Notes under the pieces: model-generated
Seen by the model: only the letters and a program-made list of their open reading frames with translations
What the model was told of the DNA's origin: nothing
Databases searched by the model: none
Part shown: piece by piece, positions 1 through 64,000 of the stretch
How the letters are laid out: every line of letters begins with the position of its first letter
How positions within the stretch are numbered: the first letter of the stretch is position 1
Position numbers and translations under genes: made by a program
DNA from: a virus
IMG/VR virus record: IMGVR_UViG_3300030107_006644
Coordinates: 62,001-126,000 of that record
DNA: 64,000 bases
Strand: one strand, 5' to 3'

Positions 1-2
1 GA

Positions 3-2210
3 GGAAGTGTTGATTCGTTAACAAACACGATTATTAAGGAAAATCTTAGAGACACCGCTGTGCAAGAAAGGCTTATGCGCGAGTATCTTAAGGATTACGA
101 GATTGATGATACTATGATGGAGCGAGTGTTGACGCTGAACTCAAAGTACAACCAGATGGCCGAGCAAGAAGAGGAAGTTAGCAGAAATATCAACTGGAAG
201 CTAAATTCGGTAAAGTTTGATAATCTGTTTAATTATGGCGAAGGCAATTCTATTGACTTTACAAACCTTGCTGGCGTAGTTGGTATTTTTGGGAAGAATT
301 ATAGCGGTAAAAGCAGTATTATCGACTCTATTTTATACACTATGTTCAACTCAACGTCAAAGAATGAGAGAAAGAACTTAAACGTTATCAATCAAAACAA
401 GGAGTTTTGTGCCGGCACTGTTGATATTTCGATTGGCGAGCGTTCTTACGAAATTAGCAGAACTTCAGAAAAGTACGTCAAAAGGCTGAAGGGCGAAGAG
501 ACCTTGGAGGCAAAAACCGACCTAAACTTTGAACAAAGAGATGCGGTCACCAACACCACACGCAGTTTGAATGGTCTTACGAGAATAGAAACAGACAAGC
601 AAATACGAAAGATGTTTGGAACACTTGACGATTTCTTGCTGACCTCTATGGCTAGCCAACTTGACTCGCTAACCTTCATCAATGAGGGCTCAACGAGGCG
701 AAAAGAGATTTTGGCCAAGTTCTTAGATTTGGAGATATTCGAAAAGAAATACAGGCTAGCCAAGGAGGATGCTAGTGACCTTCGCGGAGCACTCAAAAGG
801 CTCGAAAATAGAGAATTTGAGCAAGATATCGCTGCAGCAGCGCTTGAGTTGTGTGAGAGCGAAGATAAGATTGAAAAGCACAAGAGTCGGTGTGAAAAGT
901 ATCAAGTATCGATAGACAAGATAGGCGAAAAGATACAGGATTTAGAGGAGAAAGTGGGCTCTGTGCCGGTTGAACTGATCGATGTGGCGAACACTAGAGC
1001 CGAGATCGAAAAGCTCACAGTACAAGAGCAGTCACTGCAGTCGAAACTTGAGGAAGAGAGTAAGGATTTGAAGATTCGAACGGAACTTTACGAGAAGATT
1101 ATTAACTTTCTGGACACCATGGATATCGAGGAGTTGAGAGAAAAGAAGGAAAAGGTAGAATCACTAAACTCTACAGTGCTTGAGGTTGAATCTATGCTTC
1201 AAAACATAGATCAAAAGGCAAAATTACTCGACGGAATCCCGTGTGGAGATACATATCCCACCTGTAAGTTTATCAGAGATGCCAATGTGGCAGTAGCTAA
1301 CCGCCACCACTCCGTAAAGGAGCTAAAAACAGCCCAAAGCCGACTTGAGGAGCTTGATAGTGTGACTGTTACCGATCACATAGGCAAGTATAACAGCGTA
1401 CTTCAGAGAAAAAACCAAGTTTCTACTGGAATTGCCGAACTTAACCTGTCTATTGAGCGAAATTCTAATACGCTAGAGAAAACTATAGACAAAATACAGG
1501 TTTTAAACGAAAAGGTGGAAGAATACAACAAAAACAAGGACACAATTGACAATTTGGAGGCAATGATGTCGAAATTGTCAAAGATGCGGAACAACGTTGT
1601 GTCCTATAGGGAACAGAAGGCGCAATGTGAGGAGAGTTTGACCTCGCTGTATGTTGAGCACGGCTCTTTAGAGCAAAAATTGCGCAACTTGGAGAGCCAA
1701 AAGCAAGAACTACAAGATTTGCATGAGCAATACTCGTCTTTTGACCTGTATATGCGTTGTATGCATTCTAATGGAATTGCATATGATATCATCAAGAGAA
1801 AACTTCCGATTATTAACGAAGAAATCGCCAAAACTTTGGCAAATATTGTCAACTTTAACGTTTACTTCGAGGATGATGGAAAAAGGCTCAATATCTTTAT
1901 TAAGCACCCCAAACACGATCCGCGACCTATTGGTATGGGCTCTGGTGCCGAGAAAACAATAGCAGCAATGGCTATCAGACTGGCCTTGTTGTCTATATCA
2001 AACTTGCCAAAGGGTGATATCTTCATTTTGGATGAGCCCGGCACTGCTCTTGATGCAGAAAACATGGAAGGGTTTATCAGGATCCTAGACATGATTAAGA
2101 GCTATTACAAAACAGTCTTACTTATATCGCATATGGACGCGCTAAAGGACAATGCAGATATAATAATCAACATAGAGAAGAAAGGAAATTACGCATATGT
2201 CAGACATTAG
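3..2210 (+). CDS. 46: gp46-like recombination endonuclease subunit (SbcC/Rad50 family), 5' end missing
   Basis: This is an SMC-type ATPase; with gp47 (Mre11-like) the T4 homologue processes DNA ends for recombination-dependent replication. Walker A (GKNYSGKS) lies near nt 291-314, a long coiled-coil region follows with a possible hook (CGDTYPTC, nt ~1240-1265), and the signature GSGAEKT and Walker B (FILDEPGTALD) lie near nt 1935-2050. A GTG at 60 could start it, but the frame is open back to the first base, no Shine-Dalgarno site precedes the GTG, and about 70 residues come before the ATPase core. The true start is therefore probably upstream of the window. An N-terminal fusion, for example to gp47, is possible. 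The family call is secure; the 5' limit is not known. Confidence 0.9.
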   Translation, partial: GSVDSLTNTIIKENLRDTAVQERLMREYLKDYEIDDTMMERVLTLNSKYNQMAEQEEEVSRNINWKLNSVKFDNLFNYGEGNSIDFTNLAGVVGIFGKNYSGKSSIIDSILYTMFNSTSKNERKNLNVINQNKEFCAGTVDISIGERSYEISRTSEKYVKRLKGEETLEAKTDLNFEQRDAVTNTTRSLNGLTRIETDKQIRKMFGTLDDFLLTSMASQLDSLTFINEGSTRRKEILAKFLDLEIFEKKYRLAKEDASDLRGALKRLENREFEQDIAAAALELCESEDKIEKHKSRCEKYQVSIDKIGEKIQDLEEKVGSVPVELIDVANTRAEIEKLTVQEQSLQSKLEEESKDLKIRTELYEKIINFLDTMDIEELREKKEKVESLNSTVLEVESMLQNIDQKAKLLDGIPCGDTYPTCKFIRDANVAVANRHHSVKELKTAQSRLEELDSVTVTDHIGKYNSVLQRKNQVSTGIAELNLSIERNSNTLEKTIDKIQVLNEKVEEYNKNKDTIDNLEAMMSKLSKMRNNVVSYREQKAQCEESLTSLYVEHGSLEQKLRNLESQKQELQDLHEQYSSFDLYMRCMHSNGIAYDIIKRKLPIINEEIAKTLANIVNFNVYFEDDGKRLNIFIKHPKHDPRPIGMGSGAEKTIAAMAIRLALLSISNLPKGDIFILDEPGTALDAENMEGFIRILDMIKSYYKTVLLISHMDALKDNADIIINIEKKGNYAYVRH

Positions 2211-2445
2211 CATTATGGATTTGCTGGAGATTAAAAAGCATATCGATAACGGCGCCTTTAAAGTCGTCGAAGTGCAGGAAGAAGAAACAGGAGGAGCCAC
2301 AGTCAACGTTGAAGTTACTGAGGATTTCATAAAATGGTTCAAACAGCGCGAAGGATTACAGCGTTGGAGTAACAGGAGGTTCCAGAAATTTTTCGACAAT
2401 AATCTGCAAAAATTCTTGCGTTTAGGGACTCAAACCGAAAAATAA
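2197..2445 (+). CDS. small conserved-looking protein of unknown function, 82 aa
   Basis: I do not recognise this protein. It starts inside the last codons of the gp46 gene (14-base overlap), which suggests translational coupling. The N-terminal half is acidic and the C-terminal half basic and aromatic, with a KWF...RWSNRRFQKFF stretch that looks like a helix able to bind nucleic acid. No transmembrane segment or cysteines are seen. Its position behind gp46 hints at a small accessory of DNA metabolism, but that is only inference. Confidence 0.6.
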   Translation: MSDISIMDLLEIKKHIDNGAFKVVEVQEEETGGATVNVEVTEDFIKWFKQREGLQRWSNRRFQKFFDNNLQKFLRLGTQTEK

Positions 2446-2472
2446 ACTAATTATGATTGGGAGGAACAGACT

Positions 2473-2673
2473 ATGAGAAAAGGTACTCTTGATCGTATAT
2501 TAGAAAAAGCAGTTTCACGAAAGCTTTTTACATTTTTAACCGCTACAGGCTTGATGCTTTGGTCCAATCTGGATTCAGAAACATGGGGCATGATAGCGGT
2601 TGTCTATATTGCCGGCCAAAGTGTTGTCGATGTTATGAAAGCATACAGGTTTGGCGATTCTGGGGAAGTATGA
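2473..2673 (+). CDS. small membrane protein, holin-like
   Basis: This 66-residue protein starts after a good ribosome site (GGGAGG). Residues ~17-30 and ~38-54 are hydrophobic (LFTFLTATGLMLW and MIAVVYIAGQSVVDV), separated by a short polar turn, so two membrane segments are likely, with a basic N-terminus. This size and plan resemble small phage holins, and the GGQS/AGQSVVD-type second helix occurs in many small phage holin-like proteins. The next gene starts in its stop codon (ATGATGA), so the two are probably co-translated. No endolysin is seen nearby, so a role in lysis is inferred and not shown. Confidence 0.55.
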   Translation: MRKGTLDRILEKAVSRKLFTFLTATGLMLWSNLDSETWGMIAVVYIAGQSVVDVMKAYRFGDSGEV

Positions 2674-3086
2674 TGAGTTGGTTAACATGGGAAGCTACCA
2701 AGCTTTTTGCAAAAAAGGCATGGGTTTGGTGCAAACACCATTGGAAGATTGTTGCTCTTGTTGTATGGACAATTGTTATCTGGTTCGTATCCAGAAAGAA
2801 TAGCCAAGTTGCGCTAAAGGTTCTCGAAACCGCACGCAACAGTTATCAAGAAGAAATTGATGCTGTCAACAAGACGCATGAAGAAGAGATTAGAAAGCGC
2901 GATGAAGCTATTGAGCGGTATAACAATGTGCTCGACTCGATTGAGCAAAATTATGAAGAGAGCAAAGAAAAATTAACATTTGAAAAGCGCGCAAGGATCA
3001 AGGAGCTAATTGATTCGCACGGATCGGATAAATCGGCTCTGAATGATGCCTTAAAGGAGGAGTTTGGATTTGAATATGTTGAGTAA
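2673..3086 (+). CDS. inner-membrane anchored coiled-coil protein (i-spanin-like architecture)
   Basis: The start is one of two adjacent ATGs (2670 or 2673) that overlap the stop of the preceding gene. The protein has a basic, Trp-rich N-terminus, one transmembrane helix at residues ~25-40 (VALVVWTIVIWFV), then about 90 residues of charged heptad-like coiled coil (EEIDAVNKTHEEEIRKRDE and onward). This single helix plus periplasmic coiled coil is the architecture of Rz-type inner-membrane spanins, and the gene follows a holin-like gene. Many T4-like phages also carry membrane coiled-coil proteins of unknown role, so the spanin reading is tentative. Confidence 0.55.
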   Translation: MSWLTWEATKLFAKKAWVWCKHHWKIVALVVWTIVIWFVSRKNSQVALKVLETARNSYQEEIDAVNKTHEEEIRKRDEAIERYNNVLDSIEQNYEESKEKLTFEKRARIKELIDSHGSDKSALNDALKEEFGFEYVE

Positions 3087-3525
3087 GCTTTTATCGGCAA
3101 TTATATCAACTAGCTTAGTTTTCACACCAGTTGCGTTAGCAGATGAAGCCCCACAATACACCCATCTGGAGGTGGGGGAGGAAGCGCCCTTCGCAGGCAC
3201 GCTTTTTAATCCAGCGGCTACAGCCCAATTGATTGCTGAAAGTCAATATTCTATGGATTCTTGCGATCTGCAGGTCGAGTTTCAGATTCTACGAACTGAA
3301 GCCAGATTTCAATTGCAATTGGATACACTGCAGGCTAGTTATGATTCGCTTAATGACCGCCATACACTATTAATGGATATAAAAAATCAAGAAATCGACA
3401 CCTATAGGGAGTTGGCGCTAGAGAGGCCCAACAAAAACAACCAGTGGTGGTTGGCCGGCGGTATTATAATCGGTGCAGCATCTTCTATTGGTATTTTTTA
3501 TGCCGCTACGGAGATTTCCCGCTAA
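3076..3525 (+). CDS. exported protein with signal peptide and C-terminal transmembrane segment
   Basis: The N-terminus (MLSKLLSAIISTSLVFTPVALA, then DEAP) is a clear signal peptide with an AxA-type cleavage site. A helical region with heptad character follows (residues ~55-120), and a C-terminal hydrophobic segment at ~130-145 (AGGIIIGAASSIGIFYAA) can anchor it. ATG 3076 is chosen because the signal peptide begins there. TTG 3070 is better spaced (9 nt) from the AAAGGAGG site, and TTG 3064 is also possible. The gene overlaps its upstream neighbour. It may work in the envelope with that neighbour, for example as a spanin partner, but it lacks a lipobox cysteine. Confidence 0.6.
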   Translation: MLSKLLSAIISTSLVFTPVALADEAPQYTHLEVGEEAPFAGTLFNPAATAQLIAESQYSMDSCDLQVEFQILRTEARFQLQLDTLQASYDSLNDRHTLLMDIKNQEIDTYRELALERPNKNNQWWLAGGIIIGAASSIGIFYAATEISR

Positions 3526-3917
3526 TGTCGAAAGATGATCCGAATTACGTTGCTAAACTTGAACGGGCAATTGCCGAAAAGTATGGCGCCGAAACAATTA
3601 GTAATCCGAAAGGTGGCTGGACCGACGAAAAGGAAAAGGAATACTTACAACAACTAAAGAAAATGGCCGCCAAAGAAAGGATAGGTAGAGAAAGTCAGCT
3701 CAAGGTAGAAGTAAATGGTGTTTTGATTCCTAAAAAACTACTTAATAAAGATAGCAAGCGAACTTGCACAATATGTAACGTCTATTCTTTTAGAAGCATG
3801 GATGATGTATATCAAGTTAAGTTTGGGTGTTGCTTCAAGTGCTATGTGCAACACATAGAAGAAAGAGAGGAGAGATGGGAGTCGGGTTGGCGCCCGAAAC
3901 AAGGAACAAATGAGTAA
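3525..3917 (+). CDS. small zinc-ribbon protein of unknown function
   Basis: The ATG at 3525 overlaps the stop of the preceding gene (TAATG), so it is preferred to upstream in-frame starts. The protein has 130 residues. Four cysteines in CTIC...CCFKC spacing (residues ~84-87 and ~105-109) form a probable zinc ribbon, and the rest is charged and helical. A zinc-ribbon protein just upstream of terminase could act in DNA packaging or transcription, but I cannot assign it. Confidence 0.6.
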   Translation: MSKDDPNYVAKLERAIAEKYGAETISNPKGGWTDEKEKEYLQQLKKMAAKERIGRESQLKVEVNGVLIPKKLLNKDSKRTCTICNVYSFRSMDDVYQVKFGCCFKCYVQHIEEREERWESGWRPKQGTNE

Positions 3918-4413
3918 AAAAAAGAAAAACCTTAAAGAAGAAGAATATCCGCGCTCAAAACATCAAAAGCAGACGGATCCAACTCAACGGATTATTGATC
4001 AAAACGATACTATGATAGAATATCTGGAAAATATGACGAATTCTTTAAATGCCATGGTTTACTACGCAACTAAAAGTCGTGGTGGCAAGGCAGATATAGA
4101 AAAATCCATCGGTTCTTCGTTCGTTAACGAGGGACAACCAACCAACCCAGTGACATCTTCGGTCGATGCTTCCAAACAAGAGAAAGAAGACACTCAGGCG
4201 CTTTACAACATAGAACAGGGAAAGGTGACTGAGGCAACCATGCAGGCCGGAAAAGAGCAGACCTATCCAAGTGTTGACGCGACTGATCAGCGTACTGATT
4301 TTCCGGGTACAGACGATAGAGTGGCAGACCCCAGAAACGAAAGTAAAGTCTCGATAGAAGAATTGAAAGATTTAATCAGAGAGCAACTATTTATAACAAG
4401 GAAGAACAAATAA
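3910..4413 (+). CDS. hydrophilic protein of unknown function
   Basis: This 167-residue protein overlaps the previous gene by 8 bases. It has a Lys-rich N-terminus (MSKKKKNLKEEE), a short helix at residues ~30-50, a low-complexity Thr/Asp/Gln-rich middle that looks disordered, and a helical C-terminus (SIEELKDLIREQLF). No catalytic motif is seen. A protein with a long disordered linker between two helices could be an adaptor. Function unknown. Confidence 0.55.
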   Translation: MSKKKKNLKEEEYPRSKHQKQTDPTQRIIDQNDTMIEYLENMTNSLNAMVYYATKSRGGKADIEKSIGSSFVNEGQPTNPVTSSVDASKQEKEDTQALYNIEQGKVTEATMQAGKEQTYPSVDATDQRTDFPGTDDRVADPRNESKVSIEELKDLIREQLFITRKNK

Positions 4414-4976
4414 TGGCCAAATCAAATGTAATAGATATAGTGAGGGGAATTGCGCAAGCCGCTGCAAACTCTTACGATGGCGCTCACGACAAAAGATACT
4501 CTTTTGATGGAGACGAGCGTAAAGTCGGCCTCAAGAGAGAGGAAGGCGATCCGATTATTGACTCAAGGATAATGGATGGATTTAATGTCCGGTTCCAAGG
4601 TCCGTTTCTCTGTATTCATTATCACGGAGACATCAAAGTAAAGGATGTACATGATAAGAATTTTGAGTCAGATATTGAGCAAATGATTTCTGATATAGCC
4701 AAATTCTTAAGAAAAGAATACAAAGCAGTAACTGGCGATAGCCTGACTCTATCAGCAGAAGATGAGATATATATCGATGTGCAGAGCACTTCAAGAGTTA
4801 GAGCGTGGGTACAGGCCTATAGAAAGTATAAAATTGGTGGCATGACCGATGTTGAGGAAACTAGCGTGCCGTCTGAAGATAGACTTGATTCTGCTATTAA
4901 AAAGTTCCTTGCGATAGGAAAGGACAAGTATCCGAACACATCTAAACCAAAAAATGTTAAGAGAAAAGGAGATTAA
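4413..4976 (+). CDS. protein of unknown function upstream of terminase
   Basis: This 187-residue protein begins at an ATG sharing one base with the previous stop (TAATG). It looks mixed alpha/beta and soluble. A central block (FNVRFQGPFLCIHYHGDIKV) is followed by a helical stretch rich in acidic residues, and the C-terminus is basic and Pro/Lys-rich. I recognise no family. A conserved place before terminase would suggest a role in packaging or head assembly, but this is inference. Confidence 0.55.
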   Translation: MAKSNVIDIVRGIAQAAANSYDGAHDKRYSFDGDERKVGLKREEGDPIIDSRIMDGFNVRFQGPFLCIHYHGDIKVKDVHDKNFESDIEQMISDIAKFLRKEYKAVTGDSLTLSAEDEIYIDVQSTSRVRAWVQAYRKYKIGGMTDVEETSVPSEDRLDSAIKKFLAIGKDKYPNTSKPKNVKRKGD

Positions 4977-4977
4977 T

Positions 4978-5166
4978 ATGATTTTAGAAGAATTACAGCA
5001 AATTATTAGTGACCTTTCCCTAGCGGTTCGCGATGCCGAAAAGTTTGACAAAGGGAATGCTTCAGCAGGCCGTCGAGTTCGCAAATCCGCTATGGAGGCC
5101 AGCAAGCGATTGAAAGAGCTTCGTAGTCAGGTGATGAGAGAACTGCATGAACGAACGAATGGCTGA
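4978..5166 (+). CDS. histone H1-like (Hc1-type) DNA-binding protein
   Basis: The start ATG follows AAAAGGAGATTAAT, a strong ribosome site, giving 62 residues. The core KGNASAGRRVRKSAME (residues 25-40) and the following heptads (ASKRLKELRSQV) match the N-terminal helical region of the chlamydial Hc1/bacterial H1-like family, whose hallmark is a KGNxxAxxRVR motif in a short helical hairpin. Such proteins compact or bridge DNA. Here the gene ends 9 bases before the terminase gene, so it may help condense or organise phage or host DNA. The family call rests on the motif and size. Confidence 0.7.
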   Translation: MILEELQQIISDLSLAVRDAEKFDKGNASAGRRVRKSAMEASKRLKELRSQVMRELHERTNG

Positions 5167-5175
5167 CGAGGTACG

Positions 5176-6762
5176 ATGTCATATTCCATTTCAAAGCAGC
5201 AAATAATCAAAGAGATAGTTAAGTCAGGTAAAGACCCACAGTACTTTTTGAACAACTATGCCAAGATATCGCACCCTCAAGAGGGTACAATTCCTTTTCG
5301 CACTTACGATTTTCAGTCTGCACTTTTAGATGATTTTAACGATCACCGATTTAATGTTATTCTAAAAGCACGACAGCTTGGAATTTCTACAATTGTTGCT
5401 GGCTACGTGACGTGGCTCATGATGTTCCATCGCGACAAGAACATTCTTGTTGTGGCAACAAAATTTACGACAGCTTCCAACTTGGTAAAAAAGGTTAAAG
5501 CAATTATCAAAAGGCTACCAGAATGGCTACAGATTGCAGATATCACAACAGATAACCGTACTTCTTTTGAGCTATCAAACGGTTCCCAAATTAAAGCTTC
5601 TTCTACGTCCGGGGATGCTGGGCGTTCGGAAGCTCTTTCGCTGTTGGTGGTTGATGAGGCTGCCCACGTTGATGGTTTAGAAGAATTGTGGATGGGTCTT
5701 TATCCCACTCTTTCAACTGGTGGTCGATGCATTGCGCTTTCTACACCAAATGGTGTTGGTAATTGGTTCCACAAGATATTCACAGAGTCGGAGATACAGG
5801 AGAATGATTTTCACCCCACTACGTTAAGATGGGATGTACACCCGGATCGTGACCAAAATTGGTTCGCAAAAGAGACCAAAAATATGTCACGCAGAGAGAT
5901 TGCTCAAGAGCTTGAGTGCAACTTTAACACTTCTGGCGAAACAGTGATCCACCCAGATGACATAGCTTGGATGCAAACTCTAACTAAGGATCCGGAATAC
6001 CGTACAGGGTTTGATAGAAACTTTTGGATTTGGGAAAAACACGATCCGGCATGCTCTTATTTGTTGTCTGCTGATGTTGCTAGGGGCGATGGAGCGGACA
6101 ATTCGTCTTTTCATATAGTCAAGCTGGAAACCATGGAGGTGGTTGCAGAGTACCAAGGGAAGCCAAGTTTGGATATGTATTCCAACATTCTGAATCAAGC
6201 CGGCCGAGAATACGGTAACTGTATGGTCGTTGTTGAAAACGTCGGAGTGGGCATCTCGGTATTGGAAAAATTGATTGATTTGGATTATCCTAATTTATAT
6301 TTCTCCACCAAGGGTGCGCATGAGTTCGTAGAGCAGTATCAAGCCGAATCGATGTCAAACGCAATAGCGGGATTTACGACTTCTTCGAAGACTAGGCCGA
6401 TAATCGTGGCAAAACTAGAGGAATTCATTAGAAATAAACTAATTAAAGTATATTCCCAGAGAGCGATTAAGGAGATTACTACATTTGTTTGGATAAACGG
6501 CAAGCCACAGGCCATGCGAGGATATAACGATGATTTAGTTATGGCTTTAGCAATTGCGTGTTGGGTTAGAGATACTGTTTTACAAACTAGCAAAAGAGAG
6601 GTAGAATATAAAAAAGCGATGCTGAACTCTATGGTGGTGGCTAATACTAAACTTAACACCACTATTAAAGGTATGCATGGCTATCACAAATCGCAAGATT
6701 CGTGGGAAAACAAGGACGAAAGATCCGAAGCACAAGAATTCAAGTGGTTATACAAGGGATAA
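5176..6762 (+). CDS. 17: terminase large subunit (gp17-like packaging ATPase-nuclease)
   Basis: This motor pumps DNA into the prohead and cuts concatemers. The ATPase domain shows a Walker A variant KARQLGIST (residues 64-72), Walker B LLVVDEAAH (156-164) and the coupling motif LSTPNGVGNWF (188-198). The RuvC-like nuclease domain begins at LLSADVARGDGADNSSF (296-312) with carboxylates D300, D305 and D308, and ends with GYNDDLVMALA. At 528 residues it is somewhat shorter than T4 gp17 (610), missing mainly N-terminal material. The portal gene follows after 6 bases. Confidence 0.95.
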   Translation: MSYSISKQQIIKEIVKSGKDPQYFLNNYAKISHPQEGTIPFRTYDFQSALLDDFNDHRFNVILKARQLGISTIVAGYVTWLMMFHRDKNILVVATKFTTASNLVKKVKAIIKRLPEWLQIADITTDNRTSFELSNGSQIKASSTSGDAGRSEALSLLVVDEAAHVDGLEELWMGLYPTLSTGGRCIALSTPNGVGNWFHKIFTESEIQENDFHPTTLRWDVHPDRDQNWFAKETKNMSRREIAQELECNFNTSGETVIHPDDIAWMQTLTKDPEYRTGFDRNFWIWEKHDPACSYLLSADVARGDGADNSSFHIVKLETMEVVAEYQGKPSLDMYSNILNQAGREYGNCMVVVENVGVGISVLEKLIDLDYPNLYFSTKGAHEFVEQYQAESMSNAIAGFTTSSKTRPIIVAKLEEFIRNKLIKVYSQRAIKEITTFVWINGKPQAMRGYNDDLVMALAIACWVRDTVLQTSKREVEYKKAMLNSMVVANTKLNTTIKGMHGYHKSQDSWENKDERSEAQEFKWLYKG

Positions 6763-6768
6763 TAAACA

Positions 6769-8817
6769 ATGGCATCTAGAAATAAGAAGCTAGCACTAAG
6801 AACGCGCCGAAACAACAACCCCAGAAATCAGGAATCTGAACTTTTCAAGAGATTGACTAGATTCTTTTCTGGTCCGGTTGTCAACTACCGCACACAGAAC
6901 ATTCGTCGATATCGTCGTCGCCATCTCGACAAGTTTAATTTTAAGTCAGCCAGCGGCAAACAGTTCAAAAAATCTGATCATAATCCGTTTGCTGCCTTAG
7001 AAGCGGATTTGATGGCGAACCAGAATCGTTCGCAAAGATACACAGACTTTGACCAGATGGAGTATACGCCAGAAATAGCCTCAGCAATGGATATCTATGC
7101 TGATGAGATGACGACATCTAGCGATCTCAAAGCTATGATGGAAATATTGTGCCCAAACGAAGAAATTAAAATTGTCTTACACAATCTTTATTCTAATATT
7201 CTTAACCTAGAGCACAATCTTTTTGGCTGGTGTCGCACAATGTGTAAATATGGCGACTTCTTCTTGTATATTGATATCGATGACGAGGTTGGTGTAAAAG
7301 CGGCAATTGGCTTGCCATCACAAGAGGTTGAGCGCATCGAGGGTGAAGACGAATCTAACCCAAATTACGTACAATTTCAGTGGAACTCGGGTGGAATGAC
7401 TTTCGAGAACTGGCAGGTCGCACATTTTCGTATTTTAGGTAACGATAAGTATTCTCCATACGGCACCTCGATCTTGGAGCCGGCAAGAAGAATCTGGCGA
7501 CAGTTAACAATGCTTGAAGATGCAGTGATGGCATATCGTATTGTTCGCTCCCCAGAACGCCGAGTATTTTACATTGACGTTGGCAATATTCCACCTGAAG
7601 ATGTGGAACAATATATGCAAAAAGTCATGACTCAGATGAAACGCAATCAAGTGATTGACCCTGATACTGGCCGAGTTGATCTGCGGTATAATCCTTTGAG
7701 TATTGAAGAAGATTACTTTATTCCTTTGCGCGGCGGCACCTCTTCTAGGGTGGAAACGCTAGCGGGAGGCACTTATACGGGCGACATTGACGATATTAAA
7801 TACCTAAGAGACAAACTCTTTGCGGCCCTAAAGATTCCGCCCTCTTACTTATCTACAGCAGAAGAGGCAGGAGAGGATAAAACCACCTTAGCGCAGAAAG
7901 ACATCAGATTCGCCAGAACTATTCAGCGACTTCAGAGAGTTGTTGTGTCGGAATTGGAAAAGTTGGGAATTATCCACTTGTATACTTTGGGCTACAGAGG
8001 TGATGATTTAATTTCATTCAGATTGAGGCTGAACAACCCCTCAAAGATTGCAGAACTTCAAGAACTAGAGCACTGGAAGACCAAATTTGATGTGGCTGCT
8101 TCGGCTACTGAAGGCTTCTTTAGTCGTCGCTGGATTGCCGAACACGTATTTAGTATTTCCGATGAAGAGTTCGTCAGAAATCAGAGAGAGATGTTTTACG
8201 ATAAGAAATTCGAAGCAATGCTTGAGGTCGAGGCTGAAGCAATCGTGCAAGCTGGCTCCGTTGAAGCCGAAGCCGGCGCAATGGACATCGCAGAGGAAGA
8301 GGGTCTCATGGGAGGCCCCGGAGGCCCCGAGGAAGGAATGCCGCCCGAGGAGGGAATGCCACCCGAGGAGGGAATGCCCCCAGAAGGCGGACCTGAAGGC
8401 GCCCCACCAGAGGAAGACGGAATGCTTCTCGCCGAACCATCAGCTAAGAGAGAGGATGGTTCTATGTGGCTTAGAGTTGGCAAAGATCCATATGCTCCTC
8501 ACGCAGCAGAAGATCAGGAGGGTGGCCGACGCTATCGAGGACCGCACGGATGGAGCAGCAGATATACTCCCGTTGATGTGGACAATCGCCAACGCGGGGC
8601 CCGCAGGAGATCCTTGGATTCACAAATCAATCCTTTAGGGCGAGCAGATCAAGCTTTTCCCGGATTTCGCGGCCCTCACAGCCTAAGTACAATATCTAGT
8701 GGTATTTATGAGAAGAAGGAAACTATTTATAATGCCGAAGAGCGCCAGTTGTTTGAGGTTAACCAAGAGATTAAGCAACTAATACAAGAATTGGAGACCA
8801 AAGTAGATGAAACTTAA
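6769..8817 (+). CDS. 20: portal vertex protein (gp20-like)
   Basis: The portal forms the dodecameric ring at the packaging vertex and joins terminase, head and neck. The 682-residue protein has the T4-type portal core: a YRTQNIRRYRRR N-terminal segment, YTPEIASAMDIYADEM, and SPERRVFYIDVGNIPP at about residues 263-278, with the DKLFAALKIPPSYLS helix following. After residue ~510 it carries a Gly/Pro/Glu/Met-rich tail with PPEEGM repeats, absent from T4 gp20 (524 aa), then a second conserved-looking C-terminal segment. Codon use is uniform, so this looks like an extension and not a fusion artefact. Confidence 0.93.
   Translation: MASRNKKLALRTRRNNNPRNQESELFKRLTRFFSGPVVNYRTQNIRRYRRRHLDKFNFKSASGKQFKKSDHNPFAALEADLMANQNRSQRYTDFDQMEYTPEIASAMDIYADEMTTSSDLKAMMEILCPNEEIKIVLHNLYSNILNLEHNLFGWCRTMCKYGDFFLYIDIDDEVGVKAAIGLPSQEVERIEGEDESNPNYVQFQWNSGGMTFENWQVAHFRILGNDKYSPYGTSILEPARRIWRQLTMLEDAVMAYRIVRSPERRVFYIDVGNIPPEDVEQYMQKVMTQMKRNQVIDPDTGRVDLRYNPLSIEEDYFIPLRGGTSSRVETLAGGTYTGDIDDIKYLRDKLFAALKIPPSYLSTAEEAGEDKTTLAQKDIRFARTIQRLQRVVVSELEKLGIIHLYTLGYRGDDLISFRLRLNNPSKIAELQELEHWKTKFDVAASATEGFFSRRWIAEHVFSISDEEFVRNQREMFYDKKFEAMLEVEAEAIVQAGSVEAEAGAMDIAEEEGLMGGPGGPEEGMPPEEGMPPEEGMPPEGGPEGAPPEEDGMLLAEPSAKREDGSMWLRVGKDPYAPHAAEDQEGGRRYRGPHGWSSRYTPVDVDNRQRGARRRSLDSQINPLGRADQAFPGFRGPHSLSTISSGIYEKKETIYNAEERQLFEVNQEIKQLIQELETKVDET
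8333..8392 (+). repeat. 18-base tandem repeat in the portal tail
   Basis: Three near-identical copies of a unit like GGAATGCCACCCGAGGAG lie in the portal gene and encode EGMPPE repeats in a likely disordered tail. Copies differ at synonymous sites, so the repeat is not very recent. Confidence 0.8.
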
Positions 8818-9649
8818 GCACAACAAGAAGAGAAATACTGCATTCCTATATGAGAGCTTGATTGTGGAGCTTACCAAAGCAATCGTAAGTGGCGCTATTG
8901 TCGACAGAGACCGAATATTAGAAACTATTCGGCACTATTTTAAACCAAGTACGATGTTGTGGGAAGATCTACAGTATTACAAGGCGCTCTCTGAGTCGGA
9001 AGGTCTGGATGTTTATACCGCCGAAAAGCTGATCTTTGAGGTGAAAAAAGATCGCAAAGCAATGGACCACAAACAATTGTTCGTTGAGCAGAGTTCTCTG
9101 ATTAACAGAATCAACAGAAATCTTACAAAATCTGTATATTCTAATTTCGTGCCCGGTTATCGTTCGCTAGCTACAATATCGCAAATTTTCGGAACAGATT
9201 TAACGACTAAACAGAGGGTTTTGCTAGAAAAGGAATTGACCAAGCTTTTAACTTCTCCCTATGAGAAGAAGAGTAATCCCGCGAGAGCAATGATCCCGCT
9301 TGACGACCTTTCTTATGGGGTGTTCGTACAGAAATTTAATAGTGAGTACGATGGAAGCTTGCTTAGCGAGCAAAAGGATTTGTTAAATAACTATATAATG
9401 TCTGTTTCCGACAACGGCAGAATGTTGCGTATATATTTAAATGAAGAGCTGTCTAGATTAAAGGGTGTTCTAACTGAGGCCACATCGCAACCTGACATTA
9501 AACAGGACAGAGGCATGACTGAGGCTACAAATTCGGTCATAGCGATTATTGAGTCTTTCAAAAACGAGCAGACAATAAGCGAGCCTATGATAAAAAGGGT
9601 ACTTAAAATACAAGATTTAGTAAGAGAGATTGAATCCGATGGCGATTAA
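8807..9649 (+). CDS. conserved head-region protein of unknown function, 280 aa
   Basis: The start overlaps the end of the portal gene by 11 bases. The N-terminus is strongly basic (MKLKHNKKRNTAFLYESL) and the rest is helical and charged, without catalytic motifs. Near the C-terminus, GVLTEATS and GMTEATNS resemble sites cut by T4 prohead protease gp21 ([I/L]-x-E). With its place between portal and protease, this suggests a prohead core component comparable in role to T4 gp67/gp68. No sequence similarity to those is visible by eye, so the role is inference. Confidence 0.6.
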   Translation: MKLKHNKKRNTAFLYESLIVELTKAIVSGAIVDRDRILETIRHYFKPSTMLWEDLQYYKALSESEGLDVYTAEKLIFEVKKDRKAMDHKQLFVEQSSLINRINRNLTKSVYSNFVPGYRSLATISQIFGTDLTTKQRVLLEKELTKLLTSPYEKKSNPARAMIPLDDLSYGVFVQKFNSEYDGSLLSEQKDLLNNYIMSVSDNGRMLRIYLNEELSRLKGVLTEATSQPDIKQDRGMTEATNSVIAIIESFKNEQTISEPMIKRVLKIQDLVREIESDGD

Positions 9650-10217
9650 TATCACCGTACAAGATGAAGAGGGCCCCGAGTCTTCTCCAGACGCTAATGA
9701 GGGAGCACCTCCAGAAACTCAAGCATCTATTGAGTTGGTTGCGCGCAGCGCAAATGATGGGAGCATTATGATATTCGACCATCCGGACATCGATATTATT
9801 CTCATTCCAGAAAAGATGAAGGTTGTAACATTAGCCAAAGATCTTATGACGGATGATGTATACGAGACTCAAAACCACTTATTTAAACACTTGACTAGAA
9901 ACGGAATAATTGAGTACGACAGCATTAGGGGTGGAAACGTTTATGGCTCTTTCGAAGCTTCTATGCCAGAATCTGTACATGAGGGTACCAACGCAATTCA
10001 ACTAGCCTTGCTGCAGATTAGCAAGTTTATTGATGATGAGCGTCCCTATTTCGAGTCCGAAAGAGCGTATATGGAGAAAGAAGAAGACCGTCTTCTTGAA
10101 CCCGGCCCAGAAGATTCGACAGAACTGGGAGAAGTTCCACACGCCAGTACGAAAGGTTCGATCCGCCCCGGGTGGATTCGCGGCCCGTTTGGCATCTACG
10201 ACATGTATAGGGTGTAA
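9639..10217 (+). CDS. head-region protein of unknown function, 192 aa
   Basis: ATG 9639 is chosen over an upstream in-frame TTG; it lies 11 bases inside the previous gene. An acidic, Pro-rich N-terminus is followed by a compact region (residues ~35-115) that looks like an alpha/beta fold, then an acidic helical stretch and a C-terminus rich in Gly, Pro and Arg (GWIRGPFGIYDMYRV). I recognise no family. Neighbours are portal and prohead protease, so a head assembly role is likely. Confidence 0.6.
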   Translation: MAINITVQDEEGPESSPDANEGAPPETQASIELVARSANDGSIMIFDHPDIDIILIPEKMKVVTLAKDLMTDDVYETQNHLFKHLTRNGIIEYDSIRGGNVYGSFEASMPESVHEGTNAIQLALLQISKFIDDERPYFESERAYMEKEEDRLLEPGPEDSTELGEVPHASTKGSIRPGWIRGPFGIYDMYRV

Positions 10218-10219
10218 TA

Positions 10220-10540
10220 GTGATAGATTTGCTCTATTTTATTCTTACGGCTTATGGCCTAACTCAAATTTTAGTATACGGCAGCATATTCGACAAAGTA
10301 AGGCCGTCAGAAGGCTTGTTCGGAGAGTTGTTCCGATGCCCCATGTGTTTGGGCTTCTGGGTTGGTGCATTTTTGTTTGGAATAAACGGTTTCACAGAAC
10401 TATTTACATTTGAGTATACAATAGCAAATTTCTTTATTTTGGGTTGGTTATCGTCTGCTACTTCATATGTCTTGAATATGATTATTGGCGATTGTGGGCT
10501 AAAAATTGAAACAATTAGGAGTAAAAACAATGAGCACTAA
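10220..10540 (+). CDS. DUF1360-like membrane protein
   Basis: This 106-residue protein starts with GTG 2 bases after the previous stop. It has about three transmembrane segments and the motif FRCPMCLGFWVGA (residues 38-50), a CxxCxGFWxG signature known from the DUF1360 family of small membrane proteins in bacteria and many phages. The biochemical function is unknown. Its place within head genes is curious for a membrane protein; it may simply be co-transcribed. Confidence 0.75.
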   Translation: MIDLLYFILTAYGLTQILVYGSIFDKVRPSEGLFGELFRCPMCLGFWVGAFLFGINGFTELFTFEYTIANFFILGWLSSATSYVLNMIIGDCGLKIETIRSKNNEH

Positions 10541-10633
10541 CATTTGGACATCGAAGTGGATGCTGCAGCCTGTTAGACATTGCTGCAAAGGCTCTTAGAT
10601 CACGCGGGTAGCGCCCGCACTTATGGAGTTATT
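10541..10633 (+). other. short intergenic leader before the protease gene
   Basis: This 93-base gap holds a small GC-rich inverted repeat (GCGGG tagcg CCCGC, about 10604-10618) shortly before the ribosome site. No clear promoter is seen. The hairpin is too short to call a terminator. Confidence 0.35.
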
Positions 10634-11254
10634 ATGAGTAAGAAACTATTAAGAGAATATTATGAGTTGTGCGATGGAGGATCCTGCCCAGACTTGCTTA
10701 CAGAGTCTGAAAAGGAGTTTGTTGCTAAAGGTGGCATAATTTTGTCTGGAAAGCTTCAAGAGGCAGAGGCCAGAAATGGCAATGGGCGAGTTTATCCCAA
10801 GAAAATCTTAGAAAGAGAGATGAAGAATTATCAAAAGCTTGTGAAAGAGCGACGAGCTTTGGGAGAATTAGATCATCCTGATGAATCGGTGATCAATTTG
10901 CGCAACTGTTCTCATGTGGTTACAGAAGTCTGGTGGGATAGCGATAATCCAAACGCAGTAATGGGAAAAATAGAATGTCTCAACACACCATCAGGCAAAA
11001 TACTGCAAGAGCTAGCCAGAGCGGGAGTTAAATTGGGAATCTCCTCTAGAGGTCTGGGATCTGTCAAAGAGGACAAAGGAGACACCATAGTGGAAGACGA
11101 CTTTCAACTAATTTGCTTCGACATGGTATCAGAGCCGTCTACCAATGACGCCTTTATGATGACCGAGGCCAAAGATTACAAAAAGTCTAACATTTTTACC
11201 AAGGCTGATCGAATTAATCGAGCCTTAAACAACGTATTGAGAGATGAGGAATGA
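10634..11254 (+). CDS. 21: prohead core protease (gp21-like)
   Basis: This serine protease matures the prohead: in T4 it cuts capsid and core proteins after [I/L]-x-E. The 206-residue protein shows a RNGNGRVYPKKI segment, catalytic His81 in GELDHPDES and Ser137/138 in LGISSRGLG, the pattern of the herpesvirus-like prohead protease fold. ATG 10634 follows TATGGAGTT; an earlier in-frame ATG at 10580 would add 18 residues with no homology and is not used. Its presence gives the window a protease that could process the N-terminal peptides of the 53-61 kb cassette. Confidence 0.93.
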   Translation: MSKKLLREYYELCDGGSCPDLLTESEKEFVAKGGIILSGKLQEAEARNGNGRVYPKKILEREMKNYQKLVKERRALGELDHPDESVINLRNCSHVVTEVWWDSDNPNAVMGKIECLNTPSGKILQELARAGVKLGISSRGLGSVKEDKGDTIVEDDFQLICFDMVSEPSTNDAFMMTEAKDYKKSNIFTKADRINRALNNVLRDEE

Positions 11255-11703
11255 AAAAGCAAGATTTAAGAGAGACGCTTAAGCCACTAATTCGCGAAGC
11301 TGTTCGCGAAATTGTCTTTGAAGAGGGTCTTTTGGCAGGAATAGTAGCAGAGGTGATCACTGGAGTTAATGCGGTCAGCACGCCAACGCCTCAACCTCGC
11401 CACGCCCCGCGAACCGACGCGCCACCTGTGGTGAACGAGATGCAAAGTCGCCAACGACAACAGGCTGCAGCCGCTCGTTCGGCTCGAATGGAACAACAGA
11501 AGCAACAAGTACTTGAGTCAATCAACAGGGATTCTTATAATGGAGTTGACTTGTTTGAGGGAACTACTCCGATTGGCCGAGCGGGCGTCCCGGGCCAAGC
11601 CAGCGCCCAATCGGGCCCACTATCAGGTCAGGCCTCAAACGACCCCGGTGTTGATATATCGGCTTTCTTCGGCACTTCACAAAATTGGAGCAAGTTGGTG
11701 TAA
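11251..11703 (+). CDS. head-region protein with amphipathic N-terminal helix
   Basis: This 150-residue protein overlaps the protease gene by 4 bases (ATGA). Residues 1-40 form a strongly amphipathic helix (LRETLKPLIREAVREIVFEE). The middle is Pro/Gln/Ala-rich and likely disordered, and the C-terminal end (DPGVDISAFFGTSQNWSKLV) looks like a short binding peptide. Helix-linker-peptide plans suit scaffold or core proteins, in keeping with the location, but I know no specific homologue. Confidence 0.55.
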   Translation: MKKQDLRETLKPLIREAVREIVFEEGLLAGIVAEVITGVNAVSTPTPQPRHAPRTDAPPVVNEMQSRQRQQAAAARSARMEQQKQQVLESINRDSYNGVDLFEGTTPIGRAGVPGQASAQSGPLSGQASNDPGVDISAFFGTSQNWSKLV

Positions 11704-11704
11704 T

Positions 11705-11959
11705 ATGGCAAACAAAGGTATAAATGCGGCAATCTATCCTCGACGTAATGACACGCCAGAAAGGATGATTCGTCGCTTCACCAAAAAGGTTAAAAAATTG
11801 GGCATTATTGACGAGATTAAAAAGAGAAGATATTACGAAAAGCCGTCAATAGCAAAACGTCGAAAAGCAGCCGAGAGAAAAAGAATGCTGGAAAGGTTAG
11901 AGAAAAAAGCAAAAGCGAGAAAGAAGACTAATTATAGAAAGAGGCGTAGGCAATCATGA
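11705..11959 (+). CDS. rpsU: ribosomal protein bS21, phage-encoded
   Basis: The ATG at 11705 overlaps the previous gene's stop region and gives 84 residues. The block ERMIRRFTKKVKKLG (residues ~19-33) followed by a KRRYYEKPS motif and a Lys/Arg-rich helical tail is the bS21 signature: in bacterial bS21 the same places hold ALRRFKR...KAG...RREFYEKP. bS21 sits on the small subunit platform near the anti-Shine-Dalgarno end of 16S rRNA and affects initiation. Phage copies are known and are thought to replace or compete with the host protein. Confidence in the family is high; the effect is inference. Confidence 0.88.
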   Translation: MANKGINAAIYPRRNDTPERMIRRFTKKVKKLGIIDEIKKRRYYEKPSIAKRRKAAERKRMLERLEKKAKARKKTNYRKRRRQS

Positions 11960-11977
11960 TTTGTATGGAGAACAACA

Positions 11978-12391
11978 ATGGCAGAGTATAATAAATTTAG
12001 TACCCCACCCGGGCTTAATCACGTAGGATCTTATCAGGTTTCAGGTATACCGTATTTGACCGGTTCAGCTAGTTTGGCAGCCAACCTTGAAGACCAGATT
12101 AAATTTCCGATGGTTACTAACAATTTTACTGTTATTAATACTGGCGATACGGCGTTAAGGGTTACGTTTGCATCTGTTGCCAACGCCGCCGTCGAGCTTA
12201 AAATGCACTATATTGAGCTTTCCGATAAAAAGGATTCTGTCACATTCAATGTTAAATGCAAGGAAGTATATGTATCTAATGTTGACGGCTCCTCCGCCGG
12301 CTCATACAGCCTGATGGCCGAGTTGACGCAGATTCCAACAGCTAGAATGTATGCTCTGAGCGGCTCTGGCATTAACGAGAATTCGGCATAA
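11978..12391 (+). CDS. small beta-rich probable virion protein
   Basis: The 137-residue protein follows a weak ribosome site (TATGGAGAACAAC). It is rich in beta-branched and small residues, with GSYQVSGIPYLTGS near the N-terminus and a regular alternation of hydrophobic residues that suggests a beta sandwich. No transmembrane helix or catalytic motif is seen. Lying just before the fibre-like genes, it may be a decoration or fibre-attachment protein. The specific role is unknown. Confidence 0.6.
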   Translation: MAEYNKFSTPPGLNHVGSYQVSGIPYLTGSASLAANLEDQIKFPMVTNNFTVINTGDTALRVTFASVANAAVELKMHYIELSDKKDSVTFNVKCKEVYVSNVDGSSAGSYSLMAELTQIPTARMYALSGSGINENSA

Positions 12392-12405
12392 GGGAGATAT
12401 CGTAG

Positions 12406-15400
12406 ATGGGTGGTTTTAACAAAGGAGGATTCAGTCCTTCAAGAGTTGTCAACGCAGACTTGGAAGTCGACGGCGGAACTGTTTCTGTTGATGCTGATAA
12501 TGACAAGGTTGGTATTGGAACGACTAGCCCTAAGACCAAGTTGACTGTTCAGGGAGCCGTAACTGTAGCGGAGCAAGACTCCCGTACTGCTGCCGGAGTC
12601 ACCGCCGGTTATGGTCAAATCTGGGTAAAAGATGATAACCCATGCAACCTCTATTACACTGACGACGCCGGCAATAATGTACAGATTACAAGTGGTGGCT
12701 CTTTAGCTGGAGTTGCAGGTAGTCTTTCCGGCCTAGGTAGTACCGATAACGCTATCATGCGAACCAACGGGACCGGCGGCGAGACTGCTCAAGGATCCGG
12801 AATCATTATCGATGACAGCAATAATGTCAGCAGCATGGGCACATTAGGCGTTGGAGCGATTACAACGTCTGGAGTGCTGGATATTACAGACACCACCGAT
12901 TCTTCAAATGCTAGCGGAGACACAGGCGCACTTCGGGTCGAGGGCGGCGCAAGCATCGCCAAAAAGCTTTATGTCGGAACGGATTTAGACGTTGACGGCA
13001 CAACAAACCTTGATGCTGTTGATATTGATGGCAACGTACAGTTAGACGGAACACTTACAATCGGCGCTAATGATGCTGGATATGATGTTATTTTTTATGG
13101 TGACGCCGCCTCAGCTAATATGACGTGGGACACGTCAGCAGACGATCTAATTTTGAATGGCGCCGCGCGAATTGTTGTTCCCGATGGTCAACTGGTCCTC
13201 GCTTCAACGGCTGTATCTTCCACTGCGGCCGAACTTAATAAATTGGACGGCGCCGACTCAAACGTCACCGCAGCCAAGTTGAGCACACTCTCCGCGTTAT
13301 CTGATGCTGAGATTGGTTATGTCGATGGGGCTGGAACATCGGTTGTCGCTTCTAAGGCGGTCGTTGCCGACAGCAACAAAGACGTGGGAACCATTCGGAA
13401 CCTCACGATTGACGGTACCTTTTCGGACGGCAATTACACCTTTGACACTAGCGGCAATGTATCGGGTTTAGGAACGGTAGGCTGTGGAGCAATCACAACG
13501 TCTGGAGTGCTGGATATTACTGATACCACCGACTCTTCAGATGATTCTGGCGATACGGGCGCCCTCCGAGTCGAAGGTGGAGCGAGTATTGCCAAAAAGC
13601 TTTATGTTGGAACAGACTTAGATGTTGACGGTACGACGAATCTTGATGCTGTTGATATTGACGGAAATGTTCAATTGGACGGAACGCTGACAATCGGCGC
13701 TAATGATGCTGGCTATGACGTAATCTTCTACGGCGATGCCGCTTCGGCAAACATGACTTGGGATACGTCGGCTGATGACCTAATTTTCAATGGCGCTGCT
13801 CGTATCGTGGTGCCTGATGGCCAATTGGTTCTCGCCTCAACAGCCGTATCCTCCACCGCAGCAGAACTTAATAAACTGGACGGCGCCGACTCAAACGTCA
13901 CAGCAGCCAAGCTCAGTACTCTGTCTGCTTTGTCGGACACAGAGATTGGCTACGTCGACGGCGCCGGAACTTCGGCGGTGGCATCCAAGGTTCTGGTAGC
14001 TGACGCGAACAAAGACGTAGGTACGATTCGGAACCTCACGATTGACGGCACCTTTTCGGACGGTAACTATACTTTTGACACTAGCGGCAATGTATCGGGC
14101 TTGGGAACGGTAGGCTGCGGAGCAGTTACTTCAACTGGTGCTCTTAAAATTGGCTCCGCTGCAGGCAGCGGTGTGGACGCTTATCTTTATACAGCAGGAA
14201 CAGCCGCACATGTGGGCATCCAGTGGGATGCAGATGGCGAGACCGAGGGTATTTTGATTGGTGGTGCCGATAACCATGGCGTTGATTTCAAATTCTTTGG
14301 CGAGTCATCTGGAAAATATGTACACTGGGATATGTCTGGAGATGAGCTTGTTTTGGCCTCTTCAGCTAAGATTTCTTTCAACGATGCTGGTGGCGGTGAG
14401 AACGTTGTTGCCTCCGCTGATGGTCACTTAGAAATTAACTCTGGTACAACTTTAGATATGACCGCACCAACGGTCGATATTAATGCATCAACAGCTGTTA
14501 CGGTAGATACCCCCGGTGTCACCATAACAGACACTACAGCTACCAGCGCCACCGAGGGCGGCTATGTAAGACTGGCAGCAGATGACGGCGCGGTTATGGC
14601 CAACGGCCACCGACTTGGCGTTATTGAATTTGCCGGAGCAGAAGATACTAGCAGCACCATATCTGTCGGAGCTAGAATTGAGGCTTTATGTCGAGATGCT
14701 TGGGATGGCTCTAATAATGATGCAAATTTGTTATTTTACACTACAGACGGCACTACGCAGTCTGAAGTTCTGAAACTGGACGCTGATAAGAAGGCAACTT
14801 TTGCTGGAGCTACGCAGTTTAATGGCACCGCTACTTTTGGTGTTGATGATACTGGCGTCGATATCAGAGTTTTCAGCGCTACTGCTAGCGAGGGCTTACT
14901 TTATGACGCCTCTCAAGATGAGTTGGGCTTGTTGCTCACCACAAAGCTTTCTTTTCACGATATCGGCGGAGGCGAAAACATTCATGCTTCTGAAGATGGC
15001 ACTCTCGACCTCAATGCTGGTACTTTGCTCGACGTCACTGCGCCAACAATTGATTTAAACGCCTCAACTGCTGTAACTATTGACGGCCCAGTCGTAACAA
15101 TTGCAGATTCAGCAGCCGGCAAGCCTATTCTTACTCTAAAAACTACCCACACAACCAAGACATCTTCTAGCGAACTGCAATTCCTTAAGGACGCGGCAGA
15201 CACAGAAGATGGCGAGGTATTGGGTCAGATTACTTTCTATGGCGAAGACGAAGGAAACAACAACACGCAATTTGTTGGAATTGCAGCTGAAATTGCCGAA
15301 TCAGATGACGGCGCCGAAGGCGGTAAGCTTTCGTTTAGAGTTGCATCTCACGATGGCGAACTGCAGTCTGGCTTAACGATTTTAGATGGCGATGCTGAGG

Positions 15401-16359
15401 ATGAGGTTGATGTCTTTTTGGGCAATACCACTACATCTCTTACAACTGTAGCAGGAAGCCTGAAGACTCAAGGAGATGAAGTCACTTTCGAGTCCGCCAA
15501 TTCGCTAGATCCGCTGGTTATTATCAAAAACACCACAAATGACACAAATGGCGCGCGCCTTCAGTTCGTAAAAGACAAAGGCGGCCCCGGCGCCGACAAC
15601 GATATTATTGGATCAATCCTATTCTATGGTGATGACGATGCGCAGCACAATATTGAATTTGCTTCTATTGTTGGTCAAGTGGCTGATGCTTCGAACAATA
15701 ACGAAGGTGGCCGTCTTCTGCTGAGGGTTGCCTCTCACGATGGAGAAGTGAACAACGGCCTAACGATTGAAGACGGGAGTTCCGAAGACGAAGTTAATGT
15801 TACAATTGCCAATGGACCGGGCTCCTCTACAACCATATCAGGTAACGCGATAGTTAACGGCGACCTCGAATTGGCAGAAAGCGTAGGCCAAGGCATGACT
15901 AAGCACTTGTGGCATCAGTCAGTCGATCTCCGCGCCTCTAGTGGTACCGACAACACGATCATCGCCGGCGGAGGCACTGACTTTAAAATTCCACAGTATT
16001 CAAGAATCGTCAGTGTATATGCGGTACCAACGGTAGCCTCAGATCAGACCAACTGTAATGTTGCAATTGTGTTGGATACAAATGGTTCTATTTCGGCGGG
16101 TAGTGGCGTGACCACCGGGATGAATACTGTAGAGGTTATTGGCGCCGGCGCTGCAGATTCAAGGTCTTACGATACGCAAGCCGGCGCATCGGACATTGAT
16201 TGTAAAAATGACGTTAAGAAGCCATGGTATTCTACCACGGCTAATTGGGCTGGAGCAGACATGTATGTTTATGTTGTCAATGCGGGCACTTCGAATGGTG
16301 GAGGATCACCCAGCGCAGGCTCAATTGAGATTTTCATCGAATATTATGGAATGGACTAG
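12406..16359 (+). CDS. repeat-rich fibre/adhesin-like structural protein, 1317 aa
   Basis: This long protein is built of repeated beta-rich modules of the kind found in phage fibres: DKVGIGTTSPKTKLTV at the N-terminus, SSTAAELNKLDGA blocks, and GNVSGLGTVGCGAIT turns. Two modules of 211 residues (nt ~12850-14115) are nearly identical. The last ~150 residues (from MTKHLWHQSVDLRA) are non-repetitive and may be the receptor-binding or trimer-clamping end. It lies between protease and scaffold genes, so it could be a head fibre as well as a tail fibre; the sequence does not decide. Confidence 0.8.
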   Translation: MGGFNKGGFSPSRVVNADLEVDGGTVSVDADNDKVGIGTTSPKTKLTVQGAVTVAEQDSRTAAGVTAGYGQIWVKDDNPCNLYYTDDAGNNVQITSGGSLAGVAGSLSGLGSTDNAIMRTNGTGGETAQGSGIIIDDSNNVSSMGTLGVGAITTSGVLDITDTTDSSNASGDTGALRVEGGASIAKKLYVGTDLDVDGTTNLDAVDIDGNVQLDGTLTIGANDAGYDVIFYGDAASANMTWDTSADDLILNGAARIVVPDGQLVLASTAVSSTAAELNKLDGADSNVTAAKLSTLSALSDAEIGYVDGAGTSVVASKAVVADSNKDVGTIRNLTIDGTFSDGNYTFDTSGNVSGLGTVGCGAITTSGVLDITDTTDSSDDSGDTGALRVEGGASIAKKLYVGTDLDVDGTTNLDAVDIDGNVQLDGTLTIGANDAGYDVIFYGDAASANMTWDTSADDLIFNGAARIVVPDGQLVLASTAVSSTAAELNKLDGADSNVTAAKLSTLSALSDTEIGYVDGAGTSAVASKVLVADANKDVGTIRNLTIDGTFSDGNYTFDTSGNVSGLGTVGCGAVTSTGALKIGSAAGSGVDAYLYTAGTAAHVGIQWDADGETEGILIGGADNHGVDFKFFGESSGKYVHWDMSGDELVLASSAKISFNDAGGGENVVASADGHLEINSGTTLDMTAPTVDINASTAVTVDTPGVTITDTTATSATEGGYVRLAADDGAVMANGHRLGVIEFAGAEDTSSTISVGARIEALCRDAWDGSNNDANLLFYTTDGTTQSEVLKLDADKKATFAGATQFNGTATFGVDDTGVDIRVFSATASEGLLYDASQDELGLLLTTKLSFHDIGGGENIHASEDGTLDLNAGTLLDVTAPTIDLNASTAVTIDGPVVTIADSAAGKPILTLKTTHTTKTSSSELQFLKDAADTEDGEVLGQITFYGEDEGNNNTQFVGIAAEIAESDDGAEGGKLSFRVASHDGELQSGLTILDGDAEDEVDVFLGNTTTSLTTVAGSLKTQGDEVTFESANSLDPLVIIKNTTNDTNGARLQFVKDKGGPGADNDIIGSILFYGDDDAQHNIEFASIVGQVADASNNNEGGRLLLRVASHDGEVNNGLTIEDGSSEDEVNVTIANGPGSSTTISGNAIVNGDLELAESVGQGMTKHLWHQSVDLRASSGTDNTIIAGGGTDFKIPQYSRIVSVYAVPTVASDQTNCNVAIVLDTNGSISAGSGVTTGMNTVEVIGAGAADSRSYDTQAGASDIDCKNDVKKPWYSTTANWAGADMYVYVVNAGTSNGGGSPSAGSIEIFIEYYGMD
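12850..14115 (+). repeat. two-copy tandem repeat of 633 bases in the fibre gene
   Basis: Landmarks recur exactly 633 bases apart: ACAACGTCTGGAGTGCTGG at 12862 and 13495, and CGGAACCTCACGATTGACGG at 13396 and 14029. The period equals 211 codons. Most differences between copies are synonymous, while some stretches are identical, which suggests duplication followed by patchy gene conversion. Confidence 0.85.
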
Positions 16360-16429
16360 GCAACTTAGCAAGTTCTTGATGCTACTTAGTGATGTCAACA
16401 CTATTTAATAGCAAAGGGAGAACATCTTA

Positions 16430-18076
16430 ATGGCTAGAACTGGTTGGGCTTATGTAGATTTCAGCTATTTGAGTTCTGTAACAGGCCCTACAGGCTCTGT
16501 ACAGTTCTTGGTAGACGAGAGTACACTTAGCGGAAGTCACCTGTTTGTTTATGACACAGGTTCAAATAGAGTTGGTATTGGACTTACCACATTCGACGGT
16601 GTAGGTGCGGGCCTGCCGACTCATCAGTTACATGTTGTCGGTGACGTATCTGTTACCGGCTCAATTTATGCCGATAACCACATCATTAAGAACGTTTCGC
16701 ACTTCTATTCTGACGGATCTAGTAATTTCGGCGATAGCACCGATGATCTTCACGAATTTACAGGATCGGTATCCATTACAAACGATTTGACGGTTGATAC
16801 AACTACCTTTTATGTTGATTCTACTAATAATCGAGTTGGTATCGGTACCGCATCCCCCACTTATGTTCTCGATGCTGCTGTTTCTGCTGCCGAGGCACTT
16901 AGAATTCAAGGCTCTACGGACGGCTTAGATGTAAACTGCGTAATTGAAAACAAAGGGACGTCATCAGGTGACGATACTTTATTGGCACTCTACGCAGAAC
17001 CCAACGCTGGAGATCCTTCACTAAGATTTGCAATTGCTGGCACCGAAACATGGTCTATGGGTATTGATAACTCGGACAACGACAAGCTTAAAATTTCTCA
17101 AGCGTCTACACTGCATACAGATACACGCCTTACAATAAAGCCCATGGGTAACGTAGGCATTGGAACGCCTGATCCTACTGATTTATTAACAGTGTCTGGT
17201 GTCACGTATGGATCCAGTGCGGGAATTCACATCGCCGCTGATCTCAATGATGACGCATATCTGGATTTAACTGAGCATAACGGTTCAGACGTAACGGCGT
17301 TTGGTGCCACGGATACTTTTGGTTTTAGAATTGCTTATGACGGCGCATCAGGAGTAGAGGCTCTGCAATTTAAGACTGGGAACGAAGCTACCGTTTATAC
17401 CAGAATGTCGATTAAGAGAGACACGGGATTTGTTCTCATTGGTGGTGGTGCTGCAACTGGACTATTGCATGTCAATGGCGCTGCAGCAACAGGTGCACCA
17501 ACATTAATAGTAGATCACGATGATGATGACCAGAAAGGCGCAGTCTTTAATATCGCTTCGAAATATGATGTCGGCATAGATATTAATTTATCAAACCTCG
17601 ACGCGAATGGTGTTGACATTTCTGCAGATGACGTAACGACAGCAAGCGCGATGCACATTTCCGCAGATAGCTTAACAACCGGTAATGTCCTCAAAATCAG
17701 CGGCACTGACGGAAAGACCGATTTAAAAATTGTGAGTTCAGCCGATAGCGGCGACTATTTTTCAATAGCAACAACGACGGCTGGTGCAACAACTATAACA
17801 ACAGTCGATGACGACGGCCAAGCAGCCGACCTTACATTTGACGTTGATGGAGATATTGTTTTAGGTCCCGCCGGCGGTGATGTTTTGCCCGATGCAGATA
17901 ACACTAGGAATCTTGGATCTGCTTCAAAACGTTGGGCCAATGTCTACACTGGCGACCTCCATCTTAAGAATGAACGTGGGGATTGGACGGTTGTCGAGGA
18001 ATCCGAATATTTAACCTTAGTAAACAACGCCAATGGTAAAAAATATAAGATTATGATGGAGGAGATTGAAGACTAA
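16430..18076 (+). CDS. fibre/adhesin-like structural protein, 548 aa
   Basis: The ATG follows AAAGGGAGAACATCTTA. Modules such as NRVGIGTASPTYVLDA and the block WSMGIDNSDNDKLKIS (also in the 1962-residue neighbour) place it in the same fibre family. The C-terminus (residues ~490-548, DADNTRNLGSASKRWANVY then DLHLKNERGDWTVVEE) is repeated almost whole as the next gene's 79-residue product. That end looks like a conserved capping or attachment domain. The stop overlaps the next start (TAATG), so the proteins are probably made together. Confidence 0.78.
   Translation: MARTGWAYVDFSYLSSVTGPTGSVQFLVDESTLSGSHLFVYDTGSNRVGIGLTTFDGVGAGLPTHQLHVVGDVSVTGSIYADNHIIKNVSHFYSDGSSNFGDSTDDLHEFTGSVSITNDLTVDTTTFYVDSTNNRVGIGTASPTYVLDAAVSAAEALRIQGSTDGLDVNCVIENKGTSSGDDTLLALYAEPNAGDPSLRFAIAGTETWSMGIDNSDNDKLKISQASTLHTDTRLTIKPMGNVGIGTPDPTDLLTVSGVTYGSSAGIHIAADLNDDAYLDLTEHNGSDVTAFGATDTFGFRIAYDGASGVEALQFKTGNEATVYTRMSIKRDTGFVLIGGGAATGLLHVNGAAATGAPTLIVDHDDDDQKGAVFNIASKYDVGIDINLSNLDANGVDISADDVTTASAMHISADSLTTGNVLKISGTDGKTDLKIVSSADSGDYFSIATTTAGATTITTVDDDGQAADLTFDVDGDIVLGPAGGDVLPDADNTRNLGSASKRWANVYTGDLHLKNERGDWTVVEESEYLTLVNNANGKKYKIMMEEIED
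17045..17133 (+). repeat. 89-base direct repeat shared with the next long fibre gene, copy 1
   Basis: This stretch matches 18966-19054 with 6 differences in 89 bases and encodes the same WSMGIDNSDNDKLKIS block. Such conservation between separate genes suggests recombination between fibre genes. Confidence 0.8.
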
Positions 18077-18315
18077 TGTCTATTGAGATCATCAGAAAAA
18101 AGAAAGTAGTACCTGCTTTGGACAACAAGACAGATCTTGGCGTTGACAAGCGCCGCTGGGCTAATATATACGCACACAACGTATATACAAACGATCTACA
18201 CCTTAAAAACGAACGTGGCGACTGGACTATTATCGAAGAGGAAGACTACTTATCTATAACGAACAATAAGACCGGAAAACGGTACAAATTTGTACTAGAG
18301 GAGATTGACGATTAA
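18076..18315 (+). CDS. stand-alone copy of the fibre C-terminal domain, 79 aa
   Basis: The start overlaps the previous stop (TAATG) and its own stop overlaps the next start in the same way. The sequence (KTDLGVDKRRWANIYAHNVY, then DLHLKNERGDWTIIEEEDY) is a divergent duplicate of the last ~60 residues of the preceding fibre protein. A single domain made alone between two long fibre genes could cap a trimer or join fibres. It is diverged at DNA level, so the duplication is not recent. Confidence 0.72.
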   Translation: MSIEIIRKKKVVPALDNKTDLGVDKRRWANIYAHNVYTNDLHLKNERGDWTIIEEEDYLSITNNKTGKRYKFVLEEIDD

Positions 18316-21300
18316 TGCCAATTTATACAACACACCTATCTTCGTCTGACGGCGCACAGATTACAGGCTCTTTAACTGTTTCAGGATCTAGTACCCTTAC
18401 GGTATATGGTCCAACTGTGCTTAACGCAGACCAAAACACAAGCCACGATCTGCAAGTAAAATCAGTCAACAAAGCTAATATGCTATATGTCGATTCTAGT
18501 ACCGATAGAGTGGGAATTGCGACTAATTCGCCCGCAGGAACGCTCGGCATCGACGGCGATTTGCACTTCCAACCAACAGCAATTTCCACCTCTCACATCA
18601 CCACTGCAGGCTCTCTGGATATTCGTGCAACCAACAACATGAAGATCGCAACAGATGGTGCAGACAGTGTGCGCATTGGACGAACTAACACGACCGCTGC
18701 AAAAATTTATATTCGTTCTGGTGCTGACAACGATCTCGTAATATCCGACTCTAAGGTTGGCATTGGAACGGATAGCCCTAGCTATAGCTTGGATGTTGAT
18801 CCTACTAGCGCATCCGCATTCAGAGTTAAAAACACTACAGCGGGCCTAGATGTAAACTGTGCAATAGAAAATACAGGCGATGACTCCGACGACGGCGTTT
18901 TGATGTCTTACACCGTTCAAGCCGGCGCCGGAGATCCGTCAGTAAGATTTGCCGTTGCTGGCAATGAAACATGGTCTATGGGCATTGACAATTCGGACAA
19001 CGACAAGCTTAAAATTTCTCAAGCGTCTACGTTGCATACAGATACGCGCCTTACGCTTGCTGGCAACAAAGTTGGCATCGGAGTCACCGATCCTGACACC
19101 ACCCTTGAGGTGTACAACGCTGGTACCCAACTTAAACTATCCTATAACGGTTCCGATCATGCAACTTTTGCTGTTGATGACGACGGAGACTTGACGATTG
19201 ACCCATCTGGTGACGCTGTAGTAATTACAGGAAACTTAACAGTTAATGGTACAACACAGACTATCAACACTACAAATACGGTCGTGAAGGACGGTCTTAT
19301 TGAGTTAAATAACGGCGCCACGTCCAACTCTAATGATTGCGGAATTGTAATTGAAAGAGGAAACACCGGCGACAATGCGATTATTGCATGGGATGAATCT
19401 GCAGATGGATTTGTTGTAGGAACAACTACAGCCACTGGCGCATCTACTGGAAACCTTACAATTAGTGCCGCACCCTTTGTTGCCTCGACAATCGAAGGTA
19501 CAGTTGTGAAGGGTACAACCTCTTTGCAAACCCCGCTGATTGAATATACAGACGGCGACGATGCTATTACGATTGCTGATGGCGGAGGGGTCACTTTCGG
19601 TGCTACTGCTGCTGTAACTGGCGTACTAACAGCTAATGCCGGAGTTGTTGTTGACAATATCACAATCGACGGAACAGAAATAGACCTTTCCTCTGGTGAC
19701 CTCACTCTTGATGTCGCTGGGGATATTATATTAAACGCTGATGGAGGCGAAGTGTCGGTTATAGACGATTCTGCTACGATAGCAGCGATCTCTAATCAGA
19801 GCGGCCAAGGCGAATTGAGACTTCATGAGGCTGCTAATTATGTTGGCTTCAAAGCACCAGCGCTTTCCGCTGATCAAATTTGGACACTACCAGCAGCTGA
19901 TGGCTCAAACGGCCAACAGCTCACTACAAATGGTTCGGGTGTGCTTTCTTGGGCCGCAGCCGGCAGTTCCGGTGGCGGAGCGACAGCTGCAGATGATATT
20001 GGCAACGGTGATGCAGCAGTCAACATTTTGACAACTAGCGGCAATATTACTTTAGATGCACAAGCCAACAATGCTGATATTATTTTCAAGGTTGATGACG
20101 ATGGTACCGCTGTCACTGCGCTCACCCTTGACGGCAGCGACGAAGGCAATGCAGTATTTGTCAACGATATTAAATTATCCTCAGATAGTGCGGCAATTCA
20201 CTTTGGCGCTGATAACGAGGTTACGCTTACTCACGATCACAACGTTGGTCTCAAACTTAAGCATACTGCAACTGCTGATGACAAACCCATTGTTCTTACT
20301 TTCCAGACTGGCGAAACGGACATAGCAGCAAACGATGTGCTTGGAGCCATTAACTTTGCGGCTCCTGACGAAGGTCAAGGAACTGACGCTGTTTTGGTCG
20401 CGGCTGGTATTGATGCAGTATCCGAAGGAGACTTTGCCAATAACAACAACGCAACTAAGCTTTCGTTCAAGACGGCAGCTTCGGAAGCAGCAACTGAAAA
20501 GATGTCATTAAGCTCCGCTGGATTGCTAACAGTTGCAGATGATATAGTGATCAAGGCTGATGGTACAATCGGAGGCGCTGATGATACAGATTTGATGACA
20601 TTAGGTGATGGCATACTTACGGTTGCTGGAGAAGTTCAGATGACTACCTTAGATATTGGCGGAGTCAATGTCACAGCTACCGCTGCCGAAATTAACCTTA
20701 TTGACGGCGGAACATCGAGAGGCACAACCGCCGTTGCTAATGGCGACGGCTTCTTACATAATGATGGTGGCACCATGCGAATGACCAACGTCAGCAAGAT
20801 GGCTGATTTGTTCGCAGGCACAGGAATTTCGGCCTCTAATGCCGTTCTCAGCATTGACGCGGCACAAACAGGGATCACTTCTCTTCTCGCCACAGACATT
20901 AAGATCGGTGAAGATGACCAAACAAAGATCGATTTTGAAACTGCCGATGAGATTCATTTCTATGCAGCAAATGCTCAAGAGATGATAGTGCAGGCAAATG
21001 TTGTCGCCCCCGGCGCCGATGACGGTACCGCTCTAGGGGATGCAAACCAGCGATGGTCTGACTTATTCTTAGCTTCCGGCGCCGTTATAAATTTCGATAA
21101 TGGAGATGTGACTTTAACTCATTCCTCCAATACTTTAACAGCAGCCGGCGGGACAGTCGCAACAGCAGCGTTAACAACGTCAACAATTGTTGCCAGCGGA
21201 ATCGTCAAGACAGACGACACCACAGACGCAACCAGCACTACAGATGGCTCGCTTCAAACCGATGGTGGCCTAAGCGTTGCCAAAGATGCTGTAATTGGCG

Positions 21301-24203
21301 ATGATTTGTACTTATTATCAGACAGTGCCGTGTTGGGCTTAGGCGCTGGCAAGGATGCTACATTTACTCACGATGGCACAACCGGCCTTACAATCGCAGC
21401 AACACCAATCTCAATTGATTCAACCGGCGAACTACACCTCAACTCAACAACTGGAGACATCAAGCTTCAAGATGGCGGCACCGATCAAATCGCATTTGAT
21501 CTAGACGGCACAGCCGGTGAAGTTATTATGAAACCAGCCGTTGATTCGGATGATATGGTTTTCTCTCAATACGATGGCACAGAAGTGATTCGTATTGAGG
21601 ATAATGCTTCTTTAGGCTTAGTGGGAAATAAATTAAATATTGCCAATAGCAGCGGCGATGTTATCATAAAGCCTCTCACAGATGCAAAAGATATTATATT
21701 CCAGCAATACGATGGTACTGAAGCTCTTCGCATCGACGATGACACAACTGTCAAAGTGGCCGTGGGCATCACTCCGGATGACTCCGATGGAGCGTATTTA
21801 GGTACTTCGTCGCTGCAATGGAGCGATCTGTTCTTGGCTGACGCTGCCACAATCAAGTTTGGCGATGATCAAGATATTATCTTAACACATGTTGCAGACA
21901 AAGGTCTCACGTTAAGTTCAGCTGCTTCAGGAATGCCAGAATTCATCTTGAAGAACACCAACAACGATGCTGCTGGTGGTCGAGTGGTCTTCCATAAAGA
22001 CGGAGCAAACGCTGCAGATAACGATATCTTGGGTGTTATTGACGCAGAAGGCGAAAACGACGCTGGCAGTCCCGAAACTATTATTTACGGTCATATCGAG
22101 TTCAGTTCTCCTGACATCAGTGATGGTTCTGAAGATGGTGCAATAGAACTTAAAACCATGGTTGGTGGTAGTGCTACAGCTCTTATAGACCTCAACAAGA
22201 CTCTGGCAGGTGGAGTTGCCGTACTTACTGATTTGCAAGTTGGTGATGATGTTAGCCTTAAATCTGATGGCGCCATCCTCAAGATGGGAGCCAATGAAGA
22301 GATCGCAATAACGCATGTTCATGATACTGGAATCTTGGTTACTGATTCAGGCGGCACACCCACTATCCAACTACATGATGCGAACGAGTCTATATCTTCC
22401 GATGGTTCAAAACTAATCCTTACATCCAATGGTGTTGCATTTTCTATGCCAACAGCTGATGGCTCAAACGGCCAGCAGCTTACTACCAATGGTTCGGGCG
22501 TTCTTTCTTGGGCAGCTGCAGGTTCTGGTGGCGGTACCTCGTTCTTCCTTGAAGACGGCGACGGTACCGAAGTTGAGATTGATGACGCGAAAGAAATTAA
22601 GTTTGTTGAAGGTAACGGAATTAATATTAACTGGACTGATACCTCAACCGGTGACGACGGCGATCCTTTTGATCTGACTTTTGAAGTTGCTGGTGCACTA
22701 ACGGGAGTAACCTCGCTGCTAGCAACTGATATCAAAATTGGTGAAGACGATGAGACCAAGATTGATTTCGCTACAGCAAATAGAATTAGAATTTATGCCA
22801 ACAACGCTGAGGCATTGGTACTTCACGGCGATGGAACGGATAGCACGTTTCGTCCAGCCACAGATGATAAGACGGCTCTCGGAAACGGCAGCTATAAGTT
22901 CTCCGATTTATTTTTGGCATCTGGCGGCGTGATTAACTTCAACAACGGCAATACGGATATTACACACAGTAGCAATACGATAACAATGAATGCAAACTCT
23001 GTTGTTACATCTGCCGACTTTACGGTTGGCGATGACTTGAGTGTCACGGATAATGTATCGCTAACTTCCGACTCCAGTTTTATTCAAATGGGCGCCGGCA
23101 ACGATGTTACGATTACTCACGACGGAACAACTGGTGTGACCATTGCGGCAAGTCCAATTATTCTCGATTCTGGCGCCGCTATTGAACTTGATACAGCAAC
23201 GGGAGATATAAAGCTTTCTGATGCGGGAACCGAACAATATCACATTGATTTGGATAGTTCCGCAGGCGCAATTATATTCGAACACTTAATTGATGGGGAT
23301 GATACTGTCTTCCGTCGCCATGGATCCGATGAAATAGCTCGCTTTACGGATGAAAGAAGTTTGGACTTCTTGCACGACGACCTAACTGTTATGAATTTTG
23401 GCGCAAACAAAGACATCACGCTATCGCACAATCACGATGTTGGCTTGACAATCACGAATACTCTCACTGGCGCCAGTAAGCCGATTATTTTAACTCTCAA
23501 GTCGTCTGAAGCCAATGTTGCAACGGGAGATACGGTTGGCGAAATTCACTTTAAGGGCAGCGACAACAGCAACGGGGATGCCCTCTTGACCTGTGCGGCC
23601 ATTTCGGCGATGGCTACGGCCAACCACACGGCTAGCAGCAACGCAGCTGCCCTGCTTTTCAAAACGGGTAATTCCGAGGCGGCCACCACAAAAATGTCGA
23701 TTGGGTCTAACGGCCGTGTTGGAATCGGTACAGACGCTGAGAACATGACACCGGATAATGCTCTGGAAATTGTGGATGATGGCGTTGCTTCCGGCCAGCT
23801 TAAACTATCTTACGATGCTAGCAACGGTGTGACAGCAGGTTCCGACTCAGTTGGTAACTGTGCAATTGCTCCCATGGGCACGATGATCTTCAATTCGTAT
23901 GCTGCTGTTAACGCAGCCGGCGACGATCAGGGAAGTGCGGCTGACTTAACAAAGTATTATAATGGTATCTCTGGAGCAGATGGAACTAAGGGTGTAGAAC
24001 TTCCAACCGGAGCTATTACCGGAATGACAATTCATGTCATGAATCAGGGAGGCTCTAACTTAAAGGTGTATCCTCCTACCGGCCAAGCAATTAATGCTGG
24101 AAACGCTAATGCGGCCTGCACTCTGAGCGGCGGTGCGTGGGTCATGTTCATCTACAGCGGCAACAATACGTGGAACAGTTTCGGCGCCGTAACCGGTCCA
24201 TAA
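18315..24203 (+). CDS. giant fibre/adhesin-like structural protein, 1962 aa
   Basis: This is the longest gene of the window. The protein is a chain of beta-rich modules: VGIATNSPAGTLGIDGD near the N-terminus, WSMGIDNSDNDKLKIS, a twice-used SNGQQLTTNGSGVLSW block (nt ~19905 and ~22467), TAAEINLIDGGTS, and many repeats around HDGTTGLTIAATPI. The end (residues ~1880-1962) is a compact domain with GGSNLKVYPPTGQAIN and a Trp-rich finish. No enzymatic motif is seen. Translation is probably coupled to the upstream gene (TAATG). A long host-contact fibre is the most likely role. Confidence 0.8.
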   Translation: MPIYTTHLSSSDGAQITGSLTVSGSSTLTVYGPTVLNADQNTSHDLQVKSVNKANMLYVDSSTDRVGIATNSPAGTLGIDGDLHFQPTAISTSHITTAGSLDIRATNNMKIATDGADSVRIGRTNTTAAKIYIRSGADNDLVISDSKVGIGTDSPSYSLDVDPTSASAFRVKNTTAGLDVNCAIENTGDDSDDGVLMSYTVQAGAGDPSVRFAVAGNETWSMGIDNSDNDKLKISQASTLHTDTRLTLAGNKVGIGVTDPDTTLEVYNAGTQLKLSYNGSDHATFAVDDDGDLTIDPSGDAVVITGNLTVNGTTQTINTTNTVVKDGLIELNNGATSNSNDCGIVIERGNTGDNAIIAWDESADGFVVGTTTATGASTGNLTISAAPFVASTIEGTVVKGTTSLQTPLIEYTDGDDAITIADGGGVTFGATAAVTGVLTANAGVVVDNITIDGTEIDLSSGDLTLDVAGDIILNADGGEVSVIDDSATIAAISNQSGQGELRLHEAANYVGFKAPALSADQIWTLPAADGSNGQQLTTNGSGVLSWAAAGSSGGGATAADDIGNGDAAVNILTTSGNITLDAQANNADIIFKVDDDGTAVTALTLDGSDEGNAVFVNDIKLSSDSAAIHFGADNEVTLTHDHNVGLKLKHTATADDKPIVLTFQTGETDIAANDVLGAINFAAPDEGQGTDAVLVAAGIDAVSEGDFANNNNATKLSFKTAASEAATEKMSLSSAGLLTVADDIVIKADGTIGGADDTDLMTLGDGILTVAGEVQMTTLDIGGVNVTATAAEINLIDGGTSRGTTAVANGDGFLHNDGGTMRMTNVSKMADLFAGTGISASNAVLSIDAAQTGITSLLATDIKIGEDDQTKIDFETADEIHFYAANAQEMIVQANVVAPGADDGTALGDANQRWSDLFLASGAVINFDNGDVTLTHSSNTLTAAGGTVATAALTTSTIVASGIVKTDDTTDATSTTDGSLQTDGGLSVAKDAVIGDDLYLLSDSAVLGLGAGKDATFTHDGTTGLTIAATPISIDSTGELHLNSTTGDIKLQDGGTDQIAFDLDGTAGEVIMKPAVDSDDMVFSQYDGTEVIRIEDNASLGLVGNKLNIANSSGDVIIKPLTDAKDIIFQQYDGTEALRIDDDTTVKVAVGITPDDSDGAYLGTSSLQWSDLFLADAATIKFGDDQDIILTHVADKGLTLSSAASGMPEFILKNTNNDAAGGRVVFHKDGANAADNDILGVIDAEGENDAGSPETIIYGHIEFSSPDISDGSEDGAIELKTMVGGSATALIDLNKTLAGGVAVLTDLQVGDDVSLKSDGAILKMGANEEIAITHVHDTGILVTDSGGTPTIQLHDANESISSDGSKLILTSNGVAFSMPTADGSNGQQLTTNGSGVLSWAAAGSGGGTSFFLEDGDGTEVEIDDAKEIKFVEGNGININWTDTSTGDDGDPFDLTFEVAGALTGVTSLLATDIKIGEDDETKIDFATANRIRIYANNAEALVLHGDGTDSTFRPATDDKTALGNGSYKFSDLFLASGGVINFNNGNTDITHSSNTITMNANSVVTSADFTVGDDLSVTDNVSLTSDSSFIQMGAGNDVTITHDGTTGVTIAASPIILDSGAAIELDTATGDIKLSDAGTEQYHIDLDSSAGAIIFEHLIDGDDTVFRRHGSDEIARFTDERSLDFLHDDLTVMNFGANKDITLSHNHDVGLTITNTLTGASKPIILTLKSSEANVATGDTVGEIHFKGSDNSNGDALLTCAAISAMATANHTASSNAAALLFKTGNSEAATTKMSIGSNGRVGIGTDAENMTPDNALEIVDDGVASGQLKLSYDASNGVTAGSDSVGNCAIAPMGTMIFNSYAAVNAAGDDQGSAADLTKYYNGISGADGTKGVELPTGAITGMTIHVMNQGGSNLKVYPPTGQAINAGNANAACTLSGGAWVMFIYSGNNTWNSFGAVTGP
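18966..19054 (+). repeat. 89-base direct repeat shared with the preceding fibre gene, copy 2
   Basis: Partner of 17045-17133, 1921 bases downstream, with 6 differences, so the two fibre genes could exchange sequence here. Confidence 0.8.
19886..19956 (+). repeat. direct repeat within the giant fibre gene, copy 1
   Basis: About 70 bases encoding ADGSNGQQLTTNGSGVLSW recur at ~22448-22518 with mainly synonymous changes. Confidence 0.75.
22448..22518 (+). repeat. direct repeat within the giant fibre gene, copy 2
   Basis: Partner of 19886-19956, about 2.56 kb downstream in the same gene and in the same frame. Confidence 0.75.
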
Positions 24204-24254
24204 TAGTTCCAAATACTTTCTTCTTGTAAAATCGGCATTTAGCCAATCGAGGCA

Positions 24255-24262
24255 CTATTTAT
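24255..24262 (+). promoter_or_regulatory. CTATTTAT motif, candidate late promoter for the scaffold-capsid unit
   Basis: The motif sits in the 123-base gap before the scaffold gene, 64 bases from its start. The same word recurs in gaps before other virion genes (28366, 28663, 31445, 39722, 52995, with variants at 36981 and 41611). Confidence 0.45.
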
Positions 24263-24279
24263 TTGTGATAAAACAATTT

Positions 24280-24301
24280 TATATACGACGAAACGTATAT
24301 A
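24280..24301 (+). promoter_or_regulatory. perfect inverted repeat before the scaffold gene
   Basis: TATATACG and CGTATATA form an 8-base perfect inverted repeat around ACGAAA, lying between the CTATTTAT motif and the scaffold start. It could be an operator or an RNA hairpin in the leader. No T-run follows, so it is not a normal terminator. Confidence 0.5.
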
Positions 24302-24326
24302 GTACAATTTGGATCGGGAGAAAATA

Positions 24327-25574
24327 ATGTCTACAATGCTGGAGCAAGCGATAGTTGATGCGAAAGCGCTGAAAGAAGCCGCAGTTAAGAGTGCTGAACA
24401 AGCGATAATAGAAAAATACGCACCTGAAGTTAAACAAGCTGTTGAGAGTTTGCTTGAGCAAGGTCCGCCACCGGGAATGCCGATGGATCCCATGGGGATG
24501 CCCCCCGGAGATCCGGCTATGATGGGTGGTATGCCAATGGATCCCATGGGGGCGCCTCCTCCTGCCCCCGGCGCGGGAGCCGATCCGGCCGCCGCCATGG
24601 GTTCTCTCGTTCCACCCCCTGTTGCAGGCACGCAAGGAGAAAATCTTTGCCCCTGCCCCGAAGAAGGTAAACCCGTGAATCTTGATTTGACACAGCTGGT
24701 CCATGCAATAAACGGAGAAGCAGCTATGCAAGATGCAGCTATGGGAATGGCGGCCGGCGGAATGCCTCCAATGCCTCCCGGCGGAATGCCTCCAATGCCT
24801 CCCGGAATGGGAATGGCACCTCCCCCAATGCCAGCCGCAGGACAGAGCCCGATGGCTCCCGGTGGCGGAATGGGCTTACCGCCCGGAATGATGGCAGAGG
24901 GTCAAGTCCTCGCTCTAACGCAAGAGGCTTTACAAGAAATCATTGATGAGTCCAACGACCTCGGTATTGACGAGGAAATGTTGAGCAGCATCGCAGAAGA
25001 AGTTATGGCCGGCCTTAAGGAAGAGGCCAACTTCGAAACTAGAGCAAACTTTAGTTCTCCCTCGACAGGTATGGGTGGAAACACCACGCCAGTCGGAGTT
25101 CACCAAGAGGCTGATGATATCGCATGTGCAGAACTCGCCTTGGCTGAGAAAAATGAAGCTCTCCGTCAGGACAATACGAATATCAGAGAATATGCAATTG
25201 CTCTAGAGCAAAAAAATGAACAGATTACCCAAATGTTACAGCATTTAAATGAGAGGTTGTACGTAGTTAACCTTTCGAATGCTAAACTACTATACACGAA
25301 CCGTGTCTTAAGTGATAACTCCTTGAATGAGCGGCAACGCATAAAGATTGTCGAAACCATCTCAAAGTCCGGTTCACCCGAAGAGGCGAAAGCACTTTAC
25401 GAAACTCTTCTAAGCGCAGTGGGGACACAAGTCAAACCTAAAAAGACTCCCAAATCACTTCGTGAAGCAGTCAGTAGAGACCGGTCTCTTCAGATGCCGA
25501 GAAGGCAAAAACCAAGTTCTCCCGATGCGAAAGCTATGGATAGAATGAGGATGCTTGCTGGTATCAAAAAGTGA
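24327..25574 (+). CDS. 22: prohead core scaffold protein (gp22-like)
   Basis: Scaffold proteins form the core around which the gp23 shell assembles. The start ATG follows CGGGAGAAAATA; an upstream in-frame TTG is ignored. Of 415 residues, the N-terminus is helical (AIIEKYAPEVKQAVESLL), then comes a long Gly/Pro/Met-rich region (~residues 45-195). The C-terminal half is helical with NLSNAKLLYTNRVLSD, LNERQRIKIVETISKS and EEAKALYETL, the pattern of scaffold proteins in T4-like marine phages. It ends with DRMRMLAGIKK. The gene directly precedes the major capsid gene, as in T4. Confidence 0.75.
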   Translation: MSTMLEQAIVDAKALKEAAVKSAEQAIIEKYAPEVKQAVESLLEQGPPPGMPMDPMGMPPGDPAMMGGMPMDPMGAPPPAPGAGADPAAAMGSLVPPPVAGTQGENLCPCPEEGKPVNLDLTQLVHAINGEAAMQDAAMGMAAGGMPPMPPGGMPPMPPGMGMAPPPMPAAGQSPMAPGGGMGLPPGMMAEGQVLALTQEALQEIIDESNDLGIDEEMLSSIAEEVMAGLKEEANFETRANFSSPSTGMGGNTTPVGVHQEADDIACAELALAEKNEALRQDNTNIREYAIALEQKNEQITQMLQHLNERLYVVNLSNAKLLYTNRVLSDNSLNERQRIKIVETISKSGSPEEAKALYETLLSAVGTQVKPKKTPKSLREAVSRDRSLQMPRRQKPSSPDAKAMDRMRMLAGIKK

Positions 25575-25605
25575 AAACGACAAATAAAAGGAGTAAAATT
25601 ACAAA

Positions 25606-27516
25606 ATGTCTGTATTACAAAAACTAACCGAGGGGATTGTTGACAGAGATCTTGGAAAGGAAGGCGCCGCCCTGCTTAGTAAGTGGGAACGTACCGGTCT
25701 TTTAGAGGGTCTTAACAATGATCATACTCGTTCTAGCATGGCTAGACTGCTTGAAAATCAAGCAAAGGAGCTTCTCCGAGAGGCTTCTACTATGGCCGGC
25801 GGTGACGTTGAAGGCTTCGCATCTGTTGCGTTCCCGATTGTCCGTCGTGTCTTTGGAGGCCTTATCGCCAACGATCTGGTTTCCGTGCAGCCTATGAGCT
25901 TGCCTTCTGGTCTGATCTTCTTCTTAGACTTTCAGGTCACACCCGGTACCGCTCCTAGACTTGGCGCCAGCGATGACGATTCGTTATTCGGCGGTGGCCG
26001 CGTCGGTTCTGCAATCACTGGCGGTGTCAGTCTCGTCGACAATGACATTGAGAAGGGTTTCTACAACCTTAATCAAGGTTATTCGTCTCCGACTGGATCG
26101 CTTCAGCTTACGCTGGTTCCGATTGCTTCCGGTACTGTTGGTAGTGGTATCCTTGATGATGCCGTAGGGGCAGTGTCCCACTCTAGCTGGAAGAACAGCA
26201 AGGCAACCTCGCTTAGCGAGCTTTGCCAGTACGATCCCGATCTTTCTGGATCTTGCGTTGTTGTTGCAACCGCTGCGGGTAATGCCCTTCTGGGCGCAGC
26301 CGGCACTGGTAGTTTGAATCGTGATAACTTAGTTGCGATGATGATTTCATACAATGCATCGGATACCGCCTCCGCAGATGGTCTCTATACGGGTGTCGGA
26401 GGTGCTGCTCGCATGCATCGTCGTCTTACTCGCTTAGTCGGCAGATCTGCAACCACTGCTGAGTACAGCAACCAAGCTTTGGATCCGGGTGATAGCACCA
26501 ACACATCTCTTTTGTTCGTGTTTGAGTCTACGGGTTCGGCAGCCGGCGCAGGAGCTACTGCGGTCAGTCATGAGACAGGCCTCAAGAACCTCTTGACTCG
26601 GGTTGGTTCTGGTGCAAGTGCTACGGTTAGAGCCAAGGCTTTCGACTATCCAATTAGAGATAATCTCAACAATGTTGGAGAAAGAGCACTTGGATCGCTC
26701 GTCGGTGCTGACCAGTGGGGACTGGAAGCCAATGAGGAAATCCCTGAGATCGACATCAAGGTCGATTCCGTGGCGATTACCGCTGTAACCAAGAAGCTCA
26801 AGGCCAAGTGGACGCCTGAGTTGGGACAGGATCTTAATGCCTATCACAACTTGGACGCCGAGGTTGAGTTAACCGGTATTCTTTCCGAGCAGATTGCGCT
26901 GGAGATTGATCGCGAAATCGTGAACGATCTTGTTGTCAACGCATCGGCTGGAACGTACTACTGGTCTCGTTCGCCCGGTATGTTCCTTCGCAGGGACACT
27001 GGTGCTGAGATTGGAGCTAGCTCTGCTGCTCCGGACTTCACCGGTACCGTTAGCGAGTGGTATGAGACTCTTGTCGAAACCATCAACGATGTGTCTGCAC
27101 AGATTCACCGTAAAACTCTCCGTGGTGGAGCAAACTTTATCGTCTGCGGACCTGAAGTTGCTAACATCCTTGAGTTCACCAGTGGATTCCGTGCCAACAT
27201 CACTCATGATGATGACAAGGGAACTGTCGGCGCTGTGAACGCTGGCTCTATCTCGAAGAAGTGGGATGTCTGGGTTGACCCATACTTCCCCCGCAACGTG
27301 ATCCTTGTGGGTCGCCGTGGTAACAGCTTCCTTGAGAGCGGCTATGTTTACGCTCCGTATGTACCACTGCAGACTACCCCCACAATCTTCGGAACGGAAG
27401 ACTTCGTGCCACGTAAGGGTGTTATGACCCGCTACGGCAAGAAGATGGTCCGTCCTGATATGTATGGGCTAGTTATTGTTCGCGGTCTACTTGGTGAGGC
27501 TGGCGCTACAAGCTAA
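25606..27516 (+). CDS. 23: major capsid protein (gp23-like)
   Basis: This builds the hexamers of the head. At 636 residues it is longer than T4 gp23 (521). It keeps LLSKWERTGLLEG at residues 23-35, FPIVRRVFGGLIANDLVSVQPM at ~76-97, KLKAKWTPELGQDLNAYHNLD and SGYVYAPYVPL near the end. The propeptide is probably removed after Glu59 in ELLREAST, a [I/L]-x-E site as used by gp21; T4 gp23 is cut at a similar place (residue 65). Strong codon bias and a good ribosome site (AAAAGGAG) fit very high expression. A terminator follows. Confidence 0.96.
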   Translation: MSVLQKLTEGIVDRDLGKEGAALLSKWERTGLLEGLNNDHTRSSMARLLENQAKELLREASTMAGGDVEGFASVAFPIVRRVFGGLIANDLVSVQPMSLPSGLIFFLDFQVTPGTAPRLGASDDDSLFGGGRVGSAITGGVSLVDNDIEKGFYNLNQGYSSPTGSLQLTLVPIASGTVGSGILDDAVGAVSHSSWKNSKATSLSELCQYDPDLSGSCVVVATAAGNALLGAAGTGSLNRDNLVAMMISYNASDTASADGLYTGVGGAARMHRRLTRLVGRSATTAEYSNQALDPGDSTNTSLLFVFESTGSAAGAGATAVSHETGLKNLLTRVGSGASATVRAKAFDYPIRDNLNNVGERALGSLVGADQWGLEANEEIPEIDIKVDSVAITAVTKKLKAKWTPELGQDLNAYHNLDAEVELTGILSEQIALEIDREIVNDLVVNASAGTYYWSRSPGMFLRRDTGAEIGASSAAPDFTGTVSEWYETLVETINDVSAQIHRKTLRGGANFIVCGPEVANILEFTSGFRANITHDDDKGTVGAVNAGSISKKWDVWVDPYFPRNVILVGRRGNSFLESGYVYAPYVPLQTTPTIFGTEDFVPRKGVMTRYGKKMVRPDMYGLVIVRGLLGEAGATS

Positions 27517-27544
27517 TCAGCTAGAAACAAGTAAAGTAAAGTTA

Positions 27545-27573
27545 AGCCCCCGGCTAGAAAGTCGGGGGCTTTC
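27545..27573 (+). terminator. Rho-independent terminator after the major capsid gene
   Basis: AGCCCCCG and CGGGGGCT form a perfect 8-pair GC-rich stem around a 10-base loop, followed by TTTCCT. It lies 29 bases past the capsid stop. Confidence 0.88.
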
Positions 27574-27586
27574 CTATTGGTGAGCA

Positions 27587-27622
27587 CTACTTAGGGGTGA
27601 GAGCAGGTGTATGCTTGCTCTC
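27587..27622 (+). promoter_or_regulatory. CTACTTAG motif and hairpin in the leader of the next capsid-region gene
   Basis: CTACTTAG (27587-27594) is a variant of the CTATTTAT motif, placed just after the terminator. Directly downstream GAGAGCA and TGCTCTC (27599-27605 and 27616-27622) can pair in the leader. The promoter reading is weak. Confidence 0.35.
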
Positions 27623-27657
27623 GCTTGTTTAACATATTATATAAGGAGGAAAAAAAT

Positions 27658-28293
27658 ATGGGAGGAAGAAGATTATCTTCTGGCAGGATTGAAAACTTGC
27701 TAGAAAACATGAAGAGAGAGCTTAAATTTAAGCCTAGCACTAAATTAAACTGGGAGGCGCAAGATGCCAGCAATTCGGGGGAATATACCCACGGAGCAGG
27801 CATGGTCGGTACAGGTGGATCGTGCGAAGTTTTTGTTCACGAAGTGGGCAAAGATATCACCACGACTGTCGAGATCGATTTAACTGGCCTTAAAAAGAAA
27901 AGTGATGTAGGTGATGCTATTGGTGTCGATGGCACTGACGGTTCTTATTTGTTTCAGTACAAAGCGGCTACTCACGGTATTCTTTATAGAATTGAGGTTA
28001 TTTGTATTGAGTTGCCCACTGCGGCTAGTAACGTGCTTTTGGATTTTGACATTATTTCGCAATCCGCAGCGGATGTTGCGTATGATGATGACGTTTCTGG
28101 TGGTACCGCGCTGTTCGCGATGGCTGGCAATATTGCAAAAGGTTCAATCTTGAGCGACGAAGCTATTGGTACGCAGCCAACGGAAAGCCACTATGTGTGT
28201 CTTGCCGATGGAGCCACATCGACAGCTGCTGACGTTTTTACTGGTGGAAAACTTGTTATCAAGTTCTACGGCAGACACGACATCAACACTTGA
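27658..28293 (+). CDS. probable capsid accessory or decoration protein, 211 aa
   Basis: The ATG follows AAGGAGGAAAAAAAT, an ideal ribosome site; upstream in-frame starts are ignored. A basic N-terminal helix (RRLSSGRIENLLENMKREL) is followed by a beta-rich domain with few charged residues. It lies between two strong terminators just behind the major capsid gene, so it forms its own highly expressed unit. This suggests an abundant head protein such as a vertex or decoration protein, though I recognise no specific family. Confidence 0.65.
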   Translation: MGGRRLSSGRIENLLENMKRELKFKPSTKLNWEAQDASNSGEYTHGAGMVGTGGSCEVFVHEVGKDITTTVEIDLTGLKKKSDVGDAIGVDGTDGSYLFQYKAATHGILYRIEVICIELPTAASNVLLDFDIISQSAADVAYDDDVSGGTALFAMAGNIAKGSILSDEAIGTQPTESHYVCLADGATSTAADVFTGGKLVIKFYGRHDINT

Positions 28294-28326
28294 TCTCTTT
28301 GATCAAATTAAACCTTTAAAGTTTTG

Positions 28327-28354
28327 CCCCCCTTCTTCGGAAGGGGGGTTTTTC
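28327..28354 (+). terminator. strong terminator with UUCG tetraloop
   Basis: CCCCCCTTC (28327-28335) pairs with GAAGGGGGG (28340-28348) around the stable loop TTCG, followed by five Ts and TTCC. It ends the unit of the preceding gene. Confidence 0.93.
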
Positions 28355-28365
28355 CTTTTTGGCAA

Positions 28366-28373
28366 CTATTTAT
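28366..28373 (+). promoter_or_regulatory. CTATTTAT motif, candidate late promoter
   Basis: It lies between the terminator and the next gene, 20 bases before its start. A promoter is needed here because the previous unit has just been terminated, which supports the reading. Confidence 0.55.
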
Positions 28374-28393
28374 TACAACAAGGAGGCCATATT

Positions 28394-28624
28394 ATGGGCA
28401 AAAAAAGACGAATTATGAACAGCAATAAGTTTAAGAGTAAAAACGCTTATCTTAGAGATGCACTGGTTAGAACTAGAGAATTATCTGAAAGGGTAGAAGA
28501 GGTTGCAGAGGCAGTAGTGGCTCCGAAGCCGAAGGTTGTAAAGCCAAAAGCTACCAAGAAAGCTAAGAGCACTAAAACGAGCACGACTCGACACAAGACT
28601 ACAAAGACCGCCAAGGCAAAATAA
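28394..28624 (+). CDS. small Lys/Thr/Pro-rich protein with histone H1-like tail
   Basis: The ATG follows AAGGAGGCCATATT, giving 76 residues. The first half is a charged helix (NKFKSKNAYLRDALVRTREL), and the second half is a low-complexity basic tail with KPKVVKPKATKKAKSTK and further Lys/Thr repeats, like the C-terminal tails of H1-type DNA-binding proteins. It is expressed as its own late unit between capsid and neck genes. It may bind DNA inside the head, like an internal protein. The role is inferred from composition. Confidence 0.6.
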   Translation: MGKKRRIMNSNKFKSKNAYLRDALVRTRELSERVEEVAEAVVAPKPKVVKPKATKKAKSTKTSTTRHKTTKTAKAK

Positions 28625-28662
28625 TATTAATCTATTAATAGGCCGGTTTCCCCTTCGCGCAA

Positions 28663-28670
28663 CTATTTAT
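28663..28670 (+). promoter_or_regulatory. CTATTTAT motif, candidate late promoter for the neck genes
   Basis: The motif is 18 bases before the start at 28689, in the context AACTATTTATGCATAGGAGG. A start of transcription 6-8 bases downstream would leave a leader of about 12 bases with the ribosome site. Confidence 0.5.
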
Positions 28671-28688
28671 GCATAGGAGGATCTATGT

Positions 28689-29960
28689 ATGTCGTACCCA
28701 ACTTTAACACCGACAAGTCAAACAAGCGCGGTGGTATTAACTTCAACCGGCTCAGCAGCGTTGGTCGCAGCATCGTGTCCGTATGGCATTTATACAGGAT
28801 CCGTCGACTTTCTTAGTGGAGCTTCTGAGCAAGTAGCCTATACTTATAAGAAACTTGGCGGTGATATACTCGATATTGAGTTGACTCCCGGCAATGTTTA
28901 CGCCGCATACGAAGAGGCGGTCTTAGAGTATTCATACATAGTCAACATCCACCAATCAAAGAATGTGCTCTCCAATATGCTCGGGGCGACGACAGGTACG
29001 TTCGATCATCACGGAAATATGAAAGACGGCGCACTCAAGACGAGCTTGGGTGACGATAAGGTTGCTTTAAAGTTTCCAAAGTTTAAGTTTACATACGCAG
29101 AAAGAATTGCTGATGCTCTTGCCGGCCGAGCAGGCCTTGGCGACAACAAGACGGAGTACTCTGCCTCGTTCACCACCACTGACAATGTACAAGATTACGA
29201 TCTACAAAGCATCATCTCATCTTCAGCTGCCACAGACACAACTCAAGATTATTATGATAAAGTTGGCAACAAGAAGGTTAGAATTAAAAAGGTTTTTTAC
29301 AAATCTAGCCATGCTATGTGGAGGTTTTTTGGATACTATGGCGGAGTCAACACGGTTGGCAACTTGTCTAACTATGGCATGTACGCCGACGATACAACCT
29401 TTGAATTGATTCCTTCTTGGCATAACCGGCTGCAGGCGATGACATTCGAAGATAATATTTATGTTAGAATTTCGCACTATTCATACGAGATCAAAAACAA
29501 CAAGATAAGACTCTTTCCGGCACCCAGTCCGACAAGCCCCAGTAAAATTTATTTCCAATTCACAGTCGAGGAGGATCCTTGGGAAGAGGAATCGGATAGA
29601 ACAGTCGGCGTCGACGGCGTGAATAACATGAATACGTTGCCTTTTGATAATTTGCCGTATGCAAATATCAACGCAATCGGTAAACAGTGGATCCGAAGAT
29701 TTGCACTAGCTATCACAAAAGAGATGCTTGGACAAGTGAGAAGCAAGTTTGGCTCAATTCCAATTCCGGGCGATCAGGTTCAACTAAATGGGGCAAACCT
29801 GATCCAAGACGGAAGAGCGGAACAGGAAAGTCTGCGCGAAGAGCTTAAAACAACGCTAGACGAGCTTACATATACTGCCTTAAATGACAAGGATGTGCAA
29901 GCCGTCGAAACAACTAACAAGATGCAGGAAAGAATTCCACTGCCAATCATTGTAGGATAA
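28689..29960 (+). CDS. probable neck/connector protein (gp13-like), 423 aa
   Basis: The ATG at 28689 follows AGGAGG; another ATG at 28685 is in a different frame. The segment YKKLGGDILDIELTPGNVYAAY then EEAVLEYSYIVNIHQSKNVL (residues ~55-100) resembles the adaptor/neck proteins of T4-like marine phages, and the C-terminal third has NINAIGKQWIRRFALAITKEM. Gene order (capsid, this, a 162-residue protein, a 302-residue protein, sheath) matches the T4 order 23, 13, 14, 15, 18, so it is the best candidate for gp13. The assignment leans on order and is not proven. Confidence 0.55.
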   Translation: MSYPTLTPTSQTSAVVLTSTGSAALVAASCPYGIYTGSVDFLSGASEQVAYTYKKLGGDILDIELTPGNVYAAYEEAVLEYSYIVNIHQSKNVLSNMLGATTGTFDHHGNMKDGALKTSLGDDKVALKFPKFKFTYAERIADALAGRAGLGDNKTEYSASFTTTDNVQDYDLQSIISSSAATDTTQDYYDKVGNKKVRIKKVFYKSSHAMWRFFGYYGGVNTVGNLSNYGMYADDTTFELIPSWHNRLQAMTFEDNIYVRISHYSYEIKNNKIRLFPAPSPTSPSKIYFQFTVEEDPWEEESDRTVGVDGVNNMNTLPFDNLPYANINAIGKQWIRRFALAITKEMLGQVRSKFGSIPIPGDQVQLNGANLIQDGRAEQESLREELKTTLDELTYTALNDKDVQAVETTNKMQERIPLPIIVG

Positions 29961-29972
29961 GGGAGGTAAGAG

Positions 29973-30461
29973 ATGGGTGATAGCAAATGGAAACAGCCAA
30001 CTCAGCCGCCTCCCCCCTTGTTCACGGGCAAGAAAGAGCGAGACTTAGTAAAGCAGGTTAACGATGAACTGATTGAGAGAGTCATTGGTCAACAGGTCCT
30101 CTATTATCCTATTGATATCGAGAGGACCAACTACCACGACATCTATGGCGAGGCCATTGAGAAGACCTTTTTGCCCCCAGTGCGAGTTTATGCGCTGGTT
30201 AACTGGGGCGGCATAAAGACCGCCGCTACAAACATCGGCCTAGATAAAGATATTAGATTAACTGTACACTTTCACAAGAGAAGGTTAACCGAAGATCAAA
30301 ACCTGTTTGTCCGCGAGGGCGACTTTATATTATATGGTGATACTTTTTATGAGATTACAACATTAGCTGAGCCAAAACAGATTTTTGGCCAAATCGATCA
30401 CAAAATGGAGATCAGCGCAGAATGCGTGCGCGCCCGCGAGGGTCTTTTTGACGCATCGTAA
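29973..30461 (+). CDS. probable neck protein (gp14-like), 162 aa
   Basis: The start follows GGGAGGTAAG. After a Pro-rich N-terminus, residues ~22-60 are helical (ERDLVKQVNDELIERVIGQQVLYYP), and the C-terminal half is beta-rich with FVREGDFILYGDTFYEITTL, typical of head-closure and neck proteins of contractile phages. The position between the gp13-like and gp15-like genes agrees. It is shorter than T4 gp14 (256 aa). Confidence 0.55.
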   Translation: MGDSKWKQPTQPPPPLFTGKKERDLVKQVNDELIERVIGQQVLYYPIDIERTNYHDIYGEAIEKTFLPPVRVYALVNWGGIKTAATNIGLDKDIRLTVHFHKRRLTEDQNLFVREGDFILYGDTFYEITTLAEPKQIFGQIDHKMEISAECVRAREGLFDAS

Positions 30462-30475
30462 CAAAGGATAAGAAA

Positions 30476-31384
30476 ATGGCAAAGCAGACAGAATACGAAA
30501 TACAGCCCTCTACGATAGAAACCATTGATCGAGCGTTTTTTACGTGGCTCAAGGAGGAAATGAACGTACACACGACCACAAACAAGGGCTGGAACAAGGT
30601 GCCAGTCGTCTGGCTAGCTTCAGAGCGCAACTTTCATATTAAACATGATAAAGACTTAAGAGATTCCAAGGGCGTGCTTAAGCTTCCCTTGATTTCTATT
30701 GAAAAAGTCACCATGGCTAAAGATCTTACAAACAAGGGAGGCTATTATGCGGCAATTCCAGCAGGCACCGACTACAAAGGTCGTGCACTGACCATATCTA
30801 GGAGAATAAATCAGCTAAAAAGTTCCAAATACGCGCATAATGATGCGAAAAGCCGAGGCCTCAACAATACTGATAAACCTAAAGGTGCATACGTTAGGGG
30901 CCCCTATGAAACAGGCACCGTGTATGAGAATATTTCGATTCCGCTGCCCACGTACATTAATGTGCAGTACTCTGTGATCATTAGAGCCGACTATCAGCAG
31001 CAGATGAACGAGATCATATCAGCTTTCTATACTGTGCCAAATAGTTCGGCTCTGAATTCGTTTTTTGTATGTGCTGATGGGCATTGCTATGAGGTGTTCC
31101 TTGATGGCAACTTTGGACAAGCAAACAACACCACTAGTATCGGAGATTCAGAAAAAGTCTATCAATCAAACTTAACGTTTCGAGTTCAAGGCTATATTCT
31201 TGGTGCAGAGAAGAACGATTCGATGCCTAAAGTGGTGGTAAGGGAGAACAAAGTAGATGTGGTTATGTTGAGGGAAAGAGTGATGATAGGGGAGATTCCA
31301 CAATACCCGACATCTGTCGAGTCAGATCCCGATCCGAATGATGATGCGGATTCTTCAGAAGTGTCAGAAGAAACAGACGATTAA
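30476..31384 (+). CDS. probable tail terminator (gp15-like), 302 aa
   Basis: The start follows AAGGATAAGAAA. The segment IERAFF-like (IDRAFFTWLKEEMNVH) and a central beta region with YINVQYSVIIRADYQQQMNE are in the style of tail terminator/sheath-stabiliser proteins, which cap the tail and contact the neck. The last ~25 residues are very acidic (DPDPNDDADSSEVSEETDD). It sits directly before sheath and tube, as gp15 relatives often do. Sequence support is modest. Confidence 0.5.
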   Translation: MAKQTEYEIQPSTIETIDRAFFTWLKEEMNVHTTTNKGWNKVPVVWLASERNFHIKHDKDLRDSKGVLKLPLISIEKVTMAKDLTNKGGYYAAIPAGTDYKGRALTISRRINQLKSSKYAHNDAKSRGLNNTDKPKGAYVRGPYETGTVYENISIPLPTYINVQYSVIIRADYQQQMNEIISAFYTVPNSSALNSFFVCADGHCYEVFLDGNFGQANNTTSIGDSEKVYQSNLTFRVQGYILGAEKNDSMPKVVVRENKVDVVMLRERVMIGEIPQYPTSVESDPDPNDDADSSEVSEETDD

Positions 31385-31526
31385 GACACGCCATAAACCA
31401 AAAAAAGTAAATAAAGGAATTTTGGATTTTCGCTATCCTATGGACTATTTATTCATGATAGTACAGCATACTAGTAAGAACCAGAATACTAAGTAGCAGT
31501 TAATATTTCAAGGAGACACAAACAGA
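31385..31526 (+). promoter_or_regulatory. leader of the sheath gene with CTATTTAT motif
   Basis: This 142-base gap holds CTATTTAT at 31445-31452, 74 bases before the sheath start, and an AAGGAGACAC ribosome site. No strong terminator hairpin is seen before the motif. Confidence 0.45.
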
Positions 31527-34500
31527 ATGTCAAACACACTTTCAGAATTAAGAGGCCGGTTTAACTTCGTATCTCCGGGTATTTACGTTAACGAGGTCGA
31601 CCAGTCCCAGCCATCGGTTGAGCGGTTGGCCCAAGGCCCGGTTATTATTGGCCGATTCCCCAAGGGCCCCATGATGCGCCCCGTGGTTGTTAAATCCAAA
31701 GCACAATTTATGAGCCTTTTTGGCGCTCCACACCCCGGCGGAGCCGGCGGCGATCCGTGGAGAGGCGATGCTCATGGCGGCCCAACGTATGCCGCATATG
31801 CTGCTGAGGCGCATTTACATTCTGCTGGCGGTACTGCTCCTGCTACAATTTTTAGACTTGCAGGCGAGAAGGCTTCTGGAGCAACTGGCAACTATTCCGC
31901 TGCCGGCTGGACAACCCGAGCTAGTTCTGGTGCCCAAGTTAATCCGAATGCTGCTGTCGCTAGCAACGGTGGGGCTTACGGACTGTTCGTCATGGGTCCC
32001 CCAATGGCCGGCCTAGGCAGCGACTCGCTTAACTTCGGAAGCCTTGGGTGGCAAGGCAGCCACGCCGTCACCGGCACGCTAGCCGCTGTCTTTTATCTTA
32101 CCGAGGGCTCGATTCAGCTTGTTGGTAACGGATATAGTCCCGATGGCACCGTGGGGGATCAGACAGCCAGTCTTGGCTCTCTCATTAGGTCTCACTCGCA
32201 TGTTGGCGGCACCTATTATGATGGTGTCGGTGCGGATGCAGCCCCGTGCACATTTAAATTTAGGGTTTTAAACTCTGCGGGAACTGAAGTTTCGAATCAT
32301 ATTGCATCCTTCATCCCAAGTGCCGATCTGGACTCCTACTCCGGCATAGCCGGCGCACGCGATTCGTTCAACTGCGATCCAACCAAGACCAACGCCAGCA
32401 TCAATACTTCGGCGAACACCAAGACTTACTGGCTTGGCGAGACGTATCAGCAAAGTGTCAAGGACATGGTTTCGCTGACCGGATCCAACGCTGCGGATGC
32501 GGGCCAGCAATGGGGAGTGCTTGTAGCACTACACGACGGTGCCAATAACTTTGCAGATCATCGCGAAGATTGGCAAAACCCTTCAACAGGCTGGTTCTTT
32601 TCGCAGGACCAAGGTGCGTATGCAAGCTATCATGTAAATAACATGGAGAAATTGTTTAAGTTTCACGCGCTTGATCACGGCGAATGGGCCCAAAATAACT
32701 TGCGCATTACGATTAGCAACATTGAGCAATATACCAGCAGCAAGTATAAATATGGAAGTTTCGATGTATCAGTTGAGTCGCTTTTCGGAAGAGAGAGTAG
32801 CGTATCGGTTATCGAAACCTTTTCAAATTGTAACTTAGATAGAAATTCGCCCAACTACATTTGTAAGAAGATTGGTGATAGATACTTAGAGTGGAATTCG
32901 GATGCCAATACCGGCGGGCAACATATTGACAAGGGTAGCGAACAAAACAAATCTAGCTACATTCGTGTAGAAGTTTCGGATCTAGTGAAGTACGGCGATC
33001 CCTCGACACTCCTGCCTTGGGGTGTTTATGGGCCCTCGCGCCTTCGTTCTTGGCATGCCAACTCTGGCTCGTCTGGATTCTTTTCTAGCTCTGCCGGCGT
33101 ATTCAACCCGAGTGAGGTGTCGTGTGAAGGTGTCGCTGGATTCTATGCCACGGGAGATGCTTCGGGAATGCCCGCAACGCACCCCGTTGACTCTACCGTT
33201 TCTGGTGTCGCTGCAACCGCAACAATTACTTTTACTGGCAGTCAAACTGTCAACAGGCTTATAACCATTACATCAGCGGACGGTACCGCGAGAACCTATA
33301 CAGGTAAAACTACAGGAACTCCGGGCTCCAACACCTTTGATTGTAACAATGGTGCCGCAGTTTGCGCGACATCGTTAATGGCTGCGATAAACAACGCCGC
33401 CGGCCATTCGGGCAAAATAACTGCTACGAACCCATCATCGGGCGTCGTACTGTTAACACAAGATGTGGTCGGAATAGCCGGAAACACGACTATAACTAAC
33501 GATTTCGACGCCGCAACTGTGCCGGCAGGATTCTCCGGCGGCTCTGCAGGTGAAATCTGGTTCGGTGCCAGTGGAGCTTCACAGATGAACGGCGCCAACT
33601 TTAAGATTGAATACCCCAGTGTTCGCTTGGTAGCTACAGCCTCTATTGGCGGATCCGGCGATAGATATCACAATAGATTTGGTATCGACTGGTCAGACTA
33701 TACTTTATCAGGCGGAAACCACAAGATGACAAGCACCAATGGTGAAGCAGAACTCAGTGTTGTTGATGCGTTACGCCGACTTCCTAAAGCGGTCGCTGGT
33801 AATAGCCCAGATGATTCTGGCAATGTTGAATACTCTTGGGTGTTCACTCTGGATGACATCGTTTGTAGTAACTCTACCGATACCTCTCCAATTGGCACCT
33901 ATACTTCCGGCTCTCGCGCCGGAGGTACAAGCTATACGGCAGCTAGCGGATCGTCTGCTCTTCTTGATATCGGAGATGGCAAGGGATTCCACCAGTTCAG
34001 CACATGTCTAGCTGGCGGACACGATGGTCTCGATATCTGCGAGAGAGAGCCTTTCAGAAACACGCTTTTGGATGACGCTAGCGGAGACAAAACCGTTATT
34101 GCCATGTATAATACGATGGTCCGTGCGCTAGATACCGTTAAGGATCCGGAGTATGTTGAGTGTAATATTATAACTGCCCCCGGTCTTACGGAAAACAACC
34201 TTACCGACATGTTGATTTCGCATTGCGAAAGTCGCGGTGACGCGTTGGGTATCATTGATGTTGACGGCGGATATATTCCGGGCGGTACTGAGCAGGCCAC
34301 AATCTCGCGAGGCTCCGTAAAGGCTGTCTGGCAGAATATGCGAGACCGCACACTGGACTCAAGCTATGGCTGCGCCTACTATCCGTGGGTTCAAGTTAGA
34401 AGTTCTCAAAACAAGGATAGCGTTTGGGTTCCACCCTCTGTCGTAGCCTTGGGAACAATGGCGTCCTCAACAAAGGCTTCGAAAGTCTGGTTTGCTCCCG

Positions 34501-35021
34501 CAGGGTTTACTCGCGGCGGATTGGATTCTGTCGGAACGCGCGCAGGCTCAGCAGGCCTTAAGGTAATGGATGTTAGAGATCGCCTTACTTCCACACAGAG
34601 AGATAGAATGTACGAGAATCGGATTAATCCAATTGCCAAGTTCCCAGCAGAAGGAATCGTGGTGTTCGGACAAAAGACTTTACAAGTTCCGGCCTCCGCC
34701 TTGGACCGGATCAACGTTCGCAGACTTCTGCTGCACGTCAAGAAGCAGACCTCTATCATTGCTGCTACAACCATGTTTAGCCCGAACGATGCAACTACTT
34801 GGGCCGCTTTCAAGGGGTCGATGGATTCGTTCTTAGACGACATTAAGAGCGAGTACGGCCTTCAAGATTACAAGGTTGTGTTAGATGAGACTACCACGAC
34901 GGACGACTTGATCGATGCCAACGTTCTATACGCTCAAGTATACCTGAAGCCGACCAAGGCAATCGAATTTATCCTTGTCGACTTTATCGTTACAAGCCAA
35001 GGAGCATCTTTCGACGATTAA
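31527..35021 (+). CDS. 18: tail sheath protein (gp18-like), enlarged
   Basis: The sheath contracts to drive the tube through the envelope. Residues 10-60 (FNFVSPGIYVNEVDQSQPSV, then PVIIGRFPKGPMMRPVVV) and the C-terminus (NVLYAQVYLKPTKAIEFILV) are typical sheath ends. At 1164 residues it is far longer than T4 gp18 (659). The extra length lies in the middle and includes a beta module at nt ~33190-33545 (TFTGSQTVNRLITITSADGT...) that recurs in many marine phage structural proteins and probably decorates the outside of the tail. Confidence 0.92.
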   Translation: MSNTLSELRGRFNFVSPGIYVNEVDQSQPSVERLAQGPVIIGRFPKGPMMRPVVVKSKAQFMSLFGAPHPGGAGGDPWRGDAHGGPTYAAYAAEAHLHSAGGTAPATIFRLAGEKASGATGNYSAAGWTTRASSGAQVNPNAAVASNGGAYGLFVMGPPMAGLGSDSLNFGSLGWQGSHAVTGTLAAVFYLTEGSIQLVGNGYSPDGTVGDQTASLGSLIRSHSHVGGTYYDGVGADAAPCTFKFRVLNSAGTEVSNHIASFIPSADLDSYSGIAGARDSFNCDPTKTNASINTSANTKTYWLGETYQQSVKDMVSLTGSNAADAGQQWGVLVALHDGANNFADHREDWQNPSTGWFFSQDQGAYASYHVNNMEKLFKFHALDHGEWAQNNLRITISNIEQYTSSKYKYGSFDVSVESLFGRESSVSVIETFSNCNLDRNSPNYICKKIGDRYLEWNSDANTGGQHIDKGSEQNKSSYIRVEVSDLVKYGDPSTLLPWGVYGPSRLRSWHANSGSSGFFSSSAGVFNPSEVSCEGVAGFYATGDASGMPATHPVDSTVSGVAATATITFTGSQTVNRLITITSADGTARTYTGKTTGTPGSNTFDCNNGAAVCATSLMAAINNAAGHSGKITATNPSSGVVLLTQDVVGIAGNTTITNDFDAATVPAGFSGGSAGEIWFGASGASQMNGANFKIEYPSVRLVATASIGGSGDRYHNRFGIDWSDYTLSGGNHKMTSTNGEAELSVVDALRRLPKAVAGNSPDDSGNVEYSWVFTLDDIVCSNSTDTSPIGTYTSGSRAGGTSYTAASGSSALLDIGDGKGFHQFSTCLAGGHDGLDICEREPFRNTLLDDASGDKTVIAMYNTMVRALDTVKDPEYVECNIITAPGLTENNLTDMLISHCESRGDALGIIDVDGGYIPGGTEQATISRGSVKAVWQNMRDRTLDSSYGCAYYPWVQVRSSQNKDSVWVPPSVVALGTMASSTKASKVWFAPAGFTRGGLDSVGTRAGSAGLKVMDVRDRLTSTQRDRMYENRINPIAKFPAEGIVVFGQKTLQVPASALDRINVRRLLLHVKKQTSIIAATTMFSPNDATTWAAFKGSMDSFLDDIKSEYGLQDYKVVLDETTTTDDLIDANVLYAQVYLKPTKAIEFILVDFIVTSQGASFDD

Positions 35022-35071
35022 AGATGAAAAACAAAATGCAAGACTATATACAACAAGGAGACATACTATAA

Positions 35072-35752
35072 ATGGCTAAATTTTGGAGAAACGCAACAGC
35101 AGAGCCCAAGAGAGCATATCGATGGTTTATTACCTTTGGCGGCCTTGGGACCAACACGTCAGGTGGGAACGCCGGGGCCTCGGACAATCCCGCTGTGGCA
35201 ACCACAGACTTAACTTATGCGGTTAAGCGTGTTGACAAGCCATCAATCAGTATTTCTGAAACAGAGCACACCTTTATTAATCACAAGTTTTACTATCCCG
35301 GCCGAGTCGACTGGTCTGACGTTTCTGTCAGTTTTGTTGATGTCGTCGGTGCGGGTTCTGCAACTGATAGTGTTCTTGTTGCACTGGCCGCAGCAGGGTA
35401 TGACGTGCCTTCGAACGCTAGTGCACCCGCGTCAAACACCGACACGGCGGGTGCCGCGAATTTTACCACCGTCAGCAAGCATTCGATGTCGACAGCTCTC
35501 GGCTCTGTTATAATTACTCAAGTTAATTCCGAAGGTATACCCGTTGAGACGTGGACCTTGAACAACCCTTGGATCAAAAGCATCAATGTTGGTTCTCTCG
35601 ACTACGGCAGTGAGGAACTTCTATCGGTCGATATCAGCTTGAGGTACGACTGGGCTACTTTTGCAAGACCATCAGGCGCCAAAGGTGTCGCCCCCGACGA
35701 TACCGATACTCCAGATGCAGGCGGCGGAGAACTCTTCACCCTTTGGGAATAA
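35072..35752 (+). CDS. 19: tail tube protein (gp19-like)
   Basis: This protein forms the inner tube through which DNA passes. The 226-residue product begins with FWRNATAEPKRAYRWFITFGG, then VKRVDKPSISISETEHTFINHKFYYPGRVDWSDV, and later EGIPVETWTLNNPWIKSINV and YGSEELLSVDISLRYDWA, the usual tube pattern in T4-like phages. T4 gp19 has 163 residues; the excess is in a Gly/Asn-rich N-terminal loop and an Ala/Thr-rich middle. It follows the sheath gene, as expected. Confidence 0.92.
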   Translation: MAKFWRNATAEPKRAYRWFITFGGLGTNTSGGNAGASDNPAVATTDLTYAVKRVDKPSISISETEHTFINHKFYYPGRVDWSDVSVSFVDVVGAGSATDSVLVALAAAGYDVPSNASAPASNTDTAGAANFTTVSKHSMSTALGSVIITQVNSEGIPVETWTLNNPWIKSINVGSLDYGSEELLSVDISLRYDWATFARPSGAKGVAPDDTDTPDAGGGELFTLWE

Positions 35753-35841
35753 GACGATACGGTAATAAACCTTTAACAAAACGCGCAGCTTACGATATAT
35801 TAATAAAGCTAGCGAAGCACAAACTAAAATACGAGGTATAA

Positions 35842-36708
35842 ATGGCTAGAAATAATGAGTTAAGAACCGGCGCCAGTGCGGCCGGAGACTCTACGGGTGC
35901 AGTATCTGAAGCGGTTGCAAATGCAAGCCCGCTGTCTTTTGTTGTGCCAACGGAGTTTGTTGAGTTGCCAAGCAGGGGGAGATACTATCCAGAAGATCAC
36001 CCGCTATGCAATCAGGAAGTGGTAGAGATTCGCCACATGACGGCAAAGGATGAAGATATATTAACATCAGCATCGCTCTTGAAGAAAGGCTTGGCAATTG
36101 ATAGGCTGATCGCTAGCATATTGGTGGATAAAAACATAAGTCCAGATACGCTACTCATCGGAGATAGGAATGCCATTCTGCTACAAGCTAGAATCCACGC
36201 ATACACATCTAATTATGGTGTAACTGTTGGCTGTCCAGCATGCGGAGAGTCTTCAGAGCAAACTTTCGACTTAGCAGAGTGCGGCTTAAACTATGGAGAA
36301 GATTTGGGTGCTTTAACGGATGATATTTCGGGCCCAGATTCACAGAACATGTTTGATATCAGGCTACCCGTCACACAAGTCGTGGCTAAAGTTAGACTTC
36401 TTAATGCTGGCTTAGAGAAATCTATTGCAAATGAACAGGCAAGAAGGCAGAAGATGAAGCTCCCAGAAGCACCGGTGACCTTTCAACTGAAGCAAATTAT
36501 TTACTCGCTAAACGGCGAAACAGATCGAAACCAAGTTAACACCTTCATCGAGTCGATGCCGACTGCAGATACGCATTATTTGCGCGCATCATACAACAAG
36601 TTGGTGCCAAATGTGGATATGACGCAGAGCTTTACGTGTCCAAACTGTGAGAAGGAGTCACAACTGGAGGTTCCGTTTACTGCGGAGTTTTTTTGGCCTA
36701 ACCGATGA
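35842..36708 (+). CDS. 26: baseplate hub protein with zinc ribbon (gp26-like)
   Basis: The 288-residue protein contains FVELPSRGRYYPEDHPLCNQ, then VEIRHMTAKDEDILTS, the hallmark of T4 gp26-type baseplate hub proteins. Two CxxC pairs, CPAC (residue ~132) and CPNC (~268), probably bind zinc. It ends with FTAEFFWPNR. A run of seven Ts (36688-36694) lies 12 bases before the stop, in a place where a shift would enter the next open frame. T4 gp26 acts in hub assembly. Confidence 0.75.
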   Translation: MARNNELRTGASAAGDSTGAVSEAVANASPLSFVVPTEFVELPSRGRYYPEDHPLCNQEVVEIRHMTAKDEDILTSASLLKKGLAIDRLIASILVDKNISPDTLLIGDRNAILLQARIHAYTSNYGVTVGCPACGESSEQTFDLAECGLNYGEDLGALTDDISGPDSQNMFDIRLPVTQVVAKVRLLNAGLEKSIANEQARRQKMKLPEAPVTFQLKQIIYSLNGETDRNQVNTFIESMPTADTHYLRASYNKLVPNVDMTQSFTCPNCEKESQLEVPFTAEFFWPNR

Positions 36709-36712
36709 CTAC

Positions 36713-36916
36713 ATGGGATCTGTATACGAGCACTTTTTTGCTCTAAAGCAGCACGGTGGCTGGAGTTTTATTGAGATGTACAATTTGCCGGTTTCTCTGC
36801 GAAGATGGTTCGTGGAAAGGCTAGCACAACACTTTGAAGAGCAGAATGAGGCCATGAAAAAAGCAAACACTGGCTCCAAAAGCTCTTCTTCCACAAAATA
36901 TGGTCCTCAAGGCTAA
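36713..36916 (+). CDS. small baseplate-assembly protein, possibly made by frameshift from the gp26-like gene
   Basis: From ATG 36713 the product has 67 residues (MGSVYEHFFALKQHGG, then YNLPVSLRRWFVERLAQHFE), a helical pattern seen in small ORFs after gp26-like genes in related phages. No good ribosome site precedes the ATG. The frame is open upstream into the gp26-like gene from 36647, and a +1 shift on the T7 run at 36688-36694 would fuse the two proteins (EFF then GLTDDYMGSVY). It may thus be expressed alone by coupling, as a fusion, or both. Confidence 0.6.
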   Translation: MGSVYEHFFALKQHGGWSFIEMYNLPVSLRRWFVERLAQHFEEQNEAMKKANTGSKSSSSTKYGPQG

Positions 36917-36943
36917 ATAACACAACGCGGCGCCGGGGATTTT

Positions 36944-36972
36944 AAGCTGGGATAATTCCCAGCTTTTCTTTT
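36944..36972 (+). terminator. Rho-independent terminator
   Basis: AAGCTGGGA (36944-36952) and TCCCAGCTT (36957-36965) pair perfectly around TAAT, followed by a T-rich tract (TTCTTTTTG). It closes the sheath-tube-hub unit. Confidence 0.92.
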
Positions 36973-36980
36973 TGTCAGAA

Positions 36981-36988
36981 CTATTTAC
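36981..36988 (+). promoter_or_regulatory. CTATTTAC motif, candidate late promoter
   Basis: This one-base variant of CTATTTAT stands in AACTATTTACTTTAAGG right after a terminator and 15 bases before the next start, where a new promoter is expected. Confidence 0.5.
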
Positions 36989-37003
36989 TTTAAGGTGATA
37001 TAA

Positions 37004-37351
37004 ATGCGTAATCTTAACGAAGACAAGATGGTACCAATCGTACTTGACTTGAATGCTGCAAAATCGGGCAATCTGCAAGAAGGTGGTCCGTTGCGTATTT
37101 TGGGCTGGGCTGTCGAAAACATTTTAAAGAAGATGTTCGGTTCAGGAGGGGCCGTTCCGGTTGAAGTTCGTGGAACCCCGGGACAGGTTAACTCTTTTAC
37201 AAAGGTTCTGGCGTCAGAGAAAAACTACATGCAGAATTGGCAAAAATACGGTTTAGATGATCCGAAAACATACAAAAGCAAAGGCTTTTTGCAGAAGTCA
37301 ATCAATGGCTTCGAGAGAGCCACAGGTCTCAGGTGGCCATTTTCAAGATAG
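37004..37351 (+). CDS. small tail-region protein of unknown function, 115 aa
   Basis: The start follows TAAGGTGATATAA. The protein opens with VPIVLDLNAAKSG and has a central hydrophobic-helical segment (ILGWAVENILKKMFG) and a C-terminus GFERATGLRWPFSR. No family is recognised. The gene precedes the tape measure gene after a fresh promoter-like motif, so it is likely to be a tail assembly component or chaperone. Confidence 0.55.
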   Translation: MRNLNEDKMVPIVLDLNAAKSGNLQEGGPLRILGWAVENILKKMFGSGGAVPVEVRGTPGQVNSFTKVLASEKNYMQNWQKYGLDDPKTYKSKGFLQKSINGFERATGLRWPFSR

Positions 37352-37364
37352 GGGGTAAACATCA

Positions 37365-39701
37365 ATGAGCGGTGGAGGCGGTGGAGATCCCGGAGATATA
37401 CCAAGGTACGAAGAGCTAATAGAAGTAATCCAGCAGAGTGCGGATGAAGCGGACAGAGCCGCAGCGGCTTATGAGAGAATGTCGCAAACGTTGTCTAGCT
37501 CTTCTATGAAGGCTGAATATTTTGCGAAAGCAAACGAGCAGAACGTAAAGGCTATGGAAGCCAGCATTCAGGCTACTCAGCTTATGATCGAGGCTCTTGC
37601 CGAACAGGGTCAGGAAACCGCCGAACTAGAGCAAAAGCTTGCTGCCTACGAAGCTAGATTAAAGTCGTTAAAGGGAGAGACAGAAGCTGTTAATGCGCTC
37701 AATCAAGGCGCTAAAGACGGATTTAGAAGTTTGGCCGGCATGATTGGTATGTCGACAGACTCCAGTCAAAACTTTGTTTACCAGTTAGGGCTTATGACCA
37801 ATTCCTTGGTCGCAAACAGAAAAGAATTGATCCAAGCGCCGGCTATATTTAATGGTTTTGCCAGCGCCATGAACTCGGCAGCTAGCTGGATCGAACAAGG
37901 CTTTATTGTGTTGTTGAAGAAGGGGATAGATATAGTTCTCGACATGAACAGTGCCCAAATGACCTTTAATCGAACGATGGGCATCGCGGTAAGCCAACAA
38001 CAGCGATACGCAGATAGTATTAAGAGGACATCTAACTCGCTCTTGCTAGCCGGTGTCTCTGTTAGAGAGTCAGGTGAGGCGTGGAATCAGCTGTACACTA
38101 GCGTTACTCGTTTTTCGCATATGACTACCGAGATGCAAGAAGATTTGATGAGGACCACAGCTTTGCTGGAAAGAAACGGAATGGCCGCTCAACAAACCAC
38201 GCAATCTGTTGAAATGTTGTCAAGAGTTTATGGAATGACCGGAATGGAAGCAGCCCAGCAGATGCGAAATTTAAGAGATTTTGCAGAAGCTGCTCGAATC
38301 CCGCCGGAAATCATTTCTCGCGACTTTGCAGAGGCCAGTAGACAACTAGCTGTACATGGCAAGAGAATGGTGTCGGTATTTAAAGATTTGGAACTAGCGG
38401 CCAAAGGTACTGGTATCGGAATTCAACAGCTATTGTCGATTACTTCGCGATTTGATACGTTTGAGGGAGCCGCTGAAGCTGCCGGTCGATTGAACGCTAT
38501 TTTAGGCAGAGACTTGTTCAATTCGCTTGACATGTTAATGACGGTAGATCCGACAGAGAGATTTCGTCGCTTACGTCAAGGTATTTTGCAAGCTGCTGGA
38601 AGCTTTCAGCAGTTAAGTTATTATGAAAAGCGCGCGATTGCAGACGCAGCAGGGTTAGAAGACGTAGCTCAGCTAGCAATGCTTATGAGCGGTAGGTTAG
38701 AACAGAGTGCCGGCGCAATGGGCCAAAATGCAATGTCAGCCGAAGACCTAGCAAAGAGAACCGAAAATCTCGCTTCACTGCAAGAGAAATTTGCCAATAC
38801 GTTGTCTGCTCTTGCGCCGCAATTCCATGCGTTCATGGACTGGCTTGTAAACATGACCTCAAATACGAGAGAGTTCAAAGAATGGATCGAGAGTTGGATC
38901 CAGACTGGAATCAAGTGGTATGGAGGACTTAAGATAGGCGCTGCGATATTGTCTCTTTATAGGCTGAGGCTAATGGCGGTTACTGCTGCAGCAGGACAAG
39001 CTACAATGGCCACGCGAGGTCTTTCTTTGGCTATGGTAGGCGCCGGAGGACTGGGAGTCATGGGCCTCATGTGGGCAACTAAAAAGGTCAATGAAGCTTT
39101 TAATGAGCCCGGCTCGCCGTCCTTTTTGCAGAGCTTAGGGATCATAGGGCGAGAAGCCGGCAAATCGGCTACCCCACTCAGAAGCTTGGCATCAAGCATG
39201 GGGGAGATCGGCGCCCAAGTGGGAGCGATGCAGGTAGCCAGCAATCTTTCTATGGCTTTGCGCTCGCTTGAACAGGTTGATTCAACTGGCATAAGAGGAA
39301 TGGCAGCAGCGATTAGAGACGTAGCTTCAGCCATGAACGATATCGATCCAAATAAGAGTTTAGAGTTCCGAGCCACCATACAGGCCTTTGGCACGTCACA
39401 GATAGCACAGGCTGTTGCTGCAGCCAACAGTTTGCGAGATTCTGATGTGAACAGGATCAAAGATCTGGTTACACAGGCAAATGAGCTTGCCGCAGCCAGT
39501 AGAACTTCTGAAGGAGATCAGTTAAACGCTCTAGTTAGATCTGTAGCGCAGTTGGCTCAAGTGCAAGCCGGCGCCGGCGCAGCAGGCGGTGGTTATGCCG
39601 GCCCAAGCAAGGTCGAATCAGTGTTGAAGCTCGACGGTCGGACACTCGACAGGCACATTGTTAATGTTGTAAGCAGAAGATTCGGCAGCAGAGAAAGGTA
39701 G
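37365..39701 (+). CDS. tape measure protein
   Basis: The 778-residue protein is almost wholly helical. Residues ~15-110 are Ala/Glu-rich coiled coil, and residues ~170-420 have long helices with SMTGMEAAQQMR-like turns. A hydrophobic stretch near residues 520-580 (IGAAILSLYRLRLMAVTAAA, then GLSLAMVGAGGLGVMGLMW) could insert in the host membrane. The C-terminus is Ala/Gly-rich and ends LDGRTLDRHIVNVVSRRF, a finish common in tape measure proteins. It sets tail length, and its place between tube and baseplate genes fits. Confidence 0.8.
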   Translation: MSGGGGGDPGDIPRYEELIEVIQQSADEADRAAAAYERMSQTLSSSSMKAEYFAKANEQNVKAMEASIQATQLMIEALAEQGQETAELEQKLAAYEARLKSLKGETEAVNALNQGAKDGFRSLAGMIGMSTDSSQNFVYQLGLMTNSLVANRKELIQAPAIFNGFASAMNSAASWIEQGFIVLLKKGIDIVLDMNSAQMTFNRTMGIAVSQQQRYADSIKRTSNSLLLAGVSVRESGEAWNQLYTSVTRFSHMTTEMQEDLMRTTALLERNGMAAQQTTQSVEMLSRVYGMTGMEAAQQMRNLRDFAEAARIPPEIISRDFAEASRQLAVHGKRMVSVFKDLELAAKGTGIGIQQLLSITSRFDTFEGAAEAAGRLNAILGRDLFNSLDMLMTVDPTERFRRLRQGILQAAGSFQQLSYYEKRAIADAAGLEDVAQLAMLMSGRLEQSAGAMGQNAMSAEDLAKRTENLASLQEKFANTLSALAPQFHAFMDWLVNMTSNTREFKEWIESWIQTGIKWYGGLKIGAAILSLYRLRLMAVTAAAGQATMATRGLSLAMVGAGGLGVMGLMWATKKVNEAFNEPGSPSFLQSLGIIGREAGKSATPLRSLASSMGEIGAQVGAMQVASNLSMALRSLEQVDSTGIRGMAAAIRDVASAMNDIDPNKSLEFRATIQAFGTSQIAQAVAAANSLRDSDVNRIKDLVTQANELAAASRTSEGDQLNALVRSVAQLAQVQAGAGAAGGGYAGPSKVESVLKLDGRTLDRHIVNVVSRRFGSRER

Positions 39702-39721
39702 ATAAAGAATTTATCAAATCT

Positions 39722-39729
39722 CTATTTAT
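39722..39729 (+). promoter_or_regulatory. CTATTTAT motif directly before a gene without ribosome site
   Basis: Only 7 bases separate the motif from ATG 39737, and no Shine-Dalgarno sequence is present. If the motif is a -10 element, the message starts at or next to the ATG, i.e. it is leaderless. Confidence 0.5.
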
Positions 39730-39736
39730 AGTTATA

Positions 39737-40519
39737 ATGGCTTTACTTGTACCAAAATTAATAACGCTGAAGTGCAACTTGGAAGTTGTCCACCCGGCAC
39801 CGTTCGGATGGGATAGTACAACCAGAACCATAGCGAAAACTCACGGCACAAGCGAGGCTTTTAAAAGGTTTCCTTATGGTCTAGACTATTCCGACGAGGA
39901 TACATATGGCGAAACAACTCACTCAAAAACTTTAGAAAAAATGAGCCAAGGCGCCGAGCAAGACAACTCAGAAGAACCTATTGGCACAAATGTAACTGAC
40001 GAACTCAAAGTGACTTATGAAGCTGGTACTTTTGGCAACGGCGACCCGCACCAATCGACTTACGCAAATACCACAGGCCTGCACCTTTCTTTCAAACATA
40101 TCTCCTCTGGACTGACTGTGTTCTTTAAAGCTTTTCTAACTGATATGAGCGATAACTATTCTATTACGTGGAGTGAAGACGCCGCTATAGGCAGAATGGA
40201 TCCCCTTGTATCTTATCAGGGGATCAGAAGAACGGTTTCTATAACATGGGACCTGCCATCGTGGGATGTCAACGAGGGGGTGGAGAATTTACAGAAGTGC
40301 ACTAACTTGTTTAAAATGTTGTACCCCATGTATCAGGAGCACGGCCACTCTTTGTCGATGTTTTCTCCGCCCATGTTGGGAATTAAGATGTCTAATTTGG
40401 TGGCCTTTCATGACAGTCCTTTTGGCGGTTCCGGAGGATATCTCACAGGTACAGTTCAGGGGTTTGACTTTTCTCCCAACTTAGATGTTGGGTTTTGGGA
40501 TCCGAATGTAGATGAGTAG
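39737..40519 (+). CDS. baseplate tail-tube cap/initiator protein, 260 aa
   Basis: The C-terminal half has LSFKHISSGLTVFFKAFLTD, SDNYSITWSEDAAIGRMDP, IRRTVSITWDLPSW and NLQKCTNLFKMLYPMY. This FKAFL...W...GR.DP...Y...R.. pattern marks the family of T4 gp48/gp54-type proteins that start the tube on the baseplate. The next gene encodes a paralogue, as in T4 where gp48 and gp54 are related in role. Which of the two this is cannot be told by eye. The start has no ribosome site. Confidence 0.65.
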   Translation: MALLVPKLITLKCNLEVVHPAPFGWDSTTRTIAKTHGTSEAFKRFPYGLDYSDEDTYGETTHSKTLEKMSQGAEQDNSEEPIGTNVTDELKVTYEAGTFGNGDPHQSTYANTTGLHLSFKHISSGLTVFFKAFLTDMSDNYSITWSEDAAIGRMDPLVSYQGIRRTVSITWDLPSWDVNEGVENLQKCTNLFKMLYPMYQEHGHSLSMFSPPMLGIKMSNLVAFHDSPFGGSGGYLTGTVQGFDFSPNLDVGFWDPNVDE

Positions 40520-40532
40520 GAGATTAACTTAA

Positions 40533-41591
40533 ATGGGACAAGAAACAACCCCGCTTTTCTCGACAACGGTCATGAATCAGACGGGCTCTTCAGGGACAGC
40601 CGAGACCAATTATGCGAACAACAAAGGCTTTTACATAACGTTTAATAGCATGTTCGTTGCAGGCCGCGTGGACTTTAAAGCTTATCTCAACCAATATCAT
40701 GATAACTTTACCAGCGACTGGTCATCCGAAATACCATACGGCCGCGTGGACAGTATCAAAACCTTTAATAGAACAACTAGAATGATAGATATATCATTTT
40801 CAATACCAGCATATACAGCCGAAGAGGCCATACAAAACTTGGCAAAAGTTTCCGCCTTGATCAAGATGGTTTACCCTTCATATGAGAACAGGGCGTGGGG
40901 AACCACAAAAGGTCACACCGGCACCGGTGATGACGCACTCTCGACCACAGTATTGGCATCCAGTCGCACGACAAACGCATCTAACGATAGGTTCTGCTTG
41001 TCGGCGCCTCCACTAATAACGGTCAAGTTCGCAAACCTAATTAAGTCGATCCGACCAGATACCACTGCCTTACCCGGCGGGCCCGAGTTGGAAAAGACAT
41101 TTCTGGAAGGCAAAATGGACGGTATAATATCTGCAGTCACCAACTTATCTGTCAACCCGCGCGTCGACGCCGGCTTTTTTCACCTTAAAGATGGTACAGG
41201 GTGGATGTACCCCAAGGTGATAGATGTTGCTGTACAGTTTAATGTTCTTCATCAGGTGTCTCCGGGAATAGCTGCTGCTGATTTTACAACTGCAGCCGCC
41301 GCAGCTACTTATGGAGATCTTTATGGAGTCGGATACGGTAAAGTCGACGGCACCAAGGGAGATCCGGCCTATTCTGAGACTCCAGCACTTTCAATTGCTG
41401 GGGCGAGAGCGGCCCTTGAGGCAGCTGGAAGGAACAAGGCAATGGTTACAAACCCTGATGTCGCTGGGCCCACCCAAACCCCCCCTCCCGGCGTTTCAAC
41501 TGCGGCCGGCACTACTCCCGGCGGACACAGCACCGATGACTATGTGCAAATTGCCGGCGACAAAAACGAAGACGGTCAGGGCAGCCCCTAG
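40533..41591 (+). CDS. baseplate tail-tube cap/initiator protein, paralogue, 352 aa
   Basis: The gene starts 13 bases after its paralogue, behind a GGAGATTAACTTAA site. It shares the core VDFKAYLNQYHDNFTSDWSS, YGRVDSIKTFNRTTRMIDIS and NLAKVSALIKMVYPSY with the preceding protein. After residue ~275 it adds an Ala/Gly/Pro/Thr-rich tail (PPPGVSTAAGTTPGG) that looks disordered. The two probably form consecutive rings between hub and tube. Confidence 0.65.
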   Translation: MGQETTPLFSTTVMNQTGSSGTAETNYANNKGFYITFNSMFVAGRVDFKAYLNQYHDNFTSDWSSEIPYGRVDSIKTFNRTTRMIDISFSIPAYTAEEAIQNLAKVSALIKMVYPSYENRAWGTTKGHTGTGDDALSTTVLASSRTTNASNDRFCLSAPPLITVKFANLIKSIRPDTTALPGGPELEKTFLEGKMDGIISAVTNLSVNPRVDAGFFHLKDGTGWMYPKVIDVAVQFNVLHQVSPGIAAADFTTAAAAATYGDLYGVGYGKVDGTKGDPAYSETPALSIAGARAALEAAGRNKAMVTNPDVAGPTQTPPPGVSTAAGTTPGGHSTDDYVQIAGDKNEDGQGSP

Positions 41592-41610
41592 ACAATAACA
41601 AAACAGCAAA

Positions 41611-41618
41611 CTACTTAT
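41611..41618 (+). promoter_or_regulatory. CTACTTAT motif, weak candidate late promoter
   Basis: A one-base variant of CTATTTAT lies 18 bases before GTG 41637, in the 45-base gap between two tail genes. Confidence 0.35.
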
Positions 41619-41636
41619 TAACAAGAGGAACTAATT

Positions 41637-41981
41637 GTGGCAAAATCAAGAAACAGTAATCGTGGAATTCTCAACAATCAGCTAGAGAGGGATGTAGATT
41701 TGCGAATTGCGCGAGGCAGGCCAAACCTACGGCACTATATGTCTCCTCGCATGAAGTATCCATCAAAAGCTTTGAGAGATTCTCTTCATAAGACTGTGCA
41801 TGTGTGGTCTTCTGGAGATAGATACTGGAAGTTAGCAGCGAGATACTATAGCGACCCGACTCTTTGGTGGGTAATCGCATGGTATAACTTAAAGCCAACT
41901 GATGCTCATTGTTCGATAGGTGACAACATCATAATCCCGGGCCCCGTTGGCAAAATAATTCAATACTACTCTACCTCTTAG
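41637..41981 (+). CDS. 53: baseplate wedge protein (gp53-like, LysM-type)
   Basis: The gene starts with GTG after AAGAGGAACTAATT. The second half, VHVWSSGDRYWKLAARYYSD, then PTLWWVIAWYN and GDNIIIPGP, is the LysM-like pattern of T4 gp53 family proteins: HTV..GDR...LA..YYGDP.LWWVIA. In T4 gp53 staples wedges to the hub. Here the protein is only 114 residues, so little more than this domain is present. Confidence 0.75.
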   Translation: MAKSRNSNRGILNNQLERDVDLRIARGRPNLRHYMSPRMKYPSKALRDSLHKTVHVWSSGDRYWKLAARYYSDPTLWWVIAWYNLKPTDAHCSIGDNIIIPGPVGKIIQYYSTS

Positions 41982-41986
41982 AGTAG
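41966..41986 (+). other. hairpin over the stop codon of the gp53-like gene
   Basis: CTACTCTA (41966-41973) and TAGAGTAG (41979-41986) pair perfectly around CCTCT, and the stop codon is in the right arm. No T-run follows, so it is more likely an mRNA stability element than a terminator. Confidence 0.4.
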
Positions 41987-42021
41987 AGCAAAGCAAAAGA
42001 CAATTTAAATAGAGAGTTGAT

Positions 42022-45000
42022 ATGAGCATACATGAAGGCCAGCAATATACAGTAGCCCAAATTGCAGAAGAGAGAAGAACACAAGAGCAGTGCTTCTTGC
42101 TGCATTGGCTAGAAATAATTTCTGCCGCAAACAGACACATAAACTATTCCGGAAACAAGGACGATCTCGTCGCCGGCACCCCCGGAAACAGTGCGTCCTT
42201 CTATCCCATTGATGGAGATCCGGCAAAACTAGTTAGTGTGCTCACTGGAAAGATGGGCCTAGGTCCGCTCTTAACGCTGTCTCCATATAAGATGTCGTAC
42301 TTGGTACCCAAGGTGAGGCTGTATAAGGTTTTCAAAGAATACACGCCACGCACTGACACTGATCCCGGCGGAGCCCTCGAAAAAGAGTATGACGTTGAGT
42401 TTATATTTCCAGACAACATTTTAGGTATCTCGCAATATGATTACGCATCGGGAGAAAGCGGCTTTTCGAAAATAGAGCGCATGCTGACAAACAAGGTTGG
42501 TCGTGGTACCGGCGTGGGTCTACAAGAGTTTAGTTGGGAGTATCAGGGCACAAACCCAGCCGAAGCAACAAACCAACTTCTTTCCACCATATCTTTAACC
42601 TTTTCAGATCTACAAGAACTCTATGTTAAGAGAGGTCCGGTACCCGTTTCTTCTTATAAGGATGGCACGGGTCAAATAGTGAGCGAATCTCTGGAAAACG
42701 TATACTATAGCTACATCGATCTGATAATGCGAACTGTGGCTGGCGATAACGATGCTAGTGCCAGTGAGAATGCTACGGATAAGTGTATGAGGTATCGTTC
42801 TTTTGATCCAAAGTACTATGAAATTAAAGCTTTGGTTGGCTGGGCATACAAAGACGGGCACCCTTTTACAGTAGAGGAAAGAGAAGCGCTGGAATCAAGC
42901 AATATAGGACTTTACTTAACTTTGGTTGACCACGTTATATCGTTTCAAGAAGATGGTACCGTGAAGCTTGATTGCACATACCGTGCAGCGGTTGAGGGAC
43001 TTTTAGATAGCGATTTTACAGATCTGTTTACCTCTCCATACGAGCGCGCACGCCAAGCACAGATAGAGGCAGCGATGAATGCTATTCGTTCCGGCTCTTC
43101 CGCAGACGTCGATGAGGGCGTTGGCAGTACTAGCAACAATGCAGGGGGCGGAAGTGGAGGCACTGGACGATACACCGCTACCTCTACCGAGACGCCAGAA
43201 CAGGGAGCTACGCAGTCGGAACAGAATTCTCGCGCACTCTCCGCATTACAGGACGAACTAGAGCGCCTTAGAAACGACGCTCGCGGAATGGGATTCCATC
43301 AACTGGCGCAATGGCTAGCAAATTCGCCTGCCAACTCCACACTCGCTTATGAGCGCAGGTCTGAAGATTATATGCCGCTTCATGCTGGTGGAGACTCCTC
43401 CGCCCGGACAGCTACCACAAACGCGCTCAATCAAATGCCTCGAATTAAATATATTATGGCCAAGCCTTTGGCTGTTGGCGCAACCGGCGCCGCCGACGAG
43501 GATGTGACAGTTCGACTTGAGCAAGGAGATCGTTGGGGCGATGAAACCGTTACCGAAGCACTTGATAAGCAGGCGGTACGTTATGATACTTCAGGAAATG
43601 ATCGCGCTTTGGGCCCGGGCGAACACGGCTCTATCGATCCACGGACTAGAGATATGGGCCAAGCAACAGACTGGGTTAGAGAGGCGCGAGAAGAAGATGC
43701 AAGCGATAACAGTTCAACTCCTGCAGATAGCGAGGTGGGCTTTTACCAACTAGGCACAGATCCGCAAGCCCCAATCGATCAAGCTGGTATTTTGACATCG
43801 ACCGAAGTCGGCGGCGACTATAACCTCACCGCAACTGCAGGAATAGGCGATTCTCTTGTCGACGCGTCGGCCGACTCGCGCAGATATAGTCAGAACCACG
43901 AGTCTTCGAACTCCACGATTGAGTATACAGAGGACTTTGAACAGCGGCTAGATCTACAAGCCACGCGCCCAGTGCTAGTGGAGTTCACAGACTCTGCCGG
44001 CAACGCGACATCGCGACTAGTTTATCCAACTGCATTTGTTTACTATGGGGACATCATAGATTGGGCATGTCGCAAGGCTTTGTGGATCAAGCCATACGAT
44101 GCCGATTCCCAATACCCCGGCGCCGCAGGAGCGGGCGCCCCGCAGACTTCAGTTACAGCTGCGAGAGCAGAAGATGAGCGCGTCGGAGCCACAGAAACAG
44201 CCCAATCTGCCGGCTGGACACAGGGTGAAGATGGGCCGGCGCCCTCTTTGCCTCCCGTTGATGAGTTTAGAAATGCTGCCCGTGAAGGTGAGCAAAGACT
44301 GAAGCAGATTAAGGTTATATTGGGTTCGCTGCGATACTATAACCCTTCAAGCGGAGAATATCAAAACGTCAATTTGGCCGATATCCCTGTTTCGTACAAC
44401 ATGTTTGCTACATGGTTTATGAACAGAATTATGCGCCCGGGCGTTTATTCATATAGTTTGCGTACATTTATCAAGGAAACAATGCAGACGCTTATCTTGG
44501 ATGTTCTTGGGGGCACTAGCTGTATCGATGATACTGCTTATGAAGATCCCAACGGCGGAGGCTCCAGCGCAACTTTTACTAGAACCGTATTTGATATCGG
44601 CATGCTCAATGTGCAGGTGCCAAATCGCTCGATGGGTGCTGACAAGCCATCTGTAGATCCGATTAGCTATATATGGAGCGAAGAGTACAAAGCCGGCCAA
44701 TTCGGAACCTCAAATGCGGTGCATCAAAACGCGAACTACAGACTTAGCCTTGACAGGATATCGACATATATTGGGAAGAATGCTGACAACACAGACAGAG
44801 CCTTTCCCGAAGGTTTGACTTACTGCGATGAAAGCTACATCGGAAACATGACGACATATTACATTGTTTATGCAAAGGGGTACAACGTTAAAGATTTGCG
44901 AGGCGTGGAAACAAAGGAGGAAGCCGATGCCCTGTTTCCTGATGAGGGGGGTTCAGCAAAGTATGCAGATAATGAGAAAGGAATATATCACTTCTACATA

Positions 45001-45591
45001 GGACAGAATGCCGGCATGGTTAAGTCTGTATCTTTTAACAGAACCGATCAGGCGTACTTAGCGGAAGCTAGAATGATGGCCGGCGGCCATTTCGGATATG
45101 GTCAGTTGCGCGGCCGATATGAGGCTAGCATAATCATGCATGGGAACACATTCTTTTTGCCCGGCCAGATGATCTATATAAATCCAACGACAATTGGGAG
45201 CGGAAACATGTACGAAAGACGGTTGGATGCTCTCCTTCTTGGCTTGGGTGGCTATTATGTTGTTTTGGGAGTAGACAGTTCGATCACTGAAGACACGTTT
45301 GAAACCAGATTACGCGCCGTGTGGCACGGGATGGGTTCGTACTTTGATGGAAACGATTGGGTGGTGTTGAACTGCGGAGAGAGCACCGAGGACAACAACA
45401 GCATTAGTACATCAACTGCGTATGATATGGCCGAGACCGCAATGCAAGGATCTTCAGGCACGCATCAATCGATATATCCGTCGCCAGATGGAGATGATAA
45501 CGAGCGTGGAGCCACACGCGGAGTTCATGGAGACACCGGACTTCAGGATCACCAGCATCCGGGACACAACTCTAGAGAGGTAGACGAATAA
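42022..45591 (+). CDS. large baseplate/tail structural protein, 1189 aa
   Basis: I recognise no named family, but the context is baseplate. The N-terminal ~320 residues look like an ordered domain (LLTLSPYKMSYLVPKVRLYK, EFIFPDNILGISQYDYASG). Residues ~370-760 are low-complexity and Ser/Thr/Asp/Gly-rich with likely disordered linkers, and the C-terminal ~350 residues are ordered again (FYIGQNAGMVKSVSFNRTDQ, GNTFFLPGQMIYINPTTIG). That last segment, NAGMVKSVSF...Y..A...G.G...LRG.Y.....L.G...F.PG..IYI.P, recalls hub/spike-type proteins that build on the tube. Confidence 0.6.
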   Translation: MSIHEGQQYTVAQIAEERRTQEQCFLLHWLEIISAANRHINYSGNKDDLVAGTPGNSASFYPIDGDPAKLVSVLTGKMGLGPLLTLSPYKMSYLVPKVRLYKVFKEYTPRTDTDPGGALEKEYDVEFIFPDNILGISQYDYASGESGFSKIERMLTNKVGRGTGVGLQEFSWEYQGTNPAEATNQLLSTISLTFSDLQELYVKRGPVPVSSYKDGTGQIVSESLENVYYSYIDLIMRTVAGDNDASASENATDKCMRYRSFDPKYYEIKALVGWAYKDGHPFTVEEREALESSNIGLYLTLVDHVISFQEDGTVKLDCTYRAAVEGLLDSDFTDLFTSPYERARQAQIEAAMNAIRSGSSADVDEGVGSTSNNAGGGSGGTGRYTATSTETPEQGATQSEQNSRALSALQDELERLRNDARGMGFHQLAQWLANSPANSTLAYERRSEDYMPLHAGGDSSARTATTNALNQMPRIKYIMAKPLAVGATGAADEDVTVRLEQGDRWGDETVTEALDKQAVRYDTSGNDRALGPGEHGSIDPRTRDMGQATDWVREAREEDASDNSSTPADSEVGFYQLGTDPQAPIDQAGILTSTEVGGDYNLTATAGIGDSLVDASADSRRYSQNHESSNSTIEYTEDFEQRLDLQATRPVLVEFTDSAGNATSRLVYPTAFVYYGDIIDWACRKALWIKPYDADSQYPGAAGAGAPQTSVTAARAEDERVGATETAQSAGWTQGEDGPAPSLPPVDEFRNAAREGEQRLKQIKVILGSLRYYNPSSGEYQNVNLADIPVSYNMFATWFMNRIMRPGVYSYSLRTFIKETMQTLILDVLGGTSCIDDTAYEDPNGGGSSATFTRTVFDIGMLNVQVPNRSMGADKPSVDPISYIWSEEYKAGQFGTSNAVHQNANYRLSLDRISTYIGKNADNTDRAFPEGLTYCDESYIGNMTTYYIVYAKGYNVKDLRGVETKEEADALFPDEGGSAKYADNEKGIYHFYIGQNAGMVKSVSFNRTDQAYLAEARMMAGGHFGYGQLRGRYEASIIMHGNTFFLPGQMIYINPTTIGSGNMYERRLDALLLGLGGYYVVLGVDSSITEDTFETRLRAVWHGMGSYFDGNDWVVLNCGESTEDNNSISTSTAYDMAETAMQGSSGTHQSIYPSPDGDDNERGATRGVHGDTGLQDHQHPGHNSREVDE

Positions 45592-45639
45592 CGGTACGCC
45601 GGAGCGGACAAATGTTGCTTGAGAACCTAATTACTTATC

Positions 45640-47001
45640 ATGAGCGATAAAACAAACTACAATGATGCAGAGATGTGGCCAAAGCATGAATATGATTTCC
45701 GCGCAGCCAACTCCCAAAGCACGCGAACGTTGTTTGATCAGCGCAAGAGCTATCGTGACAGGGCTCTTTATGATGGGGCACAATTGTCCTTTCACCAAGG
45801 TACGATTGACTTGCTGGCTGATGAAAAGATGACCTTCTATGGTCGCATCGATAACGACGACACGCCTAGGTACCTTAAATTTTCGCATATGAAGTCGTTC
45901 GACCTTTCGGTTCTTGAGCCCGGCGCTGGGCTCTCCGGAAAGATCCATGCGATTAATTTTGCTGTTGATGCGTTTACAGACATGGTAGCCGAACTTCGAA
46001 AAATGGTTACCGTATCGCATTGCGGACTGCAGGAAGGAGATCTCTCTCTAAAACCCAAACAAGGGAGAGTTGACAGCTACGAATCAGCACAGAGAATATT
46101 TGGAACACAAGTGTTGAGAGACTTCAACAATTATTCAACTCGCCCAACACAGGAGTTGACCGGCGCCGGTAAGCTTGATAAGATTAGAACTTTCGATGAT
46201 CTGGTTAAGCATTTTCTTGAATTTTTGGATTCGAAAAGCGGACTCTCGATGCCGGTCACACACACGGGCACCATGCTACACCCAGCCGGCTCTATACAGA
46301 TGACCGGCTTGGCGATCTTGCTAGAGGTCGACGACCAGTCGAACGATGCAAACAAAACAACGTTCTTGAATAGTGAGTTTTTCGACCTATATCGCAGATT
46401 GGCTATCAAGTACGGGTTCCTTGTTGACCGCAATTGCCCATGGCGACTGATTGCAGATATACAATCGCCGCAAATGAAAAAGTATATGGACAACTATGAG
46501 ATCACGGTAAACAACTTGTTCGATGAATGCTATATTAAAGCTTATGATTTAGATCTTGAACTTATCAAGAAGCAACTTCTTTCCTTGTGGAACACCTTGG
46601 CGACCAACTATCCAAAATATTCGTTGCGAAGCAATGGTTGCGGCTCCGGATTAGCCCATAGAGAGAGGCTTACGGCCGACGAACTCGACAAGACATACGG
46701 TGATGCTTATTGGATTCCAGTTTATGTCAAACTTAGAAACGCAGAGGCTCAGTCGAACCTGAGTAAGGTTTCGATAGCAAGGATTCAAAAACATGCAGCA
46801 GAGTTAACAAAAGCACTTGACATATCGGCCGCAATGGAGTATATTAATAGTCAGTTCCAGCGATTTTTCCTCAAACAGAGAATGGGTGGGAGAAAATTCA
46901 TGCCTTTTAACAACTTGGAAGCGGAAGAACAAAGTGACCAAGAACTCAAACGACAAATCGCTATAAGTTCCGGAGGAAATGGTGCTATTTCAGGTTATTG
47001 A
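45640..47001 (+). CDS. conserved tail-region structural protein of unknown role, 453 aa
   Basis: The protein opens with KHEYDFRAANSQSTRTLFDQ and RKSYRDRALYDGAQLSFHQG, and contains KYGFLVDRNCPWRLIADIQS (residues ~248-267) and WIPVYVKLRNAEAQ (~362-375). It resembles long structural proteins found beside the baseplate genes of marine T4-like phages, whose exact place in the virion I do not know. The start has only a weak ribosome site. Its last 23 bases overlap the DNA polymerase gene, so tail and replication modules meet without a gap. Confidence 0.55.
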   Translation: MSDKTNYNDAEMWPKHEYDFRAANSQSTRTLFDQRKSYRDRALYDGAQLSFHQGTIDLLADEKMTFYGRIDNDDTPRYLKFSHMKSFDLSVLEPGAGLSGKIHAINFAVDAFTDMVAELRKMVTVSHCGLQEGDLSLKPKQGRVDSYESAQRIFGTQVLRDFNNYSTRPTQELTGAGKLDKIRTFDDLVKHFLEFLDSKSGLSMPVTHTGTMLHPAGSIQMTGLAILLEVDDQSNDANKTTFLNSEFFDLYRRLAIKYGFLVDRNCPWRLIADIQSPQMKKYMDNYEITVNNLFDECYIKAYDLDLELIKKQLLSLWNTLATNYPKYSLRSNGCGSGLAHRERLTADELDKTYGDAYWIPVYVKLRNAEAQSNLSKVSIARIQKHAAELTKALDISAAMEYINSQFQRFFLKQRMGGRKFMPFNNLEAEEQSDQELKRQIAISSGGNGAISGY

Positions 47002-48169
47002 TAACAAAGATGAATGCTTGGGTTATTATGCTGATGATAAGATTACGATAGACCAGACGGTACCAGAGAGTCTGTTTCAAACGTGGAACTATTCTGGCAT
47101 TTTATCAGATCGCACAGATATTGAGTACGCAAAGTTGTTTTGCGGAGGCTTGAACTTGGATGAGGCATGCCCAGAAGACTATATGGACAAATGGCTGTCC
47201 ACAAACGAAAGGTTGAAGGCTTACTTTAGATCCTTTATTGAGGCGAAGGTTTCGATGGATGATAACTGCTTTTTTCAGTTAGTGCCTCATACGTTTCTGC
47301 AGCAATACTATGAGGGACGCAATAGAATTACGGAACATGTCTTCGACACGTACCAGAGGCCAGAAAACTACAGCTTCTTGGTGGAGTTGTCGAAAATGAC
47401 CACAGAAATATCTAAACAAAGGATCAACGTTGATCACGCTAGATTGGTCGAGTATATGCACACAACTGCAGGCCGAAATTTTGTCAACAAGATCAAAAGA
47501 ACAGAGCCATACTGCAAGTACAACATATTTGGCACAAAGACCGGTCGACTGTCTACTGCTAAAGATAGTTTCCCCATTCTGACGATGAATAAGTTGTTTA
47601 GGGGAATCATAAAAGCCAATAATGATTTTCTTATCGAACTCGACTTTAATGCTGCAGAGTTGCGTACTCTTTTATCGCTCTGCGGAGAAGACCAGCCGCA
47701 AGAAGACTTGCATGACTGGAATCTCAAAAAGCTATACAAGGGGAAGGGCACCAGAGAGGAGGCAAAGAAGAAGATCTTTGCTTGGCTCTACAATCCGGAC
47801 TCTGAAGCGGGAGTGGCGGATAAATTTTATGATCGCGAGTACGTAAAGATGATTTACTGGAACAAGGACAAAGTTCACACTCCGTTTCAAAGAGTGATAC
47901 CTTGCGATGAACACCACTCTATTTCCTACATCATACAAAGTACGTGTTCTGACAACACCTTAAGGCAGATGATAAAGCTATGGAAACTTCTTGAGGGGCG
48001 CAAGTCTTATGTAGCTTTCACTATGCACGATAGCGTAGTTGTTGATTTTTCGAAGGAAGACCGAGATCTTCTATATGACATCCTTATGGAATTTAGAGAA
48101 ACCGATCTGGGCGAGTATGTCATTAACGTCAAGTGTGGCGAGAACTACGGAGAAATGAGGGAACTATAA
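46979..48169 (+). CDS. compact family-A-type DNA polymerase
   Basis: Residues 180-360 carry the family A polymerase motifs: TGRLSTAKDSFPIL; motif A LDFNAAELRTLL (D222, E227); motif B TREEAKKKIFAWLY with R259, K263, F267 and Y271 at the spacing of E. coli Pol I R754, K758, F762 and Y766; and motif C FTMHDSVVVDF (H350, D351). In motif C the usual acidic residue after D is Ser, and motif B has Asn for Gly after Tyr. At 396 residues it lacks an exonuclease domain and most of the thumb. T4 itself uses family B gp43. Translation starts at ATG or GTG 46979/46982 after GGAGG. Confidence 0.82.
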   Translation: MVLFQVIDNKDECLGYYADDKITIDQTVPESLFQTWNYSGILSDRTDIEYAKLFCGGLNLDEACPEDYMDKWLSTNERLKAYFRSFIEAKVSMDDNCFFQLVPHTFLQQYYEGRNRITEHVFDTYQRPENYSFLVELSKMTTEISKQRINVDHARLVEYMHTTAGRNFVNKIKRTEPYCKYNIFGTKTGRLSTAKDSFPILTMNKLFRGIIKANNDFLIELDFNAAELRTLLSLCGEDQPQEDLHDWNLKKLYKGKGTREEAKKKIFAWLYNPDSEAGVADKFYDREYVKMIYWNKDKVHTPFQRVIPCDEHHSISYIIQSTCSDNTLRQMIKLWKLLEGRKSYVAFTMHDSVVVDFSKEDRDLLYDILMEFRETDLGEYVINVKCGENYGEMREL

Positions 48170-49023
48170 TGAATCTAATAGCACTAGGAGATACAGCAAC
48201 TAAAATAGCGGAGGCCTTTTTACAATACCCTCAGTACAAGGTGCGCACAATTAGTTCGTCGCAGAATACCAAGACGCCCCATTATAAGTTGTCTAGTTTT
48301 TCAACACCGGAAGAGTATGAGGAGCGTTGCCCCATGCAAGAGATAGGATTCTTTCTTGGAAACGTTGAAGCTGAAACAATCTTTGTTACATGCGGTGCAG
48401 ATTATGAGTCTGCGTGCTCTTTGCGTATCCTTGAGCAGGTGACCAAGGGATCCTCTGTAAAGGTTTTATATATTGAACCAGAGGTAGAGACTTTGCAGGA
48501 TACTGCAATCTTATTAGAGAGAAGTGTCCGGTCGGTTCTGCAGGAGTATGCTCGTTCCGGAGTGTTCAGTGAAATAGTGCTTGTCTCTGTGCCTCAAGCC
48601 CGCTTAGTACTCGGAGATGTGTCGATCTTGGAGTACGAACAAAAGCTAAATGAATTGGTGGCATCCACGATTCACATGATAAACGTTTTTAGGCATTCGG
48701 ATCCGATATACAATAGCCAACTTAAACATAAGGATGTTTCAAGGATCTCTACTATTGGCATGGCCTCGCTTAAAAATAATGAAGAAAGTTTGCTTTACCC
48801 CCTTGACAACGTGAAGGAAAAGAGATATATTTATTCTATATCCAAAGATTCGTTGGAGAACGACAACAAGCTTATGAGCAAGATAACAGAGCAGGTCAAA
48901 AATTCTGCAGAAAAAGATAAAATAAAAGCTGGATTTGAGGTATACTCATCAGAGTACGATGACAATTATGTGTACGTGGTAGCGCGTACATCTTTTATAC
49001 AAGAACAGTGGGAGAAAGCATGA
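48169..49023 (+). CDS. divergent FtsZ/tubulin-like protein
   Basis: The start overlaps the polymerase stop (TAATG). The 284-residue protein follows the FtsZ fold order: an N-terminal strand and loop (MNLIALGDTATKIAEAF), a VTCGADYESACS segment at residues 73-84 where FtsZ has its GGGTGTG loop, KVLYIEPEVETLQDTA, a long central helix (ERSVRSVLQEYARSG), and a C-terminal domain with DVSRISTIGMASL and a final YVYVVARTSF strand. The glycine-rich GTP loop is degenerate, so GTP binding is doubtful. The fold is inferred from motif order and not tested. It is made next to DNA polymerase, so it may organise replication or DNA position. Confidence 0.55.
   Translation: MNLIALGDTATKIAEAFLQYPQYKVRTISSSQNTKTPHYKLSSFSTPEEYEERCPMQEIGFFLGNVEAETIFVTCGADYESACSLRILEQVTKGSSVKVLYIEPEVETLQDTAILLERSVRSVLQEYARSGVFSEIVLVSVPQARLVLGDVSILEYEQKLNELVASTIHMINVFRHSDPIYNSQLKHKDVSRISTIGMASLKNNEESLLYPLDNVKEKRYIYSISKDSLENDNKLMSKITEQVKNSAEKDKIKAGFEVYSSEYDDNYVYVVARTSFIQEQWEKA
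48803..48831 (+). promoter_or_regulatory. sigma70-type promoter inside the FtsZ-like gene
   Basis: TTGACA (48803-48808), 17 bases, then TATATT (48826-48831). It shares TTGACAAC and GATATATTTAT with the promoter at 49553. It is placed to serve the two small genes from 49020 about 190 bases downstream. Confidence 0.65.
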
Positions 49024-49274
49024 AAACATACACCGGCGTTTTTATAAAGAAGAACGGTGAAGAAAGAGAGATGAACTTCGTTAAGGTAGAAGACCTGCCA
49101 AGCGAGTTCTTGGAAACCAAGATTACTGGCAAGCGAAAGAAGGTCAACTTGTCGGAAGGTTTGGAGTTGGTTTGGGATCTGGAACATTCTGAGTTTCGAA
49201 TCTTTAACTGGAACACAGTAAGGGGGAATGTAGTTGAAAAAGATCTGGAAAACGATACAAGATTCTTGGTTTAG
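49020..49274 (+). CDS. small SH3-barrel-like protein
   Basis: ATG 49020 overlaps the previous stop (ATGA) behind GTGGGAGAAAGC. The 84-residue protein (YTGVFIKKNGEEREMNFVKV, DLPSEFLETKITG, SEGLELVWDLEHSEFRIFNW) has the strand pattern of small phage proteins described as SH3 beta-barrels with a conserved W-D and FNWNTV end. Function unknown; it may bind nucleic acid or protein. Confidence 0.6.
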   Translation: MKTYTGVFIKKNGEEREMNFVKVEDLPSEFLETKITGKRKKVNLSEGLELVWDLEHSEFRIFNWNTVRGNVVEKDLENDTRFLV

Positions 49275-49563
49275 TCTTTGCTTTAAGATTGCATGGCTCA
49301 ACTGGACGAAGATACTAAAGGTATTGCTCGCCATCGTTCTTACGCTGGCGCTAGTTGCTGCTCTGTACTTTGGGTTCGACCAAACTTATAAGACAGGTTT
49401 TGATCGTGGCAGATCCGCAGGCCAGTGTGAGGTAGCTTGTGCTACATTCGGCGTCAGCTATGGTCAGGTCACGGATGAGGGAGACTGTTGGTGCAAGATT
49501 GCAGACGGAAATTATTGGTATCTTCCTTTATCAGAAAAGTTTGAAAAAGAGCTTGACAACTAA
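49234..49563 (+). CDS. small membrane protein with Cys-rich periplasmic end
   Basis: The start is TTG 49234 behind AAGGGGGAATGTAG, inside the end of the previous gene. The 109-residue protein has a basic, Trp-rich N-terminus, one transmembrane helix at residues ~27-46 (VLLAIVLTLALVAALYFGF), and a periplasmic part with four cysteines (CEVACATFG, DCWCK) that may form disulfides. Such small single-pass proteins may affect the host envelope or superinfection. No family is recognised. Confidence 0.6.
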   Translation: MKKIWKTIQDSWFSLCFKIAWLNWTKILKVLLAIVLTLALVAALYFGFDQTYKTGFDRGRSAGQCEVACATFGVSYGQVTDEGDCWCKIADGNYWYLPLSEKFEKELDN

Positions 49564-49581
49564 ACCAAAGTAGGATATATT
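49553..49581 (+). promoter_or_regulatory. sigma70-type promoter of the gp32 gene
   Basis: TTGACA (49553-49558) and TATATT (49576-49581) with a 17-base spacer, a near-perfect consensus. It lies 80 bases before the ssDNA-binding protein gene and overlaps the end of the previous gene. Confidence 0.85.
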
Positions 49582-49587
49582 TATAGA

Positions 49588-49661
49588 CAGTAGAGCGAAA
49601 TATTTGTCGTTCTAACTTTAGGCTAAACAGCCACAACCATTAAAACAAGGAGAAAATAATA
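49588..49661 (+). promoter_or_regulatory. leader of the gp32 gene
   Basis: The predicted mRNA has about 74 bases before the gp32 start, with an AAGGAGAAAA ribosome site. In T4 the gp32 leader has a pseudoknot for autoregulation. I see an AT-rich GCGAAATATTTGTCG segment but no convincing pseudoknot. Confidence 0.3.
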
Positions 49662-50438
49662 ATGGCAATTGACATGAAGAAAATTCGAGCCCGCAAGGTG
49701 GCTCTTGAGAGTCGAGGAGGGGGGTCGTCTAACTTTTGGCGTCCGCAAGATGGCGAACAGACAATTCGTATCGTCCCGACTGCGGACGGAGATCCTTTTA
49801 AGGATTATTGGTTCCACTATAATGTTGGAAACAACTCGGGCTTTTTGAGTCCCAAGAAGAACTACGGAGAAGACGATCCTCTTGATGCGTTTGTCCGTAA
49901 GCTTTTCAATGAGGGCACGGAGGACAGCGTGAAGATGGCCAAGAGTCTTATGGCTCGCCAACGTTTCTTTGCTCCCGTTATTGTGCGGGGTGAGGAAGAT
50001 AAAGGTGTGCGAGTCTGGGGATTCGGCAAGACTGTGTACGAGCAGTTGATTAATCTCGTACTAAACCCAGAGTATGGAGACATCACAGATTCGGATACGG
50101 GTACGGATTTGGTTCTCCATTATGGCAAGCCCCCGGGCGCGTCATTTCCACTCACCAAGATCACTCCCCGGCGCCGCCCAAGTGTGTTATGCGATGAGGC
50201 CGTAGGAGGATCCGCTCGGTGTGCTGAGCTGTTGGAAAATATTCCAGACTTTACCAATCTGTTTGAGCGTAAGACTCCTGCAGAGGTCGGTGGATTGCTG
50301 GATGCTTTCCTGCTCGGGGATGACGGTGCGGAGGAAAACTCCACTGAGACCACTAAGTATGGTGGTACCACGGAGACTACTCCCCCGACTACGACGAGTA
50401 GCGTAGATCGTGCGTTCGATGAGCTAATGAGCGTTTAG
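49662..50438 (+). CDS. 32: single-stranded DNA-binding protein (gp32-like)
   Basis: This protein coats single-stranded DNA in replication, recombination and repair. The 258-residue product has a basic N-terminus (MKKIRARKVALE) for cooperative binding, then SNFWRPQDGEQTIRIVPTAD, FHYNVGNNSGFLSPKKNYG and MARQRFFAPVIVRGEED, the gp32 core pattern. The T4 zinc-binding residues are not evident. After residue ~218 comes an acidic, Thr-rich linker ending VDRAFDELMSV, the partner-binding tail. It has its own strong promoter and terminator, as expected for a protein made in large amounts. Confidence 0.88.
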   Translation: MAIDMKKIRARKVALESRGGGSSNFWRPQDGEQTIRIVPTADGDPFKDYWFHYNVGNNSGFLSPKKNYGEDDPLDAFVRKLFNEGTEDSVKMAKSLMARQRFFAPVIVRGEEDKGVRVWGFGKTVYEQLINLVLNPEYGDITDSDTGTDLVLHYGKPPGASFPLTKITPRRRPSVLCDEAVGGSARCAELLENIPDFTNLFERKTPAEVGGLLDAFLLGDDGAEENSTETTKYGGTTETTPPTTTSSVDRAFDELMSV

Positions 50439-50455
50439 GGCTGCTGTCCCACAGG

Positions 50456-50489
50456 GAGGCACAGGGTTATCAGGTGCCTCACTTTTTTT
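50456..50489 (+). terminator. Rho-independent terminator after the gp32 gene
   Basis: GAGGCAC (50456-50462) pairs with GTGCCTC (50474-50480), followed by ACTTTTTTT. A strong T-run makes this convincing. It separates gp32 from uvsX. Confidence 0.88.
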
Positions 50490-50505
50490 AACCAAAGAGG
50501 AATGA

Positions 50506-51618
50506 ATGGCTAGGACCAAAAATAAGGCCGGCAAACTTTCCATTGCCGATATGCGCTCGCTGATTAACAAGAAGGCGGGCCAAGTTGTAGCCCACAACTT
50601 AAACGAGGAGAATCCAACCGAAGTTGTTGACTGGATTCCGACTGGCTCTCGCTGGCTGGACTCCATTACATGTCGCGGCAGACTGGCTGGGATTCCCGTG
50701 GGTAAAATTGCTGAAATCGCAGGACTAGAAGCTACTGGTAAATCATATATGGCTGCACAAGTGGCGGCCAACGCACAGAAGATGGGTATTGACGTGGTGT
50801 ATTTTGATAGCGAGTCCGCTATTGACCCGTCGTTCCTTGAGCGCGCCGGCTGTAAACTAGATGAACTACTATATGTGCAGGCTTCTTCTGTAGAATTCGT
50901 ATTGGAAACCATTGAAGAACTGTTGGGCTCCAATGATAATCGCATGCTGTTTGTATGGGATTCGTTAGCCCTGACCCCATCGGTTTCCGATGTTGAGGGA
51001 GACTTCAACCCTCTCTCGTCCATGGCGGTTAAAGCCCGCATCTTGGCTAAGGGAATGTCTAAGCTCACAGTACCGATTGCGAACTCTCAGAGCACGTTCC
51101 TTGTACTCAACCAGCTTAAGACTAACATTACTCGTTCTCCATCTGAAGCTATGACAACGCCCTATATGACGCCGGGAGGAAAGGCTATGATTTATGCATA
51201 CTCCCTTCGAATCTGGCTCACCGGCCGAAAGGCCAAGGCTAGTTTCATTGTCGATGACAATGGTTATCGAATAGGTTCAGAGGTCAAGGTCAAACTAGAG
51301 AAATCGCGGTTTGGAACGCAAGGAAGGCAGTGCAACTTTAAGATCCTGTGGGGCGATGAAATCGGAGTACAGGATGAGGAGTCATGGTTCGATGCAATTG
51401 CAGGATCGTCCAGACTGCAGCGTTCGGGTGCATGGTATACCCTGTTGGACAAGGATGGCAAGCCTCTTGGCAGCAAATTCCAAGCAACCAAGTGGACGGA
51501 GAGGCTTCAGGATGAAACGTTTCGCAAGACCGTGCTGGATATTATGGACGAAGAGGTGATCTTAAAGTTCGATCAGAGAGTTGGGCCTGCAGAAGAATTT
51601 TACGGAGACGTTGAATAA
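50506..51618 (+). CDS. uvsX: RecA-like recombinase (UvsX)
   Basis: UvsX forms filaments on single-stranded DNA and exchanges strands. The 370-residue protein shows Walker A GLEATGKS (residues 73-80), YFDSESAIDPSF (99-110), Walker B RMLFVWDSLALT (146-157), and the loop region FLVLNQLKTNI then TPGGKAMIYAYSLRIWL, as in T4 UvsX (391 aa) and RecA. ATG 50506 is used; ATG 50502 is in another frame. A hairpin follows the stop. Confidence 0.93.
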   Translation: MARTKNKAGKLSIADMRSLINKKAGQVVAHNLNEENPTEVVDWIPTGSRWLDSITCRGRLAGIPVGKIAEIAGLEATGKSYMAAQVAANAQKMGIDVVYFDSESAIDPSFLERAGCKLDELLYVQASSVEFVLETIEELLGSNDNRMLFVWDSLALTPSVSDVEGDFNPLSSMAVKARILAKGMSKLTVPIANSQSTFLVLNQLKTNITRSPSEAMTTPYMTPGGKAMIYAYSLRIWLTGRKAKASFIVDDNGYRIGSEVKVKLEKSRFGTQGRQCNFKILWGDEIGVQDEESWFDAIAGSSRLQRSGAWYTLLDKDGKPLGSKFQATKWTERLQDETFRKTVLDIMDEEVILKFDQRVGPAEEFYGDVE

Positions 51619-51622
51619 ACCT

Positions 51623-51652
51623 GCTTCTTATTCGTCTAATATTATAAGAAGC
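51623..51652 (+). other. hairpin between uvsX and the His-rich gene
   Basis: GCTTCTTAT and ATAAGAAGC form a perfect 9-pair stem with a 12-base loop. No T-run follows, so termination is uncertain; it may protect the uvsX message or slow the polymerase. Confidence 0.5.
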
Positions 51653-51669
51653 ACCAAAGGAGAACCAAA

Positions 51670-51969
51670 ATGACTTCGTTACTAGCAAGCCTGCTGTTAT
51701 CTACATCAATAAATATAGCCGAGGCTCATCCAAATCGCCACAGGCATCACGCACATCGGCCACACCGGCCCGCTGTACATCGCCCGGTCCAGACCGCCCC
51801 GGTTAGGCCACCTCGTGCAGCAGTCAATCATCGTGTCACGCAACGTCATGGCCATTGGGTATATCCTCACAGTAACCCAGCCTTTATTTGGCGCTACACT
51901 CCCGGCCACTACACTCGCCGAGGAGCTTGGGTACCCGGGCACTGGCGCGTTGTGATTCGATTGCGTTAA
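51670..51969 (+). CDS. exported His/Arg/Pro-rich protein
   Basis: The start follows AAAGGAGAACCAAA. A signal peptide (MTSLLASLLLSTSINIAEA) is followed by a His-rich stretch (HPNRHRHHAHRPHRPAVH), then GHWVYPHSNPAFIWRY, TPGHYTRRGAWVPGHWRVV. The WVPGHW type of repeat occurs in small periplasmic or outer-membrane proteins of proteobacteria. A metal- or surface-binding role in the periplasm is possible. It is a rare type of gene between uvsX and a nuclease, and may be of host origin. Function unknown. Confidence 0.6.
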   Translation: MTSLLASLLLSTSINIAEAHPNRHRHHAHRPHRPAVHRPVQTAPVRPPRAAVNHRVTQRHGHWVYPHSNPAFIWRYTPGHYTRRGAWVPGHWRVVIRLR

Positions 51970-51977
51970 AAAACCAC

Positions 51978-52006
51978 TTGACTTTAGGGCCTCTACATGC
52001 TATTGT
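51978..52006 (+). promoter_or_regulatory. sigma70-type promoter of the exonuclease/RNase H gene
   Basis: TTGACT (51978-51983), 17-base spacer, TATTGT (52001-52006). The predicted start leaves a leader of ~16 bases with GGAGG. Confidence 0.75.
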
Positions 52007-52028
52007 ATAGTGTGTGGAGGTTTTTATT

Positions 52029-52988
52029 ATGAAAAGAGTACTGATTATCGATGCCCTTAATATGTATTTTAGGGCTTACATTGTAGATCCAAGTTTGTCG
52101 ACTAACGGACAGCCGATTGGCGGCGTCAAGGGTTTTCTCAAGATACTGCAGAAGCAGATTAGAGAAAGCAAGCCCGATGAGGTTGTCATCTGCTGGGATG
52201 GCGAAGGTGGAAGCCAACGTCGGAAGAGTCAAGACAAGGGTTACAAGCAGGGTCGCAAACCAATTCGTCTCAACCGGGACATACGCAACTTGTCCGAGGT
52301 TGAAGAAATGGAAAACAAGGTTTGGCAGCAAACACAATTGTTTGAATACTTAAACCAACTACCAGTGATCCAAACAATGCTTCCAGCGGTTGAGGCCGAC
52401 GATGTTATCTCGTTTGTGACCCAATACCACAAGTATGATGACTGGCAAAAGGTTATTGTCTCCTCAGATAAGGATTTCTTTCAGCTTTGCGATGAGCACA
52501 CCGTATTATATCGGCCCATCCAGAAGCAGGTGCTAAATTCGAAGAGGATTACGGAGGATTTTGGCATCCATCCAGTTAATTTTGCTTTGGCTAGAGCTAT
52601 TGTGGGTGATCGTAGCGACAACCTTCCCGGCATTGCAGGTATTGGCTTGTCTACCGTTTCTAAACGCTTGCCGTTTTTAATTGAGGGCAAGTCCTACACT
52701 ATTGATGAGGTTATAGAGTACTGCGAGAACACTGATGCTAAAATTAAAGCTTATGGGACAATTGTAGAGCAACGAGAAGTGATCGAACACAACTATAAGA
52801 TGATGCAACTGTATGCTCCGTCGATTAGCGTGCAAGGCAAGCAAAAAGTGCGCCACGCTCTCGATAACTTTGTTCCAGAACTTAACCAGACTGAGTTCAA
52901 GAAGATGATGGTTAACGATGGCTTCGGAGTGGTCGACTTCTCAGATTTATTTGCATCCATGAAAAGAATTGTGGCCAACAACGCTTAG
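52029..52988 (+). CDS. rnh: 5'-3' exonuclease / RNase H (FEN family)
   Basis: T4 RNase H removes RNA primers from Okazaki fragments. The 319-residue protein has the FEN metal-binding order: VLIIDALNMYFRAY (residues 4-17), EVVICWDGEG (51-60), AVEADDVISF, VSSDKDFFQL, and VGDRSDNLPGIAGIG, the helix-hairpin-helix approach to DNA. ATG 52029 follows TGGAGGTTTTTATT; an earlier in-frame GTG at 52014 overlaps that site and is not used. Confidence 0.9.
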   Translation: MKRVLIIDALNMYFRAYIVDPSLSTNGQPIGGVKGFLKILQKQIRESKPDEVVICWDGEGGSQRRKSQDKGYKQGRKPIRLNRDIRNLSEVEEMENKVWQQTQLFEYLNQLPVIQTMLPAVEADDVISFVTQYHKYDDWQKVIVSSDKDFFQLCDEHTVLYRPIQKQVLNSKRITEDFGIHPVNFALARAIVGDRSDNLPGIAGIGLSTVSKRLPFLIEGKSYTIDEVIEYCENTDAKIKAYGTIVEQREVIEHNYKMMQLYAPSISVQGKQKVRHALDNFVPELNQTEFKKMMVNDGFGVVDFSDLFASMKRIVANNA

Positions 52989-52994
52989 AAATAA

Positions 52995-53002
52995 CTATTT
53001 AT
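52995..53002 (+). promoter_or_regulatory. CTATTTAT motif opening the 53-61 kb cassette
   Basis: The motif lies 6 bases before ATG 53009, which has no ribosome site. It matches the motif before head and tail genes, so the cassette is likely expressed late, with a leaderless or near-leaderless message. Confidence 0.55.
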
Positions 53003-53008
53003 TATGCT

Positions 53009-55645
53009 ATGCCGATTTATCATGATAAGTGGCGCCAATTTCTGAAAGAAGAGGAAGAGTTTCAGAAGAACGTAGTGCGCCCCCGACTTAAACGAAACCG
53101 CTCTGCCCTCATAGACTCTGGACCCCATAATCACAATGGAGGTGGCGAATCCGGCGCCAAACCTAAGCCTCGCGGAGACTTGCCGCACGATGCTGGTCCA
53201 CTAAAAGAAGGGTTACAGCCTCAGCCTCGTTTGTTGCGCGAGATATCCGAAGACGAGGTGGAGCATATCCGCACAGCCATTGATGAAATGGGTCCAGAAG
53301 AACTCGCCTTCAATGATGCATTCGAAGGTAAGACGCGCAAGGTTATTGATTTTGCAGCCATTGACGTGGACTCTGAGCTTGGAAAGTTCATGGAGTTCTT
53401 TAGAAAGCAGGAGTACGAAGTAGATTGGAAGCGCGGGCTCGTCACAGCACTGCGAGATGTAACAACTTCGGAAGACTTAATAGATCAGCTTTTCGGACCC
53501 GGCCAGCCACCCAAAAAGAAGTACAAGAAAATTCAGATGAAGATCGGCAAGCTGTTTCCGAAGATAGCAGAAGTAGGAAAGAATCAGGCCGTACTCTTTA
53601 AGAAGGTCGTGGAACATGCCAAAATCCATCACGCGAATCGCATACCAAACCATCCGGGTAATGTCAGCGACCACCAATTGAAACAAGCACTGCCAGACGA
53701 AGAAGAATACAAGAGATACCAACAATTGTATCAACAAATGAGATTGTATGTGCCGAACTCCGGCTATTTTCAGCCGTCATGGTGGGAGGTTCCAGATTGG
53801 GCAACTAAGATGTCTAAGTATTGGCAAGAGAATGCAGCATACATTAAAGATGAGATCGATGAACTAAAAGGAGACCAGTACTCCATTATCCTCACGCGAG
53901 ATCCGATTGACATCCTTCGCATGAGCGATTTTAATAACATCACCTCCTGCCACACTCCGCCATCCAGAGGCGGGGGCGACACCTACTATAAGTGCGCAGT
54001 TGCTGAAGCTCACGGCCACGGAGCTATTGCATATGTTGTTGAAACACAAGAGCTATTAGAGGCTACTGAGACCGACACAATTGAGGCTGCTGAAGCTGTC
54101 ATCGAGCAGCTTGGAGGAGAGATCTTTCCAGACGATGTTAGGGGAAGCCATGTCGGACTCAGCACGGAGTTGAATCCAGTCTCTAGGCTACGTCTCAGAA
54201 AGTTTGTGTATGACACTCCAGATCCAGAGGGTGGTTACGATATCGGCACACAGCTAGCGGTACCGGAGAAGCGTGTGTACGGAAAGAAGATTCCCGGCTT
54301 CGTTGAGCGTGTAGTTCAGTGGGCGAGAGATAATCAGGAAGAGGCTCTTCAGAACATGCCAGTGGATGCATACGGTGATGGCATCGATTTAGGCAAGTTT
54401 AATATTGTGGGTGCTTCCTATGAAGATACTCAAGGCTATTCCGGCCGCCGGGCTCTTATGGTGCAACTAACTGGCCGGCCAAACGAAGACTTTGATGGCC
54501 AGATCGAGCAAGATGCAAGCGCGGAACATGACTTAGACACCTCTATGTTTACCGCTGGCCAAATTGAAGATGCCCAACTCCGCGCCGATGAGATAGCTGA
54601 AGACTGGAACCGTCGCTACCAAGCTGCGGAAATTCAGGCAACTGCTGAAGACGACGATGGCCAAGTCATCATCATGCTCAGAGCATATATGAAGGTTGAC
54701 TGGGGCGAAGAAGAGTGGAACAAGCTTCCGCTTCCAAGCACTGCGCGCTGGGCAGTCTCGGAGCTTAACGACTTGGGTTGGTCTTGGGCCGATGAAGGCA
54801 CGGCTTGGCTTAGGCGGGACACGCACAGACAAACAATATCTTTGGGCTTCCGTATCAACCCCGAGCATATACCAGAGTGGACCGGCATGCCGTTCACTGC
54901 AGACCCAGAAGAGATCGAAGACTTTGGCGTAGCCGTCAACGCTATTGATGACATGTACGACGGAATTAAACATTACCTCACCAGACACTACAAACTCCAA
55001 GGCATTATGGCCGGCGGTGCATTTTTAAACATGGCCATGGAGATCTCAAACAATGATATTGATCCATATGAGTGGACGCTTGAACTTGATGACCGGTGGG
55101 ATCCGGAGGAAGCTAACATTGCAATAGGTCAAGTAGAGTTCTTCTTTGATGCCGAGGAGCTTCAGTGGAACCCACAAGTTCTACAGCAGGTGCTAGACTC
55201 CCACGATTTTAGAACTGCGATTCGGAACAAAATGTTGGCAGATGCCAAAGAAGAGGTCGGAACACAGTACAACGTAGACATTTGGACGCAGGGGACGGGG
55301 GCTTTGATAGTTGATAATGGCGTAAACTACGAATTTGCACTTGTTGTTAGCAATGAGGATCCGGATGAAGTGATCGAATTGTTTCAGACAGCAGTCTGGC
55401 AACCCGGTACTGTCGATGACGAAGATAAGCTTCGCGAAATCTTTTTGGGAACACTGGAAACGATGCAGAGAGCGCGGATGCCATCTGGTATGAGAGATCC
55501 AGAGCCTATCGAACAATCTGGTCCCGACCAGCCAGATCCGCCGCCGGCCCAAAATTCTGAAGATGAGAATCTACCAAGCAGTAGATTAGATGAGAGTAGA
55601 AATATGCATAGGATGTACAAGAAATGGAGAAGCTTTATAAAATGA
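53009..55645 (+). CDS. large protein of unknown function with putative capsid-targeting peptide, 878 aa
   Basis: The N-terminus MPIYHDKWRQFLKEEEEF matches the cassette peptide (KWR then F-L-K-E, a possible gp21 site after Glu14). The C-terminus repeats a like peptide (MHRMYKKWRSFIK). Residues ~285-340 contain ILTRDPIDILRMSDF then NITSCHTPPSRGGGDTYYKC and AVAEAHGHGAIAYVVE, with conserved-looking Cys, His and Gly that suggest an enzyme or metal site, but I cannot name the family. The rest is acidic alpha/beta. If packed in the head, it would be a large injected protein, similar in size to T4 Alt. Confidence 0.65.
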   Translation: MPIYHDKWRQFLKEEEEFQKNVVRPRLKRNRSALIDSGPHNHNGGGESGAKPKPRGDLPHDAGPLKEGLQPQPRLLREISEDEVEHIRTAIDEMGPEELAFNDAFEGKTRKVIDFAAIDVDSELGKFMEFFRKQEYEVDWKRGLVTALRDVTTSEDLIDQLFGPGQPPKKKYKKIQMKIGKLFPKIAEVGKNQAVLFKKVVEHAKIHHANRIPNHPGNVSDHQLKQALPDEEEYKRYQQLYQQMRLYVPNSGYFQPSWWEVPDWATKMSKYWQENAAYIKDEIDELKGDQYSIILTRDPIDILRMSDFNNITSCHTPPSRGGGDTYYKCAVAEAHGHGAIAYVVETQELLEATETDTIEAAEAVIEQLGGEIFPDDVRGSHVGLSTELNPVSRLRLRKFVYDTPDPEGGYDIGTQLAVPEKRVYGKKIPGFVERVVQWARDNQEEALQNMPVDAYGDGIDLGKFNIVGASYEDTQGYSGRRALMVQLTGRPNEDFDGQIEQDASAEHDLDTSMFTAGQIEDAQLRADEIAEDWNRRYQAAEIQATAEDDDGQVIIMLRAYMKVDWGEEEWNKLPLPSTARWAVSELNDLGWSWADEGTAWLRRDTHRQTISLGFRINPEHIPEWTGMPFTADPEEIEDFGVAVNAIDDMYDGIKHYLTRHYKLQGIMAGGAFLNMAMEISNNDIDPYEWTLELDDRWDPEEANIAIGQVEFFFDAEELQWNPQVLQQVLDSHDFRTAIRNKMLADAKEEVGTQYNVDIWTQGTGALIVDNGVNYEFALVVSNEDPDEVIELFQTAVWQPGTVDDEDKLREIFLGTLETMQRARMPSGMRDPEPIEQSGPDQPDPPPAQNSEDENLPSSRLDESRNMHRMYKKWRSFIK

Positions 55646-55824
55646 ACTATAAGTTGTGGCTAATTGTTTTGCTTTTGCTATTGGCGTGCGCACCAAAGAA
55701 AGAGGTGCGCGTACCTGAGCAGACACCGGTTGAGTTTATTCGATACGAAGAGATAGACTTTCCGGACGACGAAGAGTTGGAAGACTTGCCTGAAGCCGGC
55801 GAGGAAACAGAGGACGAAGAATAA
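55642..55824 (+). CDS. small lipoprotein
   Basis: ATG 55642 overlaps the previous stop (ATGA). The 60-residue protein has a lipoprotein signal with lipobox LLAC (Cys16 in LLLLLACAPK), then a very acidic tail (FPDDEELEDLPEAGEETEDE). It would be anchored in the outer membrane. It could be an o-spanin-like lysis partner or a superinfection-exclusion lipoprotein; the lack of an Rz-like neighbour argues against the first. The mature part is only 45 residues. Confidence 0.65.
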   Translation: MNYKLWLIVLLLLLACAPKKEVRVPEQTPVEFIRYEEIDFPDDEELEDLPEAGEETEDEE

Positions 55825-55825
55825 G

Positions 55826-56266
55826 ATGGAACTTATATCGACACACATATGCAAAGGCCAGAACATTGGCGTGCATGGAAATCTTTTTGGAGGCGTTATG
55901 CTATCGTGGCTGGATGAGGCCGGCGCAGCATACGCATGTCAGGTTTGCGATACCCCGCGAATGGTGACTGTGAAGATGGCAGAGACTGTATTTAATAGAC
56001 CAGTGCGGCCGGGACAATTAATCAAAGTGTATGGCGAGGTGTTGGAGATAGGCAACTCCTCATGCAAAGTTAAACTTCAGGCTAGAAGACACAGCGTGTA
56101 CAACGGCACGCAGAAGCCGGTATGCCAGACTGAATTAACTTACGTCAGAATCGATGGCGATGGTGAGGCGATACCGATCAGCAAAAAGGTTAAAGACGCT
56201 TATCGCCGAAAACTTGAGGAAGAGGAAGACGATTCAGAACTGTATGAGATTCACGGAGGAGATTAG
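55826..56266 (+). CDS. acyl-CoA thioesterase, hotdog fold (YciA-like)
   Basis: The 146-residue protein starts 1 base after the previous stop. NIGVHGNLFGGVMLSWLDEAGA (split: VHGNLFGG at 16-23, SWLDEAG at 27-33) and MVTVKMAETVFNRPVRPGQL match the YciA/acyl-CoA hydrolase hotdog family, with Asp30 as the likely catalytic acid and the G-N/H-x-FGG turn binding the thioester. These enzymes cleave acyl-CoA to free acid and CoA. In a phage it may alter fatty-acid pools or membranes. The C-terminal ~25 residues are an acidic tail not typical of the family. Confidence 0.82.
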   Translation: MELISTHICKGQNIGVHGNLFGGVMLSWLDEAGAAYACQVCDTPRMVTVKMAETVFNRPVRPGQLIKVYGEVLEIGNSSCKVKLQARRHSVYNGTQKPVCQTELTYVRIDGDGEAIPISKKVKDAYRRKLEEEEDDSELYEIHGGD

Positions 56267-56341
56267 AAAATCTGAGATCCAAAACGGATCGAAAATGTCG
56301 AAATTCCAAAATTTCGTCGCAAGCAATTTTTCCAGATTTTC
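56266..56341 (+). ncRNA. candidate three-way-junction RNA element between thioesterase and Nudix genes
   Basis: The whole gap folds on paper into one closed structure. An outer stem GAAAATCTG/CAGATTTTC (56266-56274 with 56333-56341) encloses two hairpins: GATCC/GGATC with loop AAAAC (56276-56290) and CGAAATT/AATTTCG with loop CCAA (56299-56316). All three stems are perfect. No strong T-run follows. It may be a regulatory leader for the Nudix gene, which has no ribosome site, or an unusual terminator. Confidence 0.45.
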
Positions 56342-56353
56342 ACTTTTAGTTAT

Positions 56354-56776
56354 ATGAAGCTTTTGTTAGAAAAATGGCGCAGATTCTTATTTGAAGAAAG
56401 AGAGGAAGATATGGACAGCAAGAAAATAGCGAAAATTGTCTTATATGACGGAAACAAGGTTCTATTATTAAGGAGATCGAGACATTTAAAGAAGTATCCC
56501 GGAGAATGGGATCTGCCCGGCGGCCACTTAATTGTTGGAGAAGAAGTTACAGACGGCCTCCAGAGAGAGGTTTGGGAAGAGACTGGCTTAACGATTAGAA
56601 GCCCAGAAAAGGTGTATTCCCAGAGTAGATACACCTATTTTAAGGCGCCTATGCCAACTGGTGGAATTAAACTTAGTCAGGAACACACCGAGCACGAAAT
56701 GGTAGATATGGCAAACTTGTCTAATTATGAACTACCGGAAAAATACCGAACTGCAGTGGAGAGGGCTATGAAGTGA
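56354..56776 (+). CDS. Nudix hydrolase with putative capsid-targeting peptide
   Basis: Nudix enzymes hydrolyse nucleoside diphosphates linked to other groups. Residues 57-79 are a perfect Nudix box (G-x5-E-x7-REVWEETGL), preceded by RSRHLKKYPGEWDLPGG. The first 14 residues, MKLLLEKWRRFLFE, precede the domain, which itself starts at ~22 (SKKIAKIVLYDGNKVLLL), and match the peptide on neighbouring genes; L-F-E|E is a possible gp21 site. The start lacks a ribosome site, but the matching peptide fixes it. Confidence 0.88.
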   Translation: MKLLLEKWRRFLFEEREEDMDSKKIAKIVLYDGNKVLLLRRSRHLKKYPGEWDLPGGHLIVGEEVTDGLQREVWEETGLTIRSPEKVYSQSRYTYFKAPMPTGGIKLSQEHTEHEMVDMANLSNYELPEKYRTAVERAMK

Positions 56777-56991
56777 GAAATTTGATTAGAAAATCGCAAC
56801 AGCATATTGGCTCGCGAAATGAAACTTACTTTCAACATATGAAAGCGGCATGGAAGATTATTTACCTGCTAAAGACCCTAGAGCTAAAATGTTTCATACA
56901 TTCCTTTATTCCGGGACTATTTACAGATGCAGTATCTGAAAAGATTGAGTGTTTGCAAAAAATGGCAAGCAGAAACAAGGAGCAGCAATGA
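56773..56991 (+). CDS. DUF6356-like small protein
   Basis: The GTG start overlaps the Nudix stop by 4 bases (GTGA), giving 72 residues. The pattern H-x4-NETYFQHMKAAWK, a hydrophobic helix (LLKTLELKCFIHSFIPGLF) and a final SEKIECLQKM match a small family (DUF6356) with H...ETY.eHm..A and H...PglF motifs. Its function is unknown; the helix may lie in or on the membrane. Unlike its neighbours it has no targeting peptide. Confidence 0.65.
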   Translation: MRNLIRKSQQHIGSRNETYFQHMKAAWKIIYLLKTLELKCFIHSFIPGLFTDAVSEKIECLQKMASRNKEQQ

Positions 56992-58346
56992 AATTAATAC
57001 TTGAAAAATGGCGAAAATACGAAGAAGAGCAGAGATTAGATGAGGTTGCCGAAATGGGCGATGAGTATGGTAGCCGATCAGATTCAGAACCCGGCCCTAG
57101 GGTCAGCGACGCCCTCCGCCGCTTCACGAGCCCGGAGTCAGCCGGAGGCCAACTCGGCAACATCGCCGGTGGCAAAGCGGCAAGCCGAAGTGTTCCGTCA
57201 CAGGTTGCAGGATTCGCCGGCGATATTCTCAATACCTATCAACAGTCTGGAGAGCACGACACTGCAGGCCACGATCCTGCCGGATCCGCCCGAACAGCCA
57301 TCGAATCTGGCGTGATCGAGCGAATTCCAAAACTTGGTCATGTCGGGTTAGCCACAGATATAGGGAATACCATACAACACCTGACTCAAGGCCGAGGAGC
57401 AGAAGCTGGCCGCACCGCCATGGCCGGCGCAGGTGATGCTCTCGGAGGTATTCTCGGCACAGCGCTCCTTGGCCCGGGCGTCGGCACTGCCATTGGAGCT
57501 ACAGCCGGCGACTGGGCTGGTCGGAGCTTAGGTCCGGGATCGGTGGCACACCGCAGATGGTCAGACCCGGGGCGTCTGATGAGTGATTTTGGCTACGAGG
57601 TCGGCGCTTTGGCCCCCGGAGGGGAAACGGCGATGCAACGATATGGCGACCGTGGCGTCGGCCAGACTTTGGATGATTTTGGCTACGAGGTCGGCGATGT
57701 TGTAGACCGCCGCGTTATCCAGCCGGCTGCTGAAGCAGCTGAATCGTTCCGGTCTGGAGAGATGTTCGGCCCACGAGGAACAGCAATTGCAAATTCGCCA
57801 TGGAACCCTCTTAGTCGAAATTTTGCTTTGTACGAGGGAGAAAGTATGGCAACACATCAAAAAACAGATCTACTAACAGAAGCGCAAGTTTTAAGAATGC
57901 GGCAATTATCGGGAATCAGTTCGAAAAGGAGGGTTGTTTTGAACGAAGAGGTAGCCACTGGCATGTGGGCCGTTGGTCTAATTGTTTATTTTCTCGTCCT
58001 CGGTGAAATGACTGACCGATGGCAAGTCGGAAAGCCGGAGGGGGGCCCACTTAGTGCTCTCGGTCGAGGCGTAAAGTCTGCATGGCAGAAGCTCAAGTCT
58101 TCCGCCGAATCCAAAGCTCAGCAAGGAGACGAAAGTCTTGAATCTGTTGTTGATGCTGTCGAATCTGAAGGAGCCCGCGCCGCTCAGTCCGCAAATTTGT
58201 CGGAAGAAGACATCGCCAGAATTCAATCAGAATTTGGAGATGACGAGCAGTTGGCAGCACTTCTCTCGCAACTTGAGGAAGCTCCACCAGAAGCATATGA
58301 GCAGGTTCTTATGCAAATTGAACAATACGTTAAATCAAAGCTATAG
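56988..58346 (+). CDS. Gly/Ala-rich protein of unknown function with putative capsid-targeting peptide
   Basis: ATG 56988 overlaps the previous stop (ATGA) behind AAGGAGCAGCA. The 452-residue protein starts MKLILEKWRKYEEEQRLDEV; the first possible gp21 site here is R-L-D-E|V. Residues ~135-190 are Gly/Ala-rich and hydrophobic (GAGDALGGILGTALLGPGVG) like glycine-zipper membrane segments. Further on DLLTEAQVLRMRQLSGI and VVLNEEVA hold two more [I/L]-x-E sites, followed by one transmembrane helix (GLIVYFLVLGEM) and an acidic helical end. It could be a membrane-active injected protein, perhaps cut into parts. No family is recognised. Confidence 0.65.
   Translation: MKLILEKWRKYEEEQRLDEVAEMGDEYGSRSDSEPGPRVSDALRRFTSPESAGGQLGNIAGGKAASRSVPSQVAGFAGDILNTYQQSGEHDTAGHDPAGSARTAIESGVIERIPKLGHVGLATDIGNTIQHLTQGRGAEAGRTAMAGAGDALGGILGTALLGPGVGTAIGATAGDWAGRSLGPGSVAHRRWSDPGRLMSDFGYEVGALAPGGETAMQRYGDRGVGQTLDDFGYEVGDVVDRRVIQPAAEAAESFRSGEMFGPRGTAIANSPWNPLSRNFALYEGESMATHQKTDLLTEAQVLRMRQLSGISSKRRVVLNEEVATGMWAVGLIVYFLVLGEMTDRWQVGKPEGGPLSALGRGVKSAWQKLKSSAESKAQQGDESLESVVDAVESEGARAAQSANLSEEDIARIQSEFGDDEQLAALLSQLEEAPPEAYEQVLMQIEQYVKSKL
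57588..57695 (+). repeat. direct repeat in the Gly/Ala-rich gene
   Basis: The word TGATTTTGGCTACGAGGTCG occurs at about 57583-57605 and again near 57675, encoding DFGYEVG twice. Short direct repeats like this allow in-frame deletion or expansion. Confidence 0.7.
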
Positions 58347-58359
58347 TGGTAGGTAGGCA

Positions 58360-58998
58360 ATGAAACTCTTAATGGAAAATTGGCGAAGGTTTATAAACGA
58401 GGGCGCGGATCCGGAAGTCGTCCGCGATGCGTTCGCAAACACGCCTCCCGACTATATGGAGGCGTCCGTAAAGCAGAGAAACCCGGGCCCCGGATCTGCA
58501 GGTAGTACATTTTCGTCGCCAACTTCGGTACAAGAACTGGTTTCTGCTAACTGGGTACCTTACAATCATCCAGATATACAGAGCCCGGCAGTTGGGTTTA
58601 AAGCGCCGATATCTGGTGAGTTAGGAATTGCAGAAATAAGCGGACTACCAGACGATCAGGTTGTCAGATTTCAGCCCGCACACGGAGGCAAGGTGACCGT
58701 TAAAGACGAGAGCAGTCCTAAATTTGGCCAACAATTGGCAGAAGTGGCCACGGACATACCTGCTGGCAATAGAAATGTCAGTCATACAACTCTTATTTTA
58801 GGCCCATCACAAGAAGACCCAAACAAATTAAGGGTTTGGACCTTTTTCCCGGGCGATCCCACTCCAAAATTTCCAGACATTACGATGGACGATGTTCGAC
58901 GCGCTCTTGGCTCAAAAGAAGAGGAGGTCGTCGCCACTGTTGCTGATGCTAAGCAAATGGGTTACACTTTTGTCAAGCATGCCGAGGGTATTGCGTGA
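58360..58998 (+). CDS. protein of unknown function with putative capsid-targeting peptide, 212 aa
   Basis: The start follows TAGGTAGGCA. The N-terminus MKLLMENWRRFINEG ends with I-N-E|G, an ideal gp21 site. The rest is alpha/beta with a Pro/Gly-rich linker; SHTTLILGPSQEDPNKLRVW and TFFPGDPTPKFPDITMDD (residues ~145-185) look like the active part of a small enzyme or toxin-like domain with a conserved-looking His-Thr-Thr, but I cannot name it. The stop overlaps the next GTG start (GTGA). Confidence 0.65.
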   Translation: MKLLMENWRRFINEGADPEVVRDAFANTPPDYMEASVKQRNPGPGSAGSTFSSPTSVQELVSANWVPYNHPDIQSPAVGFKAPISGELGIAEISGLPDDQVVRFQPAHGGKVTVKDESSPKFGQQLAEVATDIPAGNRNVSHTTLILGPSQEDPNKLRVWTFFPGDPTPKFPDITMDDVRRALGSKEEEVVATVADAKQMGYTFVKHAEGIA

Positions 58999-59456
58999 AG
59001 CTCCTACTTGAAAATTGGCGGAAGTATTTGAAAGAGGTTTCTATGGGCCGCGATATGACAAGCTCTATAGAATACACAGCCTTAGTGCTCGACAACGATT
59101 CGCATGAGAGGCTAGCCGTATACGCTCCAGAAGGGTGGAAAGTTATTGCCCACCATATGACAATCATCAGGCCTCACGAAATGAAAAGTGGTCGGCTACC
59201 AAGCCAATGGCTGGACTTTGAGGGATGCTTTGAAGTAACGCATATCGCTCAAAATGAGCAAGTCATGACTGCTCTGGTTGATCTTGGAGATACACCAATA
59301 CCGATGAAAGGGCCAGTCATGCCGCATGTCACTATTGCCACCAACCCGGAAACAGGTGGGAAGGCGTACATGTCCAACGATATTCCAATTACAAGCTTTG
59401 AAGAATTGTCGGAACCAATCAGCATATGCGGCGCCGTCGAGGAGGTGTTTAGATGA
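58995..59456 (+). CDS. 2H phosphoesterase with putative capsid-targeting peptide
   Basis: Two H-x-T motifs, AHHMTIIRP (H54-x-T56) and MPHVTIATN (H111-x-T113), at the usual spacing mark the 2H phosphoesterase fold, which cleaves cyclic phosphodiesters. The T4 anti-CBASS protein Acb1 belongs to this superfamily; others act on RNA ends. The first 14 residues MKLLLENWRKYLKE match the cassette peptide with L-K-E|V as a possible gp21 site. GTG start overlapping the previous stop; the next gene overlaps its stop (ATGA). The substrate is not known. Confidence 0.78.
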   Translation: MKLLLENWRKYLKEVSMGRDMTSSIEYTALVLDNDSHERLAVYAPEGWKVIAHHMTIIRPHEMKSGRLPSQWLDFEGCFEVTHIAQNEQVMTALVDLGDTPIPMKGPVMPHVTIATNPETGGKAYMSNDIPITSFEELSEPISICGAVEEVFR

Positions 59457-60427
59457 AGCTCCTATTTGAAAATTGGCGAAGGTTTATAACTGAAGAAACA
59501 GATGCAACAGGCGCTATGCCTGCACATCTTGACACAAAGAAGATCGAGGCTGCGAACCAAGAGCTTTTAGGCCAACAGGGTTATACTATCTTGCGTGAGC
59601 TTGGTAGAGGACACTACGGGGTTGTGTACGAGGTTCAGAATGAACAGAGCGGTGAGCGACTCGCAGCGAAAGTTGTCAGAAAGAGTGATAGAGAAACAGA
59701 GAATTACGAATTTGCGATGAAAAACAAGGGCTCAATGCCTCCTGAATATGCAAAATACTTGCCAGAGGTTAAAGAAATTATACCCGGAGCCTCAGACCGC
59801 AACATCATATTCATGGAGCTACTTAAACCTTTGCCAGACAGAGTGGCGCAGGAACTGTTTGCAATGGAAGATAAACCCGATGCATCGCAAAAAACAGAAA
59901 AGATCTTAAAAAGCCCCGAAGCGGTGGCTGAGTTAGTTCAAAGAATTGTCAACAATAATAGAATTTTAAACCAAATGCGCGACTTCTTAGTTAATCGGAA
60001 AGAGGTTACAAAAGCTGCCGTTAACGCAGCGACTAAATCTTCGCACTCGGATCCTGAAGGCCTCCTGAAGGCTGTGTATGGTGCCGTAGTCCGAGAACTT
60101 GAATTTCAAAGTGTTGGAGTTTACAAGTCTTTCGAGTCTGCTTTGAAGAATGATCTGCTGTTTTACTTAGATAAACAGGTTGTACCTGTTCACCAGCCAG
60201 AGCCAGACGATCCAGATGCGGATGATTTGTGGACAGGCCCGGCCATGGCAAAGACACAAGAGTTGTTCCCCGAGGCCGAGAACCTAATTAATGCTATGAG
60301 GTATTTTATGCAAGACCAGCAGTGGCGGCCTAAAGATGTGCACATAAAGAACGTTATGATGAGGCCATCGACTAATGATTTTGTAATTGTAGATCTGGGC
60401 TTGTTCCAGAGAGGGATATTTGAATGA
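59453..60427 (+). CDS. protein kinase-like protein with putative capsid-targeting peptide
   Basis: The kinase motifs are in order: glycine loop ELGRGHYGVVYEV (residues 49-61), LAAKVV (Lys73), hinge-like IIFMELLKPL, catalytic loop PKDVHIKNVMM (D295, N300) and IVDLGLF (D314, in the place of DFG). The chain ends ~10 residues later, so the usual large C-lobe is mostly missing after the metal-binding Asp, and the insert before the catalytic loop is long and helical. The peptide MKLLFENWRRFITEE at the start has I-T-E|E. Phosphorylation of host proteins early in infection is possible. Confidence 0.72.
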   Translation: MKLLFENWRRFITEETDATGAMPAHLDTKKIEAANQELLGQQGYTILRELGRGHYGVVYEVQNEQSGERLAAKVVRKSDRETENYEFAMKNKGSMPPEYAKYLPEVKEIIPGASDRNIIFMELLKPLPDRVAQELFAMEDKPDASQKTEKILKSPEAVAELVQRIVNNNRILNQMRDFLVNRKEVTKAAVNAATKSSHSDPEGLLKAVYGAVVRELEFQSVGVYKSFESALKNDLLFYLDKQVVPVHQPEPDDPDADDLWTGPAMAKTQELFPEAENLINAMRYFMQDQQWRPKDVHIKNVMMRPSTNDFVIVDLGLFQRGIFE

Positions 60428-61203
60428 AAGATTTATTAGATGCTTGGTCGAAATACGCCGATAGGCCCATGTTTGAAGAGATTATGCCTTCCGACGTCGA
60501 CACCGCCAGTTTTAGAATAAACGATGAACTTGAACACAGGGTATGGGATAAGGACGATAAATTGAAGCCAGAAATCCGCCAACGTCTTTTGGAAATAGCC
60601 TCGGAAGCTTGGGCCATTATGGGTCTTCCTACCGTAGCTGTTGACGACATAACTTTTACGGGCTCCTTGGCCAACTATAATTGGTCGTCATATTCTGATG
60701 TTGACTTGCATATACTGGTTGATTTTGGAAGCTTGCCGGGCCCCGAAGATTTGGCAGAAGTAATGATGAACGCAAAACGCGCCGCATGGAACAACAAGCA
60801 CGATATCACAATACACGGCTACGAGGTAGAGATATACATTCAGGATTCCAACGAAGTGCACCATTCTACCGGCGTATATTCGGTGCTGCATGATAGCTGG
60901 CTTGTCAAGCCCGAGAAAAAAAGGTTTACGATTGACTACGACAATGTTAAGCTTAAGGCTGCTCACATAATGAATCAAATTGATAAGATTGAAAATGTAT
61001 ATGAGCGCGGCGGCTATGAAGAGGCGATGCAAGATGTTGACAGGCTGAAAGAAAAGATCAGAAAGTTTAGAAAGTGTGGACTTGAACAAGGTGGCGAATA
61101 CTCATCGGAAAATATCGCATTTAAAGCACTTAGGAGAAATGGCTATCTGAAAAAGCTTTCGGATTTAAAGACAACCTCCTATGACAACTTAAGATCTATT
61201 TAG
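60424..61203 (+). CDS. nucleotidyltransferase-fold protein
   Basis: The start overlaps the kinase stop (ATGA). Residues 79-100 have TGSLANYNWSSYSDVDLHIL, the NTase signature GS...D-x-D (G80 S81, D92, D94), and YEVEIYIQ supplies the third carboxylate. Such enzymes add a nucleotide to protein, RNA or small molecules. The N-terminus MKDLLDAWSKYADRPMFEE is a divergent version of the cassette peptide without a good [I/L]-x-E site. The C-terminal third is helical and basic. The gene pair kinase-NTase recalls toxin-antitoxin or modifying systems, but this is only a similarity. Confidence 0.75.
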   Translation: MKDLLDAWSKYADRPMFEEIMPSDVDTASFRINDELEHRVWDKDDKLKPEIRQRLLEIASEAWAIMGLPTVAVDDITFTGSLANYNWSSYSDVDLHILVDFGSLPGPEDLAEVMMNAKRAAWNNKHDITIHGYEVEIYIQDSNEVHHSTGVYSVLHDSWLVKPEKKRFTIDYDNVKLKAAHIMNQIDKIENVYERGGYEEAMQDVDRLKEKIRKFRKCGLEQGGEYSSENIAFKALRRNGYLKKLSDLKTTSYDNLRSI

Positions 61204-61212
61204 AAAATTCGC

Positions 61213-61241
61213 TTGACATTCTGGCCCGAATTGGCTATATT
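61213..61241 (+). promoter_or_regulatory. sigma70-type promoter of the helicase gene
   Basis: TTGACA (61213-61218), 17 bases, TATATT (61236-61241), between the NTase gene and the helicase gene. The leader would be ~29 bases with TTTGGAG. It marks the change from the late cassette to replication genes. Confidence 0.85.
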
Positions 61242-61276
61242 AGTATTGGTGTATAACTATAACATTTGGAGTGCCC

Positions 61277-62653
61277 GTGTCTGAGACCCGTAGTGCAGAC
61301 TTTTCTAGATTTGGCAAATCCTTCCAAGAAGGCTTGTGTCAACTGATCATGCAAGATCGCCCGTTTGCTGATCAGATAGGCGAAGTATTAGATATAGGGT
61401 ATTTTGAACTCAAATATTTGCAAGTCTTTGTGCAGTGTGTGTTGTCGTATAAAGAGAAGTACAACGTACATCCCACGTCGAAGATTATGACAACCCTGCT
61501 TCGTACCGAAATAGATGATCAAAACGAGGCAACAAAAAAGCAGGTCCGAGACTTCTTTGCCCGGATTTACGAAACGGAGGTTGACGGCAACCAGTATATT
61601 AAAGAGACGGCGCTTGATTTTTGCAGGAAGCAGAACCTCAAGAACGCCATGATTAAATGTGTGCCGCTGCTGGAAGAGTCGTCTTTTGACGAAATCAGTT
61701 CGATTCTCAACTCATCACTAAAGCTTGGCCTGTGTAACGACTATGGATACGATTACCTAAAAGATTTCGAAGAGAGGTTCAAGTTTAAGCCAAGAAATCA
61801 AGTAAATACAGGATTTGAAGAGATTGATACGATTTCTAAGGGTGGCCTAGGGCAGGGCGAGTTGGGCGTAATCATTGCTCCCACTGGGGCTGGAAAATCT
61901 ATGGTGCTGGTGCACTTGGGCACTGAAGCGTTAAAAGCAGGTAAGACTGTCGTACATTATACGCTTGAGCTACAGGATGTTTCTATTGCCTCTAGGTACG
62001 ACAGTTGCCTTTCGGGGGTTCCGCTATCGGATCTGAATTCCTTTAAAGAAATGATATATGAAAAGGTGCAAGACACTCCGGGCCGACTAATTATTAAAGA
62101 GTATCCAACAAAGTCTGCGTCAGCTAAGACGTTAGGGGCTCATTTAGAGAAGCTAAAACAGCGCGGCGTAGAGGTGGATATGATAATTGTTGACTACGGG
62201 GACTTGCTGAGACCCAGTACCGCACATAGAGAAAGGAGGCATGACTTGCAGTCAATTTATGAAGAGTTAAGAGCTATTGCACAAGAGGTTCGCGCTCCGG
62301 TCTGGACCGCTTCACAAACCAATCGCTCTGGACTTAACGCAGAAGTTATCACGATGGAATCGATTAGCGAAGCTTTCAGCAAGTGTTTTGTTGCTGATTT
62401 TATCTTTTCGCTATCCAGAACAATCGAGGATAGAAACAGCAATGTAGGCAGAGTGTTCGTTGCAAAGAATAGATTTGGACCAGATGGGATAATCTATCCA
62501 ATTTATATGGATACTTCGCGCGTAAAGATAAAGGTGTATCCGAGCAACGGAGATACGCCCGGGGATGTGATGGCGAAGAGCGCGAAAGAACAGTCAGAAC
62601 TTCTCAAAGAGAAGTACAAAAAATTTAGAAAGGAAGAAAACGGGAGCAAATGA
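61277..62653 (+). CDS. 41: replicative DNA helicase (gp41-like, DnaB family)
   Basis: This hexameric helicase unwinds the fork ahead of polymerase. The RecA-type motor domain starts at NTGFEEIDTISKGGLGQGEL, with Walker A APTGAGKS (residues 201-208) and Walker B DMIIVDYGDLL, then VWTASQTNRSG and VFVAKNRFGPDG. The N-terminal ~165 residues are the helical hexamer domain. GTG 61277 is chosen because GGAG is 5 bases upstream; GTG 61271 overlaps this site. Length (458) is close to T4 gp41 (475). Confidence 0.9.
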   Translation: MSETRSADFSRFGKSFQEGLCQLIMQDRPFADQIGEVLDIGYFELKYLQVFVQCVLSYKEKYNVHPTSKIMTTLLRTEIDDQNEATKKQVRDFFARIYETEVDGNQYIKETALDFCRKQNLKNAMIKCVPLLEESSFDEISSILNSSLKLGLCNDYGYDYLKDFEERFKFKPRNQVNTGFEEIDTISKGGLGQGELGVIIAPTGAGKSMVLVHLGTEALKAGKTVVHYTLELQDVSIASRYDSCLSGVPLSDLNSFKEMIYEKVQDTPGRLIIKEYPTKSASAKTLGAHLEKLKQRGVEVDMIIVDYGDLLRPSTAHRERRHDLQSIYEELRAIAQEVRAPVWTASQTNRSGLNAEVITMESISEAFSKCFVADFIFSLSRTIEDRNSNVGRVFVAKNRFGPDGIIYPIYMDTSRVKIKVYPSNGDTPGDVMAKSAKEQSELLKEKYKKFRKEENGSK

Positions 62654-62656
62654 TTA

Positions 62657-64000
62657 ATGTATGACAAGCAGACTGTGATCGATAAGACACTGGAGTATTT
62701 TAATGGCGACGAATTAGCGACTAACGTGTGGACTACGAAGTACGCACTAAAAGATAAGGACGGCAACTACTTAGAGCAGAGCCCTGATGATATGCACCGA
62801 CGCATGGCTAAGGAATTTGCCCGGATAGAGGCAAAGTTTAACAGCGAGCGCGCACTTTCAGAAGAGGCAGTTTATGAATATTTGAAAGGGTTTAAGTATA
62901 TCGTTCCCCAAGGTTCGCCCATGATGGGCATAGGAAATAATCATGTTAACGTATCCTTATCAAATTGTGTCGTGGTGGATGCCCCAAGAGACAATATCTC
63001 AGATATCATTAACGCCGGAAGAGATCTTGCTAATTTATTTAAGCGGCGTTGTGGCGTCGGTGTTGATATCAGCAATCTACGCCCTGAAGGAACAGTAGTC
63101 AACAACTCAGCCGGCACCACCACTGGAGCGTGGTCTTTCGCAGATTTTTACTCGTATGTCTGTCGAATGATAGGCCAGAATGGTCGCCGTGGAGCCCTGA
63201 TGATCACAATGGATATTCGGCATCCCGATGTTGAAAAGTTTGTAAGCATGAAGCATGATCTCACAAAGGTGACCGGCGCAAACGTCTCGGTTAAGATCAG
63301 TGACAGCTTCATGGAGGCTGTAGAGAAGAATCAGAAATTCACCTTGCAGTTCCCGGTCGACTCAGATACTCCAACTTATACGTCCGAAATTGACGCAAAA
63401 GAACTATGGAATACTATTGTCGAATCTGCTACAAAGACAGCTGAACCCGGCTTGTTGATGTGGGATAATATCGTCAACACTCTACCGGCAGAATGCTATG
63501 CCGATGATGGCTTTAAGACCGTTACCACTAATCCGTGTGGGGAGATTCCTCTTTCCGCAAATGATTCATGCAGGCTGATTTCTGTAAATCTAAAAACTTT
63601 TGTAGAGCAGAAGTTTCAAAAAACTGCATCCTTTAATTTTTCTAAGTTTTCGGAAGTCGCAGCTATGGCAATGAGGCTTTCCGATGATCTTGTTGAATTG
63701 GAGTTGGAAAAGTTAGATAATATTCTTGAGGTTTGCGATACTGATGACGAAAAGGTGCTCTGGAACAAGCTCAGAAAAGCCTGCTCTGATGGCCGCAGAA
63801 CTGGTCTCGGTACTCACGGTCTGGCAGATGCAATAGCGTGTCTGGGGCTCAAATATGACTCCAAGAAGGCCATCACAGTCATAGAGCAGATATATGAAAC
63901 ATTGCGCAACGCAGCCTATATGGAGAGTGCACGCCTCGCCGAAGAGCGCGGCGCTTTCGAAGTGTTCGATTGGGAGAAGGAAAAGGACAACGAGTATATA
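62657..64000 (+). CDS. nrdJ: class II (B12-dependent) ribonucleotide reductase, 3' end missing
   Basis: This enzyme makes deoxyribonucleotides. ATG 62657 begins MYDKQTVIDKTLEYFNGDEL and the frame is open to the window end (448 codons). GSPMMGIGN then LSNCVVVDAPRDN, FKRRCGVGVDISNLRP, GRRGALMITMDIRHPD and TTNPCGEIPLS are the 10-stranded barrel motifs; NPCGE is typical of class II NrdJ, while class I NrdA usually has NLCxE. No small subunit is seen nearby. The start lies 3 bases after the helicase stop. Host dependence on cobalamin would follow if class II is right. Confidence 0.85.
   Translation, partial: MYDKQTVIDKTLEYFNGDELATNVWTTKYALKDKDGNYLEQSPDDMHRRMAKEFARIEAKFNSERALSEEAVYEYLKGFKYIVPQGSPMMGIGNNHVNVSLSNCVVVDAPRDNISDIINAGRDLANLFKRRCGVGVDISNLRPEGTVVNNSAGTTTGAWSFADFYSYVCRMIGQNGRRGALMITMDIRHPDVEKFVSMKHDLTKVTGANVSVKISDSFMEAVEKNQKFTLQFPVDSDTPTYTSEIDAKELWNTIVESATKTAEPGLLMWDNIVNTLPAECYADDGFKTVTTNPCGEIPLSANDSCRLISVNLKTFVEQKFQKTASFNFSKFSEVAAMAMRLSDDLVELELEKLDNILEVCDTDDEKVLWNKLRKACSDGRRTGLGTHGLADAIACLGLKYDSKKAITVIEQIYETLRNAAYMESARLAEERGAFEVFDWEKEKDNEYI

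Follow-up and report, generated by a model that had tools for sequence, protein, structure and literature searches.

A bS21 homologue beside the prohead protease looks like a core gene in a lineage of large T4-like phages

The stretch of DNA analysed here (the window, 64,000 nucleotides) belongs to a 205.5-kb IMG/VR record of a large tailed T4-like myovirus. Its genes run in the order terminase, portal, three small genes, prohead protease, g150, bS21, g137, long virion-type open reading frames (ORFs), major head protein and tail sheath. The features that matter below are these (window coordinates, strand, description, with E-values for PHROG matches):

5176..6762, +, terminase large subunit (PHROG 2, 7.4e-52)
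6769..8817, +, portal protein (PHROG 213, 2.6e-74)
10399..10406, +, ACTATTTA motif in the 3' part of a DUF1360-like gene, putative late promoter for protease, g150 and bS21
10580..11254, +, prohead (head maturation) protease (PHROG 207, 5.1e-51)
11251..11703, +, g150, a 150-aa protein, function unassigned (no PHROG or Pfam match)
11705..11959, +, bS21 homologue (rpsU-like), 84 aa (PF01165, PHROG 21469, phmmer against the PDB, AlphaFold2, Foldseek)
11978..12391, +, g137, a conserved 137-aa protein after bS21 (GGAG Shine-Dalgarno; no Pfam match)
25606..27516, +, major head protein (PHROG 138, 3.5e-70)
31527..35021, +, tail sheath (PHROG 23, 2e-68)

The original prediction placed a phage-encoded bS21 between the prohead protease and virion genes, and this is indeed its context, with protease, terminase, portal, major head protein and tail sheath confirmed by PHROG matches. 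The position is operon-like: g150 overlaps the protease gene by 4 nt and its stop codon lies 1 nt from the ATG of bS21, and we therefore read protease, g150 and bS21 as one cassette. The protease itself is likelier to start at ATG 10634, which is preceded by GGAG, than at 10580. A homologue of g137 comes next after bS21 in many related loci. The record has five tRNA matches, all outside the window.

The bS21 ORF, which opens with ATG and closes with TGA, holds both motifs from which the protein had been recognised (RRFTKKVKKLG and RRYYEKPS). It is matched by Pfam PF01165 (50.8 bits, E = 1.4e-13, cut-off 27) and by PHROG 21469, 'ribosomal protein S21' (E = 1.4e-9), and the 38 distinct PDB sequences found with phmmer all carry the name of ribosomal protein S21, of bS21 or of a mitochondrial or plastid form. 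These lines of evidence all agree, and the identification stands. PF01165 also matched all 37 lineage members scanned (E <= 0.001). An AlphaFold2 model (mean pLDDT 85.5) has helices at residues 18-32, 34-42 and 47-83, and the best 11 of its 14 Foldseek matches come from ribosome structures, in most cases a mitochondrial small subunit, at E-values that are all weak (0.03-0.9), as expected for a small helical protein. The window protein is predicted to adopt the helical bS21 fold, its model matching bS21 and bS21m chains. No second bS21 was found when the whole 205,517-base record was searched. The protein is very basic (34 Lys or Arg and 8 Asp or Glu among 84 residues, counted by eye). It holds, by eye, a single match to I-x-E, the T4-type prohead-protease cleavage motif; the match is uninformative on cleavage because the same position is also Glu in bacteria.

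We compared 31 Pseudomonadota sequences with 110 from phages, of which a few lie outside the lineage. Bacterial bS21 residues are kept in the phages at F25 (109/110), K46 (110/110), P47 (98/110) and R23 (98/110). The N-terminal helix, on the other hand, carries basic or bulky substitutions across the lineage: position 20 is Arg or Lys in phages and mostly Val in bacteria, position 21 is Met or Leu against Ala in 31/31 bacteria, position 28 is Lys in 107/110 phages against Ser in 24/31 bacteria, and position 30 is Lys in 102/110 phages against Glu in 29/31 bacteria. These positions are a lead, rather than proof, for altered mRNA handling, and divergence of the N-terminal helix in phage bS21 is likewise described by Chen et al. 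2022 (PMC9723584). A Bacteroidetes-type, ASD-sequestering bS21 would have an aromatic residue at Tyr54 (F. johnsoniae numbering); the alignment with 7jil ended at its residue 50, and the extrapolated window position, 60, is Arg.

The lineage was sampled in three ways, anchored on bS21, on the protease and on a more distant protease. The bS21-anchored sample comprises 77 viral loci, with g150 seen in 67 and absent from the sequence seen in ten. The second sample, the best 80 of 551 relatives of the protease, does not presuppose bS21, which is nevertheless present in 61 of the 80 loci and in all 61 that are assessable (those with g150 and 300 nt or more of downstream sequence); the remaining 19 are cut off too soon or stop short of g150. 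The third sample drew 80 of at least 593 relatives, 79 of which were examined (L144 was already in the second set), and bS21 is found in 66 of these 79 and in 65/65 assessable loci, a count that is not independent of the 61/61 because at least 12 contigs, by eye, are common to both protease sets. Among the loci with bS21 (77, 61 and 66 in the three samples, and nine of the Mel-JY01 type), none has the gene opposite to the locus orientation. Within the lineage as sampled, bS21 thus looks like a core gene and not an occasional extra. Around the protease of Microcystis phage Mel-JY01, 9 of 12 loci have bS21, and one (L284) of the seven with at least 2000 nt downstream is without it; no recognisable g150 was found in the 12. 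The gene is nearly constant in this more distant Mel-JY01-type lineage as sampled.

Where both genes are seen, g150 and bS21 are adjacent in 63 of 67 bS21-anchored loci and 58 of 61 protease-anchored loci. Some loci have other sequence between the protease and g150, yet g150 and bS21 mostly remain together. About 500-5300 nt of other sequence separates the two genes in L014-L016, L071, L154, L156 and L162. Homologues of g150 share a conserved N-terminal helix and a C-terminal GVDIS-type motif; the structure prediction is poor (pLDDT 68, pTM 0.28), and a PHROG scan of 39 members hit two families, each by one member only and at E above 0.002. As the constant neighbour of bS21, g150 deserves a study of its own.

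Across 45 pairs of 10 distinct sequences from one sub-clade, leaving out the first 30 nt, which overlap g150, the pN/pS of bS21 is ~0.08 (mean pN 0.048, pS 0.60), indicating strong purifying selection. Over the 77 loci, bS21 distances correlate with those of the protease (r = 0.63) and of g150 (r = 0.70), neither value being reached in any of 1000 permutations, a pattern that fits vertical descent. With a mean distance of 0.56 vs 0.32, divergence is faster in bS21 than in the protease. It had been proposed that a phylogeny with host bS21 would reveal the likely host, but it yielded no assignment: a FastTree split (support 0.904) sets the phage lineage apart from the 31 sampled Pseudomonadota bS21, and HTVC008M, Mel-JY01 and eight loci in which g150 is not in view fall on the bacterial side. 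These 31 sequences, the host copy of G001 and the 30 best-scoring loci, are not a random draw and represent Pseudomonadota alone from a pool of 192 genomes with a match among 200 searched. A scan of genome contigs found a single relative, L018 (NZMJ01000169.1), a 4-kb phage contig in a Maricaulis MAG. The MAG's own bS21 (L083) is clearly different; the placement of the contig is probably a binning error, and otherwise a weak host lead. The PDB scores of the window protein are higher against sequences of S. aureus or gammaproteobacterial type (37.6 bits) than against F. johnsoniae (20.6 bits), which is weak evidence, and these organism labels are the ones we presume from the entry codes.

The + strand of the window holds 11 copies of the ACTATTTA motif (at 4386, 8722, 10399, 16400, 24254, 28365, 28662, 31444, 36980, 52994 and 56916) and the - strand holds none; not one of 100 shuffles reaches 11. 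The bias extends to the whole record (24 + vs 3 -) and to 93 unique loci, window included (880,812 bases; 198 + vs 3 -). Of 80 unique loci, 62 have the motif no more than 450 nt upstream of the protease ORF, usually at 160-260 nt, and in many it is found some 220-250 nt past the start of bS21. In the window, a copy sits 235 nt upstream of the protease ATG. To judge from position and strand bias, ACTATTTA looks like a candidate lineage-wide late promoter. Its placement is like that of a late promoter, but its sequence is not the TATAAATA/NATAAATA of T4 and cyanophages (PMC2984593), and we found no published report of it as a phage late promoter among the titles and abstract openings listed. The suggestion that bS21 is made late is plausible in so far as co-expression with the protease is concerned, given the 1-nt gap to g150 and this upstream element. 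Around bS21, scans for sigma-70-like elements (20 vs 16.2 in shuffles) and terminator-like elements (7 vs 9.0) gave no clear excess, and a sigma-region-2 search of the record gave no match; a search for a T4-type clamp had no match in its controls and is uninformative. The copies of ACTATTTA at 28365 and 36980 directly follow terminator-like hairpins, seen by eye.

For 10 of the 11 window copies, ACTATTTA lies 7 to 77 nt from the ATG, and some leaders driven by it would be short, most of the short ones still holding a Shine-Dalgarno core. The copy at 52994 ends 7 nt before ATG 53009 of an 878-aa ORF without such a core, and positions 52994-53011 are a possible candidate for a nearly leaderless late message, the sole such start after ACTATTTA in the window. 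Among the 198 sites, three have an ATG opening an ORF of at least 50 codons within 12 nt, two of them possibly by chance. A CTATTTA at 39722 lies 8 nt before an ATG at 39737.

Shine-Dalgarno cores (GGAG, GAGG or AGGA, 4-18 nt upstream) precede 31 of 54 first-ATG starts and 127 of 1160 internal ATGs in the window, the 54 genes having been chosen greedily by ORF length and including a few doubtful ORFs; bS21 falls outside this set because its long TTG-started frame overlaps g150. This difference would speak against a Bacteroidetes host that ignores Shine-Dalgarno sites. Such cores precede g137, the long virion ORFs and the genes for major head protein and sheath, and the idea that bS21 serves leader-poor virion messages finds no support here, since capsid, sheath and other virion genes carry good ones. 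The window bS21 start itself has a distant GGAG alone (14 nt spacing). Across the lineage the core is found at 56/114 bS21 starts, after 23 of 137 bS21 loci without a core-motif match were dropped, and at 64/133 g150 starts.

Earlier work (Chen et al. 2022; Mizuno et al. 2019) has already described phages with bS21, the location of the gene next to the prohead protease and its expression late in infection. Among 900 published bS21 phages, Global Ocean Virome genomes included, 310 have a prohead protease within ten genes of bS21 according to Chen et al. 2022 (PMC9723584), so that the setting is a common one and the claim that few sites are as telling does not hold. The same source reports that lake-phage bS21 is transcribed late, with structural genes. 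Like these freshwater phages, ours is a large myovirus with bS21 a few genes from the prohead protease (here two genes after it), portal, terminase and major capsid protein, and with a putative late role. However, lake-phage bS21 lies opposite to its neighbours' strand in five clades, whereas the window gene is on the protease strand, and the lake phages have Bacteroidetes hosts, whereas the window phage uses Shine-Dalgarno sites. Mizuno et al. 2019 (PMC6375957) describe bS21 in cultivated and uncultivated, mostly aquatic phages, among them the marine, T4-like Pelagibacter phage HTVC008M; its bS21 shares 42% identity with ours over 56% of the query and lies near replication genes, whereas the window bS21 lies near head genes. 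Mel-JY01 (PP395634.1, complete genome) has the same order of prohead protease, a hypothetical gene, RpsU and, further on, capsid protein, but the intervening gene is not recognisably g150 (hhalign probability 2%) and its bS21 is more divergent, across the tree split from the window lineage. Flavobacterium phage immuto 13-6C (MW353177.1), whose terminase is the nearest annotated one (45% identity) and whose head genes are similarly ordered, has no annotated bS21 in the slot and none by blastp in a 19-kb stretch. What is added here is that bS21 has core status, with g150 as its fixed partner, in a phage that uses Shine-Dalgarno sites, together with the ACTATTTA element.

We think it fairly probable that the phage bS21, made late with the head proteins, enters the host 30S subunit and aids initiation on late messages. 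Its place there would most likely be the usual bS21 position close to the 3' end of the 16S rRNA, where it would displace or supplement the host protein, and late-made or remodelled 30S would be likely to initiate better on the abundant Shine-Dalgarno-led late phage messages. We favour this explanation because of the PF01165 match, the predicted fold, the low pN/pS, the core status, the cassette layout, ACTATTTA, the kept residues and the published precedents. Against it, bS21's own start has no better site than its distant GGAG, the record gave no sigma-region-2 match, and the pelagiphage bS21 assayed by Mizuno et al. (PMC6375957) entered E. coli 70S ribosomes and impaired translation rather than improving it, GFP synthesis falling to ~5% of control, albeit in a non-native host. 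The latter result would suit a host shut-off, in which phage bS21 lowers translation of host messages, a reading we hold to be very improbable since the assay used a different bS21 in that non-native host and to stop translation while virions are being made would be costly to the phage unless the effect were selective.

It is unlikely, though worth weighing, that the gene simply maintains dosage, the phage protein being equal to host bS21 and keeping 30S complete after host synthesis stops, with no preference among messages. The core residues are kept and Shine-Dalgarno use is ordinary, so that special selectivity is not needed, but the lineage-wide substitutions in the N-terminal helix, judged against 31 Pseudomonadota sequences only, would be unexpected of a plain replacement. 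A role outside the ribosome, with this very basic protein packaged or binding nucleic acid in the prohead, would agree with its constant linkage to protease and g150, and Chen et al. 2022 (PMC9723584) raise encapsidation as a possibility; it seems to us improbable, as it is the positions of ribosomal bS21 that are conserved and ribosome chains that match the fold.

A bolder form of the 30S-entry explanation, which we regard as doubtful, is that an obligate bS21, co-evolving with g150 in the head module, gives the phage a 30S of its own, the remodelled, basic N-terminal helix altering engagement of short-leader late messages with strong Shine-Dalgarno sites driven by ACTATTTA. If this were true, ribosome re-tooling and capsid production would form one heritable cassette. 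Genes for ribosomal proteins in phages tend to be regarded as optional, auxiliary ones; here, the presence of bS21 in every assessable locus of the lineage, its tie to one partner gene and its strong constraint argue for a needed function. With this defined cassette, specialised ribosomes could be studied during infection by phages that use Shine-Dalgarno sites, rather than by those of Bacteroidetes.

Elsewhere in the window, the ORF at 59453-60427 weakly matches a protein-kinase domain (PF00069, 1.8e-6), its 28.0 bits falling short of the 31.7 cut-off. The palindrome CGGCGCCG has 16 sites in the window, from 13248 to 59429, where dinucleotide composition predicts ~0.6, and CGGTACCG occurs 7 times against 0.3 expected.

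Follow-up and report, generated by a model that had tools for sequence, protein, structure and literature searches.

A short AT-rich sequence, CTATTTAT, is very probably the late switch for the particle genes across a large, mostly uncultured group of marine T4 relatives, and we consider it highly likely to be the core of a late promoter of the gp55 type. It was studied in a 64-kb window taken from the + strand of a 205,517-bp virus record (bases 62001-126000); positions below are those of the window unless the record is named, and genes are named by their first base. An earlier note on this DNA had proposed a late promoter that precedes virion genes and reads with them, and that proposal is strongly supported by strand bias and phylogenetic footprinting. 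We infer late timing from the virion genes that lie downstream.

The window carries a series of head and tail genes, in which gene 24327 occupies the position of T4 scaffold gene 22 when compared with the T4 gene order. In a tree of 17 capsid sequences, rooted at its midpoint and with T4 and RM378 as long branches, the phage and its marine relatives group with RM378, Flavobacterium phage immuto and Microcystis phage Mel-JY01, and a 100/100 branch parts this side from T4 and the cyanophages. The phage is called Far-T4-like because of this placement of its capsid. A near-DNA search of INPHARED gave no match. Outside the window, this T4-like phage also encodes a 347-residue GTPase of the tubulin/FtsZ family (record 54222-55265; Pfam PF00091, E=1.5e-7, just below the curated cut-off). 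A head maturation protease that matches ClpP-like families (phrog_94 and others) lies at record 197854-198468, far from the head gene cluster. Annotated genes of the window are as follows.

5176-6762, +: terminase large subunit
6769-8817, +: portal (phrog_213)
25606-27516, +: major capsid protein (MCP), gp23-like (phrog_138, E=3.5e-70)
from 28689, +: neck/head-tail adaptor gene (phrog_211)
from 31527, +: tail sheath gene (phrog_23)
from 35072, +: tail tube gene (phrog_4542)
from 41637, +: baseplate wedge gene (phrog_7145)

Occurrence and conservation of the motif

All eight copies of CTATTTAT in the window lie on the + strand (8:0), and 100 dinucleotide shuffles of the window gave a mean of 2.4 sites, none reaching 8. 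Over the whole 205-kb record the counts were 20 forward and 2 reverse, as compared to 1 and 6 for a control in which the pattern was read backwards. The bias extends to relatives: in 833 kb of sequence from 80 loci that surround related capsid genes, with capsid identities of 60-82%, CTATTTAT is distributed 153:3 by strand and ACTATTTAT 137:0. The T4 core TATAAATA was found in these loci only 10 times on the forward strand, against 153 for CTATTTAT; its single + strand copy in the window, at 32745, lies within the sheath gene. In the 100 nt that precede starts, taken over the whole record, the most enriched 7-mer is CTATTTA, ranking above the Shine-Dalgarno sequence AAGGAGA. A position weight matrix (PWM) trained on the relatives found 15 sites scoring at least 16 on the + strand of the record and none on the other, and a strict two-part pattern gave 9:0 (overlapping matches counted). 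Some of the sites in the record fall inside genes and may be coincidental. When one mismatch was allowed, the count on both strands showed no excess (66 observed, 59 expected), so that variants are credible only through position and footprinting.

The six exact sites that had been reported before 24327, 28394, 28689, 31527, 39737 and 53009 are all present, as are the one-base variants before 37004 and 41637, namely CTATTTAC at 36981 and CTACTTAT at 41611. Terminators had been described directly before three of the sites; stems lie there before 28366 and 36981, and a hairpin precedes the variant at 27587. Two further CTATTTAT sites had been missed, at 4387 and 8723, where the motif lies at a gene 3' end just before the next gene. 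The sites and their flanking features are:

4387-4394, +: CTATTTAT 26 nt ahead of gene 4413, where the upstream gene has its 3' end
8701-8707, +: GGTATTT, upstream of the 8723 site
8723-8730, +: CTATTTAT within the portal gene 3' end, 84 nt ahead of gene 8807
24234-24240, +: GGCATTT, upstream (-35-like) element
24255-24262, +: CTATTTAT (-10-like), putative promoter of 24327 and MCP gene 25606; PWM 21.6
27546-27569, +: terminator-like hairpin, then TTTCC; read from the sequence and absent from the terminator scan list
27587-27594, +: CTACTTAG before gene 27658; PWM 12.9, orthologs too diverged for footprinting
28326-28349, +: intrinsic terminator (terminator scan) directly upstream of the 28366 promoter
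28366-28373, +: CTATTTAT before small gene 28394; PWM 22.9
28663-28670, +: CTATTTAT before neck gene 28689
31424-31430, +: GGATTTT, upstream (-35-like) element
31445-31452, +: CTATTTAT, putative promoter of tail sheath gene 31527
35044-35050, +: CTATATA, probably a weak form of the motif, ahead of tail tube gene 35072
36944-36965, +: intrinsic terminator (terminator scan) directly upstream of the 36981 promoter
36981-36988, +: CTATTTAC before gene 37004
39722-39729, +: CTATTTAT, its C 15 nt before the ATG of gene 39737, no obvious Shine-Dalgarno
41611-41618, +: CTACTTAT before baseplate wedge gene 41637
52995-53002, +: CTATTTAT 14 nt before the ATG of gene 53009, no obvious Shine-Dalgarno

One additional site, at 3738, consists of CTACTTAA with GGTGTTTT upstream. 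Its PWM score of 23.2 is among the highest in the record, and it lies within ORF 3525-3917, 172 nt ahead of gene 3910-4413.

The evidence from footprinting is decisive for the motif. Orthologs of individual genes were collected from the relatives, and CTA[TCA]TTA was sought within 170 nt in their non-redundant upstream stretches, against a background of 9% in random stretches. The motif was found before 39/39 orthologs of 24327, 42/50 of 28689, 34/34 of 31527 and 11/11 of 37004, that is, 126/134 for four motif-bearing genes. The corresponding figure for four unmarked genes was 5/152, made up of the MCP gene 25606 (2/53), 29973 (1/38), 30560 (0/38) and 35842 (2/23). Having no promoter of its own by this measure, the MCP gene is presumably transcribed from the 24255 promoter, before 24327. 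At the tail tube gene 35072, where this phage has the variant CTATATA, the motif is present in 20/24 relatives. Conservation does not extend to all of the weaker sites: gene 16430 carries CTATTTAA here, and the motif was found in 0/8 of its orthologs.

Architecture of the probable promoters

An alignment of 152 sites whose flanks are less than 55% identical to one another yields a consensus of three parts: GGnnTTT at about -34 to -28, ACTATTTAT at about -14 to -6, and a purine (GA) 12-13 nt after the C. Counted from that C, GGnnTTT occupies -21 to -15, with G at 47-49% and T at 56-69% of the 152 sites; A precedes the C in 83%, T follows CTATTTA in 59%, and positions +12/+13 are G in 43% and A in 58%. 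In these dissimilar contexts the upstream element and the purine reach z values of about 6-9. The purine is the predicted transcription start, and lies 5-6 nt past the motif, which fits the start 5-9 nt past the motif that the earlier note had anticipated. If +1 is placed at the A, the C stands at -13 and GGnnTTT at -34 to -28; if it is placed at the G, everything shifts by one and the C stands at -12, in agreement with the numbering used for phage Aeh1.

The upstream element forms a sharp peak at -21 from the C. In two promoters, 27587 and 28366, it overlaps terminators. The idea that it is a mere tail of upstream terminators was rejected, since the 133 hairpin-free sites show the element at least as strongly, and more sharply. 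By promoter set it was found in 28/33 orthologous promoters for 24327, 29/33 for 28689, 21/26 for 31527, 9/19 for 35072 and 2/9 for 37004, and it is weak in immuto. A small second GGnnTTT peak is seen at -43/-42 from the C, about 22 bp (two helical turns) further upstream than the main one.

Among 140 non-redundant ACTATTTA sites, 128 have an ORF start within 150 nt, and the distances have a sharp lower edge 24 nt from the A, which would leave a leader of about 10 nt with room for a Shine-Dalgarno sequence. Six ACTATTTA sites fall within coding sequence, against 13/21 for the reversed control. Four genes (39737 and 53009 of the window, 177439 and 182044 of the record) start 12-15 nt after the C of the motif and have no Shine-Dalgarno sequence; if these starts have been called correctly, the late transcripts of the four genes would be leaderless. 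As a general feature, leaderless mRNA was rejected, starts closer than 24 nt being found at only 3/140 sites of the clade. The orthologs of 53009 align only from residue 70 on and those of 39737 mostly from residue ~95 on, and the start codons called for both genes are provisional.

The record also contains a separate promoter class, TTGACW-N17-TATATT, which is common among the small genes of record 158-171 kb and rare at 83-100 kb, the region rich in late sites. These opposite distributions are as expected for early and late sets. At record 143-171 kb an early-type sequence, TTGACt-N17-TATATTATagGGGTAA, is repeated before many small genes, with a conserved GGGTAA just downstream.

The gp55-like sigma factor

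The earlier note had suggested a search of the rest of the genome for a gp55-like sigma factor, and the same record contains one. A 254-residue ORF outside the window (record 12220-12984) matches phrog_234, the T4 late sigma family, with E=4.1e-7; it begins with TTG, and the true start may lie about 20 residues downstream, as in relatives. Profile comparison with gp55 of T4, S-PM2 and an Ochrobactrum phage gave E=9e-8 over 106 collinear columns, with residues 27-135 aligning with T4 gp55 4-118. By its homologous sigma-2 region, the protein is assigned to the gp55 family. It is full-length in 12/12 relatives longer than 100 kb, and CTATTTAT counts in those genomes lean to one strand. More distant homologues, unannotated or called "hypothetical" there, are encoded by immuto (1e-34), Mel-JY01 (1e-27) and LR756508 (8e-35). 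LR756508 has the sigma with its C-terminal extension, yet its CTATTTAT counts show no strand bias (7:6), so the link between motif and sigma is not a rigid one; AACTTAA was considered as an alternative motif for LR756508 and was not convincing.

In the T4 open complex A-12 stacks on gp55 Y97, A-9 contacts N13 and H95, and A-8 contacts T99 (PMC7892883). At the equivalent positions of the clade sigma, N13 is replaced by T (47/47) and T99 by S (47/47), while Y97 is retained (47/47), and the equivalents of F60 and F106 are likewise conserved. H95 is replaced by F, as it also is in cyanophages that use NATAAATA. Among gp55 proteins of 34 T4-group phages and 73 cyanophages, N13 is invariant and T99 is missing from one protein only. 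The clade promoter has T at -9 and -8, where T4 has AA, and the changed pocket residues together with this TT fit an altered specificity, although the pocket changes may go back to one old event and the covariation then counts as a single data point.

Beyond sigma-2, the clade protein has about 70 conserved C-terminal residues (LKENEKKVLEA...IEIFNKKAIYLYLREITGLNTKQVVNNLNKLR...), ending FKxKWxxGxI. The gp55 proteins of T4 and the cyanophages have no such stretch; immuto and LR756508 conserve part of it. By eye, the stretch IEIFNKKAIYLYLREITGLNTKQVVNNLNKLR resembles a helix-turn-helix (HTH). Searches of the extension against Pfam, PDB (by profile) and the RM378 sigma-4 gave no significant match, and its candidacy as a homologue of the sigma-4 region of the RM378 sigma gained no support from profile comparison. 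No T4-like clamp-binding tail motif was seen at the C-terminus of the clade sigma. Since the 164-residue S-PM2 gp55 also lacks a clear copy of the tail in the alignment, a missing tail is no bar to gp55 homology.

The T4 partners of gp55 were sought by profile. No gp33 (phrog_254) was detected in this record, in three relatives (G001, G003 and G004), in immuto or in Mel-JY01, and no gp45 clamp (phrog_223) in this record, in relative G001 or in immuto; a diverged form is possible in both cases. The same profiles found gp33 in T4 (1.6e-33; gene 33 lies at 149.2 kb of T4) and S-PM2 (5e-32), and gp45 in T4 (3e-86) and S-PM2 (4e-79). A search with Pfam Trans_coact gave no match, and the controls were likewise without match.

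Proposed readers of the promoter and known late systems

The mechanism that we propose is that core RNA polymerase, presumably that of the host, carries the phage gp55-like sigma, whose sigma-2 domain would recognise ACTATTTAT. Transcription would begin at the purine 12-13 nt after the C. GGnnTTT, whose place some 21 nt ahead of the C corresponds to -35, would be read by the C-terminal extension, which is the most likely reader of this element, although we make the assignment tentatively. The late sigma would then be "unsplit", with sigma-2 for ACTATTTAT and a C-terminal domain for GGnnTTT and with neither gp33 nor a clamp; we offer this as a plausible proposal that could well be wrong.

That -35 part of the proposal, and only that part, is rivaled by an ordinary clamp-coupled late promoter of the T4 type with a drifted core. 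In this reading the gp55-like sigma would bind ACTATTTAT and would be coupled to replication by highly diverged forms of gp33 and the clamp that the searches missed, and GGnnTTT would be a minor contact of a gp33-like protein, alpha-CTD or a phage activator. We regard this as possible but lean against it. The gp55 homology of the sigma speaks for it, as does the precedent of Aeh1, whose late promoter is the C-containing CTAAATA from -12 (PMC1524935); moreover, many of the phage proteins have no family match, so that a diverged gp33 or clamp could hide among them. Against it, the gp45 and gp33 profiles that are strong in T4 and S-PM2 find nothing here or in the relatives searched, the sigma has no C-terminal clamp-binding tail like the SLDFLYE of T4, T4 late promoters have no conserved -35, and gp33 contacts the DNA backbone only (PMC2988020, PMC7892883).

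Recognition by a host sigma, whether the usual one or an alternative, is improbable: TATTTA does resemble a sigma-70 -10 hexamer, but the record has its separate sigma-70-like class, TTGACW-N17-TATATT, dense at 158-171 kb, and in the late class the core is preceded by a conserved C, with GGnnTTT rather than TTGACA upstream. The location of the motif in the untranslated stretch upstream of starts would also suit an RNA-level element, either a leader processing site or a translational operator (compare T4 RegB/RegA). This is very improbable, because the same core stands anywhere from 24 to 140 nt from the start, the flanking conserved signals keep fixed -35 and +1 spacings, and sites follow directly after terminators. 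Chance, an AT-rich 8-mer in AT-rich gaps, agrees with the lack of excess in the one-mismatch counts on both strands; the strand asymmetry, the flanking elements and the conservation at orthologous gaps leave it a negligible probability.

The phage-sigma promoter can be compared with known late systems. Common to T4 and the clade are an AT-rich core at the -10 position before virion genes, the frame T-A-T-x-x-A-T, and a sigma-2 region that is homologous and collinear over 106 columns. In contrast to the T4 late promoter (TATAAATA, -13 to -6), the clade has TT for AA at -9/-8 with changed pocket residues, and GGnnTTT where T4 has no conserved -35. Its sigma has the C-terminal extension in place of the clamp-binding tail, which classical-group gp55 homologues retain (PMC2988020, PMC7892883), and the T4-type gp33 and gp45 that complete the T4 late system with gp55 were undetected in the clade. 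The earlier note could not have seen these differences. Its label for the motif, "non-T4", is too strong, because the element sits at the position of TATAAATA, shares T-A-T-x-x-A-T, resembles the Aeh1 sequence and comes with a gp55 homologue; the promoter belongs among those of the gp55 late type, as a divergent form that carries an extra upstream element.

Aeromonas phage Aeh1 is a T4-type phage in which both the late promoters and gp55 are divergent (PMC1524935). It shares with the clade the C at -12 and the TA..TA frame but keeps AA in its core, and no upstream element is reported in the text consulted. Cyanophage S-PM2, with the late promoter NATAAATA, has a gp55-type late class in a marine T4-like phage, as here (PMC2984593); it differs in its ATAAATA core, in a gp55 without the extension, and in having gp33 and gp45. 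No relevant account of CTATTTAT or TATTTAT as a phage late promoter was found in the open-access literature searched.

The MCP of the clade groups with that of RM378, one of the Far-T4 phages, which also comprise uncultivated clades. A genomic survey of Far-T4 phages reported the T4 core transcription-regulation genes as undetected (PMC4360716), whereas a gp55 homologue and its likely promoters were found in this analysis. RM378 itself has a sigma factor with regions 2 and 4, at 981-1580 of the RM378 stretch examined, close to the capsid gene. Gaps in RM378 contain TATTTAA(A), 12:5 by strand, which hints at a different late sigma in that phage.

Far-T4 phages occur widely, and hardly any are in culture. 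The analysis supplies their missing late sigma, a "hypothetical protein" in immuto and Mel-JY01. The two-part promoter consensus permits operon calling across the group. A standing question, why T4 shares out its late sigma between gp55 and gp33 and couples it to the clamp, becomes testable, since in the clade a sigma of this kind seems to make a -35 contact in place of that arrangement. If the proposal is true, the unsplit sigma could represent a state of the T4 late system, ancestral or alternative, in which the division between gp55 and gp33 had not yet taken place.

Follow-up and report, generated by a model that had tools for sequence, protein, structure and literature searches.

The window, which is the whole 64,000-nucleotide stretch analysed here, is part of a 205,517-base virus record whose terminase is nearest to that of Immutovirus (45%), then to that of Microcystis phage Mel-JY01 (41%), with the T4-like cyanophages more distant. 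Within it we found an unbroken open reading frame of 284 residues, running from an ATG at 48169 to a TGA at 49021–49023, to which we give the working name TubL. It lies among the following replication genes:

45640–47001, + strand: conserved protein of 453 aa directly 5' of the polymerase, syntenic in almost all relatives
46979–48169, + strand: family A DNA polymerase domain, 396 aa (PHROG 17, E 2.8e-18; Pfam DNA_pol_A, E 1.1e-8)
48169–49023, + strand: TubL, predicted tubulin/FtsZ-fold protein, 284 aa (intact ORF, AF2 model, Foldseek, family)
49020–49274, + strand: small protein after TubL (WYL_2/Sm-like match, E 0.0078, below the cut-off)
49662–50438, + strand: single-strand DNA binding protein (SSB; PHROG 1192, E 1.7e-22), syntenic in relatives
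50506–51618, + strand: UvsX-like recombinase (PHROG 97, E 8.7e-54), syntenic
52014–52988, + strand: 5'-3' exonuclease, FEN-like (PHROG 107, E 1e-27), syntenic
61271–62653, + strand: putative replicative helicase (Walker motif and place in relatives)

The polymerase stop codon, TAA (48167–48169), shares one base with the ATG of TubL, and the TubL stop overlaps the start of the next gene (49020) as ATGA. These overlaps make translational coupling of TubL to both of its neighbors plausible. Because relatives with 35–43% identity hold the same position in well over a hundred contigs, TubL is not a chance reading frame; by its sequence and the AF2 model, it ends about 10 residues past the last strand. 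The upstream polymerase looks active, since D222 of motif A, K263 of motif B, and D351 of motif C are invariant or nearly so across 101 aligned sequences. A 3'-5' exonuclease domain could not be recognised in it. The protein at 45640–47001 has no PHROG match and may be another component of the polymerase–TubL module. The small protein at 49020–49274 is present again in part of the relatives, and Immutovirus has DnaB annotated at the position equivalent to the helicase.

The gene order unknown–polA–TubL–SSB–UvsX–exonuclease–helicase recurs in almost every locus whose flanking sequence is long enough. The first-pass annotation had placed a tubulin-like protein next to a DNA polymerase, and this adjacency extends across the family: the partner is a family A polymerase, and in 115 of 131 loci the two genes are at most about 40 nt apart and mostly overlap, with at least one gene or a few hundred bases separating them in the remainder. 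The reverse search, by polymerase profile, found TubL downstream in 80 of 80 retrieved loci, these being the best-scoring polymerase matches and belonging to one clade. TubL is therefore in fixed linkage to the polymerase and to the replication genes that follow. Immutovirus and Microcystis phage Mel-JY01 have a comparable module with no TubL detectable between polA and SSB, which indicates that the partnership is specific to the TubL clade and its polymerase type.

Phages that have a related polymerase and lack TubL encode a different protein of about 130–150 aa between the polymerase and SSB, with the motif HRKKxxNTxYTINxLN (L142:1346–1801, L140:13675–14064, L141:11764–12171). Immutovirus has two family A polymerases, a short one in the replication module (L142:1–1326) and a full-length one with an exonuclease domain (L142:37898–40231).

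Other features of the window were also observed. A near-identical start peptide, MKLLxENWRRFxxE, is found on several otherwise different proteins starting at 53009, 56354, 56988, 58360, 58995, and 59453 (+ strand), as well as in L054, L056, L061, L100, and L109. In most cases an (I/L)-x-E site resembling the T4 prohead protease consensus comes next, and the peptide has the look of a tag that would target internal head proteins to the capsid. The tagged protein at 59453 is protein-kinase-like, and a nucleotidyltransferase-like protein (60424) carries a weaker version of the peptide. The region 12406–24203 (+ strand) holds large structural genes with long near-identical internal repeats, for example TNLDAVDIDGNVQLDGTLTIGANDAGYDVIFYGDAASANMTWD.

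Successive searches of IMG/VR with single proteins and alignments returned 8, then 214, then at least 594 stretches matching TubL, and the family is carried by a large, widespread, uncultured group of phages. The window copy is among the most divergent members, with the longest end branch in the tree, and shares no more than 43% identity with any other. Three different members searched by tblastn against 50,697 INPHARED phage records gave no match, and one peptide-pattern scan over 84,980 prokaryote genomes gave no relative. The literature searched, which was open-access only and in which absence is no proof of novelty, holds no description of the family. The first-pass annotation had also proposed a sensitive profile search, and here the outcome was mixed. 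Neither single proteins nor alignments of 9 and 35 members found anything significant among the Pfam, PHROGs, and PDB profiles, so that the fold is not shown by sequence search alone. The direct alignment by hhalign of the TubL profile with eight FtsZ sequences was end-to-end and in register, with a global score of 14.7 as compared to 3.0 ± 2.2 in 100 column shuffles (maximum 10.5), and a local score of 21.8 that barely exceeded the shuffle maximum of 21.6. A rotation control for this alignment was set aside, as it retains genuine local matches. The relation between TubL and FtsZ at the sequence level is thus no more than suggestive.

Structure prediction carries the assignment of the fold. 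A template-free AF2 model of the window copy, made from an 88-sequence alignment, reached pLDDT 95.8 and pTM 0.92; an earlier model from 9 sequences had pLDDT 70, and its Foldseek matches were already FtsZ. Among the 691 PDB matches of the 88-sequence model at E ≤ 1e-3, the best 42 are all FtsZ (E 3.8e-12, 317–320 columns, TM up to 0.71), and TubZ follows at rank 43 (E 4.1e-10, PDB 2xka). In BFVD, the top match is a phage “FtsZ cell division GTPase” (E 3.5e-11, TM 0.78), and PhuZ (E 1.6e-6) is one of eight matches below 1e-3. The model has an N-terminal Rossmann-type domain, a central helix H7, and a C-terminal domain, which is the tubulin order. Since the matches to FtsZ and TubZ are full-length, the predicted tubulin/FtsZ fold is well supported. 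The FtsZ/tubulin-like reading of 48169–49023 given by the first-pass annotation was borne out: FtsZ, TubZ, and PhuZ were all matched where a different fold might have emerged, and the first loop, the position of GGGTGTG at residues 71–84, and the order of segments that it had named agree with the model.

The nucleotide site and the most conserved residues map to the following positions, for which conservation was counted per residue over 130 nonredundant members:

48181–48210, + strand: T1 loop, residues 5–14, ALGDTATKIA (family GLGxAGCNIA), by conservation counts
48391–48420, + strand: T4 position, residues 75–84, CGADYESACS, by profile alignment with FtsZ (GGGTGTGAAP)
48541–48558, + strand: Q125 ... 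R129-S130 at the end of helix H5, invariant in the family by conservation counts
48589–48591, + strand: position 141, V in the window and N in the family, aligned with the FtsZ T6 Asn
48625–48693, + strand: helix H7, residues 153–175, with E157, N161, and H169, by AF2 model and conservation

Several elements of the GTPase are lost from the family as a whole. The T4 signature GGGTGTG(S/T)G is missing in the window copy and altered throughout the family, where this loop is mostly (S/G)G(S/A)GxISGAS and falls two residues short of its FtsZ counterpart. The alignment with FtsZ shows no T3 GAGANP loop, no T7 motif NxDxx(D/E) follows H7, and helix H8 is absent, the model running from H7 (153–175) to a strand at 193–199 without a helix. 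Other parts of the site are largely kept: G7 of T1 is found in 129 of 130 members and G10 in 126, Asn141 at the start of H6 (aligned with FtsZ IPND) in 121, and N161 on H7 in 123, while position 157 is mostly aromatic (Y, F, H, or W). The equivalent positions of FtsZ and tubulin contact the guanine. The window copy has A5 and A10 in T1, and in its pocket G10 is replaced by A, N141 by V, and the aromatic residue 157 by E, with G7 and N161 kept. The first-pass claim that the GTP signature is lost in this protein therefore needs dividing: the loss of GGGTGTG is real and family-wide, whereas the loss of Gly10, Asn141, and the aromatic 157 is specific to the window copy. Eight further nonredundant members lack N141, N161, or both. 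Because one pocket-loss clade (L042, L131, and L136) stands apart from the window member in the tree, the guanine pocket was probably lost at least twice. Judged from these sequences, the term “non-GTPase” fits TubL, which has no GGGTGTG, T7 element, or H8; at the level of the fold it belongs with the tubulin superfamily, while the signature loop and T7 that define the GTPases FtsZ, PhuZ, and TubZ are not found in it.

A second set of residues is conserved more strictly. Q125, R129, and H169 are present in all 130 nonredundant members, including the 9 without N141 and/or N161, and S130 (129 of 130), M170 (126), and N172 (123) are nearly as constant; R129, S130, and H169 are retained in every member that has lost the pocket, the window copy included. 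From secondary structure and fold topology, the C-terminal ends of H5 and H7 would lie on the bottom face of the protein. In FtsZ, it is this face that docks on the nucleotide bound by the neighboring subunit. Its conservation without the catalytic loop suggests that in TubL the face either still makes a head-to-tail contact or serves to dock a partner.

We propose that TubL is an accessory subunit of the phage replisome that has the tubulin fold and works independently of GTP, a reading of its function that we regard as evenly balanced. TubL would be translated together with the short, exonuclease-less family A polymerase and would most likely bind the polymerase or its nearest partners, serving as a structural tether, a scaffold, or a processivity element. 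It would probably self-associate or dock via its bottom face (the ends of H5 and H7; Q125, R129, S130, and H169). For its ancestor, a guanine nucleotide was probably either a switch or a cofactor with a structural role, and since the pocket is lost in the window copy, this protein should function without GTP. Synteny alone could be explained by shared timing of expression.

A stronger form of the proposal, in which nucleotide-free TubL would be an obligate subunit of the polymerase holoenzyme, a processivity or tethering factor replacing the sliding clamp in T4-like phages, can be offered only tentatively. The sliding clamp profile PF02916 had no match in the 205 kb record, and neither a second family A polymerase nor a family B polymerase was matched there; these searches had no positive control in this genome, the one for family A missing even the known gene, and the lack of matches does not establish absence. 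A single AAA match elsewhere in the genome looks MoxR-like and does not resemble a clamp loader.

It is rather unlikely, in our judgement, that TubL forms nucleotide-dependent filaments of the PhuZ/TubZ type that position replicating phage DNA, the window copy being a divergent member perhaps aided by other subunits. Known phage tubulins centre DNA (PMC4244570, PMC3678025), the fold matches FtsZ, TubZ, and PhuZ alike, and the T1 glycines and the guanine-aligned Asn are kept in 121–126 of 130 members. However, the whole family lacks GGGTGTG, the T3 GAGANP loop, T7 NxDxxD, and H8, the nine nonredundant members without the pocket still hold the TubL gene, and the sequence has no long C-terminal tail of the PhuZ kind.

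We consider it improbable that TubL is a sensor of guanine or another nucleotide, metabolic or signalling, which tunes the polymerase and of which the window copy would be a constitutive variant. Most members conserve N141, N161, and the aromatic 157 while having none of the catalytic elements, and TubL is coupled to polA, as might be expected of such a sensor, but conservation of the phosphate-binding loop is poor. Still less likely is a decoy role, in which TubL would join or cap the FtsZ protofilaments of the host and so block division during infection. Phage-encoded FtsZ inhibitors are a known strategy, and FtsZ is the nearest solved fold; yet TubL is about 10% identical to FtsZ, its bottom surface bears a family-specific invariant set and not T7/H8, and its gene is linked with the polymerase, not with genes for host takeover. 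The reading of TubL as an ordinary NAD-binding Rossmann protein with no tubulin kinship was dropped as highly improbable. It would account for the GxGxxG loop and for weak Pfam matches of single members to NAD domains, TrkA_N among them (best E 0.0046), but the fold search favours FtsZ by many orders of magnitude across both domains, including H7 and the C-terminal domain, and NAD-type viral folds appear only at E ~1e-3 to 1e-2.

Against the known systems, the proposed replisome subunit is most like FtsZ, its best PDB match, in the whole fold and the order of segments and, in most relatives, in the T1 loop and the Asn and aromatic positions at H6/H7. Apart from the missing GTPase elements and the low identity already described, it differs in having no C-terminal linker or conserved tail peptide and in sitting in a phage replication module, whereas FtsZ sits with division genes. 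PhuZ, the TubZ of phiKZ, is likewise a phage-encoded tubulin fold tied to phage DNA biology, but known PhuZ proteins have a C-terminal tail and a GTPase site that remains competent (PMC3678025), whereas TubL has no GTPase elements, and PhuZ phages are phiKZ-like, nucleus-forming jumbo phages, whereas the TubL phage is T4-like with a family A polymerase and UvsX. The plasmid partition protein TubZ (PDB 2xka) shares the fold; it is longer, GTPase-competent, and paired with TubR, and has no polymerase link. The closest viral predicted structure, A0A6J5RW92 of an uncultured Caudovirales phage (TM 0.78 on the query), has 452 aa and is 14% identical to TubL.

In the literature that we found, phage tubulins occur only in phiKZ-like nucleus-forming phages and in TubZ systems (PMC3678025, PMC4244570, PMC9123017, PMC13282480), and a survey of marine jumbo phages reports tubulin in the phiKZ-like group only (PMC9123017). 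As far as we found, those described either form GTP-driven filaments in phiKZ-like phages or serve in plasmid partition. TubL is a large, unannotated, polymerase-linked family without the GTPase machinery, some members of which have lost the guanine pocket while an invariant surface remains, and R129, S130, and H169 offer defined residues for testing its function. These results suggest that a cytoskeletal fold was recruited into the machinery that copies DNA. If this shift of the tubulin fold to a use in replication, which we infer, is true, it would give the fold a further use within the DNA replication machine, one that involves no filament or needs no GTP.
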